Below, one piece after another: positions 1-64,000 of a DNA stretch of 64,000 nt (the first letter of the stretch is position 1; the number at the start of each line of letters is the position of its first letter). The translations under genes and the position numbers were made by a program. This stretch comes from Aspidapion aeneum. Its lineage: Eukaryota; Arthropoda; Insecta; Coleoptera; Brentidae. The stretch spans positions 1,240,001 to 1,304,000 of the forward strand of contig OY755047.1 in assembly GCA_963576565.1 (NCBI GenBank). The letters are read 5' to 3'. Under the pieces are notes generated by a model. The model did no database searches, had not been told where the DNA came from, and saw only the letters and a list, made by a program, of their open reading frames with translations.

Positions 1-3000
1 AAGTAGGAAAACATATATTTATGACATCTATTTTGGGCTCTTGGCGAGGGCTTTGGGCAGGGTTGCAAAGTCTGTTTTTTTAATATTACTGTAAATTTTT
101 GAGAAAAAAGACAACAAAATACGGTAAACGTTCCAATGTTCTTTACGGGTCGCAAATTTTTTTTTAGGTTTTCGAAAAACTCTCTTGTATCTTTGTTTCA
201 TTGTCATTGTTATACCTCAGGGAAATTTTGTAAATAATATAAGCTTAATAAATTGACTTTTTAAACACACTGTATATATACACTACGGCCCTAATTTAGA
301 TTTTGACTAGAAACTTCTTTTATTTTCTTAACTTTAATCGCTGAGTTGTGTAGGTGGCTGGAAGCATTTCAAGGCAACGGTCGTAGTTTTTTGCATTTTT
401 TAAACTAAGGGTCTCAAAAATAAAAAGGCAATAAATCTTCATTACGAATGGCAAGACGAAATGGCGAACCCCATGCTACGTCTTTCCCGTTCTTTTTTTT
501 TGTAAATATATAGGCGGGGATTTTAAAGTTATAGCCCCCACAAAAAACGTTTCTACTGAATATTTAAACCTCTAAAAATAAAGAACAGAAGTGTCTTTTG
601 AACCGAACGTCGAACTGAACTTAATTGTAGGTGTGGCAAAGCACTAAACGAATCCCTGGACGTGACTTCAGTCCTAAACTGTAATTTTATTGGTCCTGTT
701 TTACCTCGAACGGAGGACTGAACACAATAGGGGTGGTTTCAGCAAGGCTTCGTTTTCTTATTGGTCCAGTTCCAGCCCGAACGGAAAACTGAACTACCTA
801 ATGGGCGTAGCTTTAAAGTCAGCTTTTTTTCTTTATTTAGGCTTGTTTTATGGCAATCACTGAATTGTGTAGGTGGCAGAAAGCACGTCAAAGGAAAGAC
901 AACGGTCGTAGGTCTTTGCATTTTTAAAACTAAGGTTCTCAAAAGTATAAAAGGCAATAAATCTTCATTACGAATGACAGGACGAAATGCCGAACCCCAT
1001 GTACATCTTTCCCGTTTTTTTTGTAAATACAAGGCGGGGATTTTAAAGTTATAGCCCCACAAAAAACGCTTCTACTGAATATTTAAACCTCTAAAAATAA
1101 AGAACAGAGGTGTCTTTTGAACCCAACGTCGAACTGAACTTACTTGTGGGTGTTGCGAAGCCCTAAACGGATTCCTGGACGTGACTTCAGTCCTAAACTG
1201 TAATCTTATTGGTCCTGTTTTACCTCGAACGGAGGACTGAACATAATAGGGGTGGTTTCAGCCACGCACCGCTTTCTTATTGGTCCAGTTCCAGCCCGAA
1301 CGGAAAACTGAACTGTCTAATGGGCGTAGCTTTAGAGTCAGCTTTTTTCTTTATTTAAGCTTGTTTTACACAAAACGGAGGGTCATTTTTTGTTGTATAA
1401 AAAATTTCTTCTATTCTCTTATTTTCAAATGCCAATCACTGAATTGTGTAGGACAGAAAGCACGTCAAGGGAAAGACAACGGTCGTAGTTCTTTGCATTT
1501 TAAAAACTAAGGGTCTCAAAAGTATAAAAGGCAATAAATCTTCATTATGAATGACAGAACGGAATGGCGAACCCCATGCTACGTCTTTCCAGTCTTTTTT
1601 TTTTGTAAATATATAGGCGGAGATTTTAAAGTTATAGCCCCCACAAAAAACGCTTCTACTGAATATTTAAACCTCTAAAAATAAATAAAATAAACTTCTT
1701 TTTAACCGGAACATCGAACTGAATAAAATTGTGGGTGTGGCGAAGCACGAAACGGATCCCTGGGTGTTATTGCAGTCTTAAACTGTAATCTTATTGGTCC
1801 TGTTTTACCTCGAACGGTGGACTAAACATAATAGGGGTGGTTTCAGCCACGCACCACTTTCTTATTGGTCCAGTTCCAGCCCGAATGGAAAACTGAACTG
1901 TCTAATGGGCGTAGCTTTAGAGTCAGCTTTTTTTTCTTTATTTAAGCTTGTTTTACACAAAACGGAGGGTAATTTTTTGTTGTACAAAAAATCCCTTTTA
2001 TCCTCTTATTTTAAATGCCAATCACTAAATTGTGTAGGTGGCAGAAAGCATTTCAAGGCAAAGACAACGGTCGCAGTTTTTTGCATTTTTAAAACTAAGA
2101 GTCTCAAAATCTTCATTACGAATGGCAAGACGGAATGGCGAACCCCATGCTACGTCTTTCCCGTTTTTTTTTGTAAATATATAGGCGGGGATTTTAAAGT
2201 TACAGCCCCACAAAAAACGCTTGTACTGAATATTTAAACCTCTAAAAATAAAGAACAGAGGTGTCTTTTGAACCCAACGTCGAACTGAACTTACTTGTGG
2301 GTGTTCTGAAGCCCTAAACGGATTCCTGGACGTGACTTCAGTCCTAAACTGTAATCTTATTGGTCCTGTTTTACCTCGAACAGAGGACTGAACATAATAG
2401 GGGTGGTTTCAGCCACGCACCGCTTTCTTATTGGCCCAGTTCCAGCCTGAACGGAAAACTGAACTGTCTAATGGGCGTAGGTTTAGAGTCAGATTTTTTT
2501 CTTTGTTTAAGCTTATTTTACACAAAACGGAGGGTCATTTTTTGTTGTATAAAAAATTTCTTCTATTCTCTTATTTTTAAATGCCAATCACTGAATTGTG
2601 TAGGTGGCAGAAAGCACGTCAAGGGAAAGACAACGGTCGTAGTTCTTTGCATTTTTAAAACGAAGGGTCTCAAAAGTATAAAAGGCAATAAATCTTCATT
2701 ATGAATGACAGAACGGAATGGCGAACCCCATGCTACGTCTTTCCAGTTTTTTTTTGTAAATATATAGGCGGGAATTTTAAAGTTATAGCCCCAACAAAAA
2801 ACGCTTCTACTGAGTATTTAAACTTCTAAAAATAAAGAACAGAGGTGTCTTTTAAACCGAACGTCGAACTGAACTTATTTGTGGGTGTTGCGAAGCCCTA
2901 AACGGATCCCTGGACGTGACTGCAGTCTTAAACTGTAATCTTATTGGTCCCGTTTTACCTCGAACGGAGGACTGAAGATAATGGGGGAGGTTTCAGACAC

Positions 3001-3110
3001 GCTTCGCTTTCTTATTGGTCCAGTTCTAGCCCGAACGGAAAACTGAACTGTCTGATGGGCGTAACTTTAGAATCAGCTGTTTTTTTTATTTATTTAGCAT
3101 GTTTTATGAC
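1..3110 (+). repeat. Tandem array A, unit about 519-587 bp
   Basis: About five and a half diverged copies of one unit; the landmark ATTGGTCCTGTTTTACCTCG or a close variant starts near 688, 1208, 1793, 2360 and 2943. Each unit holds two 17-base boxes about 71 bases apart (starts near 707/778, 1226/1297, 1811/1882, 2377/2448, 2961/3032), each preceded by ATTGG; the second is followed by GGGCGTAGCTTT. Unit length varies mainly because a segment starting CACAAAACGGAGGGT is absent from the 840 copy and altered near 3100. Open frames of 60-150 codons on both strands are by-products of the repeat and shift between copies, so I do not call them genes. The array runs off the left end. Confidence 0.9.
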
Positions 3111-3464
3111 AAAAGGGTATTTTTTTGTTGTATTACAGTAATAATTATCAGCAATTATATTAGTGGTAAATCTGTACGTAAAGCTATTATAGAAACAAAG
3201 CGAGCGGGATTCGAGTCCTGCTGATTTCCATAACGATATCCTGTCCCGTCCAGAGACAGAATGAGGCAGGAAAGCGGAAACATCCAGGAATAACATCTCC
3301 TGGCTGGCATTACCCCAGTCTTGTTCTATTGCTATTATAACCGCGGTTTGGGGCGATAAGGGATTTTAGTTATGCATTACTTAGTACTTAGATACATCAC
3401 AGCTTAGACACTTAATTGAGGGGTGAAAAACCCGACTATATAATGTGGTATTGAATAAGATAAT
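3111..3464. other. Spacer with a weak tRNA-like B box
   Basis: No gene is seen. Around 3205-3222 the sequence GGATTCGAGTCCTGC resembles the B box/T arm of a tRNA or tRNA-derived SINE, but no convincing cloverleaf can be built around it. Confidence 0.35.
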
Positions 3465-4427
3465 AATCTATCTATATATTAAGACTTCTTCGATCCATCT
3501 TTGGACATAGGCCTCCTTCAATATCTTTCACCCTTCTCTGTCTGTCGCCGTGTTCATCCATCTAGTTCTGGCATGTTTCTTTAAATCGTCCACCCATCTT
3601 ATTTGGCGTCTTTCCCTACTTCTTTGATTTTCCCAAGGTCTGCAGTTTACAATATATTTGTTCCATCGATCGTCGTTCTGTCTGATATTATGACCGGCTA
3701 ATTTCCCTTTTAGTTTTGCTACTTCTCCTCTGACATCCCTTGCTTTTGTTGTATTTCTTATCCATTCATTCCTTTTTCAATCTGTTAGCTTTATATTTAA
3801 CATTTCTCTTTCCATTGATCTTTGGGCTTTTGTTTCCTTATCCATGTTTAATTTTGTAAGTGTCCAGGTCTGGGATCCATAGGTAAATACATACAGGAAG
3901 AATACATTGGTTATACACTTTCGTTTTGAGGTACTCAGGATATTTTTAATTTTTTAATAAGTAGTAATATTAATTAATAATAATATTACCCATCTCTTGA
4001 TTTCAACTGATTGGTTCTCTTTTTTTAGTTTAATAATTTGTACCAGGTATATATATTCTTATACTAGTTCTATTTTTTCTAAGGTCACTCATCGTCAAGC
4101 TTGCTTGACGATGATTGACCTTAATTTTTTCTTGGTTTATTCTGACTGTAATATCGTCATCTGTGTTTGTTATGAGTTTAATTTTAGTGTTTAGTTAATA
4201 CCCTATATTTTTAGCCGCTGCTGTATCCCATTCTTGCAGTATTGTAAGTATTGTCCGCTTACTTTGATGTCTATTTGTTTCCAATCTAAGTTTTAAAAAA
4301 ATATCTTCTAGGACCTGGTTAAATAGTTTAGGATATATTGTGTCACGCTGGCTGACACCTCTTCTTATGCGGATTGGCTTGTTTCCTTCGTAAGAATTTT
4401 GATTGATGTTGTTGCTTCACTATATAT
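3465..4427 (-). pseudogene. LINE-C remnant, 3' two thirds (RTE-like reverse transcriptase)
   Basis: Read on the minus strand this matches the LINE-C copies at 12590-13850 and 33345-34440. The low-coordinate end encodes the typical C-terminal tail (RWVDD-K-TARW-N-A-DR-KW pattern), and the part at 4200-4427 corresponds to the start of the reverse transcriptase palm. Frames are broken by many stops and small indels. The copy stops at 4427, where a TA-flanked MITE begins. It is a dead, truncated non-LTR retrotransposon. The RTE-like assignment rests on the tail pattern and is family knowledge, not a search result. Confidence 0.8.
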
Positions 4428-4428
4428 A

Positions 4429-5134
4429 CAGGGTATCCCATAACTTAGGGGCCATAGTGCAGCAGGTGATAAGGAGGTTATTTCCGAAAAAAATTTTTAT
4501 ATAAGTTAGGGGTCAACACATATCTTTTTTAAGATATAGGATTTTTAAAGTTGGAGGAGTAGGGGGAAAAAGGTTTTAGAAAAAAAAGAAAATCTATCAC
4601 AGCCAGCTGAATACTCAGCTAATTGTGATTCAAAAATGTGGTATTGTTTTTTGATAAAAATCTAATTTGAGAAGATACATGCTGTCAAAATAACCTCCAA
4701 AAATGTATAAAAATAAATAATTGAAAAAAAAATTTTTTTGCTTACTTATTCTTTTAAATGAATGAATAATATTTTATTACCATGTCTCGCTAAAGACTTG
4801 TTTTTATTAACAAAATATATAAAAAAAAACATTGCGTTAAATATTGCAAAGATAAAAATTTATACCAAAAAAATAGTTTTTTTTTTTAAATTGACCGACT
4901 AATTTATTTAAAATTTATTGCTCTTGTTTTAGTACACGACTTTGCCCAATTTTATATTTTTAGTGCGTTTTTTAAAAAAGTAATTATCAAAAAAGTTTAA
5001 AAAATCGCCAACTTTGATACTCTGTATCTCGACAACGAAAGAGTTTTGACCCATGCATTATAGGAACTTTTTTATCAGACATGATCTCCTTTATCACCTG
5101 TTGGCCTATGGCCCCTAAGTTATAAGACACCTTG
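4429..5134. mobile_element. TA-flanked MITE (mariner-type termini)
   Basis: The element starts CAGGGTATCCCATAACTTA and ends with the inverted partner TAAGTTATAAGACACCTTG, with TA on both sides (4427-4428, 5135-5136). Inverted homology extends inward: GGGGCCATAGTGCAGCAGG pairs with CCTGTTGGCCTATGGCCCC. It has no transposase. A second copy lies at 14369-15599 and carries an insertion. TA target duplication and CAGGG ends fit the Tc1/mariner superfamily. Confidence 0.85.
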
Positions 5135-5136
5135 TA

Positions 5137-8100
5137 TATTGGCTATGATCTATTCTGCTAATAATTAAAGATGATTTTACTGCCCAGAGCTTTTTTAAAG
5201 TCTCAAGAATTACCTCCTTTAATATCAGCGTCTTATTTAATAACACCCTATATAAACGTGATTAGCATAGGTTCAGCACGTGCCCCATGAAAGTTGGGGG
5301 AGTAAAGGAAATAAGTTTTCGATAAACAAATGTTGGATATGTTATAGAAGCCATTACAGTCTCCAGATTACGTGTCTATTATAAAAAGTATAAAATTGCC
5401 AAGTTTGGTTTGGCAAAAATTACAATGCCTAGGAAAAAATAGCGTTTTTACAAAAGAATTAATTAAATAATAATAATTAAAAGAGAATTATTTTTATTGC
5501 ATCCGCATATCCAGTCGTTTCTGGCATAAATTTCTCTTGTAAATATTCTTTTATACGATTTTCCCCGGCTTGAACCACACTTTTCTATTAAAATATCGGG
5601 CAATGGCCGTCCTTCTTTCAGTTTTAGTTTTTCTTCATAAGTAAAGAGAGATAATTTTTTTACATTAATTAAATTATCCACCACATCCATTGTGACACAA
5701 TTATACAAAAACAAACAACAAACACGACCATAACCTCCCGCTCATGCGTTTGGCGTCTTCTAAATAAATAAATGCGTCCGCAAACATGCAACGCTGAGCC
5801 CGCCCGCCCGGAATTGTACTGGAACTGCAAGTTTTGCAGCTCTATTTTTGCCTAGATTTCGCTACCTAAACCCATGAGCAAGTGCGGTGCGGGGCGAAGG
5901 AAGGGGTTCCTAGCCGAGCACAGATCTCGTTAGCTGCCCAGCTACGTTGTCTTGCAATTTAGCAGGGCACCAATGCCAATAACTTTATTTGACCGACTGT
6001 GAAATGCGGCCTTCGGCGACGGCGCGCGTCATACTCAACACACGTACGCGATTTGAAGGCCTACTATAGCAACACTGGACCGAAAATATACTGCTATTCC
6101 AATAATTTTAGAAATAAAATAATTATAATGGCTGAAAAATAGTCAAATAATGTGAAAATTTTGGGGGTTCTGCAGCTCTGCAGCACTTATGACCAGCCGC
6201 CCCAGGAAGCCATAGGTGGGATGGGAAACTCAGGTATTATAAAAGGGATTTCACATTACTGTTCTCAAACAAACGTTTATATTATTTTGCTTATTTTACA
6301 AGAATCTGTAAAAATATGTTTATAGCAACTTATTTTGAGGAAAAACTGACGCAGCCAAATTTTTGACAGAAGGTCGTTTATGACATAAGTCATTTATAAC
6401 AAAAACGTTAAAAACGGACCTGGAATTGTTTTTCTAAAGTAAAGATTGCTTTAAATTTCTCATTAGGGCAAAATAATAAACAAAATGTTATGTCAAAATT
6501 TTTTCAACTTAATATTTTGTTCAAAAACCGTTAACTTAAATATAGTTTTACAGAATTAAAATATATTTCAGCTGCTAATAAAAAATAGGTATACACATTA
6601 GTATCATACAGTGTAAACAAGGCCTAAAAAAATCAACACTATGTAGGTGTATTTATAGTTAATAGCAAACACATGAAAAAATTCGAAATTCTTTTTATAT
6701 CCCAAAAACTTCTATCTGCTTAATACCCCCGAAAATGATTCGTGCTTTGAATAAAATAAACTAAACCCCAAAGACACTAGAAGCCCTCCATACAACGCTT
6801 GGTAGATAACTGGATACTTTCTTTAGATTACAGCACTTTTAACTAGTTTTTGGTTGCAGCTGACTTTGTTATAAGTGTCAAACCATTCTAGAATTAATTT
6901 AGACTGCCGAGAACAAGATAACATTGGCGGTCGCCCAAAGAAGCAGATGAATCGCTGCTTCACCTCTTTATTCGTTCAACAGTCATAAAACCGTCCGAAT
7001 AATCCCAAAGCGCGCGCAATGCAGTTCGAGGACTGTTTTAAAACGGGTTTGGTTTGATGGAACGACCAAATAACTGTCCAAAAACCGAATGCTGTTGGGG
7101 TCGTGATCGATTTACTTTAGGCATGTGATCATATGCAAGAGAGTTAAATTCAAAGTCACGTGACTAAATGAAAGGGTAGGTTTGTGGTCTCGCGTAAAGA
7201 TAGATCGAAGGCAACGTATGAATTCGAGAGCACGAAATTAAAGTTGCACACAGAAAGTATTACCCAATAATTACATAGGATTATCATAATATATTTTTAA
7301 TTTTAGTTTTTTAAAATGCAGATAAAAAAGCACTACAGACTGCCGAATAAACTAAATATACCAAAAATTAAAACGAACTTGCACATTGGACGAAACCTGT
7401 GAAAACATATTTATTTTTTCTAATATGACAAGTTTTATGTAAAATTTATATATTTATTTATTTGTATTTTGTAATCTGATTTTTACAAAATATTTGTGAA
7501 ATTACCTACATATTATAGAAAGCCTTAATATTCACAAGTTTTTGTAATTTTATTCATTTTTAGGAAATAGAGATTGTGATACTTCTAAGAAGTTAGGAAA
7601 ATCACATTTTGTAGCTTGTACTTTGGTTGCTTAATGTAGATGCCTTAAAGCGAAGTCGTTTGTTCGTCCGCCAAATCTGGTGTAAAATTTTACATCCGGT
7701 GTTATTCCTCTTCTTTTAGATTTTAGTTCACAGGTCACCGGGATTTGCTGCGATCAGGGTAAACCCTTATGTTTCTATTCCTATCCAATCACCTGCCAAA
7801 CTAGTTTTTCTTTTTCTAAGCAGTAATAAAGTAATAAAAATTAAGAGGCTCTTGCAAAAAAATCAACAGATGCTGCAGATGTTGCACAATTTTTTCTGGA
7901 AATTTAAAAAATATTTGTGTATTTACGTTTTCGTTAAAATTGGTTGTGAAACTCAATCTATTTTGACAAAAATTTAAATTTTTTGGGTATTTTTTATCTC
8001 AGACTTAAAACTAGAAATTTGTGTGTTTTACATAAATTTTTTCCGCGCCTTCTAATGCGCCTGTCTGCAATCTTTGTATTTCAGAGGAGTCCGAAACCGG

Positions 8101-8640
8101 TTTAGGTGGCTTGATGGAACGGAAAACTGACTGTACAATAACAGTACAACGTCGGTTATTGTTAAACTGGGGCCATTTTTGGATTACGCGTCTACTATAT
8201 TATACTCGTTTCTGCTGTGGAGTAGTTGCTATGTATGTAGGGGTGAGAGATCGACAGAAAGTTGATATATCCCACCTAGTGACACAAATTTTATTCTTAT
8301 CTTTATACGCTTCGCTACCTCGAGGTCTCATGCTTACTTCAGATAGGTCGAAAACTCTCAAGGAAACCTCAAAAAGGATCTGGGCAGGATTAGCAGAATA
8401 TCTTTGGGCTTATACATTTTATTTTTACATAAGCAATTTTTTTTCTCTTAGATATCGAAGGGCACGGCAGTGTCTCGTCAAGTTCGCGCTGCCATACCAC
8501 CTTTTCTTGAAACATTTCAGCCATTTGACCTATCTAAAACTCTACTTCGGAATGAGCTAGGAAATAGAGTTAACAACCCCTCCAAGTTTCATGGAGTTCC
8601 ATAAAGTAGTAAAGTAGTTACGAAAAACTCACTCACTCAT
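5137..8640. other. Unique-looking intergenic DNA
   Basis: No gene that I can support. The part 5715-6260 is noticeably richer in G+C than its surroundings and could be part of an unrecognised repeat. An uninterrupted frame at 8111-8560 (+) gives 149 residues with no family signature, no splice structure and no similarity I recognise, so it is probably chance. A frame of 83 residues at 5463-5714 (-) is equally unsupported. Confidence 0.5.
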
Positions 8641-8644
8641 GTAT

Positions 8645-9010
8645 AGATCATCAAACTTCTACTGTACTTCCAGACATGCTACAAAGCTGAAATTTGGCAG
8701 ACTGATAGAAATTATGACCAAACCCCTGGAAAAAATCAAAAAACCCCAAAATTCTAATTTACTCCCCTCCCCTATACATCTATAGTTATGTAAAAGTAAC
8801 ATTGCCAACTTTCAGAAATACTAGAGAGCTGAGCTTTGGCAGACTGACAGGAACTATGATAAAACTATAGGAAAAAATTAAACACCCTAAAATTCTAATT
8901 TACTTGCCTCCCCTTTAAATGTAAAGTTATGTAAAAGTAATATTGCCCACTTCCAGGAACGCTAGAAAGCTGAGCCTTAGAAGGCTGAAATAAACTATGA
9001 TAAAACCATA
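8645..9010 (+). repeat. Three diverged copies of a ~140-bp tandem repeat
   Basis: Successive copies share GCTGARCTTTGGCAGACTGA, then CCCCAAAATTCTAATTTACT or similar, then GTTATGTAAAAGTAA; copies begin near 8665, 8809 and 8948. Divergence is high, so the array is old. Confidence 0.75.
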
Positions 9011-9125
9011 GCAAAAAATTTAAAAAAAATTCAAAACTTAAAAATTTTTAATAAGGCATTGCAAAAGTTTTGAACAATATTTCGCATAATAAAAAATTTC
9101 ATTACATTTTTTTTGAAGAAAAATG

Positions 9126-9198
9126 GCTTCGGTAGTTCAATGTTTAGAATGTTTGCGTACAGAGCAAGAGATCCCGGGTTCGAGTCCCGGCCGATGCA
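9126..9198 (+). tRNA. tRNA-like cloverleaf, anticodon position ACA (possible pseudogene)
   Basis: The 73 bases fold as a full cloverleaf: acceptor GCTTCGG with CCGATGC (one T-T mismatch), D stem GTTC/GAAT, anticodon stem TTTGC/GCAAG with loop GTACAGA, five-base variable loop, and a perfect T arm CCGGG TTCGAGT CCCGG. A run of T follows from 9205, as in a Pol III terminator. Oddities: the D loop lacks the usual GG pair, and ACA as anticodon would imply Cys, which eukaryotes normally read with GCA. A tRNA pseudogene, a tRNA-derived SINE head or an unusual tRNA are all possible. Confidence 0.5.
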
Positions 9199-9204
9199 GA
9201 AAAA

Positions 9205-10229
9205 CTTTTTTCTTATTTTCCTTTCTTCAATTTCACTTGTTGAAAATGGTCAGGTTATGATACGTTTGCGGTCAATTGGCAAATGTTATACAGGAAGAAG
9301 GACAGGAAATTAGAGAGTTATTGTCTGTCTTTATTGCAATAAGTCCCTAATGTAGATATAATATGCTGAGTGAAAGAAAAACTCTAATTTTAAATAAACA
9401 AGCCATAATTATGTTCTGTACGAAAATAAATGAAGTTGCTCCCTAGTGAATATAAACTGCGAAATAAATGAAGTTTTTGAAGCATATTAATGATGCGGTT
9501 GGTCAGTATATATAAAAAAATAGAAAAACAAATATACAAAAAAAAGTAGGTATCGAAAAAAATATGTGAAACTAAAAAAAATCAATTAGAATCAGGCCCG
9601 TTCACAATTCACACCCTTTAATTGGGCTTCTTTTGTTATCGCTGGGCTCAAACAGGATCATTAGGCACGTTTCATACATATTCTAAAATTCAAAAACAAA
9701 TAAATCATTTACACATTTTTAATTTTTTAATAAAACTGTGTGAAGTTTCAATTTTTAAGATATAATGAATGGTTTTGGATTTTTGCAATTTTTAGAAAGT
9801 CAGTTGGTATTTTTTTAGATTTGTAGATTCGTACGCACCTACCTAATAAAATAGCTAGGTACCTATATAATATATAAACTATAAAAGTTTTGAAAAAATA
9901 TTTATTTTTAAGAAAAATAAGGTATGGAGTTTTCCAGCAAAAAAAGCTTAGGAGAAGTCAAATATAAAATTAATACCTAATAATGATGAATTAAAAAATT
10001 ATAGCACGCCACTGGAGAGAGAAAGATAGCGCTAATTGAAGCCATCGCTTTTGCGCCTCATTTTATTCTGGCCGGACAATACATTTTATGTATGCTTGCT
10101 TCCACCTAATTTCATAATATGTTGTGTGTTTTAGGAAAAACGTTTCGAAGGTTGTAAAAAAAAAAGAAAAATTGAAACAGTAAAAAACTCACGAAAAGCC
10201 AAGACGCAAAAACGTATTTCCTCATAGGG
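9205..10229. other. AT-rich intergenic DNA
   Basis: No gene or clear repeat is seen. The sequence becomes related to array B only near 10200. Confidence 0.5.
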
Positions 10230-12000
10230 TGCATAAATCTGCGTCTAACCCTACGTTATTGGTCATAAGGGATTAGTAAAAACTTGAGGAATATAAAAAA
10301 GCACACAGAAAAAGATTCAAAAACAGATCTTCAATCTAACAAATATCCAAATAAACAAGATTAAGAAGTGTCTTATAAGTCTTCGTAATGCTTTGTCATT
10401 GGTTAAAGAACGCCCGAACGGAGAACTGAACGGAAACAAAAGGATTCAGGCGTTTTTTATTAGTCTTCGCAATGCTTTGTCATTGGTTGAAGAACACCCG
10501 AACGGAGAACTGAACGGAAAGCAAGGCGTTGCTTAAATCTTAATTATGCCTTGTAATTGGTTGAAGAAAGCCCCAACGAAGAACTGAACGAAAGGTTAGG
10601 CGTGGCTTAAATCTTCGTAATGGTTTGTTATTGGTTGAAAAAAGCCCGTGCGGGATATTTAACTGAATGTTAAGCGTGGCTTACGTCTTAATCATGCCTT
10701 GTGATTGGTTAGGCGTAGTTTTAGGGTAACCCTACGTTATTGGTGATAAGGAATGAGTAAAAACTTGAGGAATATAAAAAAGCACACAGAAAAAGATTTA
10801 AAAACAGATCTTCAACCTAACAAATATTCAAACAAACAAGATTAAGATGTGTCTTATAAGTATTTGTAATGCTTTGTCATTGGTTGAAGAACACCCGAAT
10901 AGAGAACTGAACGAAAAGTGAGGCGATGCTTACGTCTAAATTATGCCTTGCAATTGGTTGAAGAAAGCCCGAACAAAGAACTGAACGAAAGGTTAGGCGT
11001 GGCTTAAACCTTCGTAATGGTTTGTTATTGGTTGAAAAAAGCCCGGGCGGGGAATTTAACTGAATGTTAAGCGTGGCTTACGTCTTAATCATGCCTTGTG
11101 ATTGGTTAGGCGTAGCTTTAGAGTAATCCTACGTTATTGGTCATATGGGATTGGTAAAAACTTGAGGAATATAAAAAATCACACGAAAAAAGATTCAAAA
11201 AAAGATCTTTAATCTAAAAAATATCAAAACAAAACGATTCAGGCGTATCTTATTAGTCTTCGCAATGCTTTGTCATTGGTTGAAGAACACCCGAACGGGA
11301 AACTGAACGGAAGATGAGGCGTCGCTTACGTCTTAAGCTTGCTTTGTGATTGGTTGAAAAAAGCCCGAACGAAGTACTGAACGAAAGGTTAGGCGTGGCT
11401 TAAATCTTCGTAATGGTTTGTCATTGGTTGAAAAAAGCCCGTGCGGGAAATTTAACTGAATGTTAAGCGTGGCTTACGTCTTAATTATGCCTTGTGATTG
11501 GTTAGGCGTAGCTTTAGGGTAACCCTACGTTATTGGTGATAAGGGATGAGTAAAAACTTGAGGAATATAAAAAAGCACACAGAAAAAGATTTAAAAACAG
11601 ATCTTTAACCTAACAAATATTCAAACAAACAAGATTAAGGCGTGCCTTATAAGTATTTGTAATGCTTTGTCATTGGTTGAAGAACACCCGAACGGAAAAC
11701 TGAATGAAAGGAACACCCGAACGGAAAACTGAACGAAAGGTGAGGCATTGCTTACTTTTTTTTATGCCTTGTAATTGGTTGAAGAAAGCCCGAACCAAGA
11801 ACTGAAGGAAAGGTTAGGCGTGGCTTAACTTTTCGTAATGGTTTGTTATTGGTTACAAAAAGCCCGGACGGAGAACTGAACGGACTGTTAAGCGTGGCTT
11901 ACGTCTAAATCGTGCCTTGTCATTGGTTAGGCGTGGCTTTAGTTATAATGCTTTGTGATTGGCTTTAGGTTACCCGAGTAGAGAACTGAACTAAATTTCG
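10230..12000 (+). repeat. Tandem array B with CCAAT-, TATA- and GC-box-like blocks
   Basis: A higher-order repeat: CCTACGTTATTGGT recurs near 10250, 10730, 11128 and 11523 (spacings about 480, 400, 394). Within each unit a shorter module repeats: ATTGGTTGAAGAA, then the 17-base box CGAACGGAGAACTGAAC or a near match, then AGGCGTGGCTTA. Each higher-order unit also has GAGGAATATAAAAAA (TATA-like, e.g. 10288-10300) followed by a conserved A-rich stretch with CAGATCTT. The arrangement is promoter-like, but no coding sequence follows any copy. Confidence 0.9.
10292..10299 (+). promoter_or_regulatory. TATA-like element repeated in array B
   Basis: TATAAAAA sits about 40 bases downstream of an ATTGGT block and is repeated near 10783, 11167 and 11567 in the same context. 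Whether it drives transcription is unknown. Confidence 0.35.
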
Positions 12001-12589
12001 ATGCCATAATGTCTTCCTTTTGGTCTACAAATGCGTTATACACTATTATCCCAATCATCCTAATATTAATATAAACTTAAGAAAGTTTTACTCTTGTTAC
12101 ATTTAAGCAAGTGACACTTAAGTAAGTAGGTATTACTTAAGGGTTTACAATTTTTTAAAGTTTTGCAGAGCATTAGCGCTGCTTTTTCGATTAAGTAGGC
12201 ATAATATTTTTGAAATTGCTGATATTAGCGACATTTTAAACCATACACCCTACGCGGTCGCCTTGTTAAAATTTATTGTTATTTCGGCCTACTTTGTTTA
12301 TGAAAATTTGCATATTTATATGCACTGCCTCATATTTGGTTAATTACGTGAACTTTTGCAAATTCTATGCATAATTCTAACGCATTAATGCTTTCTAATA
12401 ATATTTGTCCACCTACAAAATAATGACCAATATATCTAAGATAATCTGGGCATTAGTGGGAGGCTATAAGATTCTGACAGCAGGGGCAGTTATCAATTTT
12501 TTTACCTTCCTAGCCCGCATAGCAATGGCAAAAGAAGGTATTGTTTTCGATAAAAAAAATTTTTTGAGATAACGCCAAAAATGTTTTAT
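12001..12589. other. Intergenic DNA with one dispersed short repeat
   Basis: No gene. At 12503-12560 lies a short dispersed repeat starting CCTTCCTAGCCCGCATAGC and continuing to GAAGGTATTGTTTTCGA; related copies are at 16402-16455 (+) and 54500-54560 (-), with partial matches near 42620, 43740, 44820 and 53130. Confidence 0.6.
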
Positions 12590-13850
12590 TTTGTATATTT
12601 TCAACTATCTTTGGACATGGGCCCAATATCTTCCACTCTTCCCTGTCTGTCGCCGTGTTCATCGATCTAATTCCTGCATGTTTCTTCGAATCGTCCGCCC
12701 ATCTCATTTGTGGTCTTCCCCTACTTCTTTTATTTTCCCAAGGTCTCCAGTTTACAATACATTTGTTCCATCGATCTTCTTTCTCTCTGATATTATGACC
12801 GGCAAATTTCCATTTTAATTTTACTACTTCTCCTCTAACATCCCTTACTTTTGTTTTGTTTTTTATCTATTCATTCCTTTTTCTATCTGTTAGCTTTACA
12901 TGTAACATTTGTCTTTCCATTGATCTTTGGGCTTTTCTTACAGGAAGGATACATTGGTTATACAATTTCGTTTTGAGGTACTGAGGACATCTTTTATTTT
13001 TTAATATTGGCACGTGGGGGTTATCGTGACTATTTGTGTACTTGTTGCGCACAAATAAAGAGGATCGTGAGATAGTTTAAGGGTTTATTTAATACAAAGA
13101 TACTTACACACTAATCACTACTGTCTGGCCCAGTTTTCTGATACAAATATTATTCACGTGTAGGTCGAATTCAGCTCTCGATCAGAATCTCTTTACTGTT
13201 TCTATAATTGACTATTGAGAACTTACGTACTTACTATCCGTTCTTGATTGGTTTTATAGAAGCATGTGATTACAAACGTGTCTTAATCTTAAACATAAAT
13301 CGTTTGCACCACATAGTTCATAGGTTGACGTCCTAATACTTTTACATCAGGTCAACCAACCAAGTTCTGGATAGCATGCCCAAATTACATACATGACAAT
13401 ATGTAGCTAAATTTACCGAATGCTTCCCAGGCCAATCTTACTTGTCTCTTGATTTCAGCTGTTTGATTTTCTTTTTTTAGATTAATAATTTGTCCCAGGT
13501 ATATATATTCCTCTACTTGTTCTATTTTTTATTGGTTTATTCTGATCGTGATATTTTCATCTGTGTTTGTTATGATTTTAGTTTTAATGTAGTTCATACT
13601 CTAGCCTATATGTTTAGCTCCAGTTCTTCCAGCATTTTTATCAGTTCTTATTTCTTATCTGTCATTAAGGCGATATCATCAGCATATCTTAGGTGGTTCA
13701 AATATTGTCCGTTTACTTTGATGCCCATTTCTTCCCAATCTAAGTTTTTAAAAACATCTTCTAAGGCCTGGTTAAATAGTTTAGGGGATATTGTGTCACC
13801 CTGTCTGACACTTATTCTTTTGACCTATCTTAGCAATATCGTGGTGGTCT
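12590..13850 (-). pseudogene. LINE-C remnant interrupted by a ~410-bp insertion
   Basis: 12590-13012 encodes the LINE-C C-terminal tail on the minus strand and 13425-13850 the reverse transcriptase palm. The catalytic motif reads RYADDIAL on the minus strand near 13685 and keeps both aspartates. Stops and frameshifts occur throughout. Compared with the copy at 3465-4427 about 410 bases are inserted near 13013. The upstream part of the ORF is missing. Confidence 0.8.
13013..13425. mobile_element. Unidentified ~410-bp insertion in LINE-C
   Basis: The insertion is inferred by comparing this LINE-C copy with the one at 3465-4427, which is nearly continuous here. The inserted sequence includes an AATAAA signal and has no clear inverted termini. 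Its length would suit a solo LTR, but I cannot define the ends or a target duplication. Confidence 0.4.
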
Positions 13851-14366
13851 GTTTGTGTGTGTATCTCTGTCCGGCCAACGATAGCTCCTAAACCGCTGAA
13901 CCGATTTTTATAAAATTTTCAGGTAAAATAGTGTACAATACTGTAAAAAGCTGATTAGATTTTAGTTAAAATCCATTAATGCTAATGACAGTTTTTTTGA
14001 CACTTTAGAAATTGAAAATATGCTAATTTTTCAGAATATAGAATATACACTTTCAATAATTTCTGTTATAACCAAAAACTTGATAGGAGCTTTCGTTTTT
14101 CTCACAAAAAACTGTTTGGCAGCTTACTTGGAGTGTGCTAATGAGCGAGGAAGGTATCAGATCCATATGGATCCATTAATTTTTTTATAATTTGTTTTTA
14201 TGAATACAGTTAAATATGATTTTGAGCCATAAACCATTAGTCCATACATTTTAATTTCAATCAAATTTCATCAGGCCTAATGATGCGAATACATCCACAG
14301 GATGTAAAATTAATAAATAAATATCATTTAATACAGTGGCGTATAATGACCCCCTTTTTTTGATTA
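13851..14366. other. Intergenic DNA, likely old repeat remnant
   Basis: 13865-13925 reads CCGGCCAACGATAGC, CTAAACCGCTGAACCGA, a stretch resembling conserved tails of insect interspersed repeats. No gene is seen. Confidence 0.4.
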
Positions 14367-14368
14367 TA

Positions 14369-15599
14369 CAGGGTGTCCCATAACTTACACAGAAAAAAAG
14401 AAGTTCTTCACTTAAGAAAAGTATGTTTTCTTGAAAAAATTATCTTGACCCATAAGCAAAAGTCTCCGAACAAATTGTTTTCTCTTCATCTAAGCAAACC
14501 GCTTGTTTTAGAAAAAATAATTGTCTTGGTAAATTGTTTTGGTTTAAAACAAACTGCCTTTCGCGAAGAAAAAGTGGTTTTGAAGCAAGATATAAAATGT
14601 CTTACTAATATCTTCTTAACACAAATAAAGCTTTACTTTGCGTCAAGACCTTTAATTTTTTAACTTAAAATATCTGGCATCTCAAAACGAAAATGGCGAT
14701 TTATTCCATAATACTAGAAAAAACAAAACAAGAAGGTTGCCGCTTCCATTCAAAACAAATCAATTTTCTTGGATAAAGGCAACTTTTATTTTCAACGGAA
14801 ACCAGCAGTTCAAGAGAATAGTTTTTTTTTGTTAAGAAAATATCGTCTTTGTGCATAGGAAAGCAGATTTTTTCTTGGATCAAAGCAATTTGCATTGACT
14901 GAAAACATTTTTTTTTGTGTAGGGGCCATAGTGCAGCAGGTGAGAGAGGAGGTTATTTCCGAGAAAATAGTTTATATAATATGGGGGTCAACACACATCT
15001 GTTTTTAAGATATAGGATGTATAAAGTTAGAGGAGTGGGGGGGGGGGAAAGGTTTTACAAAAAAAAGAAAATCTGTGATTTACAAATGTGGTATTCCTTT
15101 TTTTGATAAAATTACAAGTTGAGGAGATACAGGCTATCAACATAACCTCCAAAAACGTATAAAAAATCATAATTTAAAAAAAAAATAATTCTTGCTTACT
15201 TATTCTTTTAAAAAATACCAATAATATTTTATTATTATGTCTTGCTAAAGGCTTGTTTTTATTAACAAAAAATATAAAAAAAAAACATTGCGTTTAATAT
15301 GGCATTTATAAAAGTTTATACGAAAAAAATTGTTTTTTCTAAAAAAATTGACCTACTAATTTTTTTCAAAATAATTTTTATTTTAATTAATTGCTCTTGT
15401 TCTCATACACGACTCTACCCAATTTTTTTGCGTTTTTTTAAAAAGTTATTATCAAAAAAGTTAAAAAAATTGCCAACTTTGATGGTCTGTATCTCGACAA
15501 AGAAAGAGTTTTGACCCATGCATTATAGGAACTTTTTTATCAGACAAGACCTCCTCTATCACCTGTTGGCCTATGGCCCCTAAGTTATGGGACACCCTG
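14369..15599. mobile_element. TA-flanked MITE, second copy of the 4429 family, with nested insertion
   Basis: Starts CAGGGTGTCCCATAACTTA and ends TAAGTTATGGGACACCCTG, with TA at 14367-14368 and 15600-15601. Apart from an insertion at 14388-14919 it aligns with the 706-bp copy at 4429-5134. The termini are better preserved than in that copy. It encodes no transposase. Confidence 0.88.
14388..14919. mobile_element. Nested 532-bp TA-flanked MITE
   Basis: The uninterrupted copy at 4429 reads CATAACTTAGGGGCC; here the TA of CTTAGG is duplicated (14386-14387, 14920-14921) around a 532-bp insert with ends CACAGAAAAAAA and TTTTTTTTGTG. The paralogous empty site supports both the boundaries and a TA target duplication. 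Open frames inside (14373-14663 +, 14701-14895 -) have no recognisable product. Confidence 0.8.
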
Positions 15600-15601
15600 T
15601 A

Positions 15602-16875
15602 TTGTCAGGCATGCAAACTACCCTTGATTGTATCACTGTACGAAACCAGCTTAGAAAAACGAAAAGCGCAAAACATGGTTTTGCAGACATAAGAAAGTAG
15701 TTTCGTCTCCCTCCACAATGGTAAACGACCATTTGCCACCTACCACACAGCAGGTGGTTGATGCGAGAAAAACTACTGAAAAGTTAAGCGAGATGAAACC
15801 TTAAGTAAATAGAGGGTTTTCCCTTCAACGCAAAAACTGTGAGATAAAAAAGTGTTGTCTATAAAATGTAATTTTATCTCTGTTTTTGTTTAGGTTTTTT
15901 TGTTTAGCTCATTAGCTAAAATGTAAAGTAAACTTTAGGATTATCAGCAACGTCACTGACTTGGTTCCTCCAAGATCTTCAAAGAGGGGATAATGGATAA
16001 CTTAGGTCCAATCTACCTTAAATAAAAACCCAAATTTTGAGGAGACAAGTCGGTAGTCACATTTTAAGTTTTGTTGAATTTAAACAAAAACCTCTACATT
16101 AATTGGCAGTAAAGAAATATGAGATTTATCTATTTGAAAAATATTTTGCAATTTGTTATTTTGGTAAGTTTTTATTTTAATATTTTGGGTCTTTTTTATC
16201 TTATAGGTCATAAGAAAAGTCTTGTAACAATTTGTAAATTGCAACAGAGTTTTATTTGGTATTCATTAAAGTTTGTAACGTTTTTAAAACTGTTTTATTT
16301 TTATTTTCTACACACCAGAGATCTACTACAGTACTACGGACAATATTATCGAAATCAAAGTAAAATTTTCTTCGAAATATTTTAAAAACTTAATATTTTT
16401 ACCTTCCTGGGCCGGGCTGCAATGATTAGAGAAGGTATTGTTTTCGACGAAAAATTTTTTTGGGATAACACTGAAAATGTGTTATTTGATTACACTTTTA
16501 CACATGTAATTTAGGTAATTAGTAATTCCTTTTGAAGGGGAGGGATATCACCTCCCATACCTTGTTTTGTACACGCCTATGGTTTACGTTATATACGATT
16601 TCAACGCTCATTAGAAGGAGAGTTTTGTTTGAGCTGTGGTATTAGGTTCAAATTTTGCCAATTGTTTGTGCAAACCCTAATGATATCAATCATTTACTAA
16701 AATTATAATTATAGTATAATCATCTAAATTCAGGGGCAACTGCTTTTTAAGGCCCCTCCCCAAAAATACACAAAAAAGTCTTAATTAAAAAATATTTTTT
16801 ATTTAATTATTTACTTAGTTTGTTTTTCAATTCTTGCCTGTGAGGCAATTTTTTTATTATTGTAAAAATATTTCT
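15602..16875. other. AT-rich intergenic DNA
   Basis: No gene. A copy of the dispersed CCTTCCTRGSCC repeat is at 16402-16455. A frame of 88 hydrophobic residues at 16119-16385 (+) reflects T-rich composition. Confidence 0.5.
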
Positions 16876-17604
16876 ATATATATATATATATATTTATCGG
16901 TTTCACAACGTTCTACGTCTTCCGATACCCAATCTCCACTCGATTCTGTTTGCCCATAATTCATCATCTAGGCCTCTTATTCTTATTTCAATGTCTATTC
17001 CTTCTCTCCAGCTTCTCCCTGGCCGTCCTCGTTTTCTTCGGCCAGTTGGTTTCGATTGTAGTATTTTTTTAGGTAGTCTTTCATCATTCAGTCTTTGTAC
17101 ATGTCCGTACCACACCAGTTGGTTTGTTCTTATATCATCCACTAAAGTACGTTCACCCACTGTCATAATTTCTCTTATTCTTTGATTTGTAACCCTTTCT
17201 CTTTTTGATTTCCCTGCTGCTCTTCTCCAATAGTCCATCTCCGTAGCGGAAAGCATTTTTTCTGTTCTATCCTTGATTGACCATACTTCTGAGCCGTATG
17301 TAATATTACTTTTTACAATGGTGTTATATATAAGCTTTTTGTTATGTTTTGATATACTTTGGTCCCAAATTATTCCATTTAATAAAGTTATTGCTTTTCT
17401 TCCTTGTACGTTTCGATCTTTTATAGCTTTGTCTAGTGTTCCGTCAGCTGTAATTTTTAGACCTAAGTATTGATACTCATCACAGGACTGAATTCGCTGC
17501 CCGGTATTTAAGATTAGATCCTGTTTCATTCCACCGATACCCATATACTCTGTCTTATTGAGATTAACCTCTAGTCCCCACTTAAAAATATTTTTCTGCG
17601 GCAT
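16876..17604 (-). pseudogene. LINE-A remnant, C-terminal part of ORF, with (TA)n tail
   Basis: A single open frame (16903-17604) covers the end of the reverse transcriptase palm (GLEVNLNKTEYM, then YQYLGLKIT) and the thumb/C-terminal region with LVWYGHVQRLNDERLPK and PTGRRKRGRPGRSWREG. This is the typical C-terminus of RTE-like insect non-LTR elements. The natural stop follows GRRRTL. On the element's sense strand the 3' end is GTTGTGAAACCGATAAA followed by a short TA repeat, as in the other LINE-A copies. It is 5'-truncated, lacks the catalytic motif and cannot be active. The unbroken 233-codon frame suggests a fairly young insertion. Confidence 0.85.
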
Positions 17605-18000
17605 AATTTTTTCTGAAAGTATGTACCTACCTAATTTTTATAAAATTTCTCCATTTCTTTCCAATCACTCGTTTTAAAATACTATTTGAGAATGCACAAA
17701 ATTCTTGTAACATAACTTTTCCGAAAAACCCCAGAAATTACAATTTTTTTGCGTATAGAATAATAAAATATTCCCATTTTATTCGCCTGTTTCTTTTTTA
17801 AATAAAAATCATTTTAATTGAATTGCTACAGCACGACATTGGCAGAGGATCAAAAATGTCATTTTTTTTATCAAAAAAAGTCGCACAAATTCCGCACTCT
17901 GAATTTTAAAAATAAAATTATATTAGTCGCTTTTATTCAGAAGGACCTGGCATCATTCTATATTCTTGATTTAGTTACTATATAGCCCAAGCTGTATGTA

Positions 18001-20077
18001 CAGTCGGGGACTTAATAAAAGGCCGCTGCCATTTTCAGAAGAGCTTGGATGAGAATCCCAATACCGGGCGCTTTTATTCCCTCGACTCCACGTCGATCGG
18101 CTTTCGCTGCGCACTTTTGTGCAATGCAATTTTTGCTATTGAAATTAATAACTATTTGGAATATTGGCCGATGAACGGGCGAAGCCATACACGTTTTTTG
18201 GATACACACATCTTTTTTTAGCTGATTTCTTGTTTATTAGCATAGGATGTGGGTATTCTGGCGGGATTAATACAGACTTTTTATTTAAAGAGTAATCAAA
18301 CCAATCAAATGAACCGAACCTTGTAGATATTTTTAACCTGCTTTTTTAATTGTTTAACATAAAGGATGGCCCACCGGAAACGAAAGGTATTACTTTTCGA
18401 AAAAATCCAAAAACAAAAAACGGAAAACGGGAAAACGAAAAACCGGAAAACGTGAAAACATGAAAATGAAAATGAAAATGAAAACGGAAAACGGAAAACG
18501 AAAAACGAAAAACGGAAAACGGAAAACGTAAAACGGAAAAAGAAAAACGGAAAGCGGAAAACGGAAAAAGGAAAACGGGTAAACCGGTAAACAGGTAAAA
18601 GGGGAAACGGGCAAACGGGTAAACGGGCAAACGGGTAAACGGGCAAACGGGTCAAGGGGCAAACGGGTAAACGGGCAACGGGTATACGGGGAAACGGGTA
18701 AACGGGCAAACGGACAAACGGGTAAACGGACAAACGGGTAAACGGACAAACAGGTAAACGGGTAAACGGATAAACGGGCAAACGGGTAAACGGGCAAACG
18801 GGCAAACGGGTAAACGAGCAAACGGGCAAATGGACAAACGGGCAAACGGACAAACGGGCAAACGGACAAACGGGTAAACGGGCAAACGGTTCAACGGGCA
18901 AACGGGTAAACGGACAAACGGGCAAACGGATAAAAGGATAAACTGGCAAACGGGCAAACAGGTAAACGGGCAAACGGGTAAACGGCCAAACGGGTAAACG
19001 GGCAAACGGGCAAACGAGCAAACGGGTAAACGGACAAACAAGTAAACGGGCAAACGGGCAAAAGGATAAACGGGTAAACGGGTAAACTGGTAAACGGGTA
19101 AACGGGCAAACGGGTAGACTGGTAAACGGGCAAACGGGTAAACGAGTAAACGGTTAAACGGGAAAACGGGAAAAAGGGAAAACGGAAAACAGAAAATGGA
19201 AAACCGAAAACGGGTAAACGGGTAAACGTATAAACGGGTAAACGGGAAAACGGAAAAACAGAAAAACCGTTACAAACATATAATTTTTTTTTTAAAAAGT
19301 TTAAAGTTAAAAGGATAAAAAACTGAATCACAGTTAAGACAAAATACAATTATAAAAGGTAAAAACATACATGATACCCTTCAAAGATGCTCATTTATTC
19401 TTATGTTGCGAACATGTTTTAATAATTTTTCACTGAAAAAGCAAATAAACATGCAAAAATGTTTTTGTAGAAAATTTTTTGTCTTCAACTTATGTTTAAA
19501 ACTTTTTATTTAAAACGTACAGTAACCAAGTAATTTTAAAAATACTCTTTTTATGCACACTACATCCAAGATGGCGGCGGGAGCCGGCTGCCCCCAAGGT
19601 CAACAACATATGTCAAAATCGCGACTACAACACCTTATGCAAACTAAAATTCTATAATGACTGGACTATTTAGCTACCCCCAAAAATAGTGTTCTTGTGC
19701 ATCCAGAAGTCGGGGTAGTTACACATTTAAAACAATTCAAATCTTAACTTACTTACTTACTCTATGTAAGTATGTAATAAAAAATATAACAATAAATTAA
19801 AATCACTATTATGTGTATTTTTTTAACCGAACATTCAAACGGACTACAGACCAAAGCTAATTTTTTCCGCAATTATGTGTATTTTTTTAACCGAACATTC
19901 AAACGGAATACAGACTGAAGCCAAATTTGGCATGATTAAATTTAAGCCAGGTATGCGAATAAATTATATGTGTTAAACGACGCGCCACGAAATCCGGTCA
20001 ATAACCTCGGCCGGTATTGGGATTCTTATCCAAGCTCTTCTGAAAACGGCAACGGCCATTTATTAAGTCCCCGACTG
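18001..20077. mobile_element. TA-flanked inverted-repeat element (pogo/mariner-like) carrying a minisatellite
   Basis: The left end starts CAGTCGGGGACTTAATAAA; the right end is its inverted partner ending TTTATTAAGTCCCCGACTG, with TA at 17999-18000 and 20078-20079. Inverted homology continues for about 70 bases (CTTGGATGAGAATCCCAATA on the left, its complement near 20015-20040). There is no transposase. The core is occupied by the degenerate 9-bp minisatellite at 18400-19262 and, at 19805-19920, by a 60-70 bp direct duplication containing ACCGAACATTCAAACGGA. Confidence 0.85.
18400..19262 (+). repeat. 9-bp minisatellite, consensus AAACGGGYA
   Basis: Units AAACGGGTA and AAACGGGCA alternate irregularly from about 18590 to 19260, flanked by degenerate GGAAAAC-type units. 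Because the unit is three codons long, the minus strand stays open in several frames and gives long PVCPFARL-type chains; these are artefacts. Confidence 0.92.
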
Positions 20078-20079
20078 TA

Positions 20080-20839
20080 CAAGCCCTATTTCCCCTAGTC
20101 CCTAGACCAAAAACGGTCTCCCCACCACTACTACTGCTACTAAGTGAATTATAAACATTTTTAAATCTTTTGTCACCTCCAAAACTTGACACTGTCAGAA
20201 AAGGTTTTTATTTTATCTAATTTTCGTATATAACTTGCCAAAAACACAACGAAAATAAAAAATATAATTTTTTAATTTTCAAACTGACGTTCGATGACGT
20301 TTAACTATGTAAGACACTTGGTAATGAGATTCTTATCTCCTCTGAATTAGATACAGCTGAATAACGGGTCGGAGACCAGATTCCGAAGTGCGAGACGGGA
20401 TTGTTCACGAATTAATCTCACCAAACAAGCGTGCGTGTTTTAGTGTGACTGCACTGATGGATGTAATCTGTGGAAATTGGTACTGCGTTTCTTTATTTCC
20501 TCAGAAAGCAGAGCGTGGCTTTATCAGATAACGAAATAGTGCGTATCAAAGTAGCCCGTATCAAAATAGCGCACCCACTGAGAAACTAGACGTATTTTTC
20601 GAAAAACTTACCTTTAAAAAAAACACCCTATAAGTATTTAATATTTATAACAATTTAAATTTTGCGAATTTTCTGGTACAAGTGTTAATAAGCTTTATAT
20701 CGCTCAACTTCATGCTTCCAATAAATACAAACAAAACAAGCCATAATTGCATTTAAATAAATTATCCTATTGGACGTAACATAGGTAGGTGCTTAATTGA
20801 TATTTGAAAATTCATGTTTCAGGAAATATTAATGTCACA

Positions 20840-20841
<2 letters not shown>
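20080..20841. other. Intergenic DNA
   Basis: No gene. A small tract of simple (CTA)n-like sequence lies near 20125-20140. Confidence 0.5.

Positions 20842-20920
<79 letters not shown>
20842..20920. repeat. (AT)n microsatellite at the LINE-A 3' end
   Basis: About 75 bases of perfect AT dinucleotide directly adjoin the 3' terminus of the LINE-A copy that follows on the minus strand. Confidence 0.95.
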
Positions 20921-20922
<2 letters not shown>

Positions 20923-21895
20923 CGGTTTCACAACGTTCTACGTCTTCCGATACCCAATCTCCACTCGTTTCTGTTTGCCCATAATTCATCATCTAGGCCT
21001 CTTATTTTTATTTCACTGTCTATTCCTTCTCTCCAGCTTCTCCTTGGCCGTCCTCGTTTTCTTCGGCCAGTTGGCTTCCATTGTAGTATTTGTTTAGGTG
21101 GTCTTTCATCATTCATTCATTGTACACCAGTTGTTTTGTTCTTATATCATCCACTAAAGTACGTTCCCCCACTGTCATAATTTTGGTAACTTTTTCTCTT
21201 TTTGATTTCCCTGCTGCTCTTCTCCAATAGTCCATCTCCGCAGCGGTAAGCATTTTTTCTGTTCTATCTTTGATTGGCCATACTTCTGAGCTGTATGTAA
21301 TAATACTTTTTACAATGGTGTTATATATAAGCTTTTTGTTAAGTTTTGATATACTTTGGTCCCAAATTATTCCATTTAATAAAGTTATTGCTTTTCTTCC
21401 TTGTACGTTTCGATCTTTTATAGCTTTGTCTAGTGTTCCGTCAGCTGTAATTTTTAGTCCTAAGTATTTTTACTCATTACATGACTAAATTTCATGTTTC
21501 ATTCCACCGATACACATATACTCTGTCTTATTGAGATTAACCTCTAGTCCCCACTTATTGTACTCTTCTATAAGTTTTCGTGTCATATATTCGAGGTCGT
21601 CATAATCCTGAGCCACTACTATCTGATCATCGGCGAAACATAAAGTATACAAGGTGGTTTCGTCCAACGGAATTCCCATGTTTTGGCATTTTCTCTTCCA
21701 TACTTTAAGGACTTGTTCCAAATATATCTTGAAGAGCGTAGGCGAGATACAGCAACCTTGTTTAAGACCTTTATTTACTCGAAAGCCTTTGGTTAGTTTT
21801 GCTTTTATTTTAACTTTTGCCTTACTATTCCGGTATAACTCTTTGATGGGCTTAATTAGTTGTAAAAATCTTACCTTTGGTGGATGCTGCAACTA
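20919..21895 (-). pseudogene. LINE-A remnant, reverse transcriptase palm to C-terminus
   Basis: Minus-strand frames at 21485-21892 and 20928-21116 give the palm, with GLKQGCCISPTLFKIYLEQV and the catalytic motif LCFADDQIVVA (both aspartates kept), and the C-terminus WREGIDSEIKIRGLDDELWA. Between them the frame is broken by a stop after GGMKHEI and by several indels near 21125-21190. The copy is 5'-truncated before the fingers domain. The 3' end abuts the (AT)n tract. Closely related to 16876-17604 and 59405-60535. Confidence 0.85.
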
Positions 21896-22935
21896 TAGGC
21901 AAACTTCCCGCTTCATTAGTTCCCCTAAAACAAAGAATAATAGGGTAAAAAGCAGCTCTACACTTTGTCTCCTCAAAACTAAAAAACCATATAGATATAT
22001 TATCGCATTTACACAATTCTAGCTATATTTTACATGCTAATTTTTTAGACAAGTTAGCGATGATTAAACCGATGTTCAATTGTTTTGGTGGATCTAATAT
22101 ATATCTTGTGCTTTTTACAATATTTAATTATTGATTTAATACGGTAATGCATCGACAGATATAGTTTTAAGTTATTTATGTATTATTTAGGTTTAAAAAT
22201 TTTTGTATATAAGTTTTTTTTATCAATCATGGATTACTTCTATTGTTTTTCGAACTTTAAACCACCCCTCAGGGGTGGTACTACATTTTGAGACTATTTT
22301 TAACGATAATCCTACGAATTAGACGGACTAAATTTCCATAAAATGACATTTCGTTACAAATTCTTTATGTGGTTTTTTTTTTTTCTAAAGTTAATTTGAA
22401 TTTATATGATATGAAACTTACTGACAAATGCTTACTATCATATTGCACATTAGGGTGAACCAAATCTTTGCAGCTATTTGACCTGTGAGTATTAAAAAAA
22501 TACACTTAAACCGGTCTGTATCAAGTCTATAGACTTGATACTTAAACCCGGTCTAAAAAAGTTTTAAGGTCTTGCTAAATGCTGGTGTATATTTTTTAAA
22601 TTGTGTTTTTTTATATTGAAGGCTTTATTTATTAAAAGATGCAACGCAATTTTCTAATGCGCCAAAAGAATAAAAAAAATCTTCGTTTTTTAAAAAATAT
22701 AAAATTTCATTTGATGGAAAATATTTACATGTGTTCGAATTTCTAACGGGTGAAAAATCGCGAGTTTTCTACTTTTCTCAGTTTTCCACGCGATAGTTTT
22801 AAATGTATCAAAGAAACCCGCCTCATACAAATGCATGCGGTTTTGAAATTTTATTTTGTATTTTATAGCCATTTCATATTCTATTTTATAATTAAAAACG
22901 TATATCATTATAGTTATTACGCATTTAAACCCCAT
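21896..22935. other. Intergenic DNA with a perfect 24-base palindrome
   Basis: No gene. A perfect palindrome of 24 bases (half-site GTATCAAGTCTA) is at 22518-22541, flanked on both sides by CTTAAACC(C)GGTCT in the same direction. Confidence 0.6.
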
Positions 22936-23194
22936 ACTACCCCGTTAAGTCACCAACTATTATTTTCAACCAATAAAAGCGTTTATTTTTCATAATACGG
23001 CTTTGTTACAGTTCAGAACTCCGTTCGGTTATACACTCCTCCCAATAACATTTTAATCAACCAATGAAATGCGTTTATTTTTATAACTACGCCCCTATAT
23101 CGGTTTAGTTCTCCGTTCGGTCTAAGTATACAGTTGTTTAAACCATATTTGATTATTTCTGTAAAAAAAACTTTAGTGTTTTGTGCAATTGTCG
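22936..23194 (-). promoter_or_regulatory. Two composite boxes (17-mer plus CCAAT and GC boxes)
   Basis: On the minus strand the 17-mer occurs at 23011-23027 (CGAACGGAGTTCTGAAC) and 23103-23119 (CGAACGGAGAACTAAAC). The first is preceded 19 bases upstream by ATTGG. The second is followed after 8 bases by GGGGCGTAGTTATAA and then by ATTGGTT. This order and spacing match arrays A and B although the surrounding sequence differs. Function unknown. Confidence 0.6.
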
Positions 23195-23495
23195 TTGTCC
23201 GACCCCTAAATTGTCCACCTCCTTCGATCCTGACAATCATCTTCTGTCAGGATTTTTTGACTCACTGATCTTTAGATTGACGGTTGCCATTCCTGTTTAG
23301 GACGACGCCCTCTTTTTCTGCACCCTATTGGTTGCCATTCTAGGACTTCTTTTGGTAATATCAGTTGTCTGGCATCCGTTATGCTTCCCTCGATTGCCAT
23401 TTTTTCTTTTATAATCTCATTTATTACATGATCTGTTCTAGATATTTTCATTGATCTTCTTATTGCATCCATTTCGACACTTTTCATTTTCCATT
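23195..23495 (-). pseudogene. LINE-B 3' fragment
   Basis: The minus-strand translation gives MDAIRRSMKISRTDHV, then LPKEVLEWQPIGCRKRG and RRPKQEWQPSI, the LINE-B C-terminus also seen at 25320-25656. The conserved YGHVQR segment is deleted. The fragment begins near the family's 3' end (GTTGTCCG at 23193). Confidence 0.8.
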
Positions 23496-24050
23496 ATTAG
23501 ATTTGTTTAGAATGAAAATATTATGTGGAATTTTTGAGATTTCTAATGTTTATCTTTGTTATTCTTTGTCAGAAGTTTATTTTGTCGTAAACATATATAG
23601 CAGTATCCAAACTAGAAATACCTGTATGTATATTTTTAAAAATCTTGTAAACATAAAGCAAAGCTTATTAAAACACTCAATGTCAAATTAAATAGACCAT
23701 AAAACATGTCAAAAAAAATCTCGCATTAGAAATTTATGTTATTATCTGGACGGTGGAAATAGATTTAATTTATTTGCTGAAAATACAATTTTCTACTTAT
23801 AAATACTCATCTACAGATTGGATAAAATATAAATAACCATTGAGTGTAATATAAATGATGATGATGCTTTATCTTCATAAACTGTTTAATCTGGATGAGA
23901 TAAGAATACCAAGAAAAATAATGAACTGGAGATCTCATGATGGCGTATTTTATGCTATTTTATCTTGTTATTTATGAAATATGTGAAAAATATCTAAAAA
24001 AAAACCTTAGGTTTGAGGGAGCCCTGGCCCCGAGGCCCCCCTGTGTGAGC
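23496..24050. other. Intergenic DNA
   Basis: No gene. A GC-rich patch at 24008-24045 (GAGGGAGCCCTGGCCCCGAG) is similar to the reverse complement of 55205-55240 and is probably a short repeat remnant. Confidence 0.5.
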
Positions 24051-24051
24051 C

Positions 24052-24238
24052 CATGGTTTTATGTTTACAAACATGGACTCTACACCCGAGCGGAGGACTG
24101 AACGCTACTGTAGGCGTAACTTTACTTCACGTGAGTGCTATAATCAAGCTAATTGGTGCAACCCCGCTGTGCAAGCCCTTTCGACATTATTAGAGTGCCT
24201 GAACATGATTTGCAAATAAGCAATTAAAAATCTGTGCA
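24052..24238 (+). repeat. Left copy of a ~185-bp direct repeat flanking LINE-B
   Basis: Matches 25668-25848 over its whole length, including GTTTACAAACA, the 17-mer variant CGAGCGGAGGACTGAAC (24087-24103), AGGCGTAACTTTACTTCA after 8 bases, CTATAATCAAGCT, ATTGGTG and TAAGCAATTAAAAAT. Confidence 0.85.
24087..24103 (+). promoter_or_regulatory. 17-mer box in the direct repeat
   Basis: CGAGCGGAGGACTGAAC followed by 8 bases and AGGCGTAACTTT. Function unknown; entered because its order and spacing match the composite module elsewhere. Confidence 0.5.
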
Positions 24239-24289
24239 CTTTTTATCCATAAGGTGGGGAAAAAATGTTTTCAGACTATAGGTTTTAAG

Positions 24290-25660
24290 TAATATGTTTA
24301 AATCCGGAAAAGACAGCGGACCTGGGGGAATATATACTGAAATGCTCCAATATGAATCAGAGAGAAACTACTAGAAAATCTCACATATAATAATTATCAA
24401 TTAATGCAGAAACGGACATCCAGCACCTGATGATTGGAAAATTGCATTCATATCCTCAATACATAAAAAAGAAAACAAGCTAGATTGCAGAAATTACTGA
24501 GGAATTTCAGTAACCAGTACTCTAAGTAGATTGTACGGTAGGATTCTTAGAGATCTAATAGAGAGTGATTTTTATGAACAAGAAGAAGAAGAGCAAAGTG
24601 GGTTTCGTGCAGGTAGATCTTGTAGTGATAATGTTTTTTGCCTTAAACAAGTAATTGAGGAAAGGAGCGTTAGAAATAGAGACACCCATGTTACCTTTGT
24701 GGACCTACAAAAAGCATATGATACCGTTCCAGTAGAAAAATTATGGACAGTGTAAGAGCAAACTAATATCAAATCTAAAATTAAAATTGGAAATCGACTT
24801 TTAAAAGAATTCTTGGTACCGAAAGGTTTAAGACAGGTTTTGTATCTCTCGAAGTCTCTTTAAAATATACATCGCAGTAGGTCTAAAAAACTGGAATCGT
24901 AACGTGCACGGCCTGACGACCAAATAATTATAGCTAATGATAAAGAAGACATGGAGTATAGGATGAGAAAGTTAACGGAAGAATAACAAAAGTGTGGATT
25001 AACAGTGAACGTGGACAAGACAAAGTGCATATTATGTATTAGAAACGAATCCAGTGAGTTAGAACTAGACAATGGACAAACAATATCTCCTTGCAATAAG
25101 TATGTTTACTTGGGTGTCAGATAAGACAGGAACAGACTGTAAAGAACTGGAAAAAAGAATATTTAAAGCAAAAAAGGTTATTGAATGTCTTAACAGTATT
25201 TTATGGAGCAGAGAGATAAAAAAGAATGTAAAATTTAACATATATGAACCAACGCTGTTGTATGGAACAGAGACTTATCGCGTAACAGAAAAATATAAAA
25301 CAAAAATGGAAAGTGTTGAAATGGAGGCAATAAGAAGATCAATGAGAATATCTAGAGCAGATCCCATAAGAAATGAGATCATAAAAGAAAGAATAAAAAT
25401 CGAGGGAAGCATAACGGAAGACATCACTAAAAGACAGCTGATATGGTACGGCCATGTACAACGGATGACCGATAAAAGATTACCAAAGCAGGTCCTAGAA
25501 TGGCATCCAATAGGACGCAGAAAAAGAGGGCGTTCTAAACTAGAATGGCAACAGTCCATCCAAAGATCAATGAGTCAAAAATACTTGACAGAAGATGATT
25601 GTCAGGATCGCAGGAGGTGGAGAATAGGCGACGGACAACGTAGAAAAACGTTCTAAACAC
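24290..25660 (+). pseudogene. LINE-B, longest copy, frameshifted reverse transcriptase
   Basis: Begins in the region before the fingers domain (SGKDSGPGGIYTEML), then shows EEEEQSGFRAGRSCSDNVF and the motif-A segment FVDLQKAYDTVP with its catalytic Asp (24531-24755). The motif-C region near 24890-24930 is broken by indels, so FADD cannot be read in one frame. From 25072 to 25656 an open frame of 194 codons gives the thumb and C-terminus, including RQLIWYGHVQRMTDKRLPK and IGRRKRGRSKLEW, with a stop after GQRRKTF. It is an RTE-like non-LTR element, dead through stops and frameshifts, and sits between two direct repeats (24052-24238, 25668-25848). Confidence 0.85.
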
Positions 25661-25667
25661 ATAGTAG

Positions 25668-25848
25668 TAGGTTTTACGTTTACAAACAGGTACTCTACAC
25701 CCGAGCCGAGGACTGAACGCTACTGTAGGCGTGACTTTACTTCATGTGACCGCTATAATCAAGCTGATTGGTGCCACACAGCTGTCCAAGCTCTGTCGAC
25801 ATGATTAGAGTGCCTGAAAATGCTTTATAAATAAGCAATTAAAAATGG
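25668..25848 (+). repeat. Right copy of the ~185-bp direct repeat
   Basis: Second copy of 24052-24238 with the 17-mer variant CGAGCCGAGGACTGAAC at 25702-25718, then 8 bases and AGGCGTGACTTT. The two copies differ by scattered substitutions, so the duplication is not recent. Confidence 0.85.
25702..25718 (+). promoter_or_regulatory. 17-mer box in the right direct repeat
   Basis: One substitution from the left copy, in CGAGCCGAGGACTGAAC. Function unknown. Confidence 0.45.
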
Positions 25849-26125
25849 AAAAGCAGAGTCGAAATGCATATTTCACGTGTCCATATCCAGCGTTGATGGA
25901 AAAATCAATGGAACTGATAGATATACAGCAGATTGAAAATTGCACAATGTGCGTGAAAATATTTCCACGCCGTCCCCGAATAGGAACGCAAATTTGACAC
26001 ATATAAGCCTGGTCTCGAAGTTTATTATATTTTCATTGCAAATAGCTGTCAGAGATATGAGAGTGGAATAGATAGCTTTTAGATAAGTGTCCAGTAGAAT
26101 AAAAAAGAAAATAAAAAAAAATTAA

Positions 26126-27634
26126 ATAAAAAAAACACCCAACTGCTAAATTTACTTGTAAGTACTAGTCACAGTTGACTACAAAATTGATAGGTATACC
26201 TATAATGTACAGGGTGTCCCAAATTGGGCACTTTTAGGGGGTTTAAGGTACTTCTAAGGGAGACAGAGAAAAACTGACCACGCATTGCGAGGCTCAAATT
26301 TCAAGAGAAGTCTTATAGTGAAAACCGCATTTTGAAATATCATCTCGTCTTTGAGCTACGGGGGCTTTTTGAAAAGTCTGCATTTTGGAAGAGGGTCTAT
26401 AACTTCGTTATTAATGGAAATTTTGATTTAGAGTAAATTGCAGTTTTATAGACTTTGTAACGAGGAATTCACCCGTTAACTTAAATTTTAACTGTCACTT
26501 TGAGTTTTTGAGATATGACATAAAGTTGCATTTTTTCTTATGGAATGGCCAATATTTTAATTAATTTTCGAATTCGTCATTAAATTCTTTTCAAAATGAT
26601 GTATCACATGTCATAGTTTGATTGTGCGGTTTCGGAGATAATTAAAGTTTTTTATTTTTGTCTAGTGTGCGTTGAATGACGTCATGCGCCATTGACGTGA
26701 AAGCCTTGCGGTCAAATCTTACTTCAATGCACCTATAGTTTTGTTGTCTTATACTCTGCAAATCAAGCTGGCCTTGCGCCTGGGCGTTTTGTCATTCTTT
26801 TCAATTGTTTAAACAATTTGACATTACGCTTTTATATGAAATTATTTTGCACAAAAGCGTTTTAATTTTATTTTGAAATATCATTTTTGTTACTTTTTAT
26901 AACTAGGCTTTGAGGGCCGTCAGCTGAATTATAATTTTTTCAAACCAGGCTTACTATATTTTTGATTGTGTAAAATAATAAAAATACTGGAGTGCCTTGA
27001 CCTTCCTCAGCAGGAAATCATAGCGCACTAGAAATAAGTGAAAAAGCTGAATATCTCCTAAACTGCTCAATCAAACTATGACATATGATATATCATTTTG
27101 AAAAGAATTCAATGACGAATTCGAAAATTAATTAAAATACAGGCCATTCCATAAGAAAAATGCAACTTTATGTCATATCTCAAAAACTAAAAGTGACAGT
27201 TAAAATTTAATTTAGCGGGTGAATTCCTCGTGACAAAGTCTAAAAAATTGCAATTTACTCTAAATCAAAATTTCCATTAATAACGAAGTTATCGACCTTC
27301 TTCCAAAATGCAGACTTTTCAAAAAGCCCCCGTAGCTCAAAGACGAGACGATATTTCAAAATGCGGTTTTCACTATAAGTCTTCTCTTGAAATTTGAGCC
27401 GCGCAATGCGTGGTCAGTTTTTCTCTGACTCCCCTAGAAGTACCTTAAACCCCCTAAAAGTGCCCAATTTGGGACACCCTGTACGTCATGCGACAACTTT
27501 TAGTTTTGATGCCCAAAGCGCACGTACGAAATTATACAGTTTTGTATTTTTATGAATCAGGTTATTGGGTAATTTTGTACCCAACTGCGACTAGTAGTTA
27601 CAAGTAAATTTAGCAGTTGGGTGTTTTTTTTATT
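26126..27634. mobile_element. MITE of the CCCAACTGC family, interrupted
   Basis: The ends are AATAAAAAAAACACCCAACTG and its inverted partner CAGTTGGGTGTTTTTTTTATT, followed inward by TAAATTTACTTGTAA on both sides. An uninterrupted relative is at 52578-52812, in opposite orientation, and a decayed one at 61045-61125. A 1272-bp element is inserted at 26210-27481. Confidence 0.85.
26210..27481. mobile_element. Foldback element with ~435-bp inverted arms, TA target duplication
   Basis: Starts CAGGGTGTCCCAAATTGGGC and ends with its complement GCCCAATTTGGGACACCCTG. The two arms (about 26210-26650 and 27045-27481) are near-complementary almost throughout. TA is duplicated at 26208-26209 and 27482-27483; the uninterrupted relative at 52578-52812 has one TA there (ATAATGTACGACATG on its minus strand), so the boundaries are exact. 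The ~395-bp centre encodes nothing recognisable. Fits a non-autonomous Tc1/mariner-type element. Confidence 0.9.
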
Positions 27635-27639
27635 AATTT

Positions 27640-28560
27640 GGTGTTGGAAAAAAAATCTGAAAGCGTATGCAGTAAGAATTTTTGAAATCGCTCTATATTT
27701 GATAAAATTATGCGAATATAATTTTTGAATAGGGGGGGGGGGAATGATAGGAGGGGAGATGGGTGGGAGCAGGGAGGACTACAAAGTAACTACAGCAAAT
27801 TAGAGGACATTTGAAATGGGTAATCAAAGGAATTTCAATAAAATCGCCAGCGGCGTAGCGTGCCCGAAAGGGCGGGGGGGGCGACAGCTAAAAAGGGCGC
27901 CTCTGAAAACTGATGAAAAATCTTGCGGCCAAAAAAAAAAAACAAAAAAGGTCATCATGTGTGAGGGGGCGGCCGATAAGTCACAAGGGCGCCTCTCACG
28001 AATCTTGCGAACAAAAAAAAAAAAAAGGTCCTCATGTGTGAGGGGGCGGCCGATAAGTCACAAGGGCGCCTCTCACGAATCTTGCGACCAAAAAAAAAAA
28101 AAAGGTCTTCATGTCGTTAGTTTCCTTTGGCACCCACTCAATTGACCGTTACCGGCCCGACTTAATAAAGCTGAGGGCGCTTCGGTCACCTATGGGGCGC
28201 CACTACCCTCGGGGCGGGGGGGGGGGGCGACGAACCCCCCGCGACCCCCCCCCCCACGCTACGCCGCTGAAAATCGCCTGAAATTTAGATAATTTGTATG
28301 CCTTAAAGCCTACATCATGTGACAAAATGGCGTCTGAAGACAGCCAAGTTTATTCCTGTTTAAAAAAATATAGCCTATATTACCTTCGGGATCAGTAGCA
28401 ATTCAACGACACCTTTTTTGTCAAAATCCGTTCAGCCGTTTAGCCTCTAGCGTGACACAAACATACATATTTACGTACCTACATACATATCCCCATCGAA
28501 AAATATTACCCTTCCTTTCGCCGTGCTGCCAGTTGGGTAAAAACAGACGCCCAAGAAATT
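27640..28560 (+). repeat. Dispersed repeat, also at 61130-61505, split by a hAT-like MITE
   Basis: Shares with 61130-61505 the blocks TTGGAAAAAAAATCTGAAAG, GAAATCGCTCTATATTTGAT, GGAATTTCAATAAAATCGCC, CACCTTCGGGATCAGTAGC or similar, CAGCCGTTTAGCCTCTAGCG and CCCTTCCTTTCGCCGTGC. In both places it directly follows a CCCAACTGC-family MITE, so the two travelled together or form one larger element. Confidence 0.85.
27848..28269. mobile_element. hAT-like MITE, 422 bp, 8-bp target duplication
   Basis: Ends CAGCGGCGTAGCGTG and CACGCTACGCCGCTG. AAAATCGC flanks it on both sides (27840-27847, 28270-28277) and occurs once in the uninterrupted relative near 61320. An 8-bp duplication and CAG...CTG ends are hallmarks of the hAT superfamily. 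No transposase. The centre holds about three copies of a ~71-bp unit (27900-28110) with GGCCGATAAGTCACAAGGGC and a poly-A stretch. Confidence 0.92.
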
Positions 28561-28575
28561 TCCACACCCGGTTAC

Positions 28576-28795
28576 CACCTACCACCCGGTTCCCACCTAC
28601 GACTTTCTCGTGGGTGCCCGCGCATGATATCAATATGAAATATTATGACAGGCAAGGGACGCGTGCGCGGGCACGCACGAGAAGGTCGTAGGTGGTAACC
28701 GGGTTTACGACTTTCTCGTGGGTGCCCGCTCACGCGTCACATGTTCTCAATATAAAATGTTATGACAGTGCGCGGGCACGCACGTGAATGTCGTA
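28576..28795. repeat. Two tandem palindromic units of ~105-125 bp
   Basis: Each unit begins CCTACGACTTTCTCGTGGG or similar and ends with the complement CACGAGAAAGTCGTAGGTGG or a variant, around a short AT-rich centre (CAATATGAAATATTATG or CAATATAAAATGTTATG). A third unit at 29983-30090 was separated from these by the 28805-29973 insertion. Each would fold into a long hairpin. Confidence 0.85.
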
Positions 28796-28804
28796 GGTGG
28801 GAAC

Positions 28805-29973
28805 CAACGATTATAAACACACAGGATTGCTTATTAGCTCGAATCTTTCAGCGGTAGGCGGCGCCTTGCTTACGTCACTAGTGGACCTCTGCTTAGCGCG
28901 CTTCATTTAATACACATTGCAATCGTGAGTTTTTCCCGCTTTTTTCTTGCTTATTTGCAAACAAATTTTTTATTCGTGATAGTAAATATAATTAATAATT
29001 TCATTCATTCAAAACAAATGATTTGATAAATCAAGAGTTTGCTCTGAGAGCTGAATTTTCCTACCAGACGATATGTTGGAGTTTCTTTTTTAAATAGTTG
29101 AAAGTTTTAGAATAGAAGTAGGATTTTTTCTAAAAGTTTAATCAATTTAAATCAATAGATGTATAATTTATTGTTTTTGTTGCGGATATAATAAAATACA
29201 CTTATATTATGTAGTAACAAAAAGGAATTTATTTGATATTTCAGATCTATAATTGCAATATTTATTATATTATTATATCAAAAACCAGTCAGTGTTTGGA
29301 GAAAACAGCCAAATAAGATGTGTTTTCAACTTCTTATGCTTTAAATCAATAGATTTCCATTTTTTTTTTCATATGAGTTACATTGTTTGTGTTATGAGTT
29401 GTTTTTATCCCACCCAGCGCCTGTTTTCACTCCTTCTCCTGTAACATCTTTCTAAAAACTTCTATTAAGAAAAACACTGGAACTAAACTTGGAGAAACTG
29501 TCTACAAAATAAACTTTCCAATAATCAGTTTAATAAAAGAAGTACGTTTGCGGCATAATTACCAATTTTCTTTAATGTGATTAATTTAATGAGCAAGGAG
29601 TTTCCAAAAATCCAAAAAATATTAAAAGTTTATATAAATATAATAATATAAAAGTATATATATTTATATTTCTACACTGAAAGAGGGAACACAAAGCTTT
29701 TATTTCAACAATAAAATAATGTGCTTTCTTTATATAAATTCACTTAATTCACATTTCTAAAGGTTTATTTACCTCCTAAATAGTCAACCACCCCGTCAAA
29801 TAAATGAAAAAACGCAAAAAAACGGAGATAAAAACGTCAAAGACACCTTAAAATCACACGAACTCTCAATACAAACAAAGCAACTGGTCCGCTGGTGACG
29901 TAAGCAGGCATTTTTGTCTCGCTTGAGCAACGCTAACATAGAGTTAAGCAATCCTGTGTGTTCATAATCGTTG
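28805..29973. mobile_element. Mutator-like non-autonomous element, 9-bp target duplication
   Basis: Terminal inverted repeats of about 30 bases begin CAACGATTATAAACACACAG on the left and CAACGATTATGAACACACAG on the reverse strand at the right, with further subterminal similarity (GCTTACGTCAC on both sides). GGTGGGAAC is duplicated at 28796-28804 and 29974-29982. A 9-bp duplication with extended inverted repeats points to Mutator-like elements. The AT-rich interior has no recognisable protein. Confidence 0.85.
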
Positions 29974-29982
29974 GGTGGGAAC

Positions 29983-30090
29983 CGGGTTTACGACTTTCTC
30001 GTGGGTGCCCGCTCATGCGTCACATGATCTCAATATAAAATGTTATGACAGTGCGCGGGCATGCACGAGAAAGTCGTAGGTGGGAACCAG
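29983..30090. repeat. Third palindromic unit
   Basis: Same palindrome as 28576-28795, with arms CGACTTTCTCGTGGGTGCCC and GGGCATGCACGAGAAAGTCG and the same AT-rich centre. Confidence 0.8.
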
Positions 30091-30291
30091 CAGTAGCGTG
30101 TCGTGGATAAAAGGGCGGGGGGCGAAGACCTTAAGGGGCTTAAATATAGGTATGGGAGTCAAATAAATTACAAACCTTTTTTTAAAATAATAACAATATT
30201 AATTCTATTTTTTCTCAAAGGACGCCAAGGGCGCCAAGCGCAGATGGGGATGGCGTTCGCCCCCCCTGGCCCCTTATACGACACGCCAATG
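30091..30291. mobile_element. Small hAT-like MITE, 201 bp
   Basis: Imperfect ends CAGTAGCGTGTCGTGGAT and, on the reverse strand, CATTGGCGTGTCGTATAAG. Flanks GGAACCAG (30083-30090) and GGAAACAG (30292-30299) agree at 7 of 8 positions, compatible with an 8-bp hAT duplication. Confidence 0.65.
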
Positions 30292-30299
30292 GGAAACAG

Positions 30300-31674
30300 G
30301 TTTTAGCCCAGGGAGGAAGGGTAATCTATTTCCATCGCATGTCTCTGATAGCTGTGCGAAGGGCACCAGATGTTTCTGATTGGCCTTCCATTTATGATTT
30401 TTTACCTCTATGAGTGATGGATTATATAACAAGCGTGTGGAAATATTATTATAATTAACTACCTGTTGCATTGTCACAACCAAACGCAATTTATTTTATT
30501 ATTTAGAAATATATATATTTCTCCATGATTTTATGTTATTACAAATTTTTTGAATACATACCCTTTTGAAAGTCATGGATGCAGTGCAAAAGCTAGGCGT
30601 AGGCGGCGTGGGCAACTGCTTAAAGTGTTAAGCTCCAGGGGGCGCCTAAATGAAGATTTTAAAGTAAGTCCCTCGAACAGGGGCGTGTGGAAAAATTTGA
30701 GACAAGAAAAGCAATTTTTTTTAAAACTTGCTTTTTTGTATTTTTATATCCTTTTTAGTTTTCGGTAAGCTTTAATTTTTTGCTTTAGCCTACCCTTATT
30801 TATCTTTTCATTAAAACTTTGGGAAGAAAACTTTTTGTTAATAAAAAAATCTACCAAACAATCACACAACTGTATAGTTTTAACGACCTTTGTAATAACC
30901 TTTACCGAAATCGAAGACTCTTGCTGGCACGCCATTGTGAAACTCGAACAAACTGCTTATTTCAAGGCTAAAGGGCGCGAACTGAATTCTCCCATTGGTC
31001 TTGCATGCATTGACCCCCCACTCTGTTTTACATACCGATAGGAACAGTTGTATCAGCCGCGTAGAGCTCAAGGAGCCGGCAGTTGTCGAGAAAGCGACGC
31101 TGCTCTCGGGTCAAATCAAGACAGTCAATGAATTCCTATTTGTTTTCTACGTGTACGACAAAGACAACTGCTTACATTGTTGTCTTTTCTTAAGCGCCCT
31201 TATAATTTATCAGGGGCAAACTGACCAATAGCGGCGCTTATGCTTATGAAACTAACCAAAACTTTTGTATTTGGTTTTATTTTTACCGAAAATTTTTGGA
31301 TGCGGCGTCTTTTTTTAAATTTATTTTTCTAAAAATTTCACTTGTCATTCATTTTCGTTCTTGTCAAAAACTTTTCTTTTTTGCCCCACTGTTTCCAAGA
31401 AATGATTAATTTTTGTAAAATTTTCAGTAGGTATTTCTACAATTTTTTTTCTGCAGTGAGATATTTTTCCGTAATTTACAGTACCTAACTTTTCTTGATG
31501 GAACTTGTCACAACTTTTTTTAAATTTCCAGAACTCTTTTTATATTTTTATATATTTTCTTCTTCGATGTCATTTTTTTCGAAAAGTCAAAATTTTCATT
31601 TGCTTTCTTTTTGTTTTTTTTTAATTTTTTCTGTAAGATGATTTTTACCAAAAAGAACTTAATACTACTTTGTC
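30300..31674. other. Intergenic DNA with traces of other repeats
   Basis: No gene. 30575-30690 includes TAGGCGTAGGCGGCGTGGGC and CGAACAGGGGCGTGTGG, reminiscent of hAT-type ends but without a matching partner. 30970-31020 has GGGCGCGAACTGAATTCTCC and CCATTGGTC, only loosely like the composite module. Confidence 0.45.
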
Positions 31675-32000
31675 GGTTTAGAACGTTTTTCTACGTTGTC
31701 CGACGCCTATTCTCCACCTCATTCGATCCTAACAATAATCTTCCGTCAGGATTTTTTTGACTCATTGATCTCTGGATTAACTGTTGCAATTCCAGATTAG
31801 GACGCCGTCTTTTTCTGCGGCCTATTGGTTGCCATTCTAGGACCTGCTTTGGTAATCTTTCGTCGTTCATCCGTTGTACATGGCCGTACCATATCAGTTG
31901 ACTTTTAGTTATGTCATCCGTTATGCTTTCCTCGATTCCCATTCTTTCTTTTATGATCTTATTTCTTATGTGATCTACTCTAGATATTCTCAACTCTAAC
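31675..32000 (-). pseudogene. LINE-B 3' fragment
   Basis: A minus-strand frame of 100 residues gives MRISRVDHIRNKIIKERM, SQLIWYGHVQRMNDERLPK and GRRKRRRPNLELQQ. The sense-strand 3' end is GTAGAAAAACGTTCTAAAC, as in the 24290-25660 copy. It is heavily 5'-truncated. Confidence 0.85.
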
Positions 32001-32494
32001 TATTTTTGCGGACCAAAATGGGTAAAAATTACATTAAAAATTAATCCTGTGAGCTTAGTTGCCCACAAATTGCCAGAATATTTTCCAAAGGCTCATCACC
32101 GTCCGGTAAATTTTTAGGCGAGGATTTTTTAGCAAAAATGTTAATAAAAACAATAAAAAGGTTTAATTTTTTTTTAAAGAAGAGAGTAATAATATAATTG
32201 CTGCATATAGAGATCTAAAAGATCCCCATATGCGTTATTAGTGAACAAGAGAAAACTAATTAGTGAAGCTGTCAGGTCCATTTAGCTGTAAGCTAAACTG
32301 ATTCAGCTAATAGCAGTGAAGCTAGTGGGTTAAAAGGGATAACTGCCTCTTAAATTAGGCGCCTGTGTGTCAAGTGATAGCGCCCTTCCTAGATTGTTTA
32401 AGGCCATCTAACATGTGGAACAAATGGGATTTTATAGGTCTCGTATGCATGTATTTAGAAAAGATGTTTTTGCATAGTAGTCCAGTGTAGTACC
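32001..32494. other. Intergenic DNA
   Basis: No gene or defined repeat is seen. Confidence 0.5.
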
Positions 32495-32682
32495 CTACAT
32501 ATTCTCCTGAATAAAATACTAAAAGAAAAAATAATCCCAAACAATTGGAAAGAATCGATAACCGTTATTCTACACAAGAAAGGCGATAGAGCAGACCTAA
32601 AAAAGTATGGACCTTGGAGTAATAATAATGTTATTACTCTGAGGTATGGACCTATAACACTCCTCAATATAATTTATAACAA

Positions 32683-32924
32683 TTCTGCTTTAAAATACGG
32701 ATATTCTGTGAGACGGCCAATAATCGTTCGGACTTGATCAGAAAAACAATTTGATGTTGATGATCGTTTCGAACAAAATTTATAAATAAAGAACACAATA
32801 CATTATTGTTAAAAGTTTAACTTTTGTTTAAGTAGGTAAACGATCATAAACATCAAATTGTTTTTCTTACCAATTCCGAACGAGTCTCGCCCTTCTGACG
32901 GAATTTCCGTATTTTAAAGCAGAA
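32683..32924. mobile_element. Inverted-repeat MITE, 242 bp
   Basis: Ends TTCTGCTTTAAAATACGG and its exact complement CCGTATTTTAAAGCAGAA. Inner blocks ACAATTTGATGTT and AACATCAAATTGT or similar also pair, so the whole folds on itself. No clear target duplication. Confidence 0.75.
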
Positions 32925-33481
32925 ATGTTTTTTTTAATCAATGTGTTGGATACCCTTAAAAAGGTATTCAACTAGAGAAGTTTTTAAAAGAAAATGAAGT
33001 TCTCAATTGTCGATACCTTTTTAAATTGTTAATTTTGAAATTGATTTTCTTTCACAAAATCACTAATGTTCTTCCATTAAAAACCTCGTACATGGTACAT
33101 CAATTTTAACAAGCATAAGATTACAGAATTATTTTAAAAAAATGGTGCTTTTCGAGACATTAATAAAAAGCTTACGAGGGTTTAAATGTCGGATTTTGGA
33201 TAATTTGAGAAAAAAAATTAAAAATTCATATCTCTTTTGCCGTGACTCTTAGGACCCAAGTTCCAAGGTTGAAAAGGTAGCAAATGACCCCAACAATATG
33301 CCAAAAAATTTTGACGGTTCATTTGCCGAACACCCTGTATATAGCGAAGCAACAACATCAATCAAAATCCACGAAGGAACCAAGCCAATCCGATAAGAAA
33401 AGGTTTCAGCCAAGGTGACACAATATCTCCTAAACTATTTAACCAGGCCCTAGAAGATGTTTTTAAAAACTTAGATTGGGA

Positions 33482-34169
33482 GAGGCGCTGGAGACCCTAA
33501 GCGATGGCAAACGGGTGACGCTGGTTTGGGTTCCGGGACATACGGGGGTACCAGGCAACGAGAAGGCGGACGAACTCGCACGACTCGGGGCAGGAACCGC
33601 CTATGTAGGACCGGAGCCACTTTTGGGCGTGACAAAAAGACAAGTGCAAAGCGGACTCAACAAATGGGCCCAGGACCCGCTATTAAACTCCTGGGAAACA
33701 GAAACGGGTTGCAGACAGACCAGATAATTCGTAGACCGTCCAAAAGCGACCAGAATTAGATGGATGCTGGGACGGACACGAAAAGACCTCGGACTGCTGA
33801 TAGGTACTCTAACCGGACATAACCGGTTGAGGAGGCACATGACACGTATAGGAGTCGAGAATGACCCTACCTGCCTAGCCTGTGGACAGGAAGAAGAGAC
33901 ATCAAGACACCTCGTGGCAGAATGCGAGGCCTACGCAAGGATGAGACAACAGGCACTCGGAGCGCCAACTCTGAGCGAGGAAGAACTTTACATGCTCAAA
34001 TGGGCAGACTTACTGGACTTTGTAAAGAGAACAGGAAGGCCCAATAAGTTACCCGACCACCAAAGGGAAGTGCAGAGAGTGGGTTAAGGGACAGACTTGG
34101 GGCATGGCAAAAAGGGCCTACTCTGGCCTACTTGTCAGACCTGCGGGTCAACCCCCCCACTACTACTAC
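33482..34169 (+). pseudogene. LINE-D: 5'-truncated RNase H/zinc-knuckle segment
   Basis: The first frame gives an RNase H domain with VWVPGHTGVPGNEKADELAR, which carries the conserved His and the last catalytic Asp. After a frame break, LTGHNRLRRHMTRIGVENDP and the Cys/His cluster CLACGQEEETSRHLVAEC follow. This arrangement is known from the C-termini of Jockey/R1/I-type non-LTR elements. Ten bases (TAGATTGGGA) from the host LINE-C flank the insert at 33472-33481 and 34170-34179, showing a target-primed insertion. The 3' tail is (ACT)n. The reverse transcriptase is absent. Confidence 0.85.
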
Positions 34170-34440
34170 TAGATTGGGAAGAAATAGGCATCAAAGTAAA
34201 CGGACAATACTTGAACGACCTAAGATATGCTAATGATATTGCCTTAATAACAGATAAGAAAGAAGAACTAATAAAAATGCTGGAGGAACTTGATAAAGCA
34301 GCTAAAAACCTGAGTATGAACTGCACTAAAACTAAAGTCATAACTAACACAGACGAGAATATCACGATCAGAACAAACTAAGAGAAAATAGAACAAGTAG
34401 GCTTCAAAACGTCATTCAATAATAGCACACTCTGTACATA

Positions 34441-34904
34441 TTTTTTTTACAATTTCAATAGGCTTCCAAACCTAAGGTATGCTAAAAACAAGTGTGAATA
34501 GCCCCGCCCAGTAGATAGACATAAAAATGACTCTAATCTAAAATATTTTGCAATTTAGTTCTATTTTCTTTAAATTTAAAGACTGAGAATTTATTGGCTT
34601 AATGAATATAATGAATAAATTTAGGGGTTATTAATGGGATCTGTCAAAATATCTCCACCTGTACATTCTGAAAAGATTAAAGTAATTTTCACAGATAATA
34701 GTTTGCTAAAAGACATGTTTTTATCAAAATTTATACTTTCCTATAAAATCAAGGTATATAAATATTAGTTTCACGTATTATTTAATTAAAATATAACCAA
34801 TGAAATGGTTAAATTTAATGAGAGAAAATAAAGAAAAACAAAAACAAAAAAGTAGGAACAAAACCATATTTTTCTTCTTGTTCATAATACTACATTATAT
34901 ACCC
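34441..34904. other. Intergenic DNA
   Basis: No gene. AT-rich sequence up to the left palindrome of the recombinase element. Confidence 0.5.
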
Positions 34905-34905
34905 A

Positions 34906-34983
34906 GGGACTAAAGTGATACTTTTTATCCCGAGGCAAAATGTTGTTGACAATTCGCTGAGGGATAAAAAGACACTTTAGTCA
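34906..34983. repeat. Left palindromic cluster of the recombinase element
   Basis: GGGACTAAAGTGATACTTTT at 34906 continues to TATCCC at 34931; GGGATAAAAAGACACTTTAG at 34961 continues to TCA. The second half is roughly the complement of the first, so the region can form a stem of about 23 bases per arm. Confidence 0.85.
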
Positions 34984-35080
34984 AGTGGTATATATACTAT
35001 TTTTTACAATTCTGGGCATAGTTTCATTCAAATTTTTAATTAAATTTTTCGAAAAGAAAGTCATCTCCACTGCACTATTG

Positions 35081-35122
35081 ATTGGCCTATAAAATGTGAC
35101 AACCAATAAAGTACCATTCATT
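35081..35122 (+). promoter_or_regulatory. Probable core promoter of the recombinase gene
   Basis: TATAAAAT at 35088-35095, preceded at once by ATTGG (reverse CCAAT), and TCATTC at 35118-35123, about 30 bases downstream, where an insect-type initiator is expected. No ATG lies between this point and the proposed start at 35276. Confidence 0.5.
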
Positions 35123-35275
35123 CTCTGACGTTAAGTCAGTTGATATTTCTTAGATAGCCTTGGATAATACTTGGTTGTCAGGGTGTTGTCAAGGTACCAT
35201 AAAATAACTGTTAAAATACAAACAACGCCGTGGAGATTTCTGCGATTTGCTAGTGCGTTCCCAAAAGTAAAAAAA

Positions 35276-36589
35276 ATGGATATTGATATTGATACAGCTG
35301 CCGCAGAGGCAGTGAAGGCACTGCTGCCCGCTAAATCGGAGAAAATATATGAAAAACAATACAAACATTTCCTGGATTGGTGTCAAGCTAACGATGTTGC
35401 TGATGTTACACAGGAGAAGGTACTTCTTGCATATTTCTTCCATCATGCGAAAAATATGAAGGCTTCAACGGTTTGGTCACATTATTCAATGATTAAATCA
35501 AAGTTGATCGTTGAAAAAAGTTTGGACATTGGAAAATATTCAAAATTGAAGGCATTTTTGAAAAGAAATGGGGATGGCTACCGCCCAAAGAAGCCTCGAA
35601 TACTGGACATGGATCATATCCAGCAGTTCCTCCAGGAAGCACCAAATCAAGAATATTTGATGATCAAGGTAAAGTGAACTGTTTTTACATTATTTTGAAC
35701 CATGTTAACGTCACTGATTCGAAATATCATTTGTTGCTATCAGGTTACGTAGTTTGTACAAAAAATTGTATTGCTACTTAGTAACTGAAAAATCTCTTTT
35801 TTCCAGGCGGCGTTGATAATGGGAGTTGCCGGTGCATGCAGGGGTGTTGAACTGTGCCAGCTACAGAATGAAGATGTTCAAGTCCAAGATTTTCATCTTG
35901 TTGTCACAGTTCGCAACACGAAAAATCAAACTGATCGATGCTTCATAGTGAAGAACTCCAAAGAAAGCAACGCTACAGACGTAGTGAAAATCTGTAAATC
36001 CTACATGGCTCTGAGACCAACAAATTTGACAATATCGAGATATTTCATTGGCTATAAAGACGGCAAATGTTTATCACAACCTGTTGGAAAGAATACTTTT
36101 GGGCTTTTCCCGCGAAAAATAGCTGCCTTCCTGAACCTGCCAGAGGCCCTTTCATACACAGGACACTGCTTCAGGCGTACCTCTGCTTCCCTTTTAGCAG
36201 ATTCTGGAGCGAATATTGACCAGCTCAAAAGACACGGTGGTTGGAAAAGTGCTACCGTTGCTGAAGGGTATGTTGAGCAATCAATCGAAAACAAAAAAAA
36301 TGTGGCGGATAAAATATTCAGTCAAAACTTGAGGACAGATGTCAAGAGTCATAAAAGCCAAGGCCAATCACGTACCGTAACAGTATGCAATTTTCCAGAA
36401 CCCACAATCAACGAAGACAGCAGCACTGATCACACCGAACCAGCAATTTTCGGATCTCCACTGCAAAACATCAACCTCAACCAACAGCGAAGCGAAATCG
36501 ATTCAGATCCAGGATCATTGATTCATTTAGTTGGCTGTAGCGGCGCTATTTTGAATATCAATATAACAAACAATAATAATGTCAAATAA
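35276..36589 (+). CDS. Tyrosine recombinase, two exons, apparently intact
   Basis: Exon 1 is 35276-35668 (131 codons). A 138-base intron (35669-35806, GTAAAG...TTTTTTCCAG, phase 0) follows, then exon 2, 35807-36589, with stop TAA, for 391 residues. The start is the first ATG after the TATA box and has a strong context (AAAAAAATGG). The N-terminal ~100 residues look like the helical core-binding domain of phage-integrase-type enzymes (KIYEKQYKHFLDWCQANDV). The catalytic domain begins with GVAGACRGVELCQL, whose Arg fits the first catalytic position. GHCFRRTSASLLADSGAN supplies the HxxR pair, QLKRHGGWKSATVAEGY the second His/Trp and the nucleophilic Tyr. The C-terminal ~90 residues are polar and probably disordered. 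The enzyme would cut and rejoin DNA through a tyrosine linkage, presumably at the flanking palindromes. I infer a Crypton-like transposon gene; a domesticated host copy is the alternative. No frameshift or in-frame stop is seen. Confidence 0.85.
35669..35806 (+). other. Spliceosomal intron of the recombinase gene
   Basis: A GTAAAG donor and a pyrimidine-rich TTTTTTCCAG acceptor with in-frame stop codons inside. Removal joins EYLMIK to AALIMGVAG in phase 0, restoring a continuous integrase fold. Confidence 0.85.
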
Positions 36590-36703
36590 CGTAGGAATGT
36601 ATAGATTAGGCTAGGTAGTTTATTTTGATAGTGTATAGGCCTATTTTTAGATGCTCCCAAATACAAAAATACAAAATTTGAAAAAACCATGAATTCGGGT
36701 CCA

Positions 36704-36809
36704 GGGACTAAAATATTTTAGTCCCCGGGAGTAAAATATTTTAGTCCCCGGGATAAAAAGTACTATTTTAGTCCCTAAAATGAGGGACTAAAATGCGTTT
36801 TTAGTCCCT
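36704..36809. repeat. Right palindromic cluster: four tandem sites
   Basis: The first site (36704-36725) is a perfect 22-base palindrome with half-site GGGACTAAAAT. The second (36727-36748) differs by one base. The third (36750-36775) and fourth (36784-36809) have the same GGGAYWAAAA arms with a longer centre. They are candidate recombinase binding or crossover sites. Confidence 0.85.
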
Positions 36810-36829
36810 GAATTGCAAAAAAATCATTA

Positions 36830-36904
36830 TCTACTAGATCTCTAAGAATACTATCCTATCTACTTTGAGTACGGGTTACTGAAATTCCTCTGTATAGTCA
36901 GTTG
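36830..36904 (-). pseudogene. LINE-B short fragment
   Basis: On the minus strand this corresponds to the YRGISVTRTLS and ILRDLI region of LINE-B (compare 24500-24560). It adjoins the right end of the recombinase element, which may have inserted in or beside LINE-B. Confidence 0.7.
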
Positions 36905-37315
36905 AACAAAGATAAAAGCCGACCATCGGCATATCCTTTACAGAAAGTGAAATGTGCGGCGGTAGATATACTCAAGAAAATTATTTCATTTAATTATGGC
37001 GTAAACTAAAGAAATAAAAATAGATAATAAAACTTTCTATTCCTACACCTACAGGAACGACACTGATTTATTTTCTAACTCTGCATAATGCCGACTAAAG
37101 GGGTCCCAAAAAGCACACTTGAAAGCAATTAAAAGCGCATCTCAAAAAAATCTGCCAATTAGGTGCTGTCTATCCACCTGGGCTCGGTCGTTCGGAAAAC
37201 AAATACTTTGTGGTCGGGCCGCAAAGAGCCGCGCCTTTTCTCTGTCGGTCGGGTTGAAATTATACCAGGAAGATTTTATATGAATTTGGATACTTTTGGA
37301 AGGGCAGAAAAACTA
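36905..37315. other. Intergenic DNA inside or beside LINE-B
   Basis: No gene. The GC-rich part at 37165-37260 (GGCTCGGTCGTTCGGAAAAC and following) is unrecognised. LINE-B sequence lies on both sides, so this may be an insertion. Confidence 0.4.
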
Positions 37316-37735
37316 TACCTAATTGTTGCAATCCAGCTTGTTTCCTTTTTTAGGTATTGAGGATATTAATGCTATTTTCCAAGCATCAGGAACTGGATGT
37401 CCGTTTATGCATTGATTGATAATATATGTGAGATTTTCTAGTAGTTTCTCTGATCTATATTTGACCATTTCAGCGTATATTCCCCCAAGTCCGCTAGCAT
37501 TTCCGGATTTAAGCTTTTTAATACTATTCTTTATCATTTCTTTTTCGATAATTACTTCCTCTCCATGCACTTCTGTGTCTCTCCTCGGAGAGGCTGACAG
37601 ATATTCGGGTCTTGTTTCCTGCAGCAGTCCCTTGTAGTGTTCTGTCCATTGTTCTGATTTGATGATCTGGATCTTTACTTTTTCTTTTGTTGGGTTTTTT
37701 ACCGTAGAAATGGATTTTCATAACCTCATACGTGT
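37316..37735 (-). pseudogene. LINE-B N-terminal reverse transcriptase region
   Basis: The minus-strand frame 37319-37570 gives IKKLKSGNASGLGGIYAEMV and GHPVPDAWKIALISSIPKKG, the segment before the fingers motif. Upstream frames to 37781 carry the linker between endonuclease and reverse transcriptase, with a frameshift. It represents a more 5' part of LINE-B than any other copy in the window. Confidence 0.8.
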
Positions 37736-37737
37736 GT

Positions 37738-37812
37738 TTCATTTGCCGAACACCCTGTATATAGCGAAGCAACATCATCAATCAAAATCCACGAAGGAAC
37801 CAAGCCTATCCT
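37738..37812 (+). pseudogene. LINE-C fragment with attached MITE end
   Basis: CATTTGCCGAACACCCTGTA followed by TAGCGAAGCAACATCATCAA reproduces the junction at 33317-33366. Only about 60 bases of LINE-C coding sequence are left. Confidence 0.7.
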
Positions 37813-37815
37813 ATA

Positions 37816-38454
37816 TCCAGCACTACAATTTGACTTAAAATGTACTAAATTGCAAACTATAATTCACGTCAAAAAGTTGATTTATTTTGTAAATACAGTA
37901 GCTAGACATGGTTAAAGGTAAGAAATCTGTAATTTCAAAAAAATTGTGTACATAATGCACATATTAAAGATTATAAATTATTTAAAAAAAACTTTTTAGC
38001 ACTAGTAAATTACAATTATTTTTTAAATAGATAAAAGTGACTAGATATTTTGCCTTGAGAACAATTTACAGTTAGCCAAATTATGACATTTTACATAAAA
38101 CTTCAATTAATCTTATTTTTCGGATGACCCCAAAAATAATAATGCATACAATTTTTCGGGAATCTAAAAATAGTGTCATGATAAAAATAACAAATTTTAT
38201 ATTTATGAACATACAAAACAATTTCATAAATAAACGCATTTTGTCACAAAAGCACATAAAGGCACTCTAAACCTGAACGGAGGACTGAACGTGAAAATAG
38301 GCGGATCACATCTGATAGATAGATATATGATTGGTTGATTGAAGACCGTGAAACCTGTTTTAAAACAGTTGAAGGCGTTATATACACGATAAGATGATTG
38401 AACACATAAAAAGGCAGACCAAAGTAATACGATAATTTGCCATTAGTTAATTAA
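37816..38454. other. Intergenic DNA with one isolated 17-mer box
   Basis: No gene; the isolated box at 38274-38290 is described separately. Confidence 0.5.
38274..38290 (+). promoter_or_regulatory. Isolated 17-mer box
   Basis: TGAACGGAGGACTGAAC followed by 8 bases and AGGCGGATC, then ATTGGTTGATTGAAG at 38331. Preceded by GGCACTCTAAACC, a stretch also seen beside the boxes of array E. Function unknown. Confidence 0.5.
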
Positions 38455-38545
38455 ATTAATTTGGAGAGAAGGAATAGACAGTGAAATAAGAATAAGAGGC
38501 CTAGATGATGAATTATGCGAAAACAGAAACGAGTGGTGGTGGTGC
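38455..38545 (+). pseudogene. LINE-A C-terminal fragment
   Basis: WREGIDSEIRIRGLDDELC is encoded, matching the LINE-A C-terminus at 60395-60450. It is a short piece directly before LINE-B sequence in the opposite direction. Confidence 0.75.
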
Positions 38546-38554
38546 TTCTCACCA

Positions 38555-39405
38555 TTTTTTCATATATGCTAAATTTTACATTCTTTTTTATCTCTCTGCT
38601 CCATAAAATACTGTTAAGACACCCAATAACCTTTTTTGCTTTTACTATTCTTTTTTCCAGTTTTTTACAGTATGTTCCTGTCTTATCAAATGTGACACCT
38701 AAGTATACATACTCATTGCATGGAGATATTGTTTGTCGATTGTCTAGTTCTAACTCACTGGATTATTTTAAAAAGAGTTGGAGAGTTACAACATCCCTGT
38801 CTTAAGCCTTTCGTTACCAGGAATTCTTTTGAAAGTCGATTTCCAATTTTAATTTTAGATTTTGACCCTTTGTATAGTTCTTTTATCGCTTTTATGTATG
38901 TATGATTGATACTAGTTTGCTCTAACACTGTCCATAATTTTTCTACTAGAACGGTATCATATGCTTTTTGCAGGTCCACAAAGGCAACATGAGTCTCTAT
39001 ATTTCTCGCGCTCCTTTTCTCAATTACTTGTTTAAGACAAAAAACATTATCACTACAAGATCTGCCTGCACGAAACACACTTTGCTCTTCTTCTTGTTCA
39101 TGAAAATCATTCTCTATATTAGATCTCTAAGAATCCTACTGTACAATCTACTTAGAGTACTGGTTACTGGAATTCCTCTGTAATTGTTGCAATCCTGCTT
39201 GTTTCCTTTTTTATATATTGAGGATATGAATGCAATTTTCCAATCATCAGGTACTGAATGTCCGTTTATGCATTGATTAATAATATATGTGAGATTTTCC
39301 AGTAGTTTCTCTGATCCATATTTGAGCCTTTCAGCATATATTCGCCAGGTCCAATAGCTTTTCCGGATTTAAGCTTTTTCTTTTTAATACTATTCTTTCA
39401 CAAGT
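38555..39405 (-). pseudogene. LINE-B remnant, fingers/palm region
   Basis: The minus-strand frame 38755-39078 gives FRAGRSCSDNVFCLKQVIEK, FVDLQKAYDTVLVEKLW and TKGLRQGCCNSPTLFKI. Between 38700 and 38760 the motif-C part is deleted compared with 40780-41060, joining palm to thumb. 39180-39405 covers the preceding PDDWKIAFISSI region with frameshifts. Confidence 0.85.
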
Positions 39406-39990
39406 AAATAAAACTAATTCTCCAGGATTGTGTTAGATTCTTTACAAATCCATTGGATTTACATAATTCTGGCTAAAAATTTATTTAAAAGCAAAGCTTA
39501 CAAAATTTATCAACCACATAAATCTGCTTTGATGAGAAAATATTGCTGTTTGGGAGGCCCCTTCATTTACTCCAATTTACTCGGAGCGGTAACGAGAAAA
39601 GATTTATTCGAACTTAAGAAAACCGAAAAGATATAAGTGCCAGAAAATTTCTTTTAGACGTCAGAAAAGTTATTCCTTCATGAAGATAATTTTTCATTAC
39701 GAAAACTTTTGCGGAACAGGAAAGTTTCTGTATTAAAAAGTTCGTGATTCAAACAAAAATATGGGCATAGCACGTAGACACCTAGATTTATAATCCTAAT
39801 CCTCCCACCATATTTGGTTTTTGACATCAGACATAAAAAACAAAAAATAATTTTTTTAAATGTGAAAAAAATTACGAAGAAACAAAAGTTGTTATGAACA
39901 TGAACAAGTAATAAAAACTACAAGGTATGGTCAAAATCTGATAAACCGATAAACAAATTTAAAAATAATTGGTTAAATAGTAAATATTGC
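39406..39990. other. Intergenic DNA
   Basis: No gene or repeat recognised. Confidence 0.5.
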
Positions 39991-39994
39991 ACAC

Positions 39995-40200
39995 TAAAAA
40001 ACAAAAAAAATCATCTGAAGAAATTTTTATTTAAATTATAACTGACTTTTGGGTGTAAACGAGGTCATTAGCTGACTGCTGCCCAATCACAAGTTTGCTT
40101 TACGCCTTGGTCCGCCCTTTTGTGCGTTCAGTTCTCCGTTCGGGCCTAGAACTCCTTTAACTGTTTCAAATACCAAATTACAGGCTATCATTTTGATGAA
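39995..40200 (-). repeat. Isolated array-D unit
   Basis: The reverse complement contains ATTTGAAACAGTTAAAGGAG, the 17-mer (40126-40142), GGGCGGACCAAGGCGTAAAG, GTGATTGG and GTTTACACCCAAAAGTCAG, in the same order as array D at 41900-46990. Confidence 0.85.
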
Positions 40201-40244
40201 TGATATGTTAACTTATTTTGTTTTTTTTGTCTAAGATAATCTAA

Positions 40245-41214
40245 ATAAAAAACTATTTTCACTACTGCTATGTCGCTTTAGAATGGTTTTATACGTTGTC
40301 AGATTTTTTTGACTTATTGATCTTTGGATTGACTGTTGCCATTCCACTTTAGGACGTCCTCTTTTTGTGCGCTCTATTGGTTGCCATTCTAGGACCTGCT
40401 TTGTTAATCTTTCGTCGTTCCATAGTCGTACCATATCAGTTGTCTTTTGGTGATGTCATCCGTTATGTTTCCTTGATTCTCATTCTTTGTTTTATGGTCT
40501 TATTTCTTATATGATCTGTTCTTTTATTTCGACACTATCCATTTCCATTTTCTTGTTTTGGATTTTTCTGTTGCCGTACAAGTCTCTATTCCAACACCGT
40601 TGTTAAATTTTACATCCTTTTTTATCTCTCTGCTCCATAAAATAATGCTAAGATATCCAATAACCATTTTTGCTTTTACTAATCTTTTTTCCGGTTCTTT
40701 ACAGTCTGTTGCTGTCTTATCAAATGTGACACAAGTATACATACACATTGCATGGAGATATTGTTTGTCCATTGTCTAGTTTTACTCACTTGATTTGTTT
40801 CCAATACATAAGTACTGTGTCTTGTCCACGTTCACTGTTAACCCCTACCTTTGGTATCCTTCTGTTAACTTCCTCATTGTCCTCGATGTCATCTTGATCA
40901 TTAGCTACAATTACTTGGTCGTCAGCAAACTGTAGTGTGTACATGGTAAATCGGTCATTAAGTTGTAGTCCTATACCATGTACTTTATGTTTCCAGTTTT
41001 TTAGAGCTACTGCAATATATATTTTAAAAAGAGTTGGAGATATACAACATTCCTGTCTTAAGCCTTTCGTTAACAGGAATTCTTTTAAAAGTCGATTTGC
41101 AATTTTAATTTTAGATTTTGACCCTTTTTATAGTTCTTTTATCGCTTTTTGTATTTATGATTGATATTAATTTGCTCTAACACTGTCCATAACTTTTCTA
41201 CTGGAAGGCATTAT
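40245..41214 (-). pseudogene. LINE-B remnant, palm to C-terminus
   Basis: On the minus strand, the palm keeps LQFADDQVIVANDQDDIEDN with both catalytic aspartates (near 40920), then thumb and C-terminus (RLTKQVLEWQPIERTKRGRP). Several frameshifts interrupt it. Sequence at 41755-41880 continues the same element after an insertion. Confidence 0.85.
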
Positions 41215-41754
41215 ACAGGGTGACCCGATCTTAACAAGCCAAACTTCACCAGCGTAACGTTGAAAAATATGAAAAAAAAGTCTATACAACATAGGTCAAA
41301 AAATGCTTCGTTAGGAAAATACAGTGTGTTAAAGTTTTCTTTAAAAAAACGAAAAAAATCATTATCTAGAAAACTACTTGGGACAATAAAGCTAAATTTG
41401 GTACAGAATAAAGGTTAATTTAGCTGTATACTTTGCTTTATTAAGCAACAATTTTGGTTTGCCAGGGGCGTGCGCACGGGCGGTGACTGTCAGATTTTTG
41501 AAGAAAAATTGATACGCCAATGGATTTTTTTTTGCTTTAAAATTATTTCTGAAATCACATTCTAATTTTAGTTAAAAAATGTCTCTTTGCTTTTTTTTCT
41601 ACGATGCGTCGTTTTTACCTAAAAAATAAAAATTGTTTTATCTCTACATAAAGATTTTACCAATAAAACTAAAAAAACAGCCTTTTGTTAATAAAAAGTG
41701 AAAGATAGTCAATAAATTTTAAAAAAGGTGATAAGTAGTTAAATTACTATTACT
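41215..41754. mobile_element. Insertion in LINE-B with one mariner-type end
   Basis: LINE-B breaks off at GGCATTATA, where CAGGGTGACCCGATCTTAAC begins, and resumes near 41755. The left end looks like a TA-inserting MITE. No matching right terminus is seen, so the right part was lost or altered. Confidence 0.55.
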
Positions 41755-41880
41755 TGCTTTTGTAGGTCCATAAAGGTAACATGAGTCTCTATATTTCTGG
41801 CACTCCTTTTCTCAATTACTTGTTTAAGACAAAACACATTATCACTACAAGATCTGCTTACACGAACCCCCTTTGCATTT
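41755..41880 (-). pseudogene. LINE-B continuation
   Basis: The minus strand encodes RSCSDNVFCLKQVIEKRSA and VTFMDLQK, the part of LINE-B that precedes the 40245-41214 segment. Confidence 0.8.
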
Positions 41881-41899
41881 TTAACCACTCAAAAAAAGA

Positions 41900-44800
41900 G
41901 CACAGTAACGTCAAATCCACAGATTGCTATCTTTATTAATAACCGAGTTTCCCATTTAATCCCATCGAAAATGGAACAGGTTGATAAAAAATAATGATAA
42001 AAACCTCTTTGTTATTATATTGACCAGAAACCGTCGTGGCCAGAAAAAATATAATATGAGCCAAATTAAATTGATTGTAACGAATTATCACGAAAATTGG
42101 GCCGAGGTCGTTGCGAACAGCAATTTAACAATAAAACACGAAAAATTTATAAAACTGCATCTCTAAATCTTTGCTAATGGATGAATAACGAGGATATTGG
42201 AAAATAATTGTGCTGCGTAAATGGATCGATTTATTATGGAAAGAATAAAACTTGCCTGGAGCGAAATAAATAAAAAACACGATTTTGTTTTAGTATGTTA
42301 TTTTTATTTTTCTATAGTCAGTTAATGCCAACTAATTTATTTTAACATTAAAACAATCAATCAATTTATGTAGGATTTATTTTAGACAAGGAAAAATAAA
42401 ATAAATCAATATGTCATTCATCCAAATGATCTAAATCAGCCTGTGATTGGTTATTTGAAATACTTAAAGGCATTTTAGAACCGAACGGAGAACTGAACGC
42501 GCAAAAGGGCGGGTCAATGCGTAAGGCTAACGCGTGATTGGTCAGCAGTCAGCTGACCCTGTTTACACCAAAAAGTCAGTTATAATTAAAAATAAAAGGA
42601 TCCATGACGGATCTCATACCTTCCTAGCCCATTGGCACACTCCAAGTGAACTCCACGCTATATCAGCCTTGAAAACAGTTTTTTGTAAATATCTACGTAC
42701 CGAGAGCTCGGTACATATTATTTATCTAAATATTTTAAACGATAACCTGTAATTGGTTATTTGAAACAGTTTAAGGTGTTCTAGACACGAACGGAGAACT
42801 GAACGCACAAAAGGGCGGAACAAGGCGTAAAGCAAACTTTGTGATTGGTCAGCAATCCGCTTATAACCTTGTTTACACCCAAAAGTCAGCTTTAATTTAA
42901 AAAAAAGTTCTTCAGGCGATTCTTTTTGTTTTTTAGTATGCCATATTTACTATTTACAAATTAGTTTTAGATGTATCTACACCTTAAATATTGTAACAAA
43001 TTATCAGGAAAATTGGACCGAGGTCAGTGCGAACAGCAATTGAACAATAAAACTCGAAAAATTTATTCAACTGCATCTCTAAATCTTTGCCAATGGATGA
43101 ATAACGAGGATATTGGAAAATAATTGTGCTGCGTAAATGGATCGATTTATTATGGAAAGAATAACACTTGCCTGGAGCGAAGTAAATAAAAAAACACGAT
43201 TTTGTTTTAGTATGGTATTTTTATTCTTCTATAGTCAGTTAATGCCAACTAATTTATTTTAAAATTAAAACAATCAATCAATTTATGTAGGATTTTTTTA
43301 GACAAGGAAAAATTAAATAAATCGACATGTCATTTATCCAAATGATCTAAATCAGCCTGTGATTGGTTATTTGAAATACTTAAAGGCATTTTAGAACCGA
43401 ACGGAGAACTGAACGCGCAAAAGGGCGGATCAAGGTGTAAGGCTAACGCGTGATTGGTCAGCAGTCAGCTGATGACCATGTTTACACCAAAAAGTCAGTT
43501 ATAATTAAAAATAAAAGAATCTAAGACGGATCTAATACCTTCCAAGTGAACTCTATATCAGCCCTGAAAACAGTTTTTTGTAAATGGCCCCAAACCGAGA
43601 GCTCCTACGAAGTTGGTTTGGTTATAATACATAGTATCAGCTCGTTATACAAACACCATTTTTCATGTAAATCTCATGAAAATTGGTACAGTGGTTCCGG
43701 AGCTATTGTGGACCGGACAGACACACACACATGGACAGAACAACAGCGTCTCTAGCCATTGGTGCGCGGGTTAGGAAGGAAAAAATAATTGCTTGTCAAT
43801 TTTACACAAAGAAATATTTAAATATTTTAAAAGATAACTTGGTTATTTGAAACAGTTTAAGGCGTTCTAGACCCGAACGGAGAACTGAACACACAAAAGG
43901 GCGGAACAAGGCGTAAAGCAAACTTTGTGATTGGTCAGCAATCCGCTTATAACCTTGTTTACACCCAAAAGTCAGCTTTAATTAAAAAAAAAGTTCTTCA
44001 GACGATTTTTTTTGTTTTTTAGTATGCCATATTTAGTTTTAGATGTATCTACACCTTAAATATTGTAACAAATTATCACGAAAATTGGACCGAGGTCAGT
44101 GCGAACAGCAATTGAACAATAAAACTCGAAAAATTTATAAAACTGCATCTCTAAATCTTTGCCAATGGATGAATAACGAGGATAATGGAAAATAATTGTG
44201 CTGCGTAAATGGATCGATTTATTATGGAAAGAGTAACACTTGCCTGGAGCGAAATAAATAAAAAAACACAATTTTGTTTTAGTATGTTATTTTTATTGTT
44301 CCAGTCAGTTAATGCCAACTAATTTATTTTAAAATTAAAAAAAATCAATCAATTTATCTAGATTTTTTTTAGACAAGGAAAAATAAAATAAATCAACATG
44401 TCATTCATTCAAATGATCTAAATCGGCCTGTGATTGGTTATTTGAAATAGTGAAAGGCATTTTAGAACCGAACGGAGAACTGAGCGTGCAAAAGGGCGGG
44501 TCAATGCGTAAGCCTAACGCGTGATTGGTCAGCAGTCAGCTGGTGACCCTAATTACACCAAAAATTCAGTTATAATTAAAAATAAAAGGATCCATGACGG
44601 ATCTAATACCTTCCAAGTGAACTCTATATCAGCCTTGAAAACAGTTTTTTGTAAATGGCCCCAAACCGAGAGCTCCTACGAAGTTGGTTTGGTTATAATA
44701 CATAGTATCAGCTCGTTATACAAACACAATTTTTCATGTAAATCTCATGAAAATTGGTACAGTGGTTCCGAAGCTATTGTGGACCGGACAGACACACACA

Positions 44801-46990
44801 CATGGACAGAACAACAGCGTCTCTAGCCATTGGTGCGCGGGTTAGGAAGGAAAAAAATAATTGCTTGTCAATTTTACACAAAGAAATATAAAATAATATT
44901 AATACATATCATTTATTTAAATATTTTAAAAGATAACCTGTGATTGGTTATTTGAAACAGTTTAAGGCGTTCTAGACCCGAACGGAGAACTGAACACACA
45001 AAAGGGCGGAACAAGCCGTAAAGCAAACTTTGTGATTGGTCAGCAATCCGCTTATAACCTTGTTTACACCCAAAAGTCAGCTTTAATTAAAAAAAAAGTT
45101 CTTCAGGCGATTTTTTTTGTTTTTTAGTATGCCATATTTACTATTTACAAATTAGTTTTAAATGTATCTACTATCTATCTAGTATGTTATTTTTATTCTT
45201 CTATAGTCAGTTAATGCCAACTAATTTATTTTAAAATTAAAAAAAAATCACCGAGTTGCAGTATTGTGGCGTTATACATATACTAAAAAACCACTGAGTG
45301 AGTTGAGATTCCAAAAAACGTCATTTAGCTATTTTTAGTATAGGGAAACCCATAAGACCAAAATGGCAAAACTTTGAAAATTCATATTTTACAAACTATA
45401 CAGTTTATCAAAAAAAGCACCGAGTTGCAGTATTGTGGCGTCATACAGATACGAACAAACCACTGAGTGAGTTAAGATTCCAAAAAACGTCATTCAGCGA
45501 TTTTTAGTATAGGGAAACCCATAAGACCAAAATGGCAAAACTTTTGAAAATTCATATTTTACAAACTATACAGTTTATCAAAAAAAGCACCGAGTTGCAG
45601 AATTGTGGCGTCATACAGATACGAAAAAAGCACTGAGTGAGTTGAGATTCCAAAAAACGTCATTTAGCGATTTTTAGTATAGGGAAACCCATAAGACCAA
45701 AATGGCAAAACTTTGAAAATTCATATTTTACAAACTATACAGTTTATCAAAAAAAGCACCGAGTTGCAGTATTGTGGCGTCATACAGATACGAAAAAACC
45801 ACTGAGTGAGTTGAGATTCCAAAAAACGTCATTTAGCGATTTTTAGTATAGGGAAACCCATAAGACCAAAATGGCAAAACTTTGAAAATTCATATTTTAC
45901 AAACTATACAGTTTATCAAAAAAAGCACCGAGTTGCAGTATTGTGGCGTCATACAGATACGAAAAAACCACTGAGTGAGTTGAGATTCTAAAAAACGTCA
46001 TTTAGCGATTTTTAGTATAGGGAAACCCATAAGACCAAAATGGCAAAACTTTGAAAATTCATATTTTACAAACTATACAGTTTATCAAAAAAAGCACCGA
46101 GTTGCAGCATTGTGGCGTCATACAGATACGAAAAAACCACTGAGTGAGTTGAGATTCTAAAAAACGTCATTTAGCGATTTTTAGTATAGGGAAACCCATA
46201 AGACCAAAATGGCAAAACTTTGAAAATTCATATTTTACAAACTATACAGTTTATCAAAAAAAGCACCAAGTTGCAGTATTGTGGCGTCATACAGATATAC
46301 GAAAAAACCACTGAGTGAGTTGAGATTCCAAAAAACGTCATTTAGCGATTTTTAGTATAGGGAAACCCATAAGACCAAAATGGCAAAACTTTGAAAATTC
46401 ATATTTTACAAACTATACAGTTTATCAAAAAAAGCACCGAGTTGCAGTATTGTGGCGTCATACAGATTCGAAAAAACCACTGAGTGAGTTGAGATTCCAA
46501 AAAACGTCATTTAGCGATTTTTAGTATAGGGAAACCCATAAGACCAAAATGGCAAAACTTTGAAAATTCATATTTTATAAACTATACAGTTTATAAAATT
46601 CATATTTTATAAACTATACAGTTTATCAAAAAAAGCACCGAGTTGCAGTATTGTGGCGTCATACAGATACGAAACACCACTGAAGATTTTTTTAGACAAG
46701 GAAAAATAAAATAAATCAACATTCATTCAAATGATCTCAGCCTGTGATTGGTTATTTGAAACAGTTTAAGGCATTCTAGACCCGAACGGAGAACTGAACG
46801 TGCAAAAGGGCGGACCAGGGCGCAAAGTAAACGTGTGATTGGTCAGCAGTTAGCTAATAACCTTGTTTACACCCAAAAGTCAGTTATAATTTTACAAAAA
46901 ATTCAGACGATCTTTTTTTGTTTTTTAGTGTGTCATATTAAATATTTAGCCATTTATTTTACAGTAGGATTGTCGTTTAATAGTTGAAAA
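41900..46990 (+). repeat. Tandem array D, ~0.9-1.07 kb higher-order unit
   Basis: The landmark for the unit, AACRAATTATCACGAAAATTGG or a variant, recurs near 42078, 42999 and 44063. Each higher-order unit has two related blocks with ATTGGTTATTTGAAA, the 17-mer (near 42482, 42787, 43397, 43877, 44468, 44979, 46785), AAAGGGCGG, GTGATTGGTCAGCA and TTTACACC. Here the upstream ATTGG lies about 36 bases before the 17-mer, twice the distance in arrays A, B and E. A ~280-bp segment at 43510-43790 and 44590-44870 (ending GGTGCGCGGGTTAGGAAGG) is present in two units and largely absent at 42620, so it may be a separate insertion. Confidence 0.9.
45245..46684 (+). repeat. 170-bp satellite, about 8.5 copies, within array D
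   Basis: CACCRAGTTGCAG recurs about every 168-171 bases (near 45249, 45418, 45589, 45757, 45925, 46095, 46264, 46435, 46639). Copies are almost identical. The last is shortened and preceded by a small duplication at 46580-46622. The array sits between halves of an array-D unit: sequence before 45245 and after 46684 continues the normal order seen at 44335-44390, with about a dozen bases missing. Confidence 0.95.
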
Positions 46991-47172
46991 TTAGTTTCAG
47001 ATGTATCTACATGTAATTAACAAAACTATGGAACAGAGAGGATAGTGTTACGGACTGTTAAATTATACGTAGTTTAAAATGGGATAGTGGGCGGAATGCC
47101 TGCAATTATACAAACACTTTACTAGATAAGATAATTCCTTTGCAATTCTGAATTGCAGACTCACTAAACTAT
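46991..47172. other. Spacer
   Basis: Tail of the array-D unit passing into unrecognised sequence. Confidence 0.4.
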
Positions 47173-47173
47173 A

Positions 47174-47843
47174 AGGTGGACCAAAAAAACCGTATATTAT
47201 CTTTTCGGCTGTAGTGTTTTTGCTCCTTGTGCGATTTTTGTGATTTTGGTCTGTATCGGAAGCTGAGACTTGAGACTATACGACTTTTTTTTATTGATAT
47301 GTCCTTCTACAAGGTAAACATGTAGCTTTCTTTCCAATATTTAAAATGATGTTATTGGCGAATATAAACCTAAGGCAAGTGGGTTAAAAATATTCAAATT
47401 TTAAAGGCATGCGCCATCTTGGATTTTACTAAAACTACAAATTTAAGATACAGCCTATGTAACACAAGGCCTAAGCTTTTTGTACACTCCATTACAGTAG
47501 AAATGAAATAGTCTTTGATAAATCCACAGTAGAACAAAAACAACCGTTTGACCTACGTTTTACAAAGGGTTAAATCAGCACCTAATTAGTTAAGGTACAA
47601 CTTTATAAATTCTTAAGCAATTTTTTCAGCTGATACCTTTTTATGCACGACAAAGGCGTAGCTTTTTGGTCAATATTTAAAATCAAGTATAGTGGTGCAT
47701 AAAAACGTTTGGCGATGGGTGTGAAAAATGGACTAAAAAGTCGCATAGTCTCAAGTCGTAGCTTTCGACAGAAAATCACAAAAATCGAACAGAGTAAAAG
47801 AACCACAGCAGAAAAAAAAGTTAGGTTTTTTTTGGCCCACCCT
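47174..47843. mobile_element. MITE, ~670 bp
   Basis: The left end AGGTGGACCAAAAAAACC and the right end, reversed, AGGGTGGGCCAAAAAAAACC form imperfect inverted repeats. Inner pairs exist (GACTTGAGACTATACGACTT with AAGTCGCATAGTCTCAAGTC). TA lies next to the left end and near the right. No transposase. Confidence 0.7.
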
Positions 47844-47899
47844 ATATAACTATTTTTGACATTAAACACTATCTGTGGTTTGTAGTGTGTATAATTTTT

Positions 47900-49135
47900 T
47901 AATAAAATCTTTTCAGTACAATGTTTTATGACCTTGTACTGTATGAGTAGTTACGTCTATAGATATCGTATAAATTTTTTAAAAATTTAAATCAAGAAAA
48001 TTGATCTAAAACAAACCGAAACTGTGTATTTTAGAAAGAGATAACTGAAACTGCCTTTCGTTCACTCAAAAGCACTCGTTAGTATAACAAGCATTACATA
48101 ACATACACATAAGAGCGAATTAGGTCACTTTGGAGTGGGGGGTCCCACATCTATACTTATAACTACTAGCATATAGTACGGGGTCGAACCCTATTTGTCT
48201 CTCAAGTCGGTCTAGTGGTTTAAACGGGTAGAATTTATAAGGAGGTCGAAAATTTAGACTACGTACTTATCACATTTTTGACGTTTAATTTTTACCTTTC
48301 TTTATTATAGGGCTAGAATTTCTGCAAGATAAGAAATCCATAAATGAGATAAATAAATTGTCCAATTTGGCGAAAATAAATAAAAGAGAAAAAAGTTTTG
48401 ATTTCGTTTATTTGTAGATGACCCTGCACATAACTTGGAGAAGCAGACAAAAAAGAGCTATAGCTTTTTTATGACTTTGTCGACCCTTGAATTTTCTTTC
48501 TTCGAAAGTTTTATTTTTTTCGATATACACATGTGTATCAAAAGATATTAATGTAGCAAATAGGTTCTTTATTTTAGATAGAGATAACTGAAACGGCCTT
48601 TTCGTCACTCAAAAGCACTTGTTAGTATAACAAGCATTACATAACATACACATATGAGCAAATTAGGTCACTTTGGAGTGGGGGTCCCACATCTAACCTC
48701 ATAACTACTAGCATATTATAGAGGGTCCAACCCTATTTGTCTCTCAAGTCGGTTTAGTGGTTCAAGAGTTCTCGTAGGTCAGACAAACCAAACGGGTAGA
48801 ATTCTTAAGAAGGTCGAAAATAAGACTTATCACATTTTTGACGTTTAATTTTTACCTTTCTTTATCGAAGGGCTCGAATTTCTGCAAGATAAGAAATCCA
48901 TAAAAGAGATAAATAAATTGTCCAATTTGGCGAAAATAAATAAAAGAGAAAAAAGTTTTGATTTCGTTTATTTGTAGATGACCCCGCACATAACTTGGAG
49001 AAGCAGACAAAAAAGGGCTATAGCTTTTTTATGACTTTGTTGACTCTTGAGTTTTCTCTTTTTTCAACTGTTTTATTTTTTTCGATATACACATGTGTTC
49101 AATTGTGTATCAAAAGATATTGATGTAGCGAAGAA
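47900..49135 (+). repeat. Direct duplication, two copies of ~548 bp
   Basis: AAGCATTACATAACATACAC recurs near 48090 and 48638, and ATTTCGTTTATTTGTAGATG near 48401 and 48959. Copies are highly similar with small indels (48775-48800 is extra in the second). Confidence 0.88.
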
Positions 49136-49384
49136 AAGCAAACAGGATTTCCAGGGGGGAGGGGCCAAAGTGCCAAACATATTTTATTCGCGGTTTTCGA
49201 TAGATCCCAGGTGTGAAATTTTAGAGATTTAGGACGCCGCAGGCAAAATCTTTTTAAAAATTAAGTAGAATTTGTGACAAATTTTAAATAAGTGATGCTG
49301 CTAAACTAAAATACTCTGCCAATATATGGGCCCCTAAGCTCACACTAGGTACTATAGTTATAGTGTACGTGTGAGCTAATATAA

Positions 49385-49735
49385 CTAAAAACTGAAATAT
49401 ATTTTATTCAACTCCAGACTAAATTACCTTTTGTTTGATACCACACAAGCCATGTTTTGACTTAAACTCAAATTTTTGAAATCTACCCCCACCCTTAAAA
49501 AAAAAAAACTAAAATGTATTTTGTTAAACTCCGGACTCAATTACCTTTCGTTTGATATCACACACGGCATTTTTTCACTTAAACTCTAATTTTTAAAATA
49601 TACCCCCACCCTTTTTTTAAAATAAATTAAAATGTATTTTGTTTAACTGCAGACTCAATTACCTTTCGTTTGATATCACACACGCCATATTTTCACATAA
49701 ACTCTAATTTTGAAATCTACCCCCACCCTTTTATT
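49385..49735 (+). repeat. Three copies of a ~117-bp repeat
   Basis: Each copy includes CARACTCAATTACCTTTCGT or a close variant, GATAYCACACACGCCAT and ATCTACCCCCACCCTT; starts near 49390, 49510 and 49622. Confidence 0.85.
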
Positions 49736-49870
49736 TGGTTTCTGTTCGGTGGATTTTGGTCATTTTAAAATGGGACCATCTCGACCCAAAACCCAGCCTA
49801 GGTACCAAATTTCGTTAAAATCGGCCAAGCGGTTTTTGAGTTATGCGCGTTGGTCGTTACAGACAGACAT

Positions 49871-51012
<1,142 letters not shown>

Positions 51013-51279
51013 GGCGCAACAAAAAAGTTTCAAAATCATCTGAAACGCAAAGATATATAAAAATTAGGATCACCATAGCTCACACTACTATAGTATAGTA
51101 AGTATATGTGTGAGCTAAAATAAGTTATATGTCTCGGAGGGGGGGGAGAAGGTTCCCTCTGGCCCCCCTGGATCCGGCACTGCTAGCGAACAGAAATTAA
51201 AAAAATAAACGAAAAATTAATTAGAAAAATTTATATTAGCAAATTTTGTGGGATTATCATTAAAAACTGCTATAAATTC

Positions 51280-51727
51280 AAAAATGAAAAATGAAAAATG
51301 AAAAATGAAAAATGAAAAATGAAAAATGAAAAATGAAAAATGAAAAATGAAAAATGAAAAATGAAAAATGAAAAATGAAAAATGAAAAATGAAAAATGAA
51401 AAATGAAAAATGAAAAATGAAAAATGAAAAATGAAAAATGAAAAATGAAAAATGAAAAATGAAAAATGAAAAATGAAAAATGAAAAATGAAAAATGAAAA
51501 ATGAAAAATGAAAAATGAAAAATGAAAAATGAAAAATGAAAAATGAAAAATGAAAAATGAAAAATGAAAAATGAAAAATGAAAAATGAAAAATGAAAAAT
51601 GAAAAATGAAAAATCAAAAATCAAAAATCAAAAATCAAAAATCAAAAATCAAAAATCAAAAATCAAAAATCAAAAATCAAAAATCAAAAATCAAAAATCA
51701 AAAATCAAAAATCAAAAATCAAAAATC
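51280..51727 (+). repeat. Heptamer array with a single switch of unit
   Basis: About 48 units of GAAAAAT (51280-51614) are followed directly by about 16 units of CAAAAAT (51615-51727), without mixing. Minus-strand FIFHFSF frames are artefacts. Confidence 0.97.
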
Positions 51728-52159
51728 ACTTTTAGAATTTTTTTTAGGTACTTAGAACCTATATCAATTTAATGTCAACAAGATTGGTACAAATTCTTAT
51801 ATTATCTGAAAACTGGTATATATATTCACTCCGTTCATGAACTGCAAAAAATTAAGTAATTGAAATCGAGAAAATCAGGTTTTGGTTTAAGCAATTTTTA
51901 TAAAATGTCGTTGAAACTATTGAATAAGAATTCCACATTTATTTTAAATTTAACTGAAAATTACACTAATACATTTTATAGCTAGAATAGGTAGATTGTG
52001 TTCGCCTAATTAAATCAAAAACAGCTTATTTATCTCACGAAAATTACCCTAGTAGCTATCCAAAACAACCTTAAAGATTGTTATTGTTGATTGACATTAA
52101 TAATGAAAGTTTCCGACATTTTATAACCGTATTTGAGAAATATTTAAGTAATCTTATCC
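51728..52159. other. Intergenic DNA
   Basis: No gene or repeat recognised. Confidence 0.5.
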
Positions 52160-52445
52160 ATAATAATCTCTCTCTTCTCCCCTCCCTCCTTATTAGTAAT
52201 AGTTGTAGCTATACCTTTCACAAATATAGAGGGATTTCAAAAATTATTTCTGCACACGCTTTAAGACTTTTTTTCCAACATCACTTTACTAGTTTCCCCC
52301 TTCCTCTCCCTCTCTTCTCCCCACCCTCCTTATTAGTAATAGTTGTAGCTATACCTTTCACAAATTTAGAGCGATTTCAAAAATTCTTTCGGCACACGCT
52401 TTAAGCTTTTTTCGACACCATTTTACTAGTTCCCTCTTCCCTCTT
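52160..52445 (+). repeat. Two copies of a ~143-bp pyrimidine-rich repeat
   Basis: CCTTATTAGTAATAGTTGTA and GCTATACCTTTCACAAAT occur near 52187 and 52328, each followed by CACACGCTTTAAG. Confidence 0.85.
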
Positions 52446-52577
52446 TCCTCTACCACCTTCACTCAATGGAATTTACACGTACTTTTTGGGTAAAGCTAAA
52501 TGAATTGTAAATGCATAGTGCTTTTTATAAGGATGAATAAGAATTAAACCTAAAAGTTGGAAATAAAAAAAAAAATT

Positions 52578-52812
52578 AAATAAAAAAAACATCCAACTGC
52601 TAAATTTACTTGTAACTACTAGTCGCAGTTGGGTACAAAATTACCCAATAACCTGATTCATAAAAATACAAAACTGTATAATTTCGTAAGTGCGCTTTGG
52701 ATCAAAACTAAAAGTTGAAGCATGTCGTACATTATAGGTATACCTATCAATTTTGTACCCAATTGCGACTAGTGGTTACAAGTAAATTTAGCAGTTGGGT
52801 GTTTTTTTTATT
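52578..52812. mobile_element. Uninterrupted MITE of the CCCAACTGC family
   Basis: Inverted repeats of about 55 bases start AATAAAAAAAACATCCAACT and end AGTTGGGTGTTTTTTTTATT. It contains the single TA that is duplicated around the insertion at 26210-27481 and so serves as the empty site for that element. Confidence 0.88.
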
Positions 52813-53453
52813 TAAAAACTATTTTATTTCGTTTTACTTTTCTATGAATTATTTTTTAATAAATTTAGTTTTGTACAAATATTGTTTTTGTTAATTTCGA
52901 TTTTTACGAATTGTGTTTTCTAGGTTTTAATAGCCCATCGCACCGACTTTTTTTTTCGTTACTTAGCCCTAAAGTGTTCCTTATTACGTCATATTATGAT
53001 TATATTAAATTAAAAAACGCTTTAAGCTAGGGAACTGAAAAAAAGTCGGTGAGATGGACCCTAAATTTCTTTAAAAAACTTTTCTACAAATTATTTTTTT
53101 TACATTTTGAGGGGGGAAACTCTGTCTCTATTGCTGTGCGGGCTAGGAAAAATTTGAAAGCCTCCTTTCCATAAAGTTTGAACCCTCTTCCTGTATAGTA
53201 ATAATGATAATAATACCTAACAAGACCCTTGTGTATTGTATAAAACTCCATCAATCACCCACGTTTCTTCAGGCTCTTAAAAGTGTATACAATATAAAAA
53301 GATGTTTGTTAAGACATATTATATAATATATCATCGTTATAAAACTGTTTTCATGTTAAACACCCCTTAAGGAAAAAATGACATCAATCTAAAAAGAAAA
53401 AAGAAATTTGGTGACAGGAATCAAGCACTTAATTAATAAGTAACAAGCGCGGA
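52813..53453. other. Intergenic DNA
   Basis: No gene. A partial match to the dispersed CTAGCCCGCACAGCAAT repeat is at 53130-53150. Confidence 0.5.
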
Positions 53454-53626
53454 TCTGGTGTAAAATCTGGGGGGGGGACGAAAAAAATATTTGTAATATA
53501 ATTTTTTTTCTAGGTGGGGGAAAAAGGGGGTACTTCTCCTGTTTTCCCTTTAATTGTTAGCAAAAAGTGCATATTTTTTTGTAGGGGGTAATTACCACGT
53601 TACCCCCCCCTTTAAATCCGCGCTTG
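53454..53626. mobile_element. Small hAT-like MITE, 173 bp
   Basis: Ends CAAGCGCGGATCTGG and AAATCCGCGCTTG are inverted. Flanks ATAAGTAA and CAAAGTAA agree at 6 of 8 bases. It adjoins the LINE-B fragment that follows. Confidence 0.65.
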
Positions 53627-53631
53627 CAAAG

Positions 53632-54490
53632 TAAGTGGGTCTCGTGCAGGCAAATCTTGTAGTGATAATTTTTTTTGTCTTAAACAACTAATTAAGAAAA
53701 GAAATATAGAGACTTATGGTACTTTTGTAGACCTACAAAAAGCATATGATACTGTTTCAGTAGAAAAGTTATGGACAGTGTTAGAGCAAACTAATATCAA
53801 TCATACATATTTAAAGGCGATAAAAAAACTATACAAAGGTCAAAATCTAAAATTAAAATTGGAAATCGACTTTCAAAAGAATTCCTGGTAACGAAAGGCT
53901 GAAGACAGGGATGTTGTATCTCTCCAACTCTTTTTAAAATATATATAAATTGCAGTAGCTCTAAAAAAGTGGAAACGTAAAGTACACGACATGGGAATAC
54001 AACTTAACGACCGATTTACCATATACACACTACATTTTGCTGACGACAAAGTAATTTTAGCTAATAATAAAGAAGGCATGAAGTATATGATAAGAAAGTT
54101 AAGGGAAGAATACCAAAAGTGGGGGTTAACAGTAAACTTGGACAAGACACTGTACTTATATGTTTGAAACGAATCAAGTGAGTTGGAACTAGACGATGGA
54201 CAAACAATATTTCCATGAGTAAGTATACTTGGGTGTCACATTTGATAAGACCGGAAAAGACTGTGAAGTACTAGAAACGAGAATTATAAAAGCAAAAAAA
54301 GTTATTCGAACAGTATTTTATAAAGCAGAGGGATAAAAAAGAACGTAAAATTAAAACATATATGAAACAATGGTGAAAAGCACGCTGTTGTGGAATAGAG
54401 ACTTATCACGTAACAGAAAAATACAAAACAAAAATGGAATGTGTCGAAGTGGATGCAATAAGAAGATCAATGAGAATATCTAGAACAGAT
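53632..54490 (+). pseudogene. LINE-B remnant, fingers to thumb
   Basis: Starts at the GSRAGKSCSDN segment, continues through TFVDLQKAYDTVSVEKLW (motif A) and LHFADDKVILANNKEGMKYM (motif C, both aspartates kept), then the thumb region to MRISRTD. Stops and frameshifts occur, e.g. after TKG and within the LDKTLYLYV region. The C-terminus is missing. Confidence 0.85.
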
Positions 54491-54499
54491 CTGAACAAT

Positions 54500-54563
54500 T
54501 TTTTGTTCGTCGAAACAATACCTTCTCTAGCTATTGCTGTGCGAGCTAGGAAGGTAATAAATT
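54500..54563 (-). repeat. Copy of the dispersed CCTTCCTAGC repeat
   Basis: The reverse complement reads CCTTCCTAGCTCGCACAGC, then AATAGCTAGAGAAGGTATTG and TTTCGACGAACAAAAAATTG, like 12503 and 16402. Confidence 0.7.
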
Positions 54564-55004
54564 AATCAGAATTAATTAATACCTATTTCTCCTAAAATTT
54601 CCGCTTAATTCTGCTTAAGGCTCAATTTTTTGCTTAAATCTTGAATAAATTTAGAAATAAATCCTGAAAACGTGATGATAATCTTTCCATTAAGTTTTTT
54701 ACCCCTTCAGGTATATTTATTTAACTTAAACCCTTGTTTTTTCGACGCCACAGTACAAAAACCTTCTAAAAACAATTACATTACACTCTTAATGCAAACC
54801 CAGGTGCTCTAGCAACAAGAATAATTATATACAACTGCAACAGCCAATGAAAAAAGCACAACTTTTATTAGTTCCGCCTTTTACTCGTTCAGTCCTCCGT
54901 GCGAGGTAGAAGTACCACACACAAGCGGATATTTTAGAAAGGTTGGCCAAAAAAACATATTAGCATTGAATATATAATATTATATAGTCGTTGATACCAC
55001 CAAG
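54564..55004. other. Intergenic DNA with one 17-mer box
   Basis: No gene. The box at 54887-54903 is listed separately. Confidence 0.5.
54887..54903 (-). promoter_or_regulatory. Isolated 17-mer box
   Basis: On the minus strand, CGCACGGAGGACTGAAC is followed by 7 bases and AGGCGGAAC, then about 35 bases further on by ATTGG. Function unknown. Confidence 0.5.
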
Positions 55005-55165
55005 TCAATCTGCATAAGAAGAGGTGTCAGAAAGCGTAACACAATACCCTTTAAATTATTTAACGAGGCCCTAGATGTTTTAAAAAATTTAGATTGGGTA
55101 GAAGTGGGCATCAAAGTAAGCGGACAATATTCGAACCACCTAAGAAATGCTGACGGAAACTAGCG
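55005..55165 (+). pseudogene. LINE-C fragment, palm region
   Basis: IRRGVRKRNTIPFKLFNEAL and NLDWVEVGIKVSGQYSNHL match LINE-C at 33405-34220, with a frameshift between them; the catalytic motif has become NAD followed by a break. Confidence 0.75.
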
Positions 55166-55948
55166 AAAGATCTATAGTATATTATATCCAAGAACGCATC
55201 CAGAGGGGGGCCTCGGGGTCCGGGCCCCCTCAAGCCTAAGATTTTTATAAATTTTTTCCTGACACATATTTTTTGAATAAAAACAAAAAAGAGCATGGAA
55301 TTACATCATTAGGTGCTCCTATCCTACCTAGCTCTCTAAATCTAAATAAATTAAAATGGAAAATTTACGCTTCCCTTAGTCCCAGAATTTTGGAGAGAAC
55401 TCTATATTTACTTTATCTAAGATCACAAACTTTCGATTAATATTCATATTTATCTATTAGGCTGCCGATGCTATCAAATATCAAGTAGAACTGTACTTTT
55501 GTTTGTAGTTTAATCTCCATCTCGAAAATTAACATTTTCGTTGCATATTATGCATAATTCGTGATATTAAGACCTCATTTCAACTAGACAAACTATAGCT
55601 TTTTATGCAAAACATTTATGATTCTTTCTATTTAGCTTTTGAGTTATTAAAGTCCAATGATATAAAATCATGGATCATAAAGTACACACCCTGTATATTT
55701 AGAAACTTCGCACTAACTTACACATACTCAATAAACTTCAAAAGAAAACAGTTTATTGTTTCTTCACGGAATGGTTGCACTCTTTTTTTTTAAATAAAAC
55801 TGAAATAATTTTAAAGCGCTTGTATAAAAGTTTTGACCAGATTTACAACAAAATATACCTGTGTGCGCTCTAGACAAAAGTGGCAACTATACGCACCTCA
55901 AAGAACCAATGAGAAGTGCTTAAGGTCTTTTGGTCCCGCCTCACAGGC
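55166..55948. other. Intergenic DNA
   Basis: No gene. The GC-rich patch 55203-55240 resembles the reverse complement of 24008-24045. Confidence 0.5.
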
Positions 55949-55965
55949 GTTCAGTCCTCCGTTGG
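55949..55965 (-). promoter_or_regulatory. Isolated 17-mer box
   Basis: On the minus strand, CCAACGGAGGACTGAAC is followed by 7 bases and AGGCGGGACC, then ATTGG about 40 bases downstream; preceded by AGGCACTCAC, as at 38262 and in array E. Function unknown. Confidence 0.5.
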
Positions 55966-55989
55966 GTGAGTGCCTGTAAGAAAATGTAA

Positions 55990-56380
55990 AATTTTATCTG
56001 CTTGACTTCAGTCAAATATTGAGGCCGCAGACCAAGCAGCGAGGGAAACGGCATCTGCCGAATTTTACGGGCTCGAACAAGCCCATACAATGCTACTAAA
56101 TTAACCATATTGAAATGGATGGAAAACAGCTTCCAACAATACTGGATAAATATACCAGAACTCTAAAGAGTTCATAAAAGGACCTTGTCAAAAGAGAGCC
56201 AGAAATATCATTGGACATACCAGACAGGAGATCCTTATAGTGACTGGACTTTTTACGGGTCACTGTCGACTAAGAGTAGCCATGACAGAATAGAAATATC
56301 AGAAGAGACCGAATGTAGACTCTGTATGGAGGATGACGAAATAGTTAGACATGTGTTTGAAACTCGTAGACAATGATTGT
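55990..56380 (+). pseudogene. LINE-D-like RNase H C-terminal remnant
   Basis: Degenerate frames give EADQAARETAS (end of an RNase H domain) and LFTGHCRLRVAMTE, CRLCMEDDEIVRHV, the segment with paired cysteines and His seen intact at 33780-33920. Several stops. Confidence 0.7.
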
Positions 56381-56855
56381 GTAGAAATAAAATTTCGGAC
56401 TTCCATTGTCTTTATTTATTTTAAAACACGACGTTTCGGTTAGTAAGTATCTCTAACCGTTATCAAGTGTAATCAAGTAGTGGTCGCAGTGGAAGGGCTG
56501 CAAGGCCCACTCACATATGATTCATCATCATCTTAAGTCAAAATATCAATGTACATTTAGTAATTTATTCCCTGTGTATACCGTTTCAATACCTTGTTCA
56601 TTTTTCGGTAAATTAAAACAAAACAAAACCATGGCCATGCAGACAAAAGATTATTAGTCTTTGGAAAACCGTTATCAATGTATATTTAGTAATTTATTCC
56701 CTGTGTATACAGTTTCAATACCTTGTTCAATTTTCGGTAAATTAAGAGTATCCCTACAGGAAAGAAACACGAGCAATTTTGGTCTTTATCAAAATCTAAA
56801 AAAACCTTTTAAGATTTTAAATGGTTCGTTAACAGGATGTAAACTTTACCTAAAT
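56381..56855 (+). repeat. Interspersed repeat tail and a 126-bp direct duplication
   Basis: 56425-56475 (AAACACGACGTTTCGGTTAG, TCTCTAACCGTTATCAAGTG) is a repeat type I know from many insect genomes. ATTTAGTAATTTATTCCCTG occurs at 56557 and 56683, marking a short tandem duplication. Confidence 0.65.
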
Positions 56856-56856
56856 A

Positions 56857-58291
56857 CAGTGAAGCCTCCTATAAGCGGACACTTACAGTTTCGTCGATTT
56901 TGTCCGCTTATTGAAGGTGTCCGCTTATAAGAGAGAACTGCGAAATTTTAAAATATATTTATGAACAATTTCCCCTGCTTAAGTTTTTCCGATATAAAAT
57001 TTTTCAGCGATCTTTCGTGCTGATAGATGTTCCTTTTCCGAAACGTTAACTTTAATTTTTTCACGTAAACTAAGAAGTTTTTTAGTAGGCGCCATTAGGC
57101 ACTTTTTGATACGGCACGGTTAGGCACTTTTTGATACGGCACGGTTAGGTACTTTTTGATACGGCACGGTTAAGCACTTTTTGATACGGCACGGTTAGGC
57201 ACTTTTTGATACGGCACGGTTAGGCACTTTTTGATACGGCACGGTTAGACACTTTTTGATACGGCACGGTTAGGCACTTTTTGATACGGCACGGTTAGGC
57301 ACTTTTTGATACAGCACGGTTAGGCACTTTTTGATACGGCACGGTTAGGCACTTTTTGATACGACACGGTTAGGCACTTTTTGATACGGCACGGTTAGGC
57401 ACTTTTTGATACGGCACGGTTAGGCACTTTTTGATACGGCACGGTTAGGCACTTTTTGATACGGCACGGTTAGGCACTTTTTGATACGGCACGGTTAGGC
57501 ACTTTTTGATACGGCACGGTTAGGCATTTTTTGATACGACACGGTTAGGCACTTTTTGATACGGCACGGTTAGGCACTTTTTGATACGGCACGGTTAGGC
57601 ACTTTTTAATACGGCACGGTTAGGCACTTTTTGATACGGCACAATTAGGCAATTTTTGATACGGCACGGTTAGGCACTTTTTGATACGGCACGGTTAGGC
57701 ACTTTTTGATACGGCACGGTTAGGCACTTTTTGATACGGCACGGTTAGGCACTTTTTGATACGGCACGGTTAGACACTTTTTGATACGGCACGGTTAGGC
57801 ACTTCTTGATACGGCACGGTTAGTCTTTTTTTGATACGGCACGGTTAGGCACTTTTTGATACGGCACCGTTAGGCACTTTTTGATACGCCAAAGAGATCT
57901 ATTACCTCCCATCTGAACAATAAAATTAAAAAACAGCAGTCCCGCTTAATGAAATATGTTGTAAATACAAAAGAAATATTTAGTCTCCGCAATAAAACGG
58001 AAAGAGGTAATTCCCCGGCTGCAGAGTGAGTTAGTTGTTGCCAACATACTGCATAATATTTATGCCCATGCCGTGCAGCGCTCCGTCCCGTTGTCAGAGG
58101 TTCACGTCCGGTTAAAGGTGGTTTCAGAATTTTTTAATCAAAAAAAATTGCTCGCGCCGGTTGTTAGAATGTCCGGTTACAGGAGTGAATCTTACATGTA
58201 AAGAAATAGGGAAAAGCTTGGTTCCAGCAAATTTGTCCGCCTAAAGGGAGTGTCCGCTTAATAGAGGTGTCCGCAAGGAGAGGTTTTACTG
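56857..58291. mobile_element. Pogo/Tigger-like MITE carrying a 25-bp minisatellite
   Basis: Ends CAGTGAAGCCTCCTATAAGC and, on the reverse strand, CAGTAAAACCTCTCCTTGCG, with TA at 56855-56856 and 58292-58293. The motif TGTCCGCTTAT is iterated in both subterminal regions. CAGTRAARCCTC-type ends with TA duplications fit pogo/Tigger elements. No transposase; the core is a tandem repeat. Confidence 0.85.
57090..57888 (+). repeat. 25-bp minisatellite, ~31 copies
   Basis: The unit TTAGGCACTTTTTGATACGG plus CACGG is repeated with few point changes (e.g. ACAGCACGG at 57311, CAATTAGGCAA near 57640). Confidence 0.95.
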
Positions 58292-58293
58292 TA

Positions 58294-59404
58294 CTTGCAA
58301 AATGGAGCAAAGGATAGAAATAAAGGACCACTATAAAGCAATCGGGAGATTTATAGTTTTAAACTGGAATTGAAACTGCAGGATTTAGCAGTACACCATA
58401 CATATACATCGGATTAGAGACAAAACCGTCTAATTAACTTCGCAAGGGTGTCACATTGACCAAGCAGTGTTCTGAGGAGTCCCATCAAAACAGTTAACTG
58501 TCAACACTTATTAGGTGTCCATTAGATCTTGGACCCCCGTGAGGTTAAGCTTTCGAGCTACCCACGGAAAAATATGAGAGAAAGAAAAACTTCTTTTTAC
58601 CCGATTAGTCAGAAAAACTTGTTTGATTTTTAAATTCACGGGATTTAAAATTGACGCTTATTATAAATATTGATTGAATAAAATTATTCTATTAACTGTT
58701 TCATTTACTTAGTATTACTATTTAGGTTTCAGATAAAATATTAATTAAAAATGCCGATTTAGGGCAAAAAATATAAATATTACTTTAAAACACTGGAAAC
58801 AGCAATAATACAAAGACTTAAAATTTAAATGAACTCTAAAAGTGTTAGGAATAACAAAGAGAACAATTTTACATTAAGTTAAAATAATTGACAAAATTTC
58901 ACATTTCCCCAGTTGGAAAAACCCCCGTTTAAATGAAACGAAGTGAAGTATTCGGAAATGTGGCCCTAAAGATTTTATTTGTAATCGAACTTCATATATC
59001 AACGTATTTAAATTTACATAGTTAATTATGTAATCGAAGGTATTTATTTCCATTTTATAACAAACGATAACAAAAACAATGACACGCGACCAGCAATGCT
59101 TTTTACTACTGACATAGGCCAAATCAAAACAAACTCATACGCCTTCACTAAAGATAGAACCGGCATCGTGTAGAAGGGCAACGGACGATTCCGCACAATA
59201 ATGATGGCCGACTTCAACTAAAACACACATTTCTCTCGCCCCGGCTCGAGAACATCCACCCATACCCCGCTGAAAAACGGGTGAAATTGAAACCTTGCCC
59301 CGCCCGGCGCTGCCGGCTTGTAATTAGTTACGCTAAAAAAGGTGAACCAACTATAGATAATAAAAAGAACTAGACAATCATGTCGTATAATAAATTAATT
59401 GAAA
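58294..59404. other. Intergenic DNA
   Basis: No gene. The frame 58874-59122 (-, 82 residues) has no recognisable feature. Confidence 0.5.
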
Positions 59405-60535
59405 ATTTTCAGTGCGGGTAGATCGACTTCTGATCATCTGTTTTGTATAACCCAAGTTATTGAAAAGAAAATGGCATACAGACAAGAGCTGCATCTGCTT
59501 TACGTCGATTTGCAGAAGGTATATGATAGTATACCACTAAATCTACTTTGGAAAGCGTTTGAAAACACAAACATAAACGTACAACTAATTAAGGCCATCA
59601 AAGAGTTATACCGCAATAGTAAGGCAAAAGTTAAAATAAAAGCAAAACTAACCAAAGGCTTTCAAGTAAATAAAGGTCTTAAACAAGGTTGCTGTATCTC
59701 GCCTACGCTCTTCAAGATATACTTGGAACAAGTCCTTAAAGTATGGAAGAGAAAATGCCAAAACATGGGAATTCCGTTGGACGAAACCACCTTGTATACT
59801 TTATGTTTCCCTGATCATCAGATCAGATAGTAGTGGCTCAGGATTATGACGACCTCGAATATATGACACGAAAACTAATAGAAGAGTATAATAAGTAGGG
59901 ACTAGAGGTTAATCTCAATAAGACAGAGTATATGTGTATCGGTGGAATGAAACAGGATCTAATCTATAAATACCGGGCAGCGAATTCAGTCCTGTGATGA
60001 GTATAAATACTTAGGTCTAAAAATTACAGCTGACGGAACACTAAACAAAGCTATAAAAGATCGAAACGTACAAGAAAGAAAAGCAATAACTTTATTAAAT
60101 GCTATACGGCTCAGAAGTATGGCCAATCAAGGATAGAACAGAAAAAATGCTTTCCGCTACGGAGATGGACTATTGGAGAAGAGCAGCAGGGAAATCAAAA
60201 AGAGAAAGAGTTACAAATCAAAAAATAAGAGAAATTATGACAGTGGGTGAACGTACTTTAGTGGATGATATAAGAACAAAACAACTGGTGTGGTACGGAC
60301 ATGTACAAAGAATGAATGATGAAAGACTACCTAAACAAATACTACAATGGAAACCAACTGGCCGAAAAAACGAGGACGGCCAAGGAGAAGCTGGAGAGAA
60401 GGAATAGACAGTAAAATAAGAATAAGAGGCCTAGATGATGAATTATGGGCAAACAGAAACGAGTGGAGATTGGGTATCGGAAGACGTAGAACGTTGTGAA
60501 ACCGATAAATATATATATATATAATTGAAAATACT
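59405..60535 (+). pseudogene. LINE-A, longest copy, with (TA)n tail
   Basis: The frame 59399-59830 covers the fingers/palm: SAGRSTSDHLFCITQVIEKK, LYVDLQKVYDSIP (motif A) and LKQGCCISPTLFKIYLEQV. At motif C the frame reads LCFPDHQIR instead of LCFADDQIV, losing one catalytic Asp and then the frame. The C-terminus (60099-60407, then a shift) has LVWYGHVQRMNDERLPKQIL. The 3' end is AACGTTGTGAAACCGATAAA followed by (TA)n at 60509-60523. 5'-truncated and dead. Confidence 0.87.
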
Positions 60536-60539
60536 GTTT

Positions 60540-61044
60540 GTTGTCTAGTTTTGGGAGGGCACTGCCCCGTCGCCATCCCTGTAGCAGACGCCACTGCATG
60601 CGACTAGTATTTAGTTTTAAAAGAATTTCAAGGATTAAGTACCGACCTCTACAGATCGGAAGCGTATAGTATAGTGGCCCAGATTTTTCAGAAAAGACAG
60701 GAAAAGTCGCACGGTTTTAGTTTTAGAAATGTCTTTTCAGTTATCCAAAATGTTCAGCTATTTTATGTGTTCTGGGATATAGACCAGTGCAGATATTTTT
60801 TGGAAGGGAAAATATTACTAACAGCATTCGATCGAAGCCAATAGAAAAAAAAGTTAGACTCGAAAAAATAAATTAAAAAAATTATTTTTTTGTTTCTTTT
60901 TTTATAAATTAGTTTTTTGAAAAACTACTAAAATAATGCTTTTTTTAAAAAGTCATTTTTAAAAAAAAACTAATTTTTTTTTTAAATAATACTTTTTCAA
61001 TAAGTAGTTTTTCCAAAAACTAATTTATAAATGAAAAAAAAAAT
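60540..61044. other. AT-rich intergenic DNA
   Basis: No gene. 60895-61030 consists of A- and T-rich runs with local inverted repeats (TTTTTCAATAAGTAGTTTTT). Confidence 0.5.
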
Positions 61045-61510
61045 TAAATAAAAAAAACACCCAACTGCTAAATTTACTTGTAAGTACTAATCGCAGTTTA
61101 GTACAAATTGTTTAGTTTAGTACAAAACTAGTAAAATGGTGTTGGAAAAAAATCTGAAAGCGTATGCAAAAAGAATTTTTGAAATCGCTCTATATTTGAT
61201 ACAATTATGCGAATATGGTTTTTGAATAGGGTGGGGGGACTGGCAGGTGGGGAGATGGGGAGATGGGTGGAAGCAGGGAGGACCAGAAAGTAACTACAGC
61301 AAATCAAAGGAATTTCAATAAAATCGCCTGAAATTTAGATCATTTGTATGTCATATAGCCTATAGCACCTTCGGGATCAGTAGCAATTTTTTTGTGAAAA
61401 TCGGTTCAGCCGTTTAGCCTCTAGCGTGACACAAACATATTTACTTACATACATACAACAATCGAAAAACATTACCCTTCCTTTCGCCGTGCCGCAGTTG
61501 GGTAAAAAAA
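61045..61510 (+). repeat. Second copy of the 26126-28560 repeat block, without its insertions
   Basis: Begins with a decayed CCCAACTGC-family MITE (61045-61125) and continues with the 27640-28560 repeat. The AATAAAATCGCCTGAAATTT stretch near 61315 is the empty site for the hAT-like element at 27848-28269. Confidence 0.85.
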
Positions 61511-62089
61511 GAAAAATCGGCGGCAAATATTCCCCGCGGCGAATCGGCAGCGGCAAATTGGCTGCGGCGAATTGTCCTATCCACATTAATCTTATACCAT
61601 CTAAAAAAATACGTCTTAACGAAAAAAAATTGCGATGTTTTAGTTAAAAAAATTTGACCTTTACTTAAAATGAAAACAAAAATTTTTATTTAACAAAATT
61701 AACATAAAAAGTGTAGCTTTCACAAAATTTCGGGAAAACAAAAGAAAAATGTGAAAGAAAGAGTTAAAAAAAAACAGTTTTTTTTGCTGCGAAAATTTTA
61801 GGTGATATGAATAGGTATTTTGACTGGTCTAATTTTTGAAAGTTTTAAAATAGTGCATAGCTTTTTTTTAAAGTTCGTAGGAAGAATGTGTACACATCAT
61901 AATAAAAAGTTTTGCAAGGTCTTATTTTTAGAGATATTAAAAATCTCGGTTCATACTTGGCTTCGTAAAGAAATTTAGTTGTAAGGAATGTTGCCTGAAG
62001 GATTTTCATTCATTTTTGTAAATAAAAATGTCTCTTGGGAAAAAGGCTTTTAGACTTTTTTTAATAGTCTAATGATACTTCTTTAAGTC
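61511..62089. other. Intergenic DNA
   Basis: No gene. 61520-61575 is a short GC-rich run of CGGCGGCAAAT/CGGCAAATTGG-like direct repeats. Confidence 0.5.
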
Positions 62090-64000
62090 ACAGGCGATTT
62101 ACACCGCTTCACCTCTAAACCAATGAGAAAATTTCAATCTGTTATAGCCACACCATTTGCGGGTCAGTCCTCCGTTCGGGGTATGATCCAACCAATCACA
62201 AGCTTCTACTAGAAATGGCCACACCTTTTTGGGGCGGTGTTTCAACCAATATTCACAACTTTTTAAGTTCAGTCCTCTATCTTGTGCATTATAATTGGCT
62301 TATTAACATACTCGTCCGCCCTCGGGTTATCTTCTAAGTTTTGCATAATTATACTGCTGGAATAAAACAGTAGATAACTTTTAAACACTATTGTTTCTCG
62401 AAGTATTCTCCACGAACAGTAATGCACTTTTGCATGCGCTCAAACCAGTTGTCAAAACTGTAATTCCACTCGTTTGTTGGTATTGTCAATATTGAATTCT
62501 TCCAGTTCCAGAAGTTCCAGTCTGATATGGCCGCACCCTTTGCGGGTCAGTCCTCCATTCGGGGTCTGGTTCAACCAATCATAATCCTTAAATAGACCTG
62601 GCCACACCTTTCTTAAGGCGGTGTTACAACCAATAACCAAACCTTATTTTATTTCAGTCCTGTAATCTTGTCTATTATAATTGGCTTATTGGCATATCGT
62701 TTAAACTTTTGTTTTTCTTTTCGTCCCGTTAATTTTCTGTACGGTATTGAAAAAAAAGGCCTTCATACGTGTGCAACTCTCTTGTTTTTTAATATTCTAA
62801 TGATAATTTTTTAAATCATAGGCACTCTAAACCGCTTTACCCAACCAATCAAGAAGTTTCAGTCTGATATGGCCGCACCCTTTGCGGGTCAGTCCTCCAT
62901 TCGGGGTCTGGTTCAACCAATCATAATCCTTAAATAGACCTGGCCACACCTTTCTTAAGGTGGTGTTACAACCAATAACCAAACCCCATTTTATTTCAGT
63001 CCTGTAATCTTGTCTATTATAATTGGCTTATTGGCATATCGTTTAAACTTTTGTTTTTCTTTTCGTCCCGTTAATTTTCTGTACGGTATTGAAAAAAAAG
63101 GCCTTCAAACGTGTGCAACTCTCTTGTTTTTTAATATTCTAATGATAATTTTTTAAATCATAGGCACTCTAAACCGCTTCACCCAACCAATCAAGAAGTT
63201 TCAGTCTGATATGGCCGCACCCGTTGCGGGTCAGTCCTCCATTCGGGGTCTGCTTCAACCAATCATAATCCTTAAATAGACCTGGCCACACCTTTCTTAA
63301 GGCGGTGTTACAACCAATAACCAAACCCCATTTTATTTCAGTCCTGTAATCTTGTCTATTATAATTGGCTTATTGGCATATCGTTTAAACTTTTGTTTTT
63401 CTTTTCGTCCCGTTAATTTTTTGTACGGTATTGAAAAAAAAGGCCTTCATATGTGTGCAATTCTCTTGTTTTTCAATATTCTAATGATCATTTTTTAAAT
63501 CATAGGCACTCTAAACCGCTTCACCCAACCAATCAAGAAGTTTCAGTCTGATATGGCCGCACCCTTTGCGGGTCAGTCCTCCATTCGGGGTCTGGTTCAA
63601 CTAATCATAATCCTTAAATAGACCTGGCCACACCTTTCTTAAGGCGGTGTTACAACCAATAACCAAACCCCATTTTATTTCAGTCCTGTAATCTTGTCTA
63701 TTATAATTGGCTTATTGGCATATCGTTTAAACTTTTGTTTTTCTTTTCGTCCCGTTAATTTTCTGTACGGTATTGAAAAAAAGGCCTTCATACGTGTGCA
63801 ACTTTCTTGTTTTTTAATATTCTAATGATAATTTTTTAAATCATAGGCACTCTAAACCGCTTCACCCAACCAATCAAGAAGTTTCAGTCTGATATGGCCG
63901 CACCCTTTGCGGGTCAGTCCTCCGTCCGGGGTCTGGTTCAACCAATCAGAGTCTTTAAATAGACATGGCTACACCTTTCTTAAGGCGGTGTTCCAACAAA
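62090..64000 (-). repeat. Tandem array E, 342-bp unit, continuing past the window
   Basis: GGGTCAGTCCTCC recurs near 62160, 62544, 62886, 63228, 63569 and 63910; the last four spacings are 341-342. Later copies are nearly identical; the first is diverged. On the minus strand each unit has ATTGGTTGAACCAGACCCCG leading into the 17-mer variant, then 7 bases and GGGTGCGGCC (GGTGTGGC in the first copy), plus further CCAAT sites. 342 is about twice the 170-bp satellite unit at 45245, but the sequences differ. Confidence 0.93.

What the first reader, a model, noticed from the sequence alone, without database searches (positions are those of the whole stretch)
1..64000. A composite box shared by several otherwise unrelated repeat families
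The 17-mer CGAACGGAGRACTGAAC, or a form one to three bases away, occurs about forty times on both strands. It is in tandem arrays A (1-3110), B (10230-12000), D (41900-46990) and E (62090-64000), and at isolated places (23011, 23103, 24087, 25702, 38274, 54887, 55949). Outside the box these sequences do not look alike. The order is also conserved: ATTGG begins 17-19 bases before the box in A, B, E and at 23011, and about 36 bases before it in D; a GC/CACCC-type box (RGGCGKRGC) begins 7-8 bases after it almost everywhere. CCAAT plus GC box plus a new element is a promoter-like arrangement. A satellite-binding protein site, in the manner of the CENP-B box, would also explain conservation inside diverging repeats; I compared it with the CENP-B box and it is not that motif.
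Basis: partly seen in the sequence, partly recalled or inferred. Interest (0 to 1): 0.88.

Follow-up and report, generated by a model that had tools for sequence, protein, structure and literature searches.

The report
One-chromosome promoter-like motif arrays
Near one end of one insect chromosome, many repeat families that otherwise look unrelated are built around the same short DNA signal, usually followed at near-fixed distances by two common gene-switch signals, which suggests a local binding platform for regulatory proteins whose purpose is unknown.

Summary
The 17-mer occurs 47 times in the window (<=3 mismatches; 0.13 expected). Between families the 19-bp box is 0.83 identical and distant flanks 0.27-0.28. 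The fuller grammar is box, GC box (40 of 47), ATTGG at +50..61 (32 of 47); the finding named only the upstream CCAAT. In the host genome (1.29 Gb, probably an earwig) box plus GC box at <=2 mismatches gives 41 places, 39 on contig C10, 36 of them 0.87-4.3 Mb from a telomere; at <=3 mismatches the pattern does not beat its reversed control. Further tandem families share it, and one array lies between Notch exons. C10 is probably not the ancestral X. Best reading: a locally multiplied promoter/enhancer-like binding module for an unknown long-footprint protein plus GC-box and CCAAT factors; binding sites are kept, spacers drift. CENP-B and structured RNA genes are not supported; dosage compensation is unlikely. 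A TIR-like mobile unit, a small-RNA promoter cluster and a meiotic pairing-centre-like site remain open. No expression or binding data were available, so function is inferred.

The parts
315..3133 (+). Array A, units about 520-590 bp, up to three boxes each (e.g. 604, 707, 778); the second and third boxes 71 bp apart
   Evidence: 14 boxes <=3 mm
10246..12000 (+). Array B, 397-bp units containing 74-bp modules ATTGG-box-GC box
   Evidence: 12 boxes <=3 mm
22964..23121 (-). Two modules (boxes 23103 and 23011, 92 bp apart)
24055..24231 (+). Module with box 24087, GC box, ATTGG at +65, TAGAGTGCC at +104
25670..25846 (+). Second copy (88.7%) with box 25702, directly after a LINE 3' end
38261..38337 (+). 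Singleton module, box 38274, GGCACTCTA at -13, GC box, ATTGG at +56; partly D-like
39957..40249 (-). Inverted single copy of a D unit, box 40126 (not in the finding)
42361..46961 (+). Array D, two unit types (boxes 42482, 42788, 43398, 43874, 44469, 44979, 46783); interrupted by a box-less 169-bp satellite 45241-46598
42788..42848 (+). Example of the grammar: box 42788-42804, GGGCGG from 42813, ATTGG at 42844 (+56)
54793..54923 (-). Singleton module, box 54887, GC box, ATTGG at +55, TATATAA, TAGAGCACC at +92
55855..55985 (-). Singleton module, box 55949, GC box, ATTGG at +55, TAGAGCGC at +93
62057..64000 (-). Array E, 342-bp units, boxes 62162-63912; similarity continues past the window end to about base 491 of L018

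Best explanation
The shared thing is a short composite regulatory module: a 19-bp site (about 32 bits in 25 classes, long enough to suggest a multi-finger or dimeric DNA-binding protein), a GC/CACCC-type site 7-8 bp later (Sp/KLF-like, recalled), and often an ATTGG (CCAAT, NF-Y-like, recalled) about 54 bp from the box start. It multiplied locally on one chromosome, as singletons and as tandem satellites. Selection, or repeated reuse, keeps the binding blocks and their spacing while spacers and repeat units drift beyond recognition. Most likely the module works as a Pol II promoter/enhancer-type element and the locus is a dense binding hub that opens a chromatin domain and drives non-coding transcription. 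Shown: motif, grammar, spacing, near-restriction to one chromosome, lack of similarity in the rest of the units. Inferred: that proteins bind, that there is transcription, and what the hub is for.
For: Box 47 vs 0.13. Between families 0.83 in the box against 0.27-0.28 in distant flanks, with sharp edges; in 11 singletons box 0.84, spacer 0.29, upstream 0.28. 26 classes: GC box 23 of 26 (background 0.031), ATTGG starting at +50..57 13 of 26 (background 0.0084), against 0 of 6 for both in box-like places at 4.58 Mb, 60.4 Mb and C8:19.3 Mb. 73 boxes: first GC box at +23..25 in 62, first ATTGG at +53..57 in 40. Box-to-box distance 71, 73-74 and 71 bp in three otherwise unlike arrays, A, B and G. 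A place picked only by box plus GC box (1.969 Mb) had ATTGG at +55 and TAGAGTGCCTG further on. LINE 3' ends lie just upstream of modules on the same strand (5 of 8 within 450 bp, 0 of 8 for the opposite strand), as if this side were accessible.
Against: No expression, chromatin or binding data. TATA at best weakly enriched. Within arrays the box is only modestly more conserved than the rest. 13 of 26 classes lack ATTGG at +50..57, and 23 of 73 boxes have none within 90 bp. Classes were chosen by box score, so box conservation itself is partly ascertained. The LINE threshold was chosen after looking; a first test with 7 ends and 200 bp gave 2 of 7, P 0.03. Single copies exist on C8 and C9, and the box occurs without grammar elsewhere.
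Confidence: 0.5

Rival explanations
1. A MITE-like mobile unit of about 125 bp with inverted ends CAGGCACTCTA...TAGAGTGCCTG, in which the box is a subterminal transposase site; copies hopped locally and some became satellites.
For: GGCACTCTA-like letters at -13 in 7 of 35 classes and TAGAGTGCC-like letters at +92..104 in 7 of 35; both for 24087 and 25702, and with a shifted left arm for the 4.23 Mb array and 55949. The copy at C8:412 kb aligns with the 4.23 Mb array at 78.5% over 121 bp, from just before the box to +115, about 12 bases past CCTG, and no further. The 1.969 Mb module also has TAGAGTGCCTG.
Against: A general inverted-repeat test reached p<0.05 only for family H (1 of 21 classes). 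No target-site duplication was seen by eye (not tested by program). Spread is nearly restricted to one chromosome, unlike MITEs. Transposase sites would not explain CCAAT plus GC box at constant spacing within unrelated spacers.
Confidence: 0.2
2. Promoters of a clustered small-RNA or short ncRNA gene set, in the manner of the C. elegans Ruby-motif piRNA clusters.
For: One-chromosome clusters of an upstream motif are known for piRNA genes (PMC6436959, start of abstract in a listing; PMC11262695, abstract); modules lie on both strands (52 + and 21 - in 139 kb).
Against: Tens of copies found here, not thousands. No common sequence after the modules; RNA folds of 13 modules have z from -2.24 to +1.34; Rfam finds one tRNA-like match in the window and no other family at gathering score (window only).
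Confidence: 0.12
3. A meiotic pairing-centre-like or other chromosome-identity site: zinc-finger-type sites massed near one end of one chromosome recruit meiotic machinery.
For: C. elegans pairing centres lie near one chromosome end, span up to a megabase and hold about 100-1000 dispersed ZnF sites (PMC9140367, passages). Here 9 of 9 exact box+GC matches and 39 of 41 at <=2 mismatches are on C10, 36 of those 39 within 0.87-4.3 Mb of its telomere. Earwigs are thought holocentric (PMC4359364, passages).
Against: GC box and CCAAT look transcriptional; single copies on C8 and C9; other chromosomes were not searched for motifs of their own; the host order is inferred from its telomere.
Confidence: 0.1
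4. One old neutral repeat family whose best-preserved part happens to be the box.
For: A common core module of about 60-125 bp suggests common descent of the module itself; within arrays the box is not far above the rest.
Against: Neutral drift to chance identity on both sides should not leave about 16 of 19 box positions; spacing is kept while the spacer is not.
Confidence: 0.05
5. X-chromosome dosage-compensation entry sites.
For: Chromosome-specific satellites take part in Drosophila dosage compensation (PMC11228850, start of abstract in a search listing).
Against: Both Plexin genes found are on C11 and Ephrin on C1; these are Drosophila dot-chromosome genes (recalled), the ancestral insect X (PMC10715201, passages), so C10 is probably not it. 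Only these two marker families were run. Sites are confined to one end.
Confidence: 0.03

Closest known systems
DXZ4 macrosatellite (mammalian X)
   Same: Chromosome-restricted tandem repeat in which, across mammals, sequence conservation is restricted to a protein-binding motif (CTCF; PMC3491370, abstract).
   Different: Here many unlike families plus singletons within one genome share the motif; the motif does not resemble CTCF's as recalled (not compared by program); probably not X-linked; binding untested.
C. elegans meiotic pairing centres (HIM-8/ZIM sites)
   Same: Motif massed near one end of one chromosome, up to about a megabase (PMC9140367, passages).
   Different: Those sites are short and, as recalled, have no GC box/CCAAT grammar; other chromosomes here were not tested for motifs of their own.
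C. elegans piRNA clusters with Ruby motif
   Same: Upstream motif clustered in megabase domains of one chromosome (PMC6436959, start of abstract in a listing; PMC11262695, abstract).
   Different: More than 10,000 genes there; tens of modules found here, often in satellites, with another motif.
CENP-B box satellites
   Same: A 17-bp site kept in diverging satellites (recalled).
   Different: Sequence differs (7 of 17); also occurs as singletons and between exons of a gene.

Membership tests
Pol II promoter/enhancer module | Binding-site blocks at near-fixed spacing in unrelated spacers | tested here: met
Pol II promoter/enhancer module | TATA or start site at fixed distance | tested here: inconclusive
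   loose TATA 6 of 26, background 0.079, P 0.014; strict 3 of 26, P 0.18; controls 2 of 6 loose, 1 of 6 strict
Pol II promoter/enhancer module | Transcription and factor binding | not testable with these tools
   no expression or ChIP data held
CENP-B box satellite | Match to the CENP-B box | tested here: not met
   7 of 17 on either strand (CENP-B letters recalled)
DXZ4-like macrosatellite | Conservation restricted to a factor site in chromosome-restricted tandem repeats | tested here: met
   (near-restriction: single copies on C8 and C9); that the block is a factor site is inferred
DXZ4-like macrosatellite | X linkage | tested here: inconclusive
   indirect: two X-marker families lie on C11 and C1, not C10
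DXZ4-like macrosatellite | CTCF binding | not tested
   -
C. elegans-type pairing centre | Motif mass near one end of one chromosome | tested here: met
C. elegans-type pairing centre | Other chromosomes have their own motif clusters | not tested
C. elegans-type pairing centre | Zinc-finger protein bound in meiosis | not testable with these tools
Ruby-motif piRNA cluster | Short RNA start at fixed distance | not testable with these tools
   no small-RNA data
MITE | Terminal inverted repeats | tested here: inconclusive
   arms in some classes; general test p<0.05 in 1 of 21
MITE | Genome-wide dispersal | tested here: not met
   39 of 41 places (<=2 mismatches) on one contig holding 5.65% of the genome
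Structured ncRNA gene family | Stable fold / Rfam family | tested here: not met
   13 folds, most unusual z -2.24; Rfam on the window only

The most novel reading that the evidence does not exclude
A chromosome-identity site outside nematodes: one telomere-proximal region of an insect chromosome carries a private composite DNA code, repeatedly re-amplified in unrelated satellites, that a dedicated DNA-binding protein reads to mark this chromosome (pairing, segregation or domain-wide control), with other chromosomes carrying other codes.
Probability: 0.1. Interest if true: 0.93.

Novelty: new variant of a known kind. Interest (0 to 1): 0.74.

Why it matters
Conservation limited to site-like blocks, across many satellites of one genome and nearly one chromosome, separates what is kept in satellite DNA from what drifts. 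It gives a precise probe (19-bp box, spacing rule, coordinates) for finding the protein that reads it, and makes the question why unrelated repeats on one chromosome share a binding code testable by pull-down, FISH and gonad RNA.

Tried and rejected
Whole-length homology of families: rejected. CENP-B: rejected on sequence. Structured RNA genes: 13 folds, and Rfam on the window, no support. tRNA-type Pol III boxes: compared by eye only, not convincing. Dosage compensation on the ancestral X: weakened by two marker families; two more that I had planned were not run. Host first taken for a beetle from protein names, then for an earwig from its telomere. General terminal inverted repeats: only family H at p<0.05. 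Other collections: 4 IMG/VR contigs hold the 17-mer; their flanks show neither the GC box nor ATTGG at the usual places. Box-like places at C10 4.58, 4.64, 8.48, 9.12 and 60.4 Mb, C8:19.3 and 25.6 Mb, C6:45.7 and C2:6.8 Mb: no GC box or ATTGG at the usual places, set aside as chance or retroelement copies. The 4.58 Mb array (box in 5 units, no grammar) is unexplained. At <=3 mismatches the box+GC pattern does not beat its reversed control (82 vs 152), so only its 0-2 mismatch tiers are used; the control is not split by tier. Print: no paper in the library holds the box letters (six terms); a search for tandem repeat, CCAAT box, GC box, satellite DNA, promoter and Coleoptera together found none.
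Full report
Observation. The 17-mer CGAACGGAGRACTGAAC occurs 47 times (<=3 mismatches) in the window against 0.13 expected, at every isolated place named in the finding and once more at 40126 on the minus strand. A profile scan (built from 21 of the hits) is bimodal: the 47 score over 21 bits, the next in the window 15.2, and the highest score in 20 shuffles is 18.1. Aligned on the box, 16 representatives (112 between-family pairs) average 0.83 identity over positions -2..16 (0.86 over the 17-mer) and 0.27 and 0.28 in far upstream and downstream flanks, with a second block at +25..29. Gapped flank comparisons gave 2 of 45 (upstream) and 8 of 45 (downstream) pairs at p<0.05, some within one family or through a second box.

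Grammar. It is there in 27 of 47 boxes at 16-20 bases and in 6 of 47 at 36, but the more general feature is downstream: GC box (GG[CT]G starting at +22..30) in 40 of 47 and ATTGG at +50..61 in 32 of 47. In 26 box classes from the wider locus (chosen by box score; arrays count once per box type) the GC box is met in 23 (background 0.031), ATTGG starting at +50..57 in 13 and at +50..67 in 16 (background 0.0084 and 0.020), and none of the three in 6 box-like control classes from three loci. Of 73 boxes in the contiguous 139 kb, the first GC box lies at +23..25 in 62 and the first ATTGG at +53..57 in 40; 23 have no ATTGG within 90 bases. Neighbouring boxes are often 71 (A), 73-74 (B) and 71 bp (G) apart, in arrays otherwise unlike. 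The 19-bp box carries about 32 bits in 25 classes. Several classes also have ACTCTA upstream (6 of 25, background 0.004) and TAGAGTGCC-type letters at +92..104 (7 of 35).

Selection test. Within eight family alignments the box exceeds the average of the rest in all eight, but only in D (all) and D2 is it among the top 3% of equally long windows; for the other six 8-43% of windows are as conserved. The strong argument is between families: eleven singletons keep 0.84 identity in the box with 0.29 in the spacer and 0.28 upstream. Since the places were found by the box, that part is ascertained; the GC box and ATTGG were not used to find the first 47.

Whole genome. The window is C10:1,240,001-1,304,000 of a 1,286,157,303-base assembly of 149 contigs. 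Exact 17-mers: 25 in the genome, 24 on C10, reversed control 0. With <=2 mismatches: 285 against 68 in the control; only the first 100 are listed. A degenerate pattern (CGARYGKAGNACTGAMC) gave 51 places, control 0: 46 on C10, 3 on C8, 2 on C48; composition alone predicts about 3. Box plus GC box gave 9 of 9 exact places on C10, 20 of 22 at <=1 and 39 of 41 at <=2 mismatches; the two others are C8:412,406 and C9:51,098,525, and three of the 39 (9.12 Mb) lack the GC box. At <=3 mismatches the total (82) is below the reversed control (152), so that tier carries no weight. C10 is 5.65% of the genome.

More families. Stretches taken from C10 showed further tandem families with box and GC box: F (1.211 Mb, about 302 bp), G (1.332 Mb, box pairs), H (4.229 Mb, about 246 bp, ATTGG at +54-55 in 4 of 6 boxes) and J (1.203 Mb, about 655 bp), a three-box cluster I (1.188 Mb), and singletons at 1.321, 1.337-1.342, 1.969 and 2.144 Mb. 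The 1.969 Mb place, found by box and GC box only, has ATTGG at +55 and TAGAGTGCCTG further on. An A-type array lies at 870 kb between exons of a Notch-type gene (NOD domain and EGF exons on the minus strand). The 2.144 Mb module lies about 4 kb from a COE/EBF exon. The C8 copy matches family H at 78.5% over 121 bp and no further. The C9 copy has the GC box but CAATGG where ATTGG would be.

Host and chromosome. C10 begins with (CCGAA)n; its other end as assembled shows none. The telomere motif TTCGG/CCGAA is in print for the earwig Labia minor as new for insects (PMC11829193, passages), so the host is probably an earwig. The named relatives of a recombinase ORF were mainly beetles with two moths among the 120 listed of 400, which I read as database bias. 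Earwigs are thought holocentric and lacking CenH3, on modest evidence (PMC4359364, passages). Plexin matches are on C11 and Ephrin on C1. Both are dot-chromosome genes of Drosophila (recalled), and that element is the ancestral insect X (PMC10715201, passages), so C10 is probably not it.

Mechanism. The pattern (blocks kept with spacing, spacers random, both strands, singletons and satellites, one region) is what a composite protein-binding module gives. GC box and CCAAT point to Pol II control; the 19-bp box needs a long-footprint reader that is not identified. Some D units also show TTATAA and GTCAG at promoter-like distances (by eye), but TATA is not clearly enriched overall. LINE 3' ends fall 30-438 bp upstream of a same-strand box in 5 of 8 copies and within 1 kb of an opposite-strand box in 0 of 8 (P about 1e-4 at 450 bp; threshold and copy length chosen afterwards; a first cut gave 2 of 7 within 200 bp, P 0.03), which would fit accessible DNA on that side. 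Function is inferred, not shown.

Comparison. Closest in logic is DXZ4, where conservation across mammals is restricted to the CTCF motif (PMC3491370, abstract). Closest in chromosomal layout are C. elegans pairing centres (PMC9140367, passages) and piRNA clusters (PMC6436959, start of abstract in a listing; PMC11262695, abstract). For each of these some defining feature could not be tested. Two library searches found no paper on this element.

Noticed in passing
C10:1205001-1344000; window 23193, 25670, 40297: 3' ends of one LINE family lie 30-438 bp upstream of a box on the same strand in 5 of 8 copies, none within 1 kb upstream of an opposite-strand box: possible target-site preference (post hoc).
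   Followed up: partly
L040 (C10:1-600): Contig begins with (CCGAA)n telomere; the box contains CCGAAC, possibly by chance.
   Followed up: partly
window 9126-9198: tRNA-Cys-like sequence (ARAGORN anticodon aca; Rfam tRNA 56 bits), perhaps a SINE head.
   Followed up: no
window 49859-51012 and 51280-51726: Near-perfect (ACAG)n of 1.15 kb and (AAAAATG)n of 0.45 kb.
   Followed up: no
window 35168-36586: Two neighbouring ORFs; the second (35789-36586) matches Phage_integrase, Crypton-like; named relatives in beetles and moths.
   Followed up: partly
window 45241-46598: 169-bp satellite, 8 copies, inside array D, without the box.
   Followed up: no
L024, L026, L028 (C10:60.40-60.45 Mb): Histone-like ORFs next to a LINE whose copies carry the 17-mer without the grammar.
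   Followed up: partly
L023:5164-6058 (C10:4.58 Mb): 222-bp satellite with an exact or near-exact box but no GC box or ATTGG at the usual places; unexplained.
   Followed up: partly
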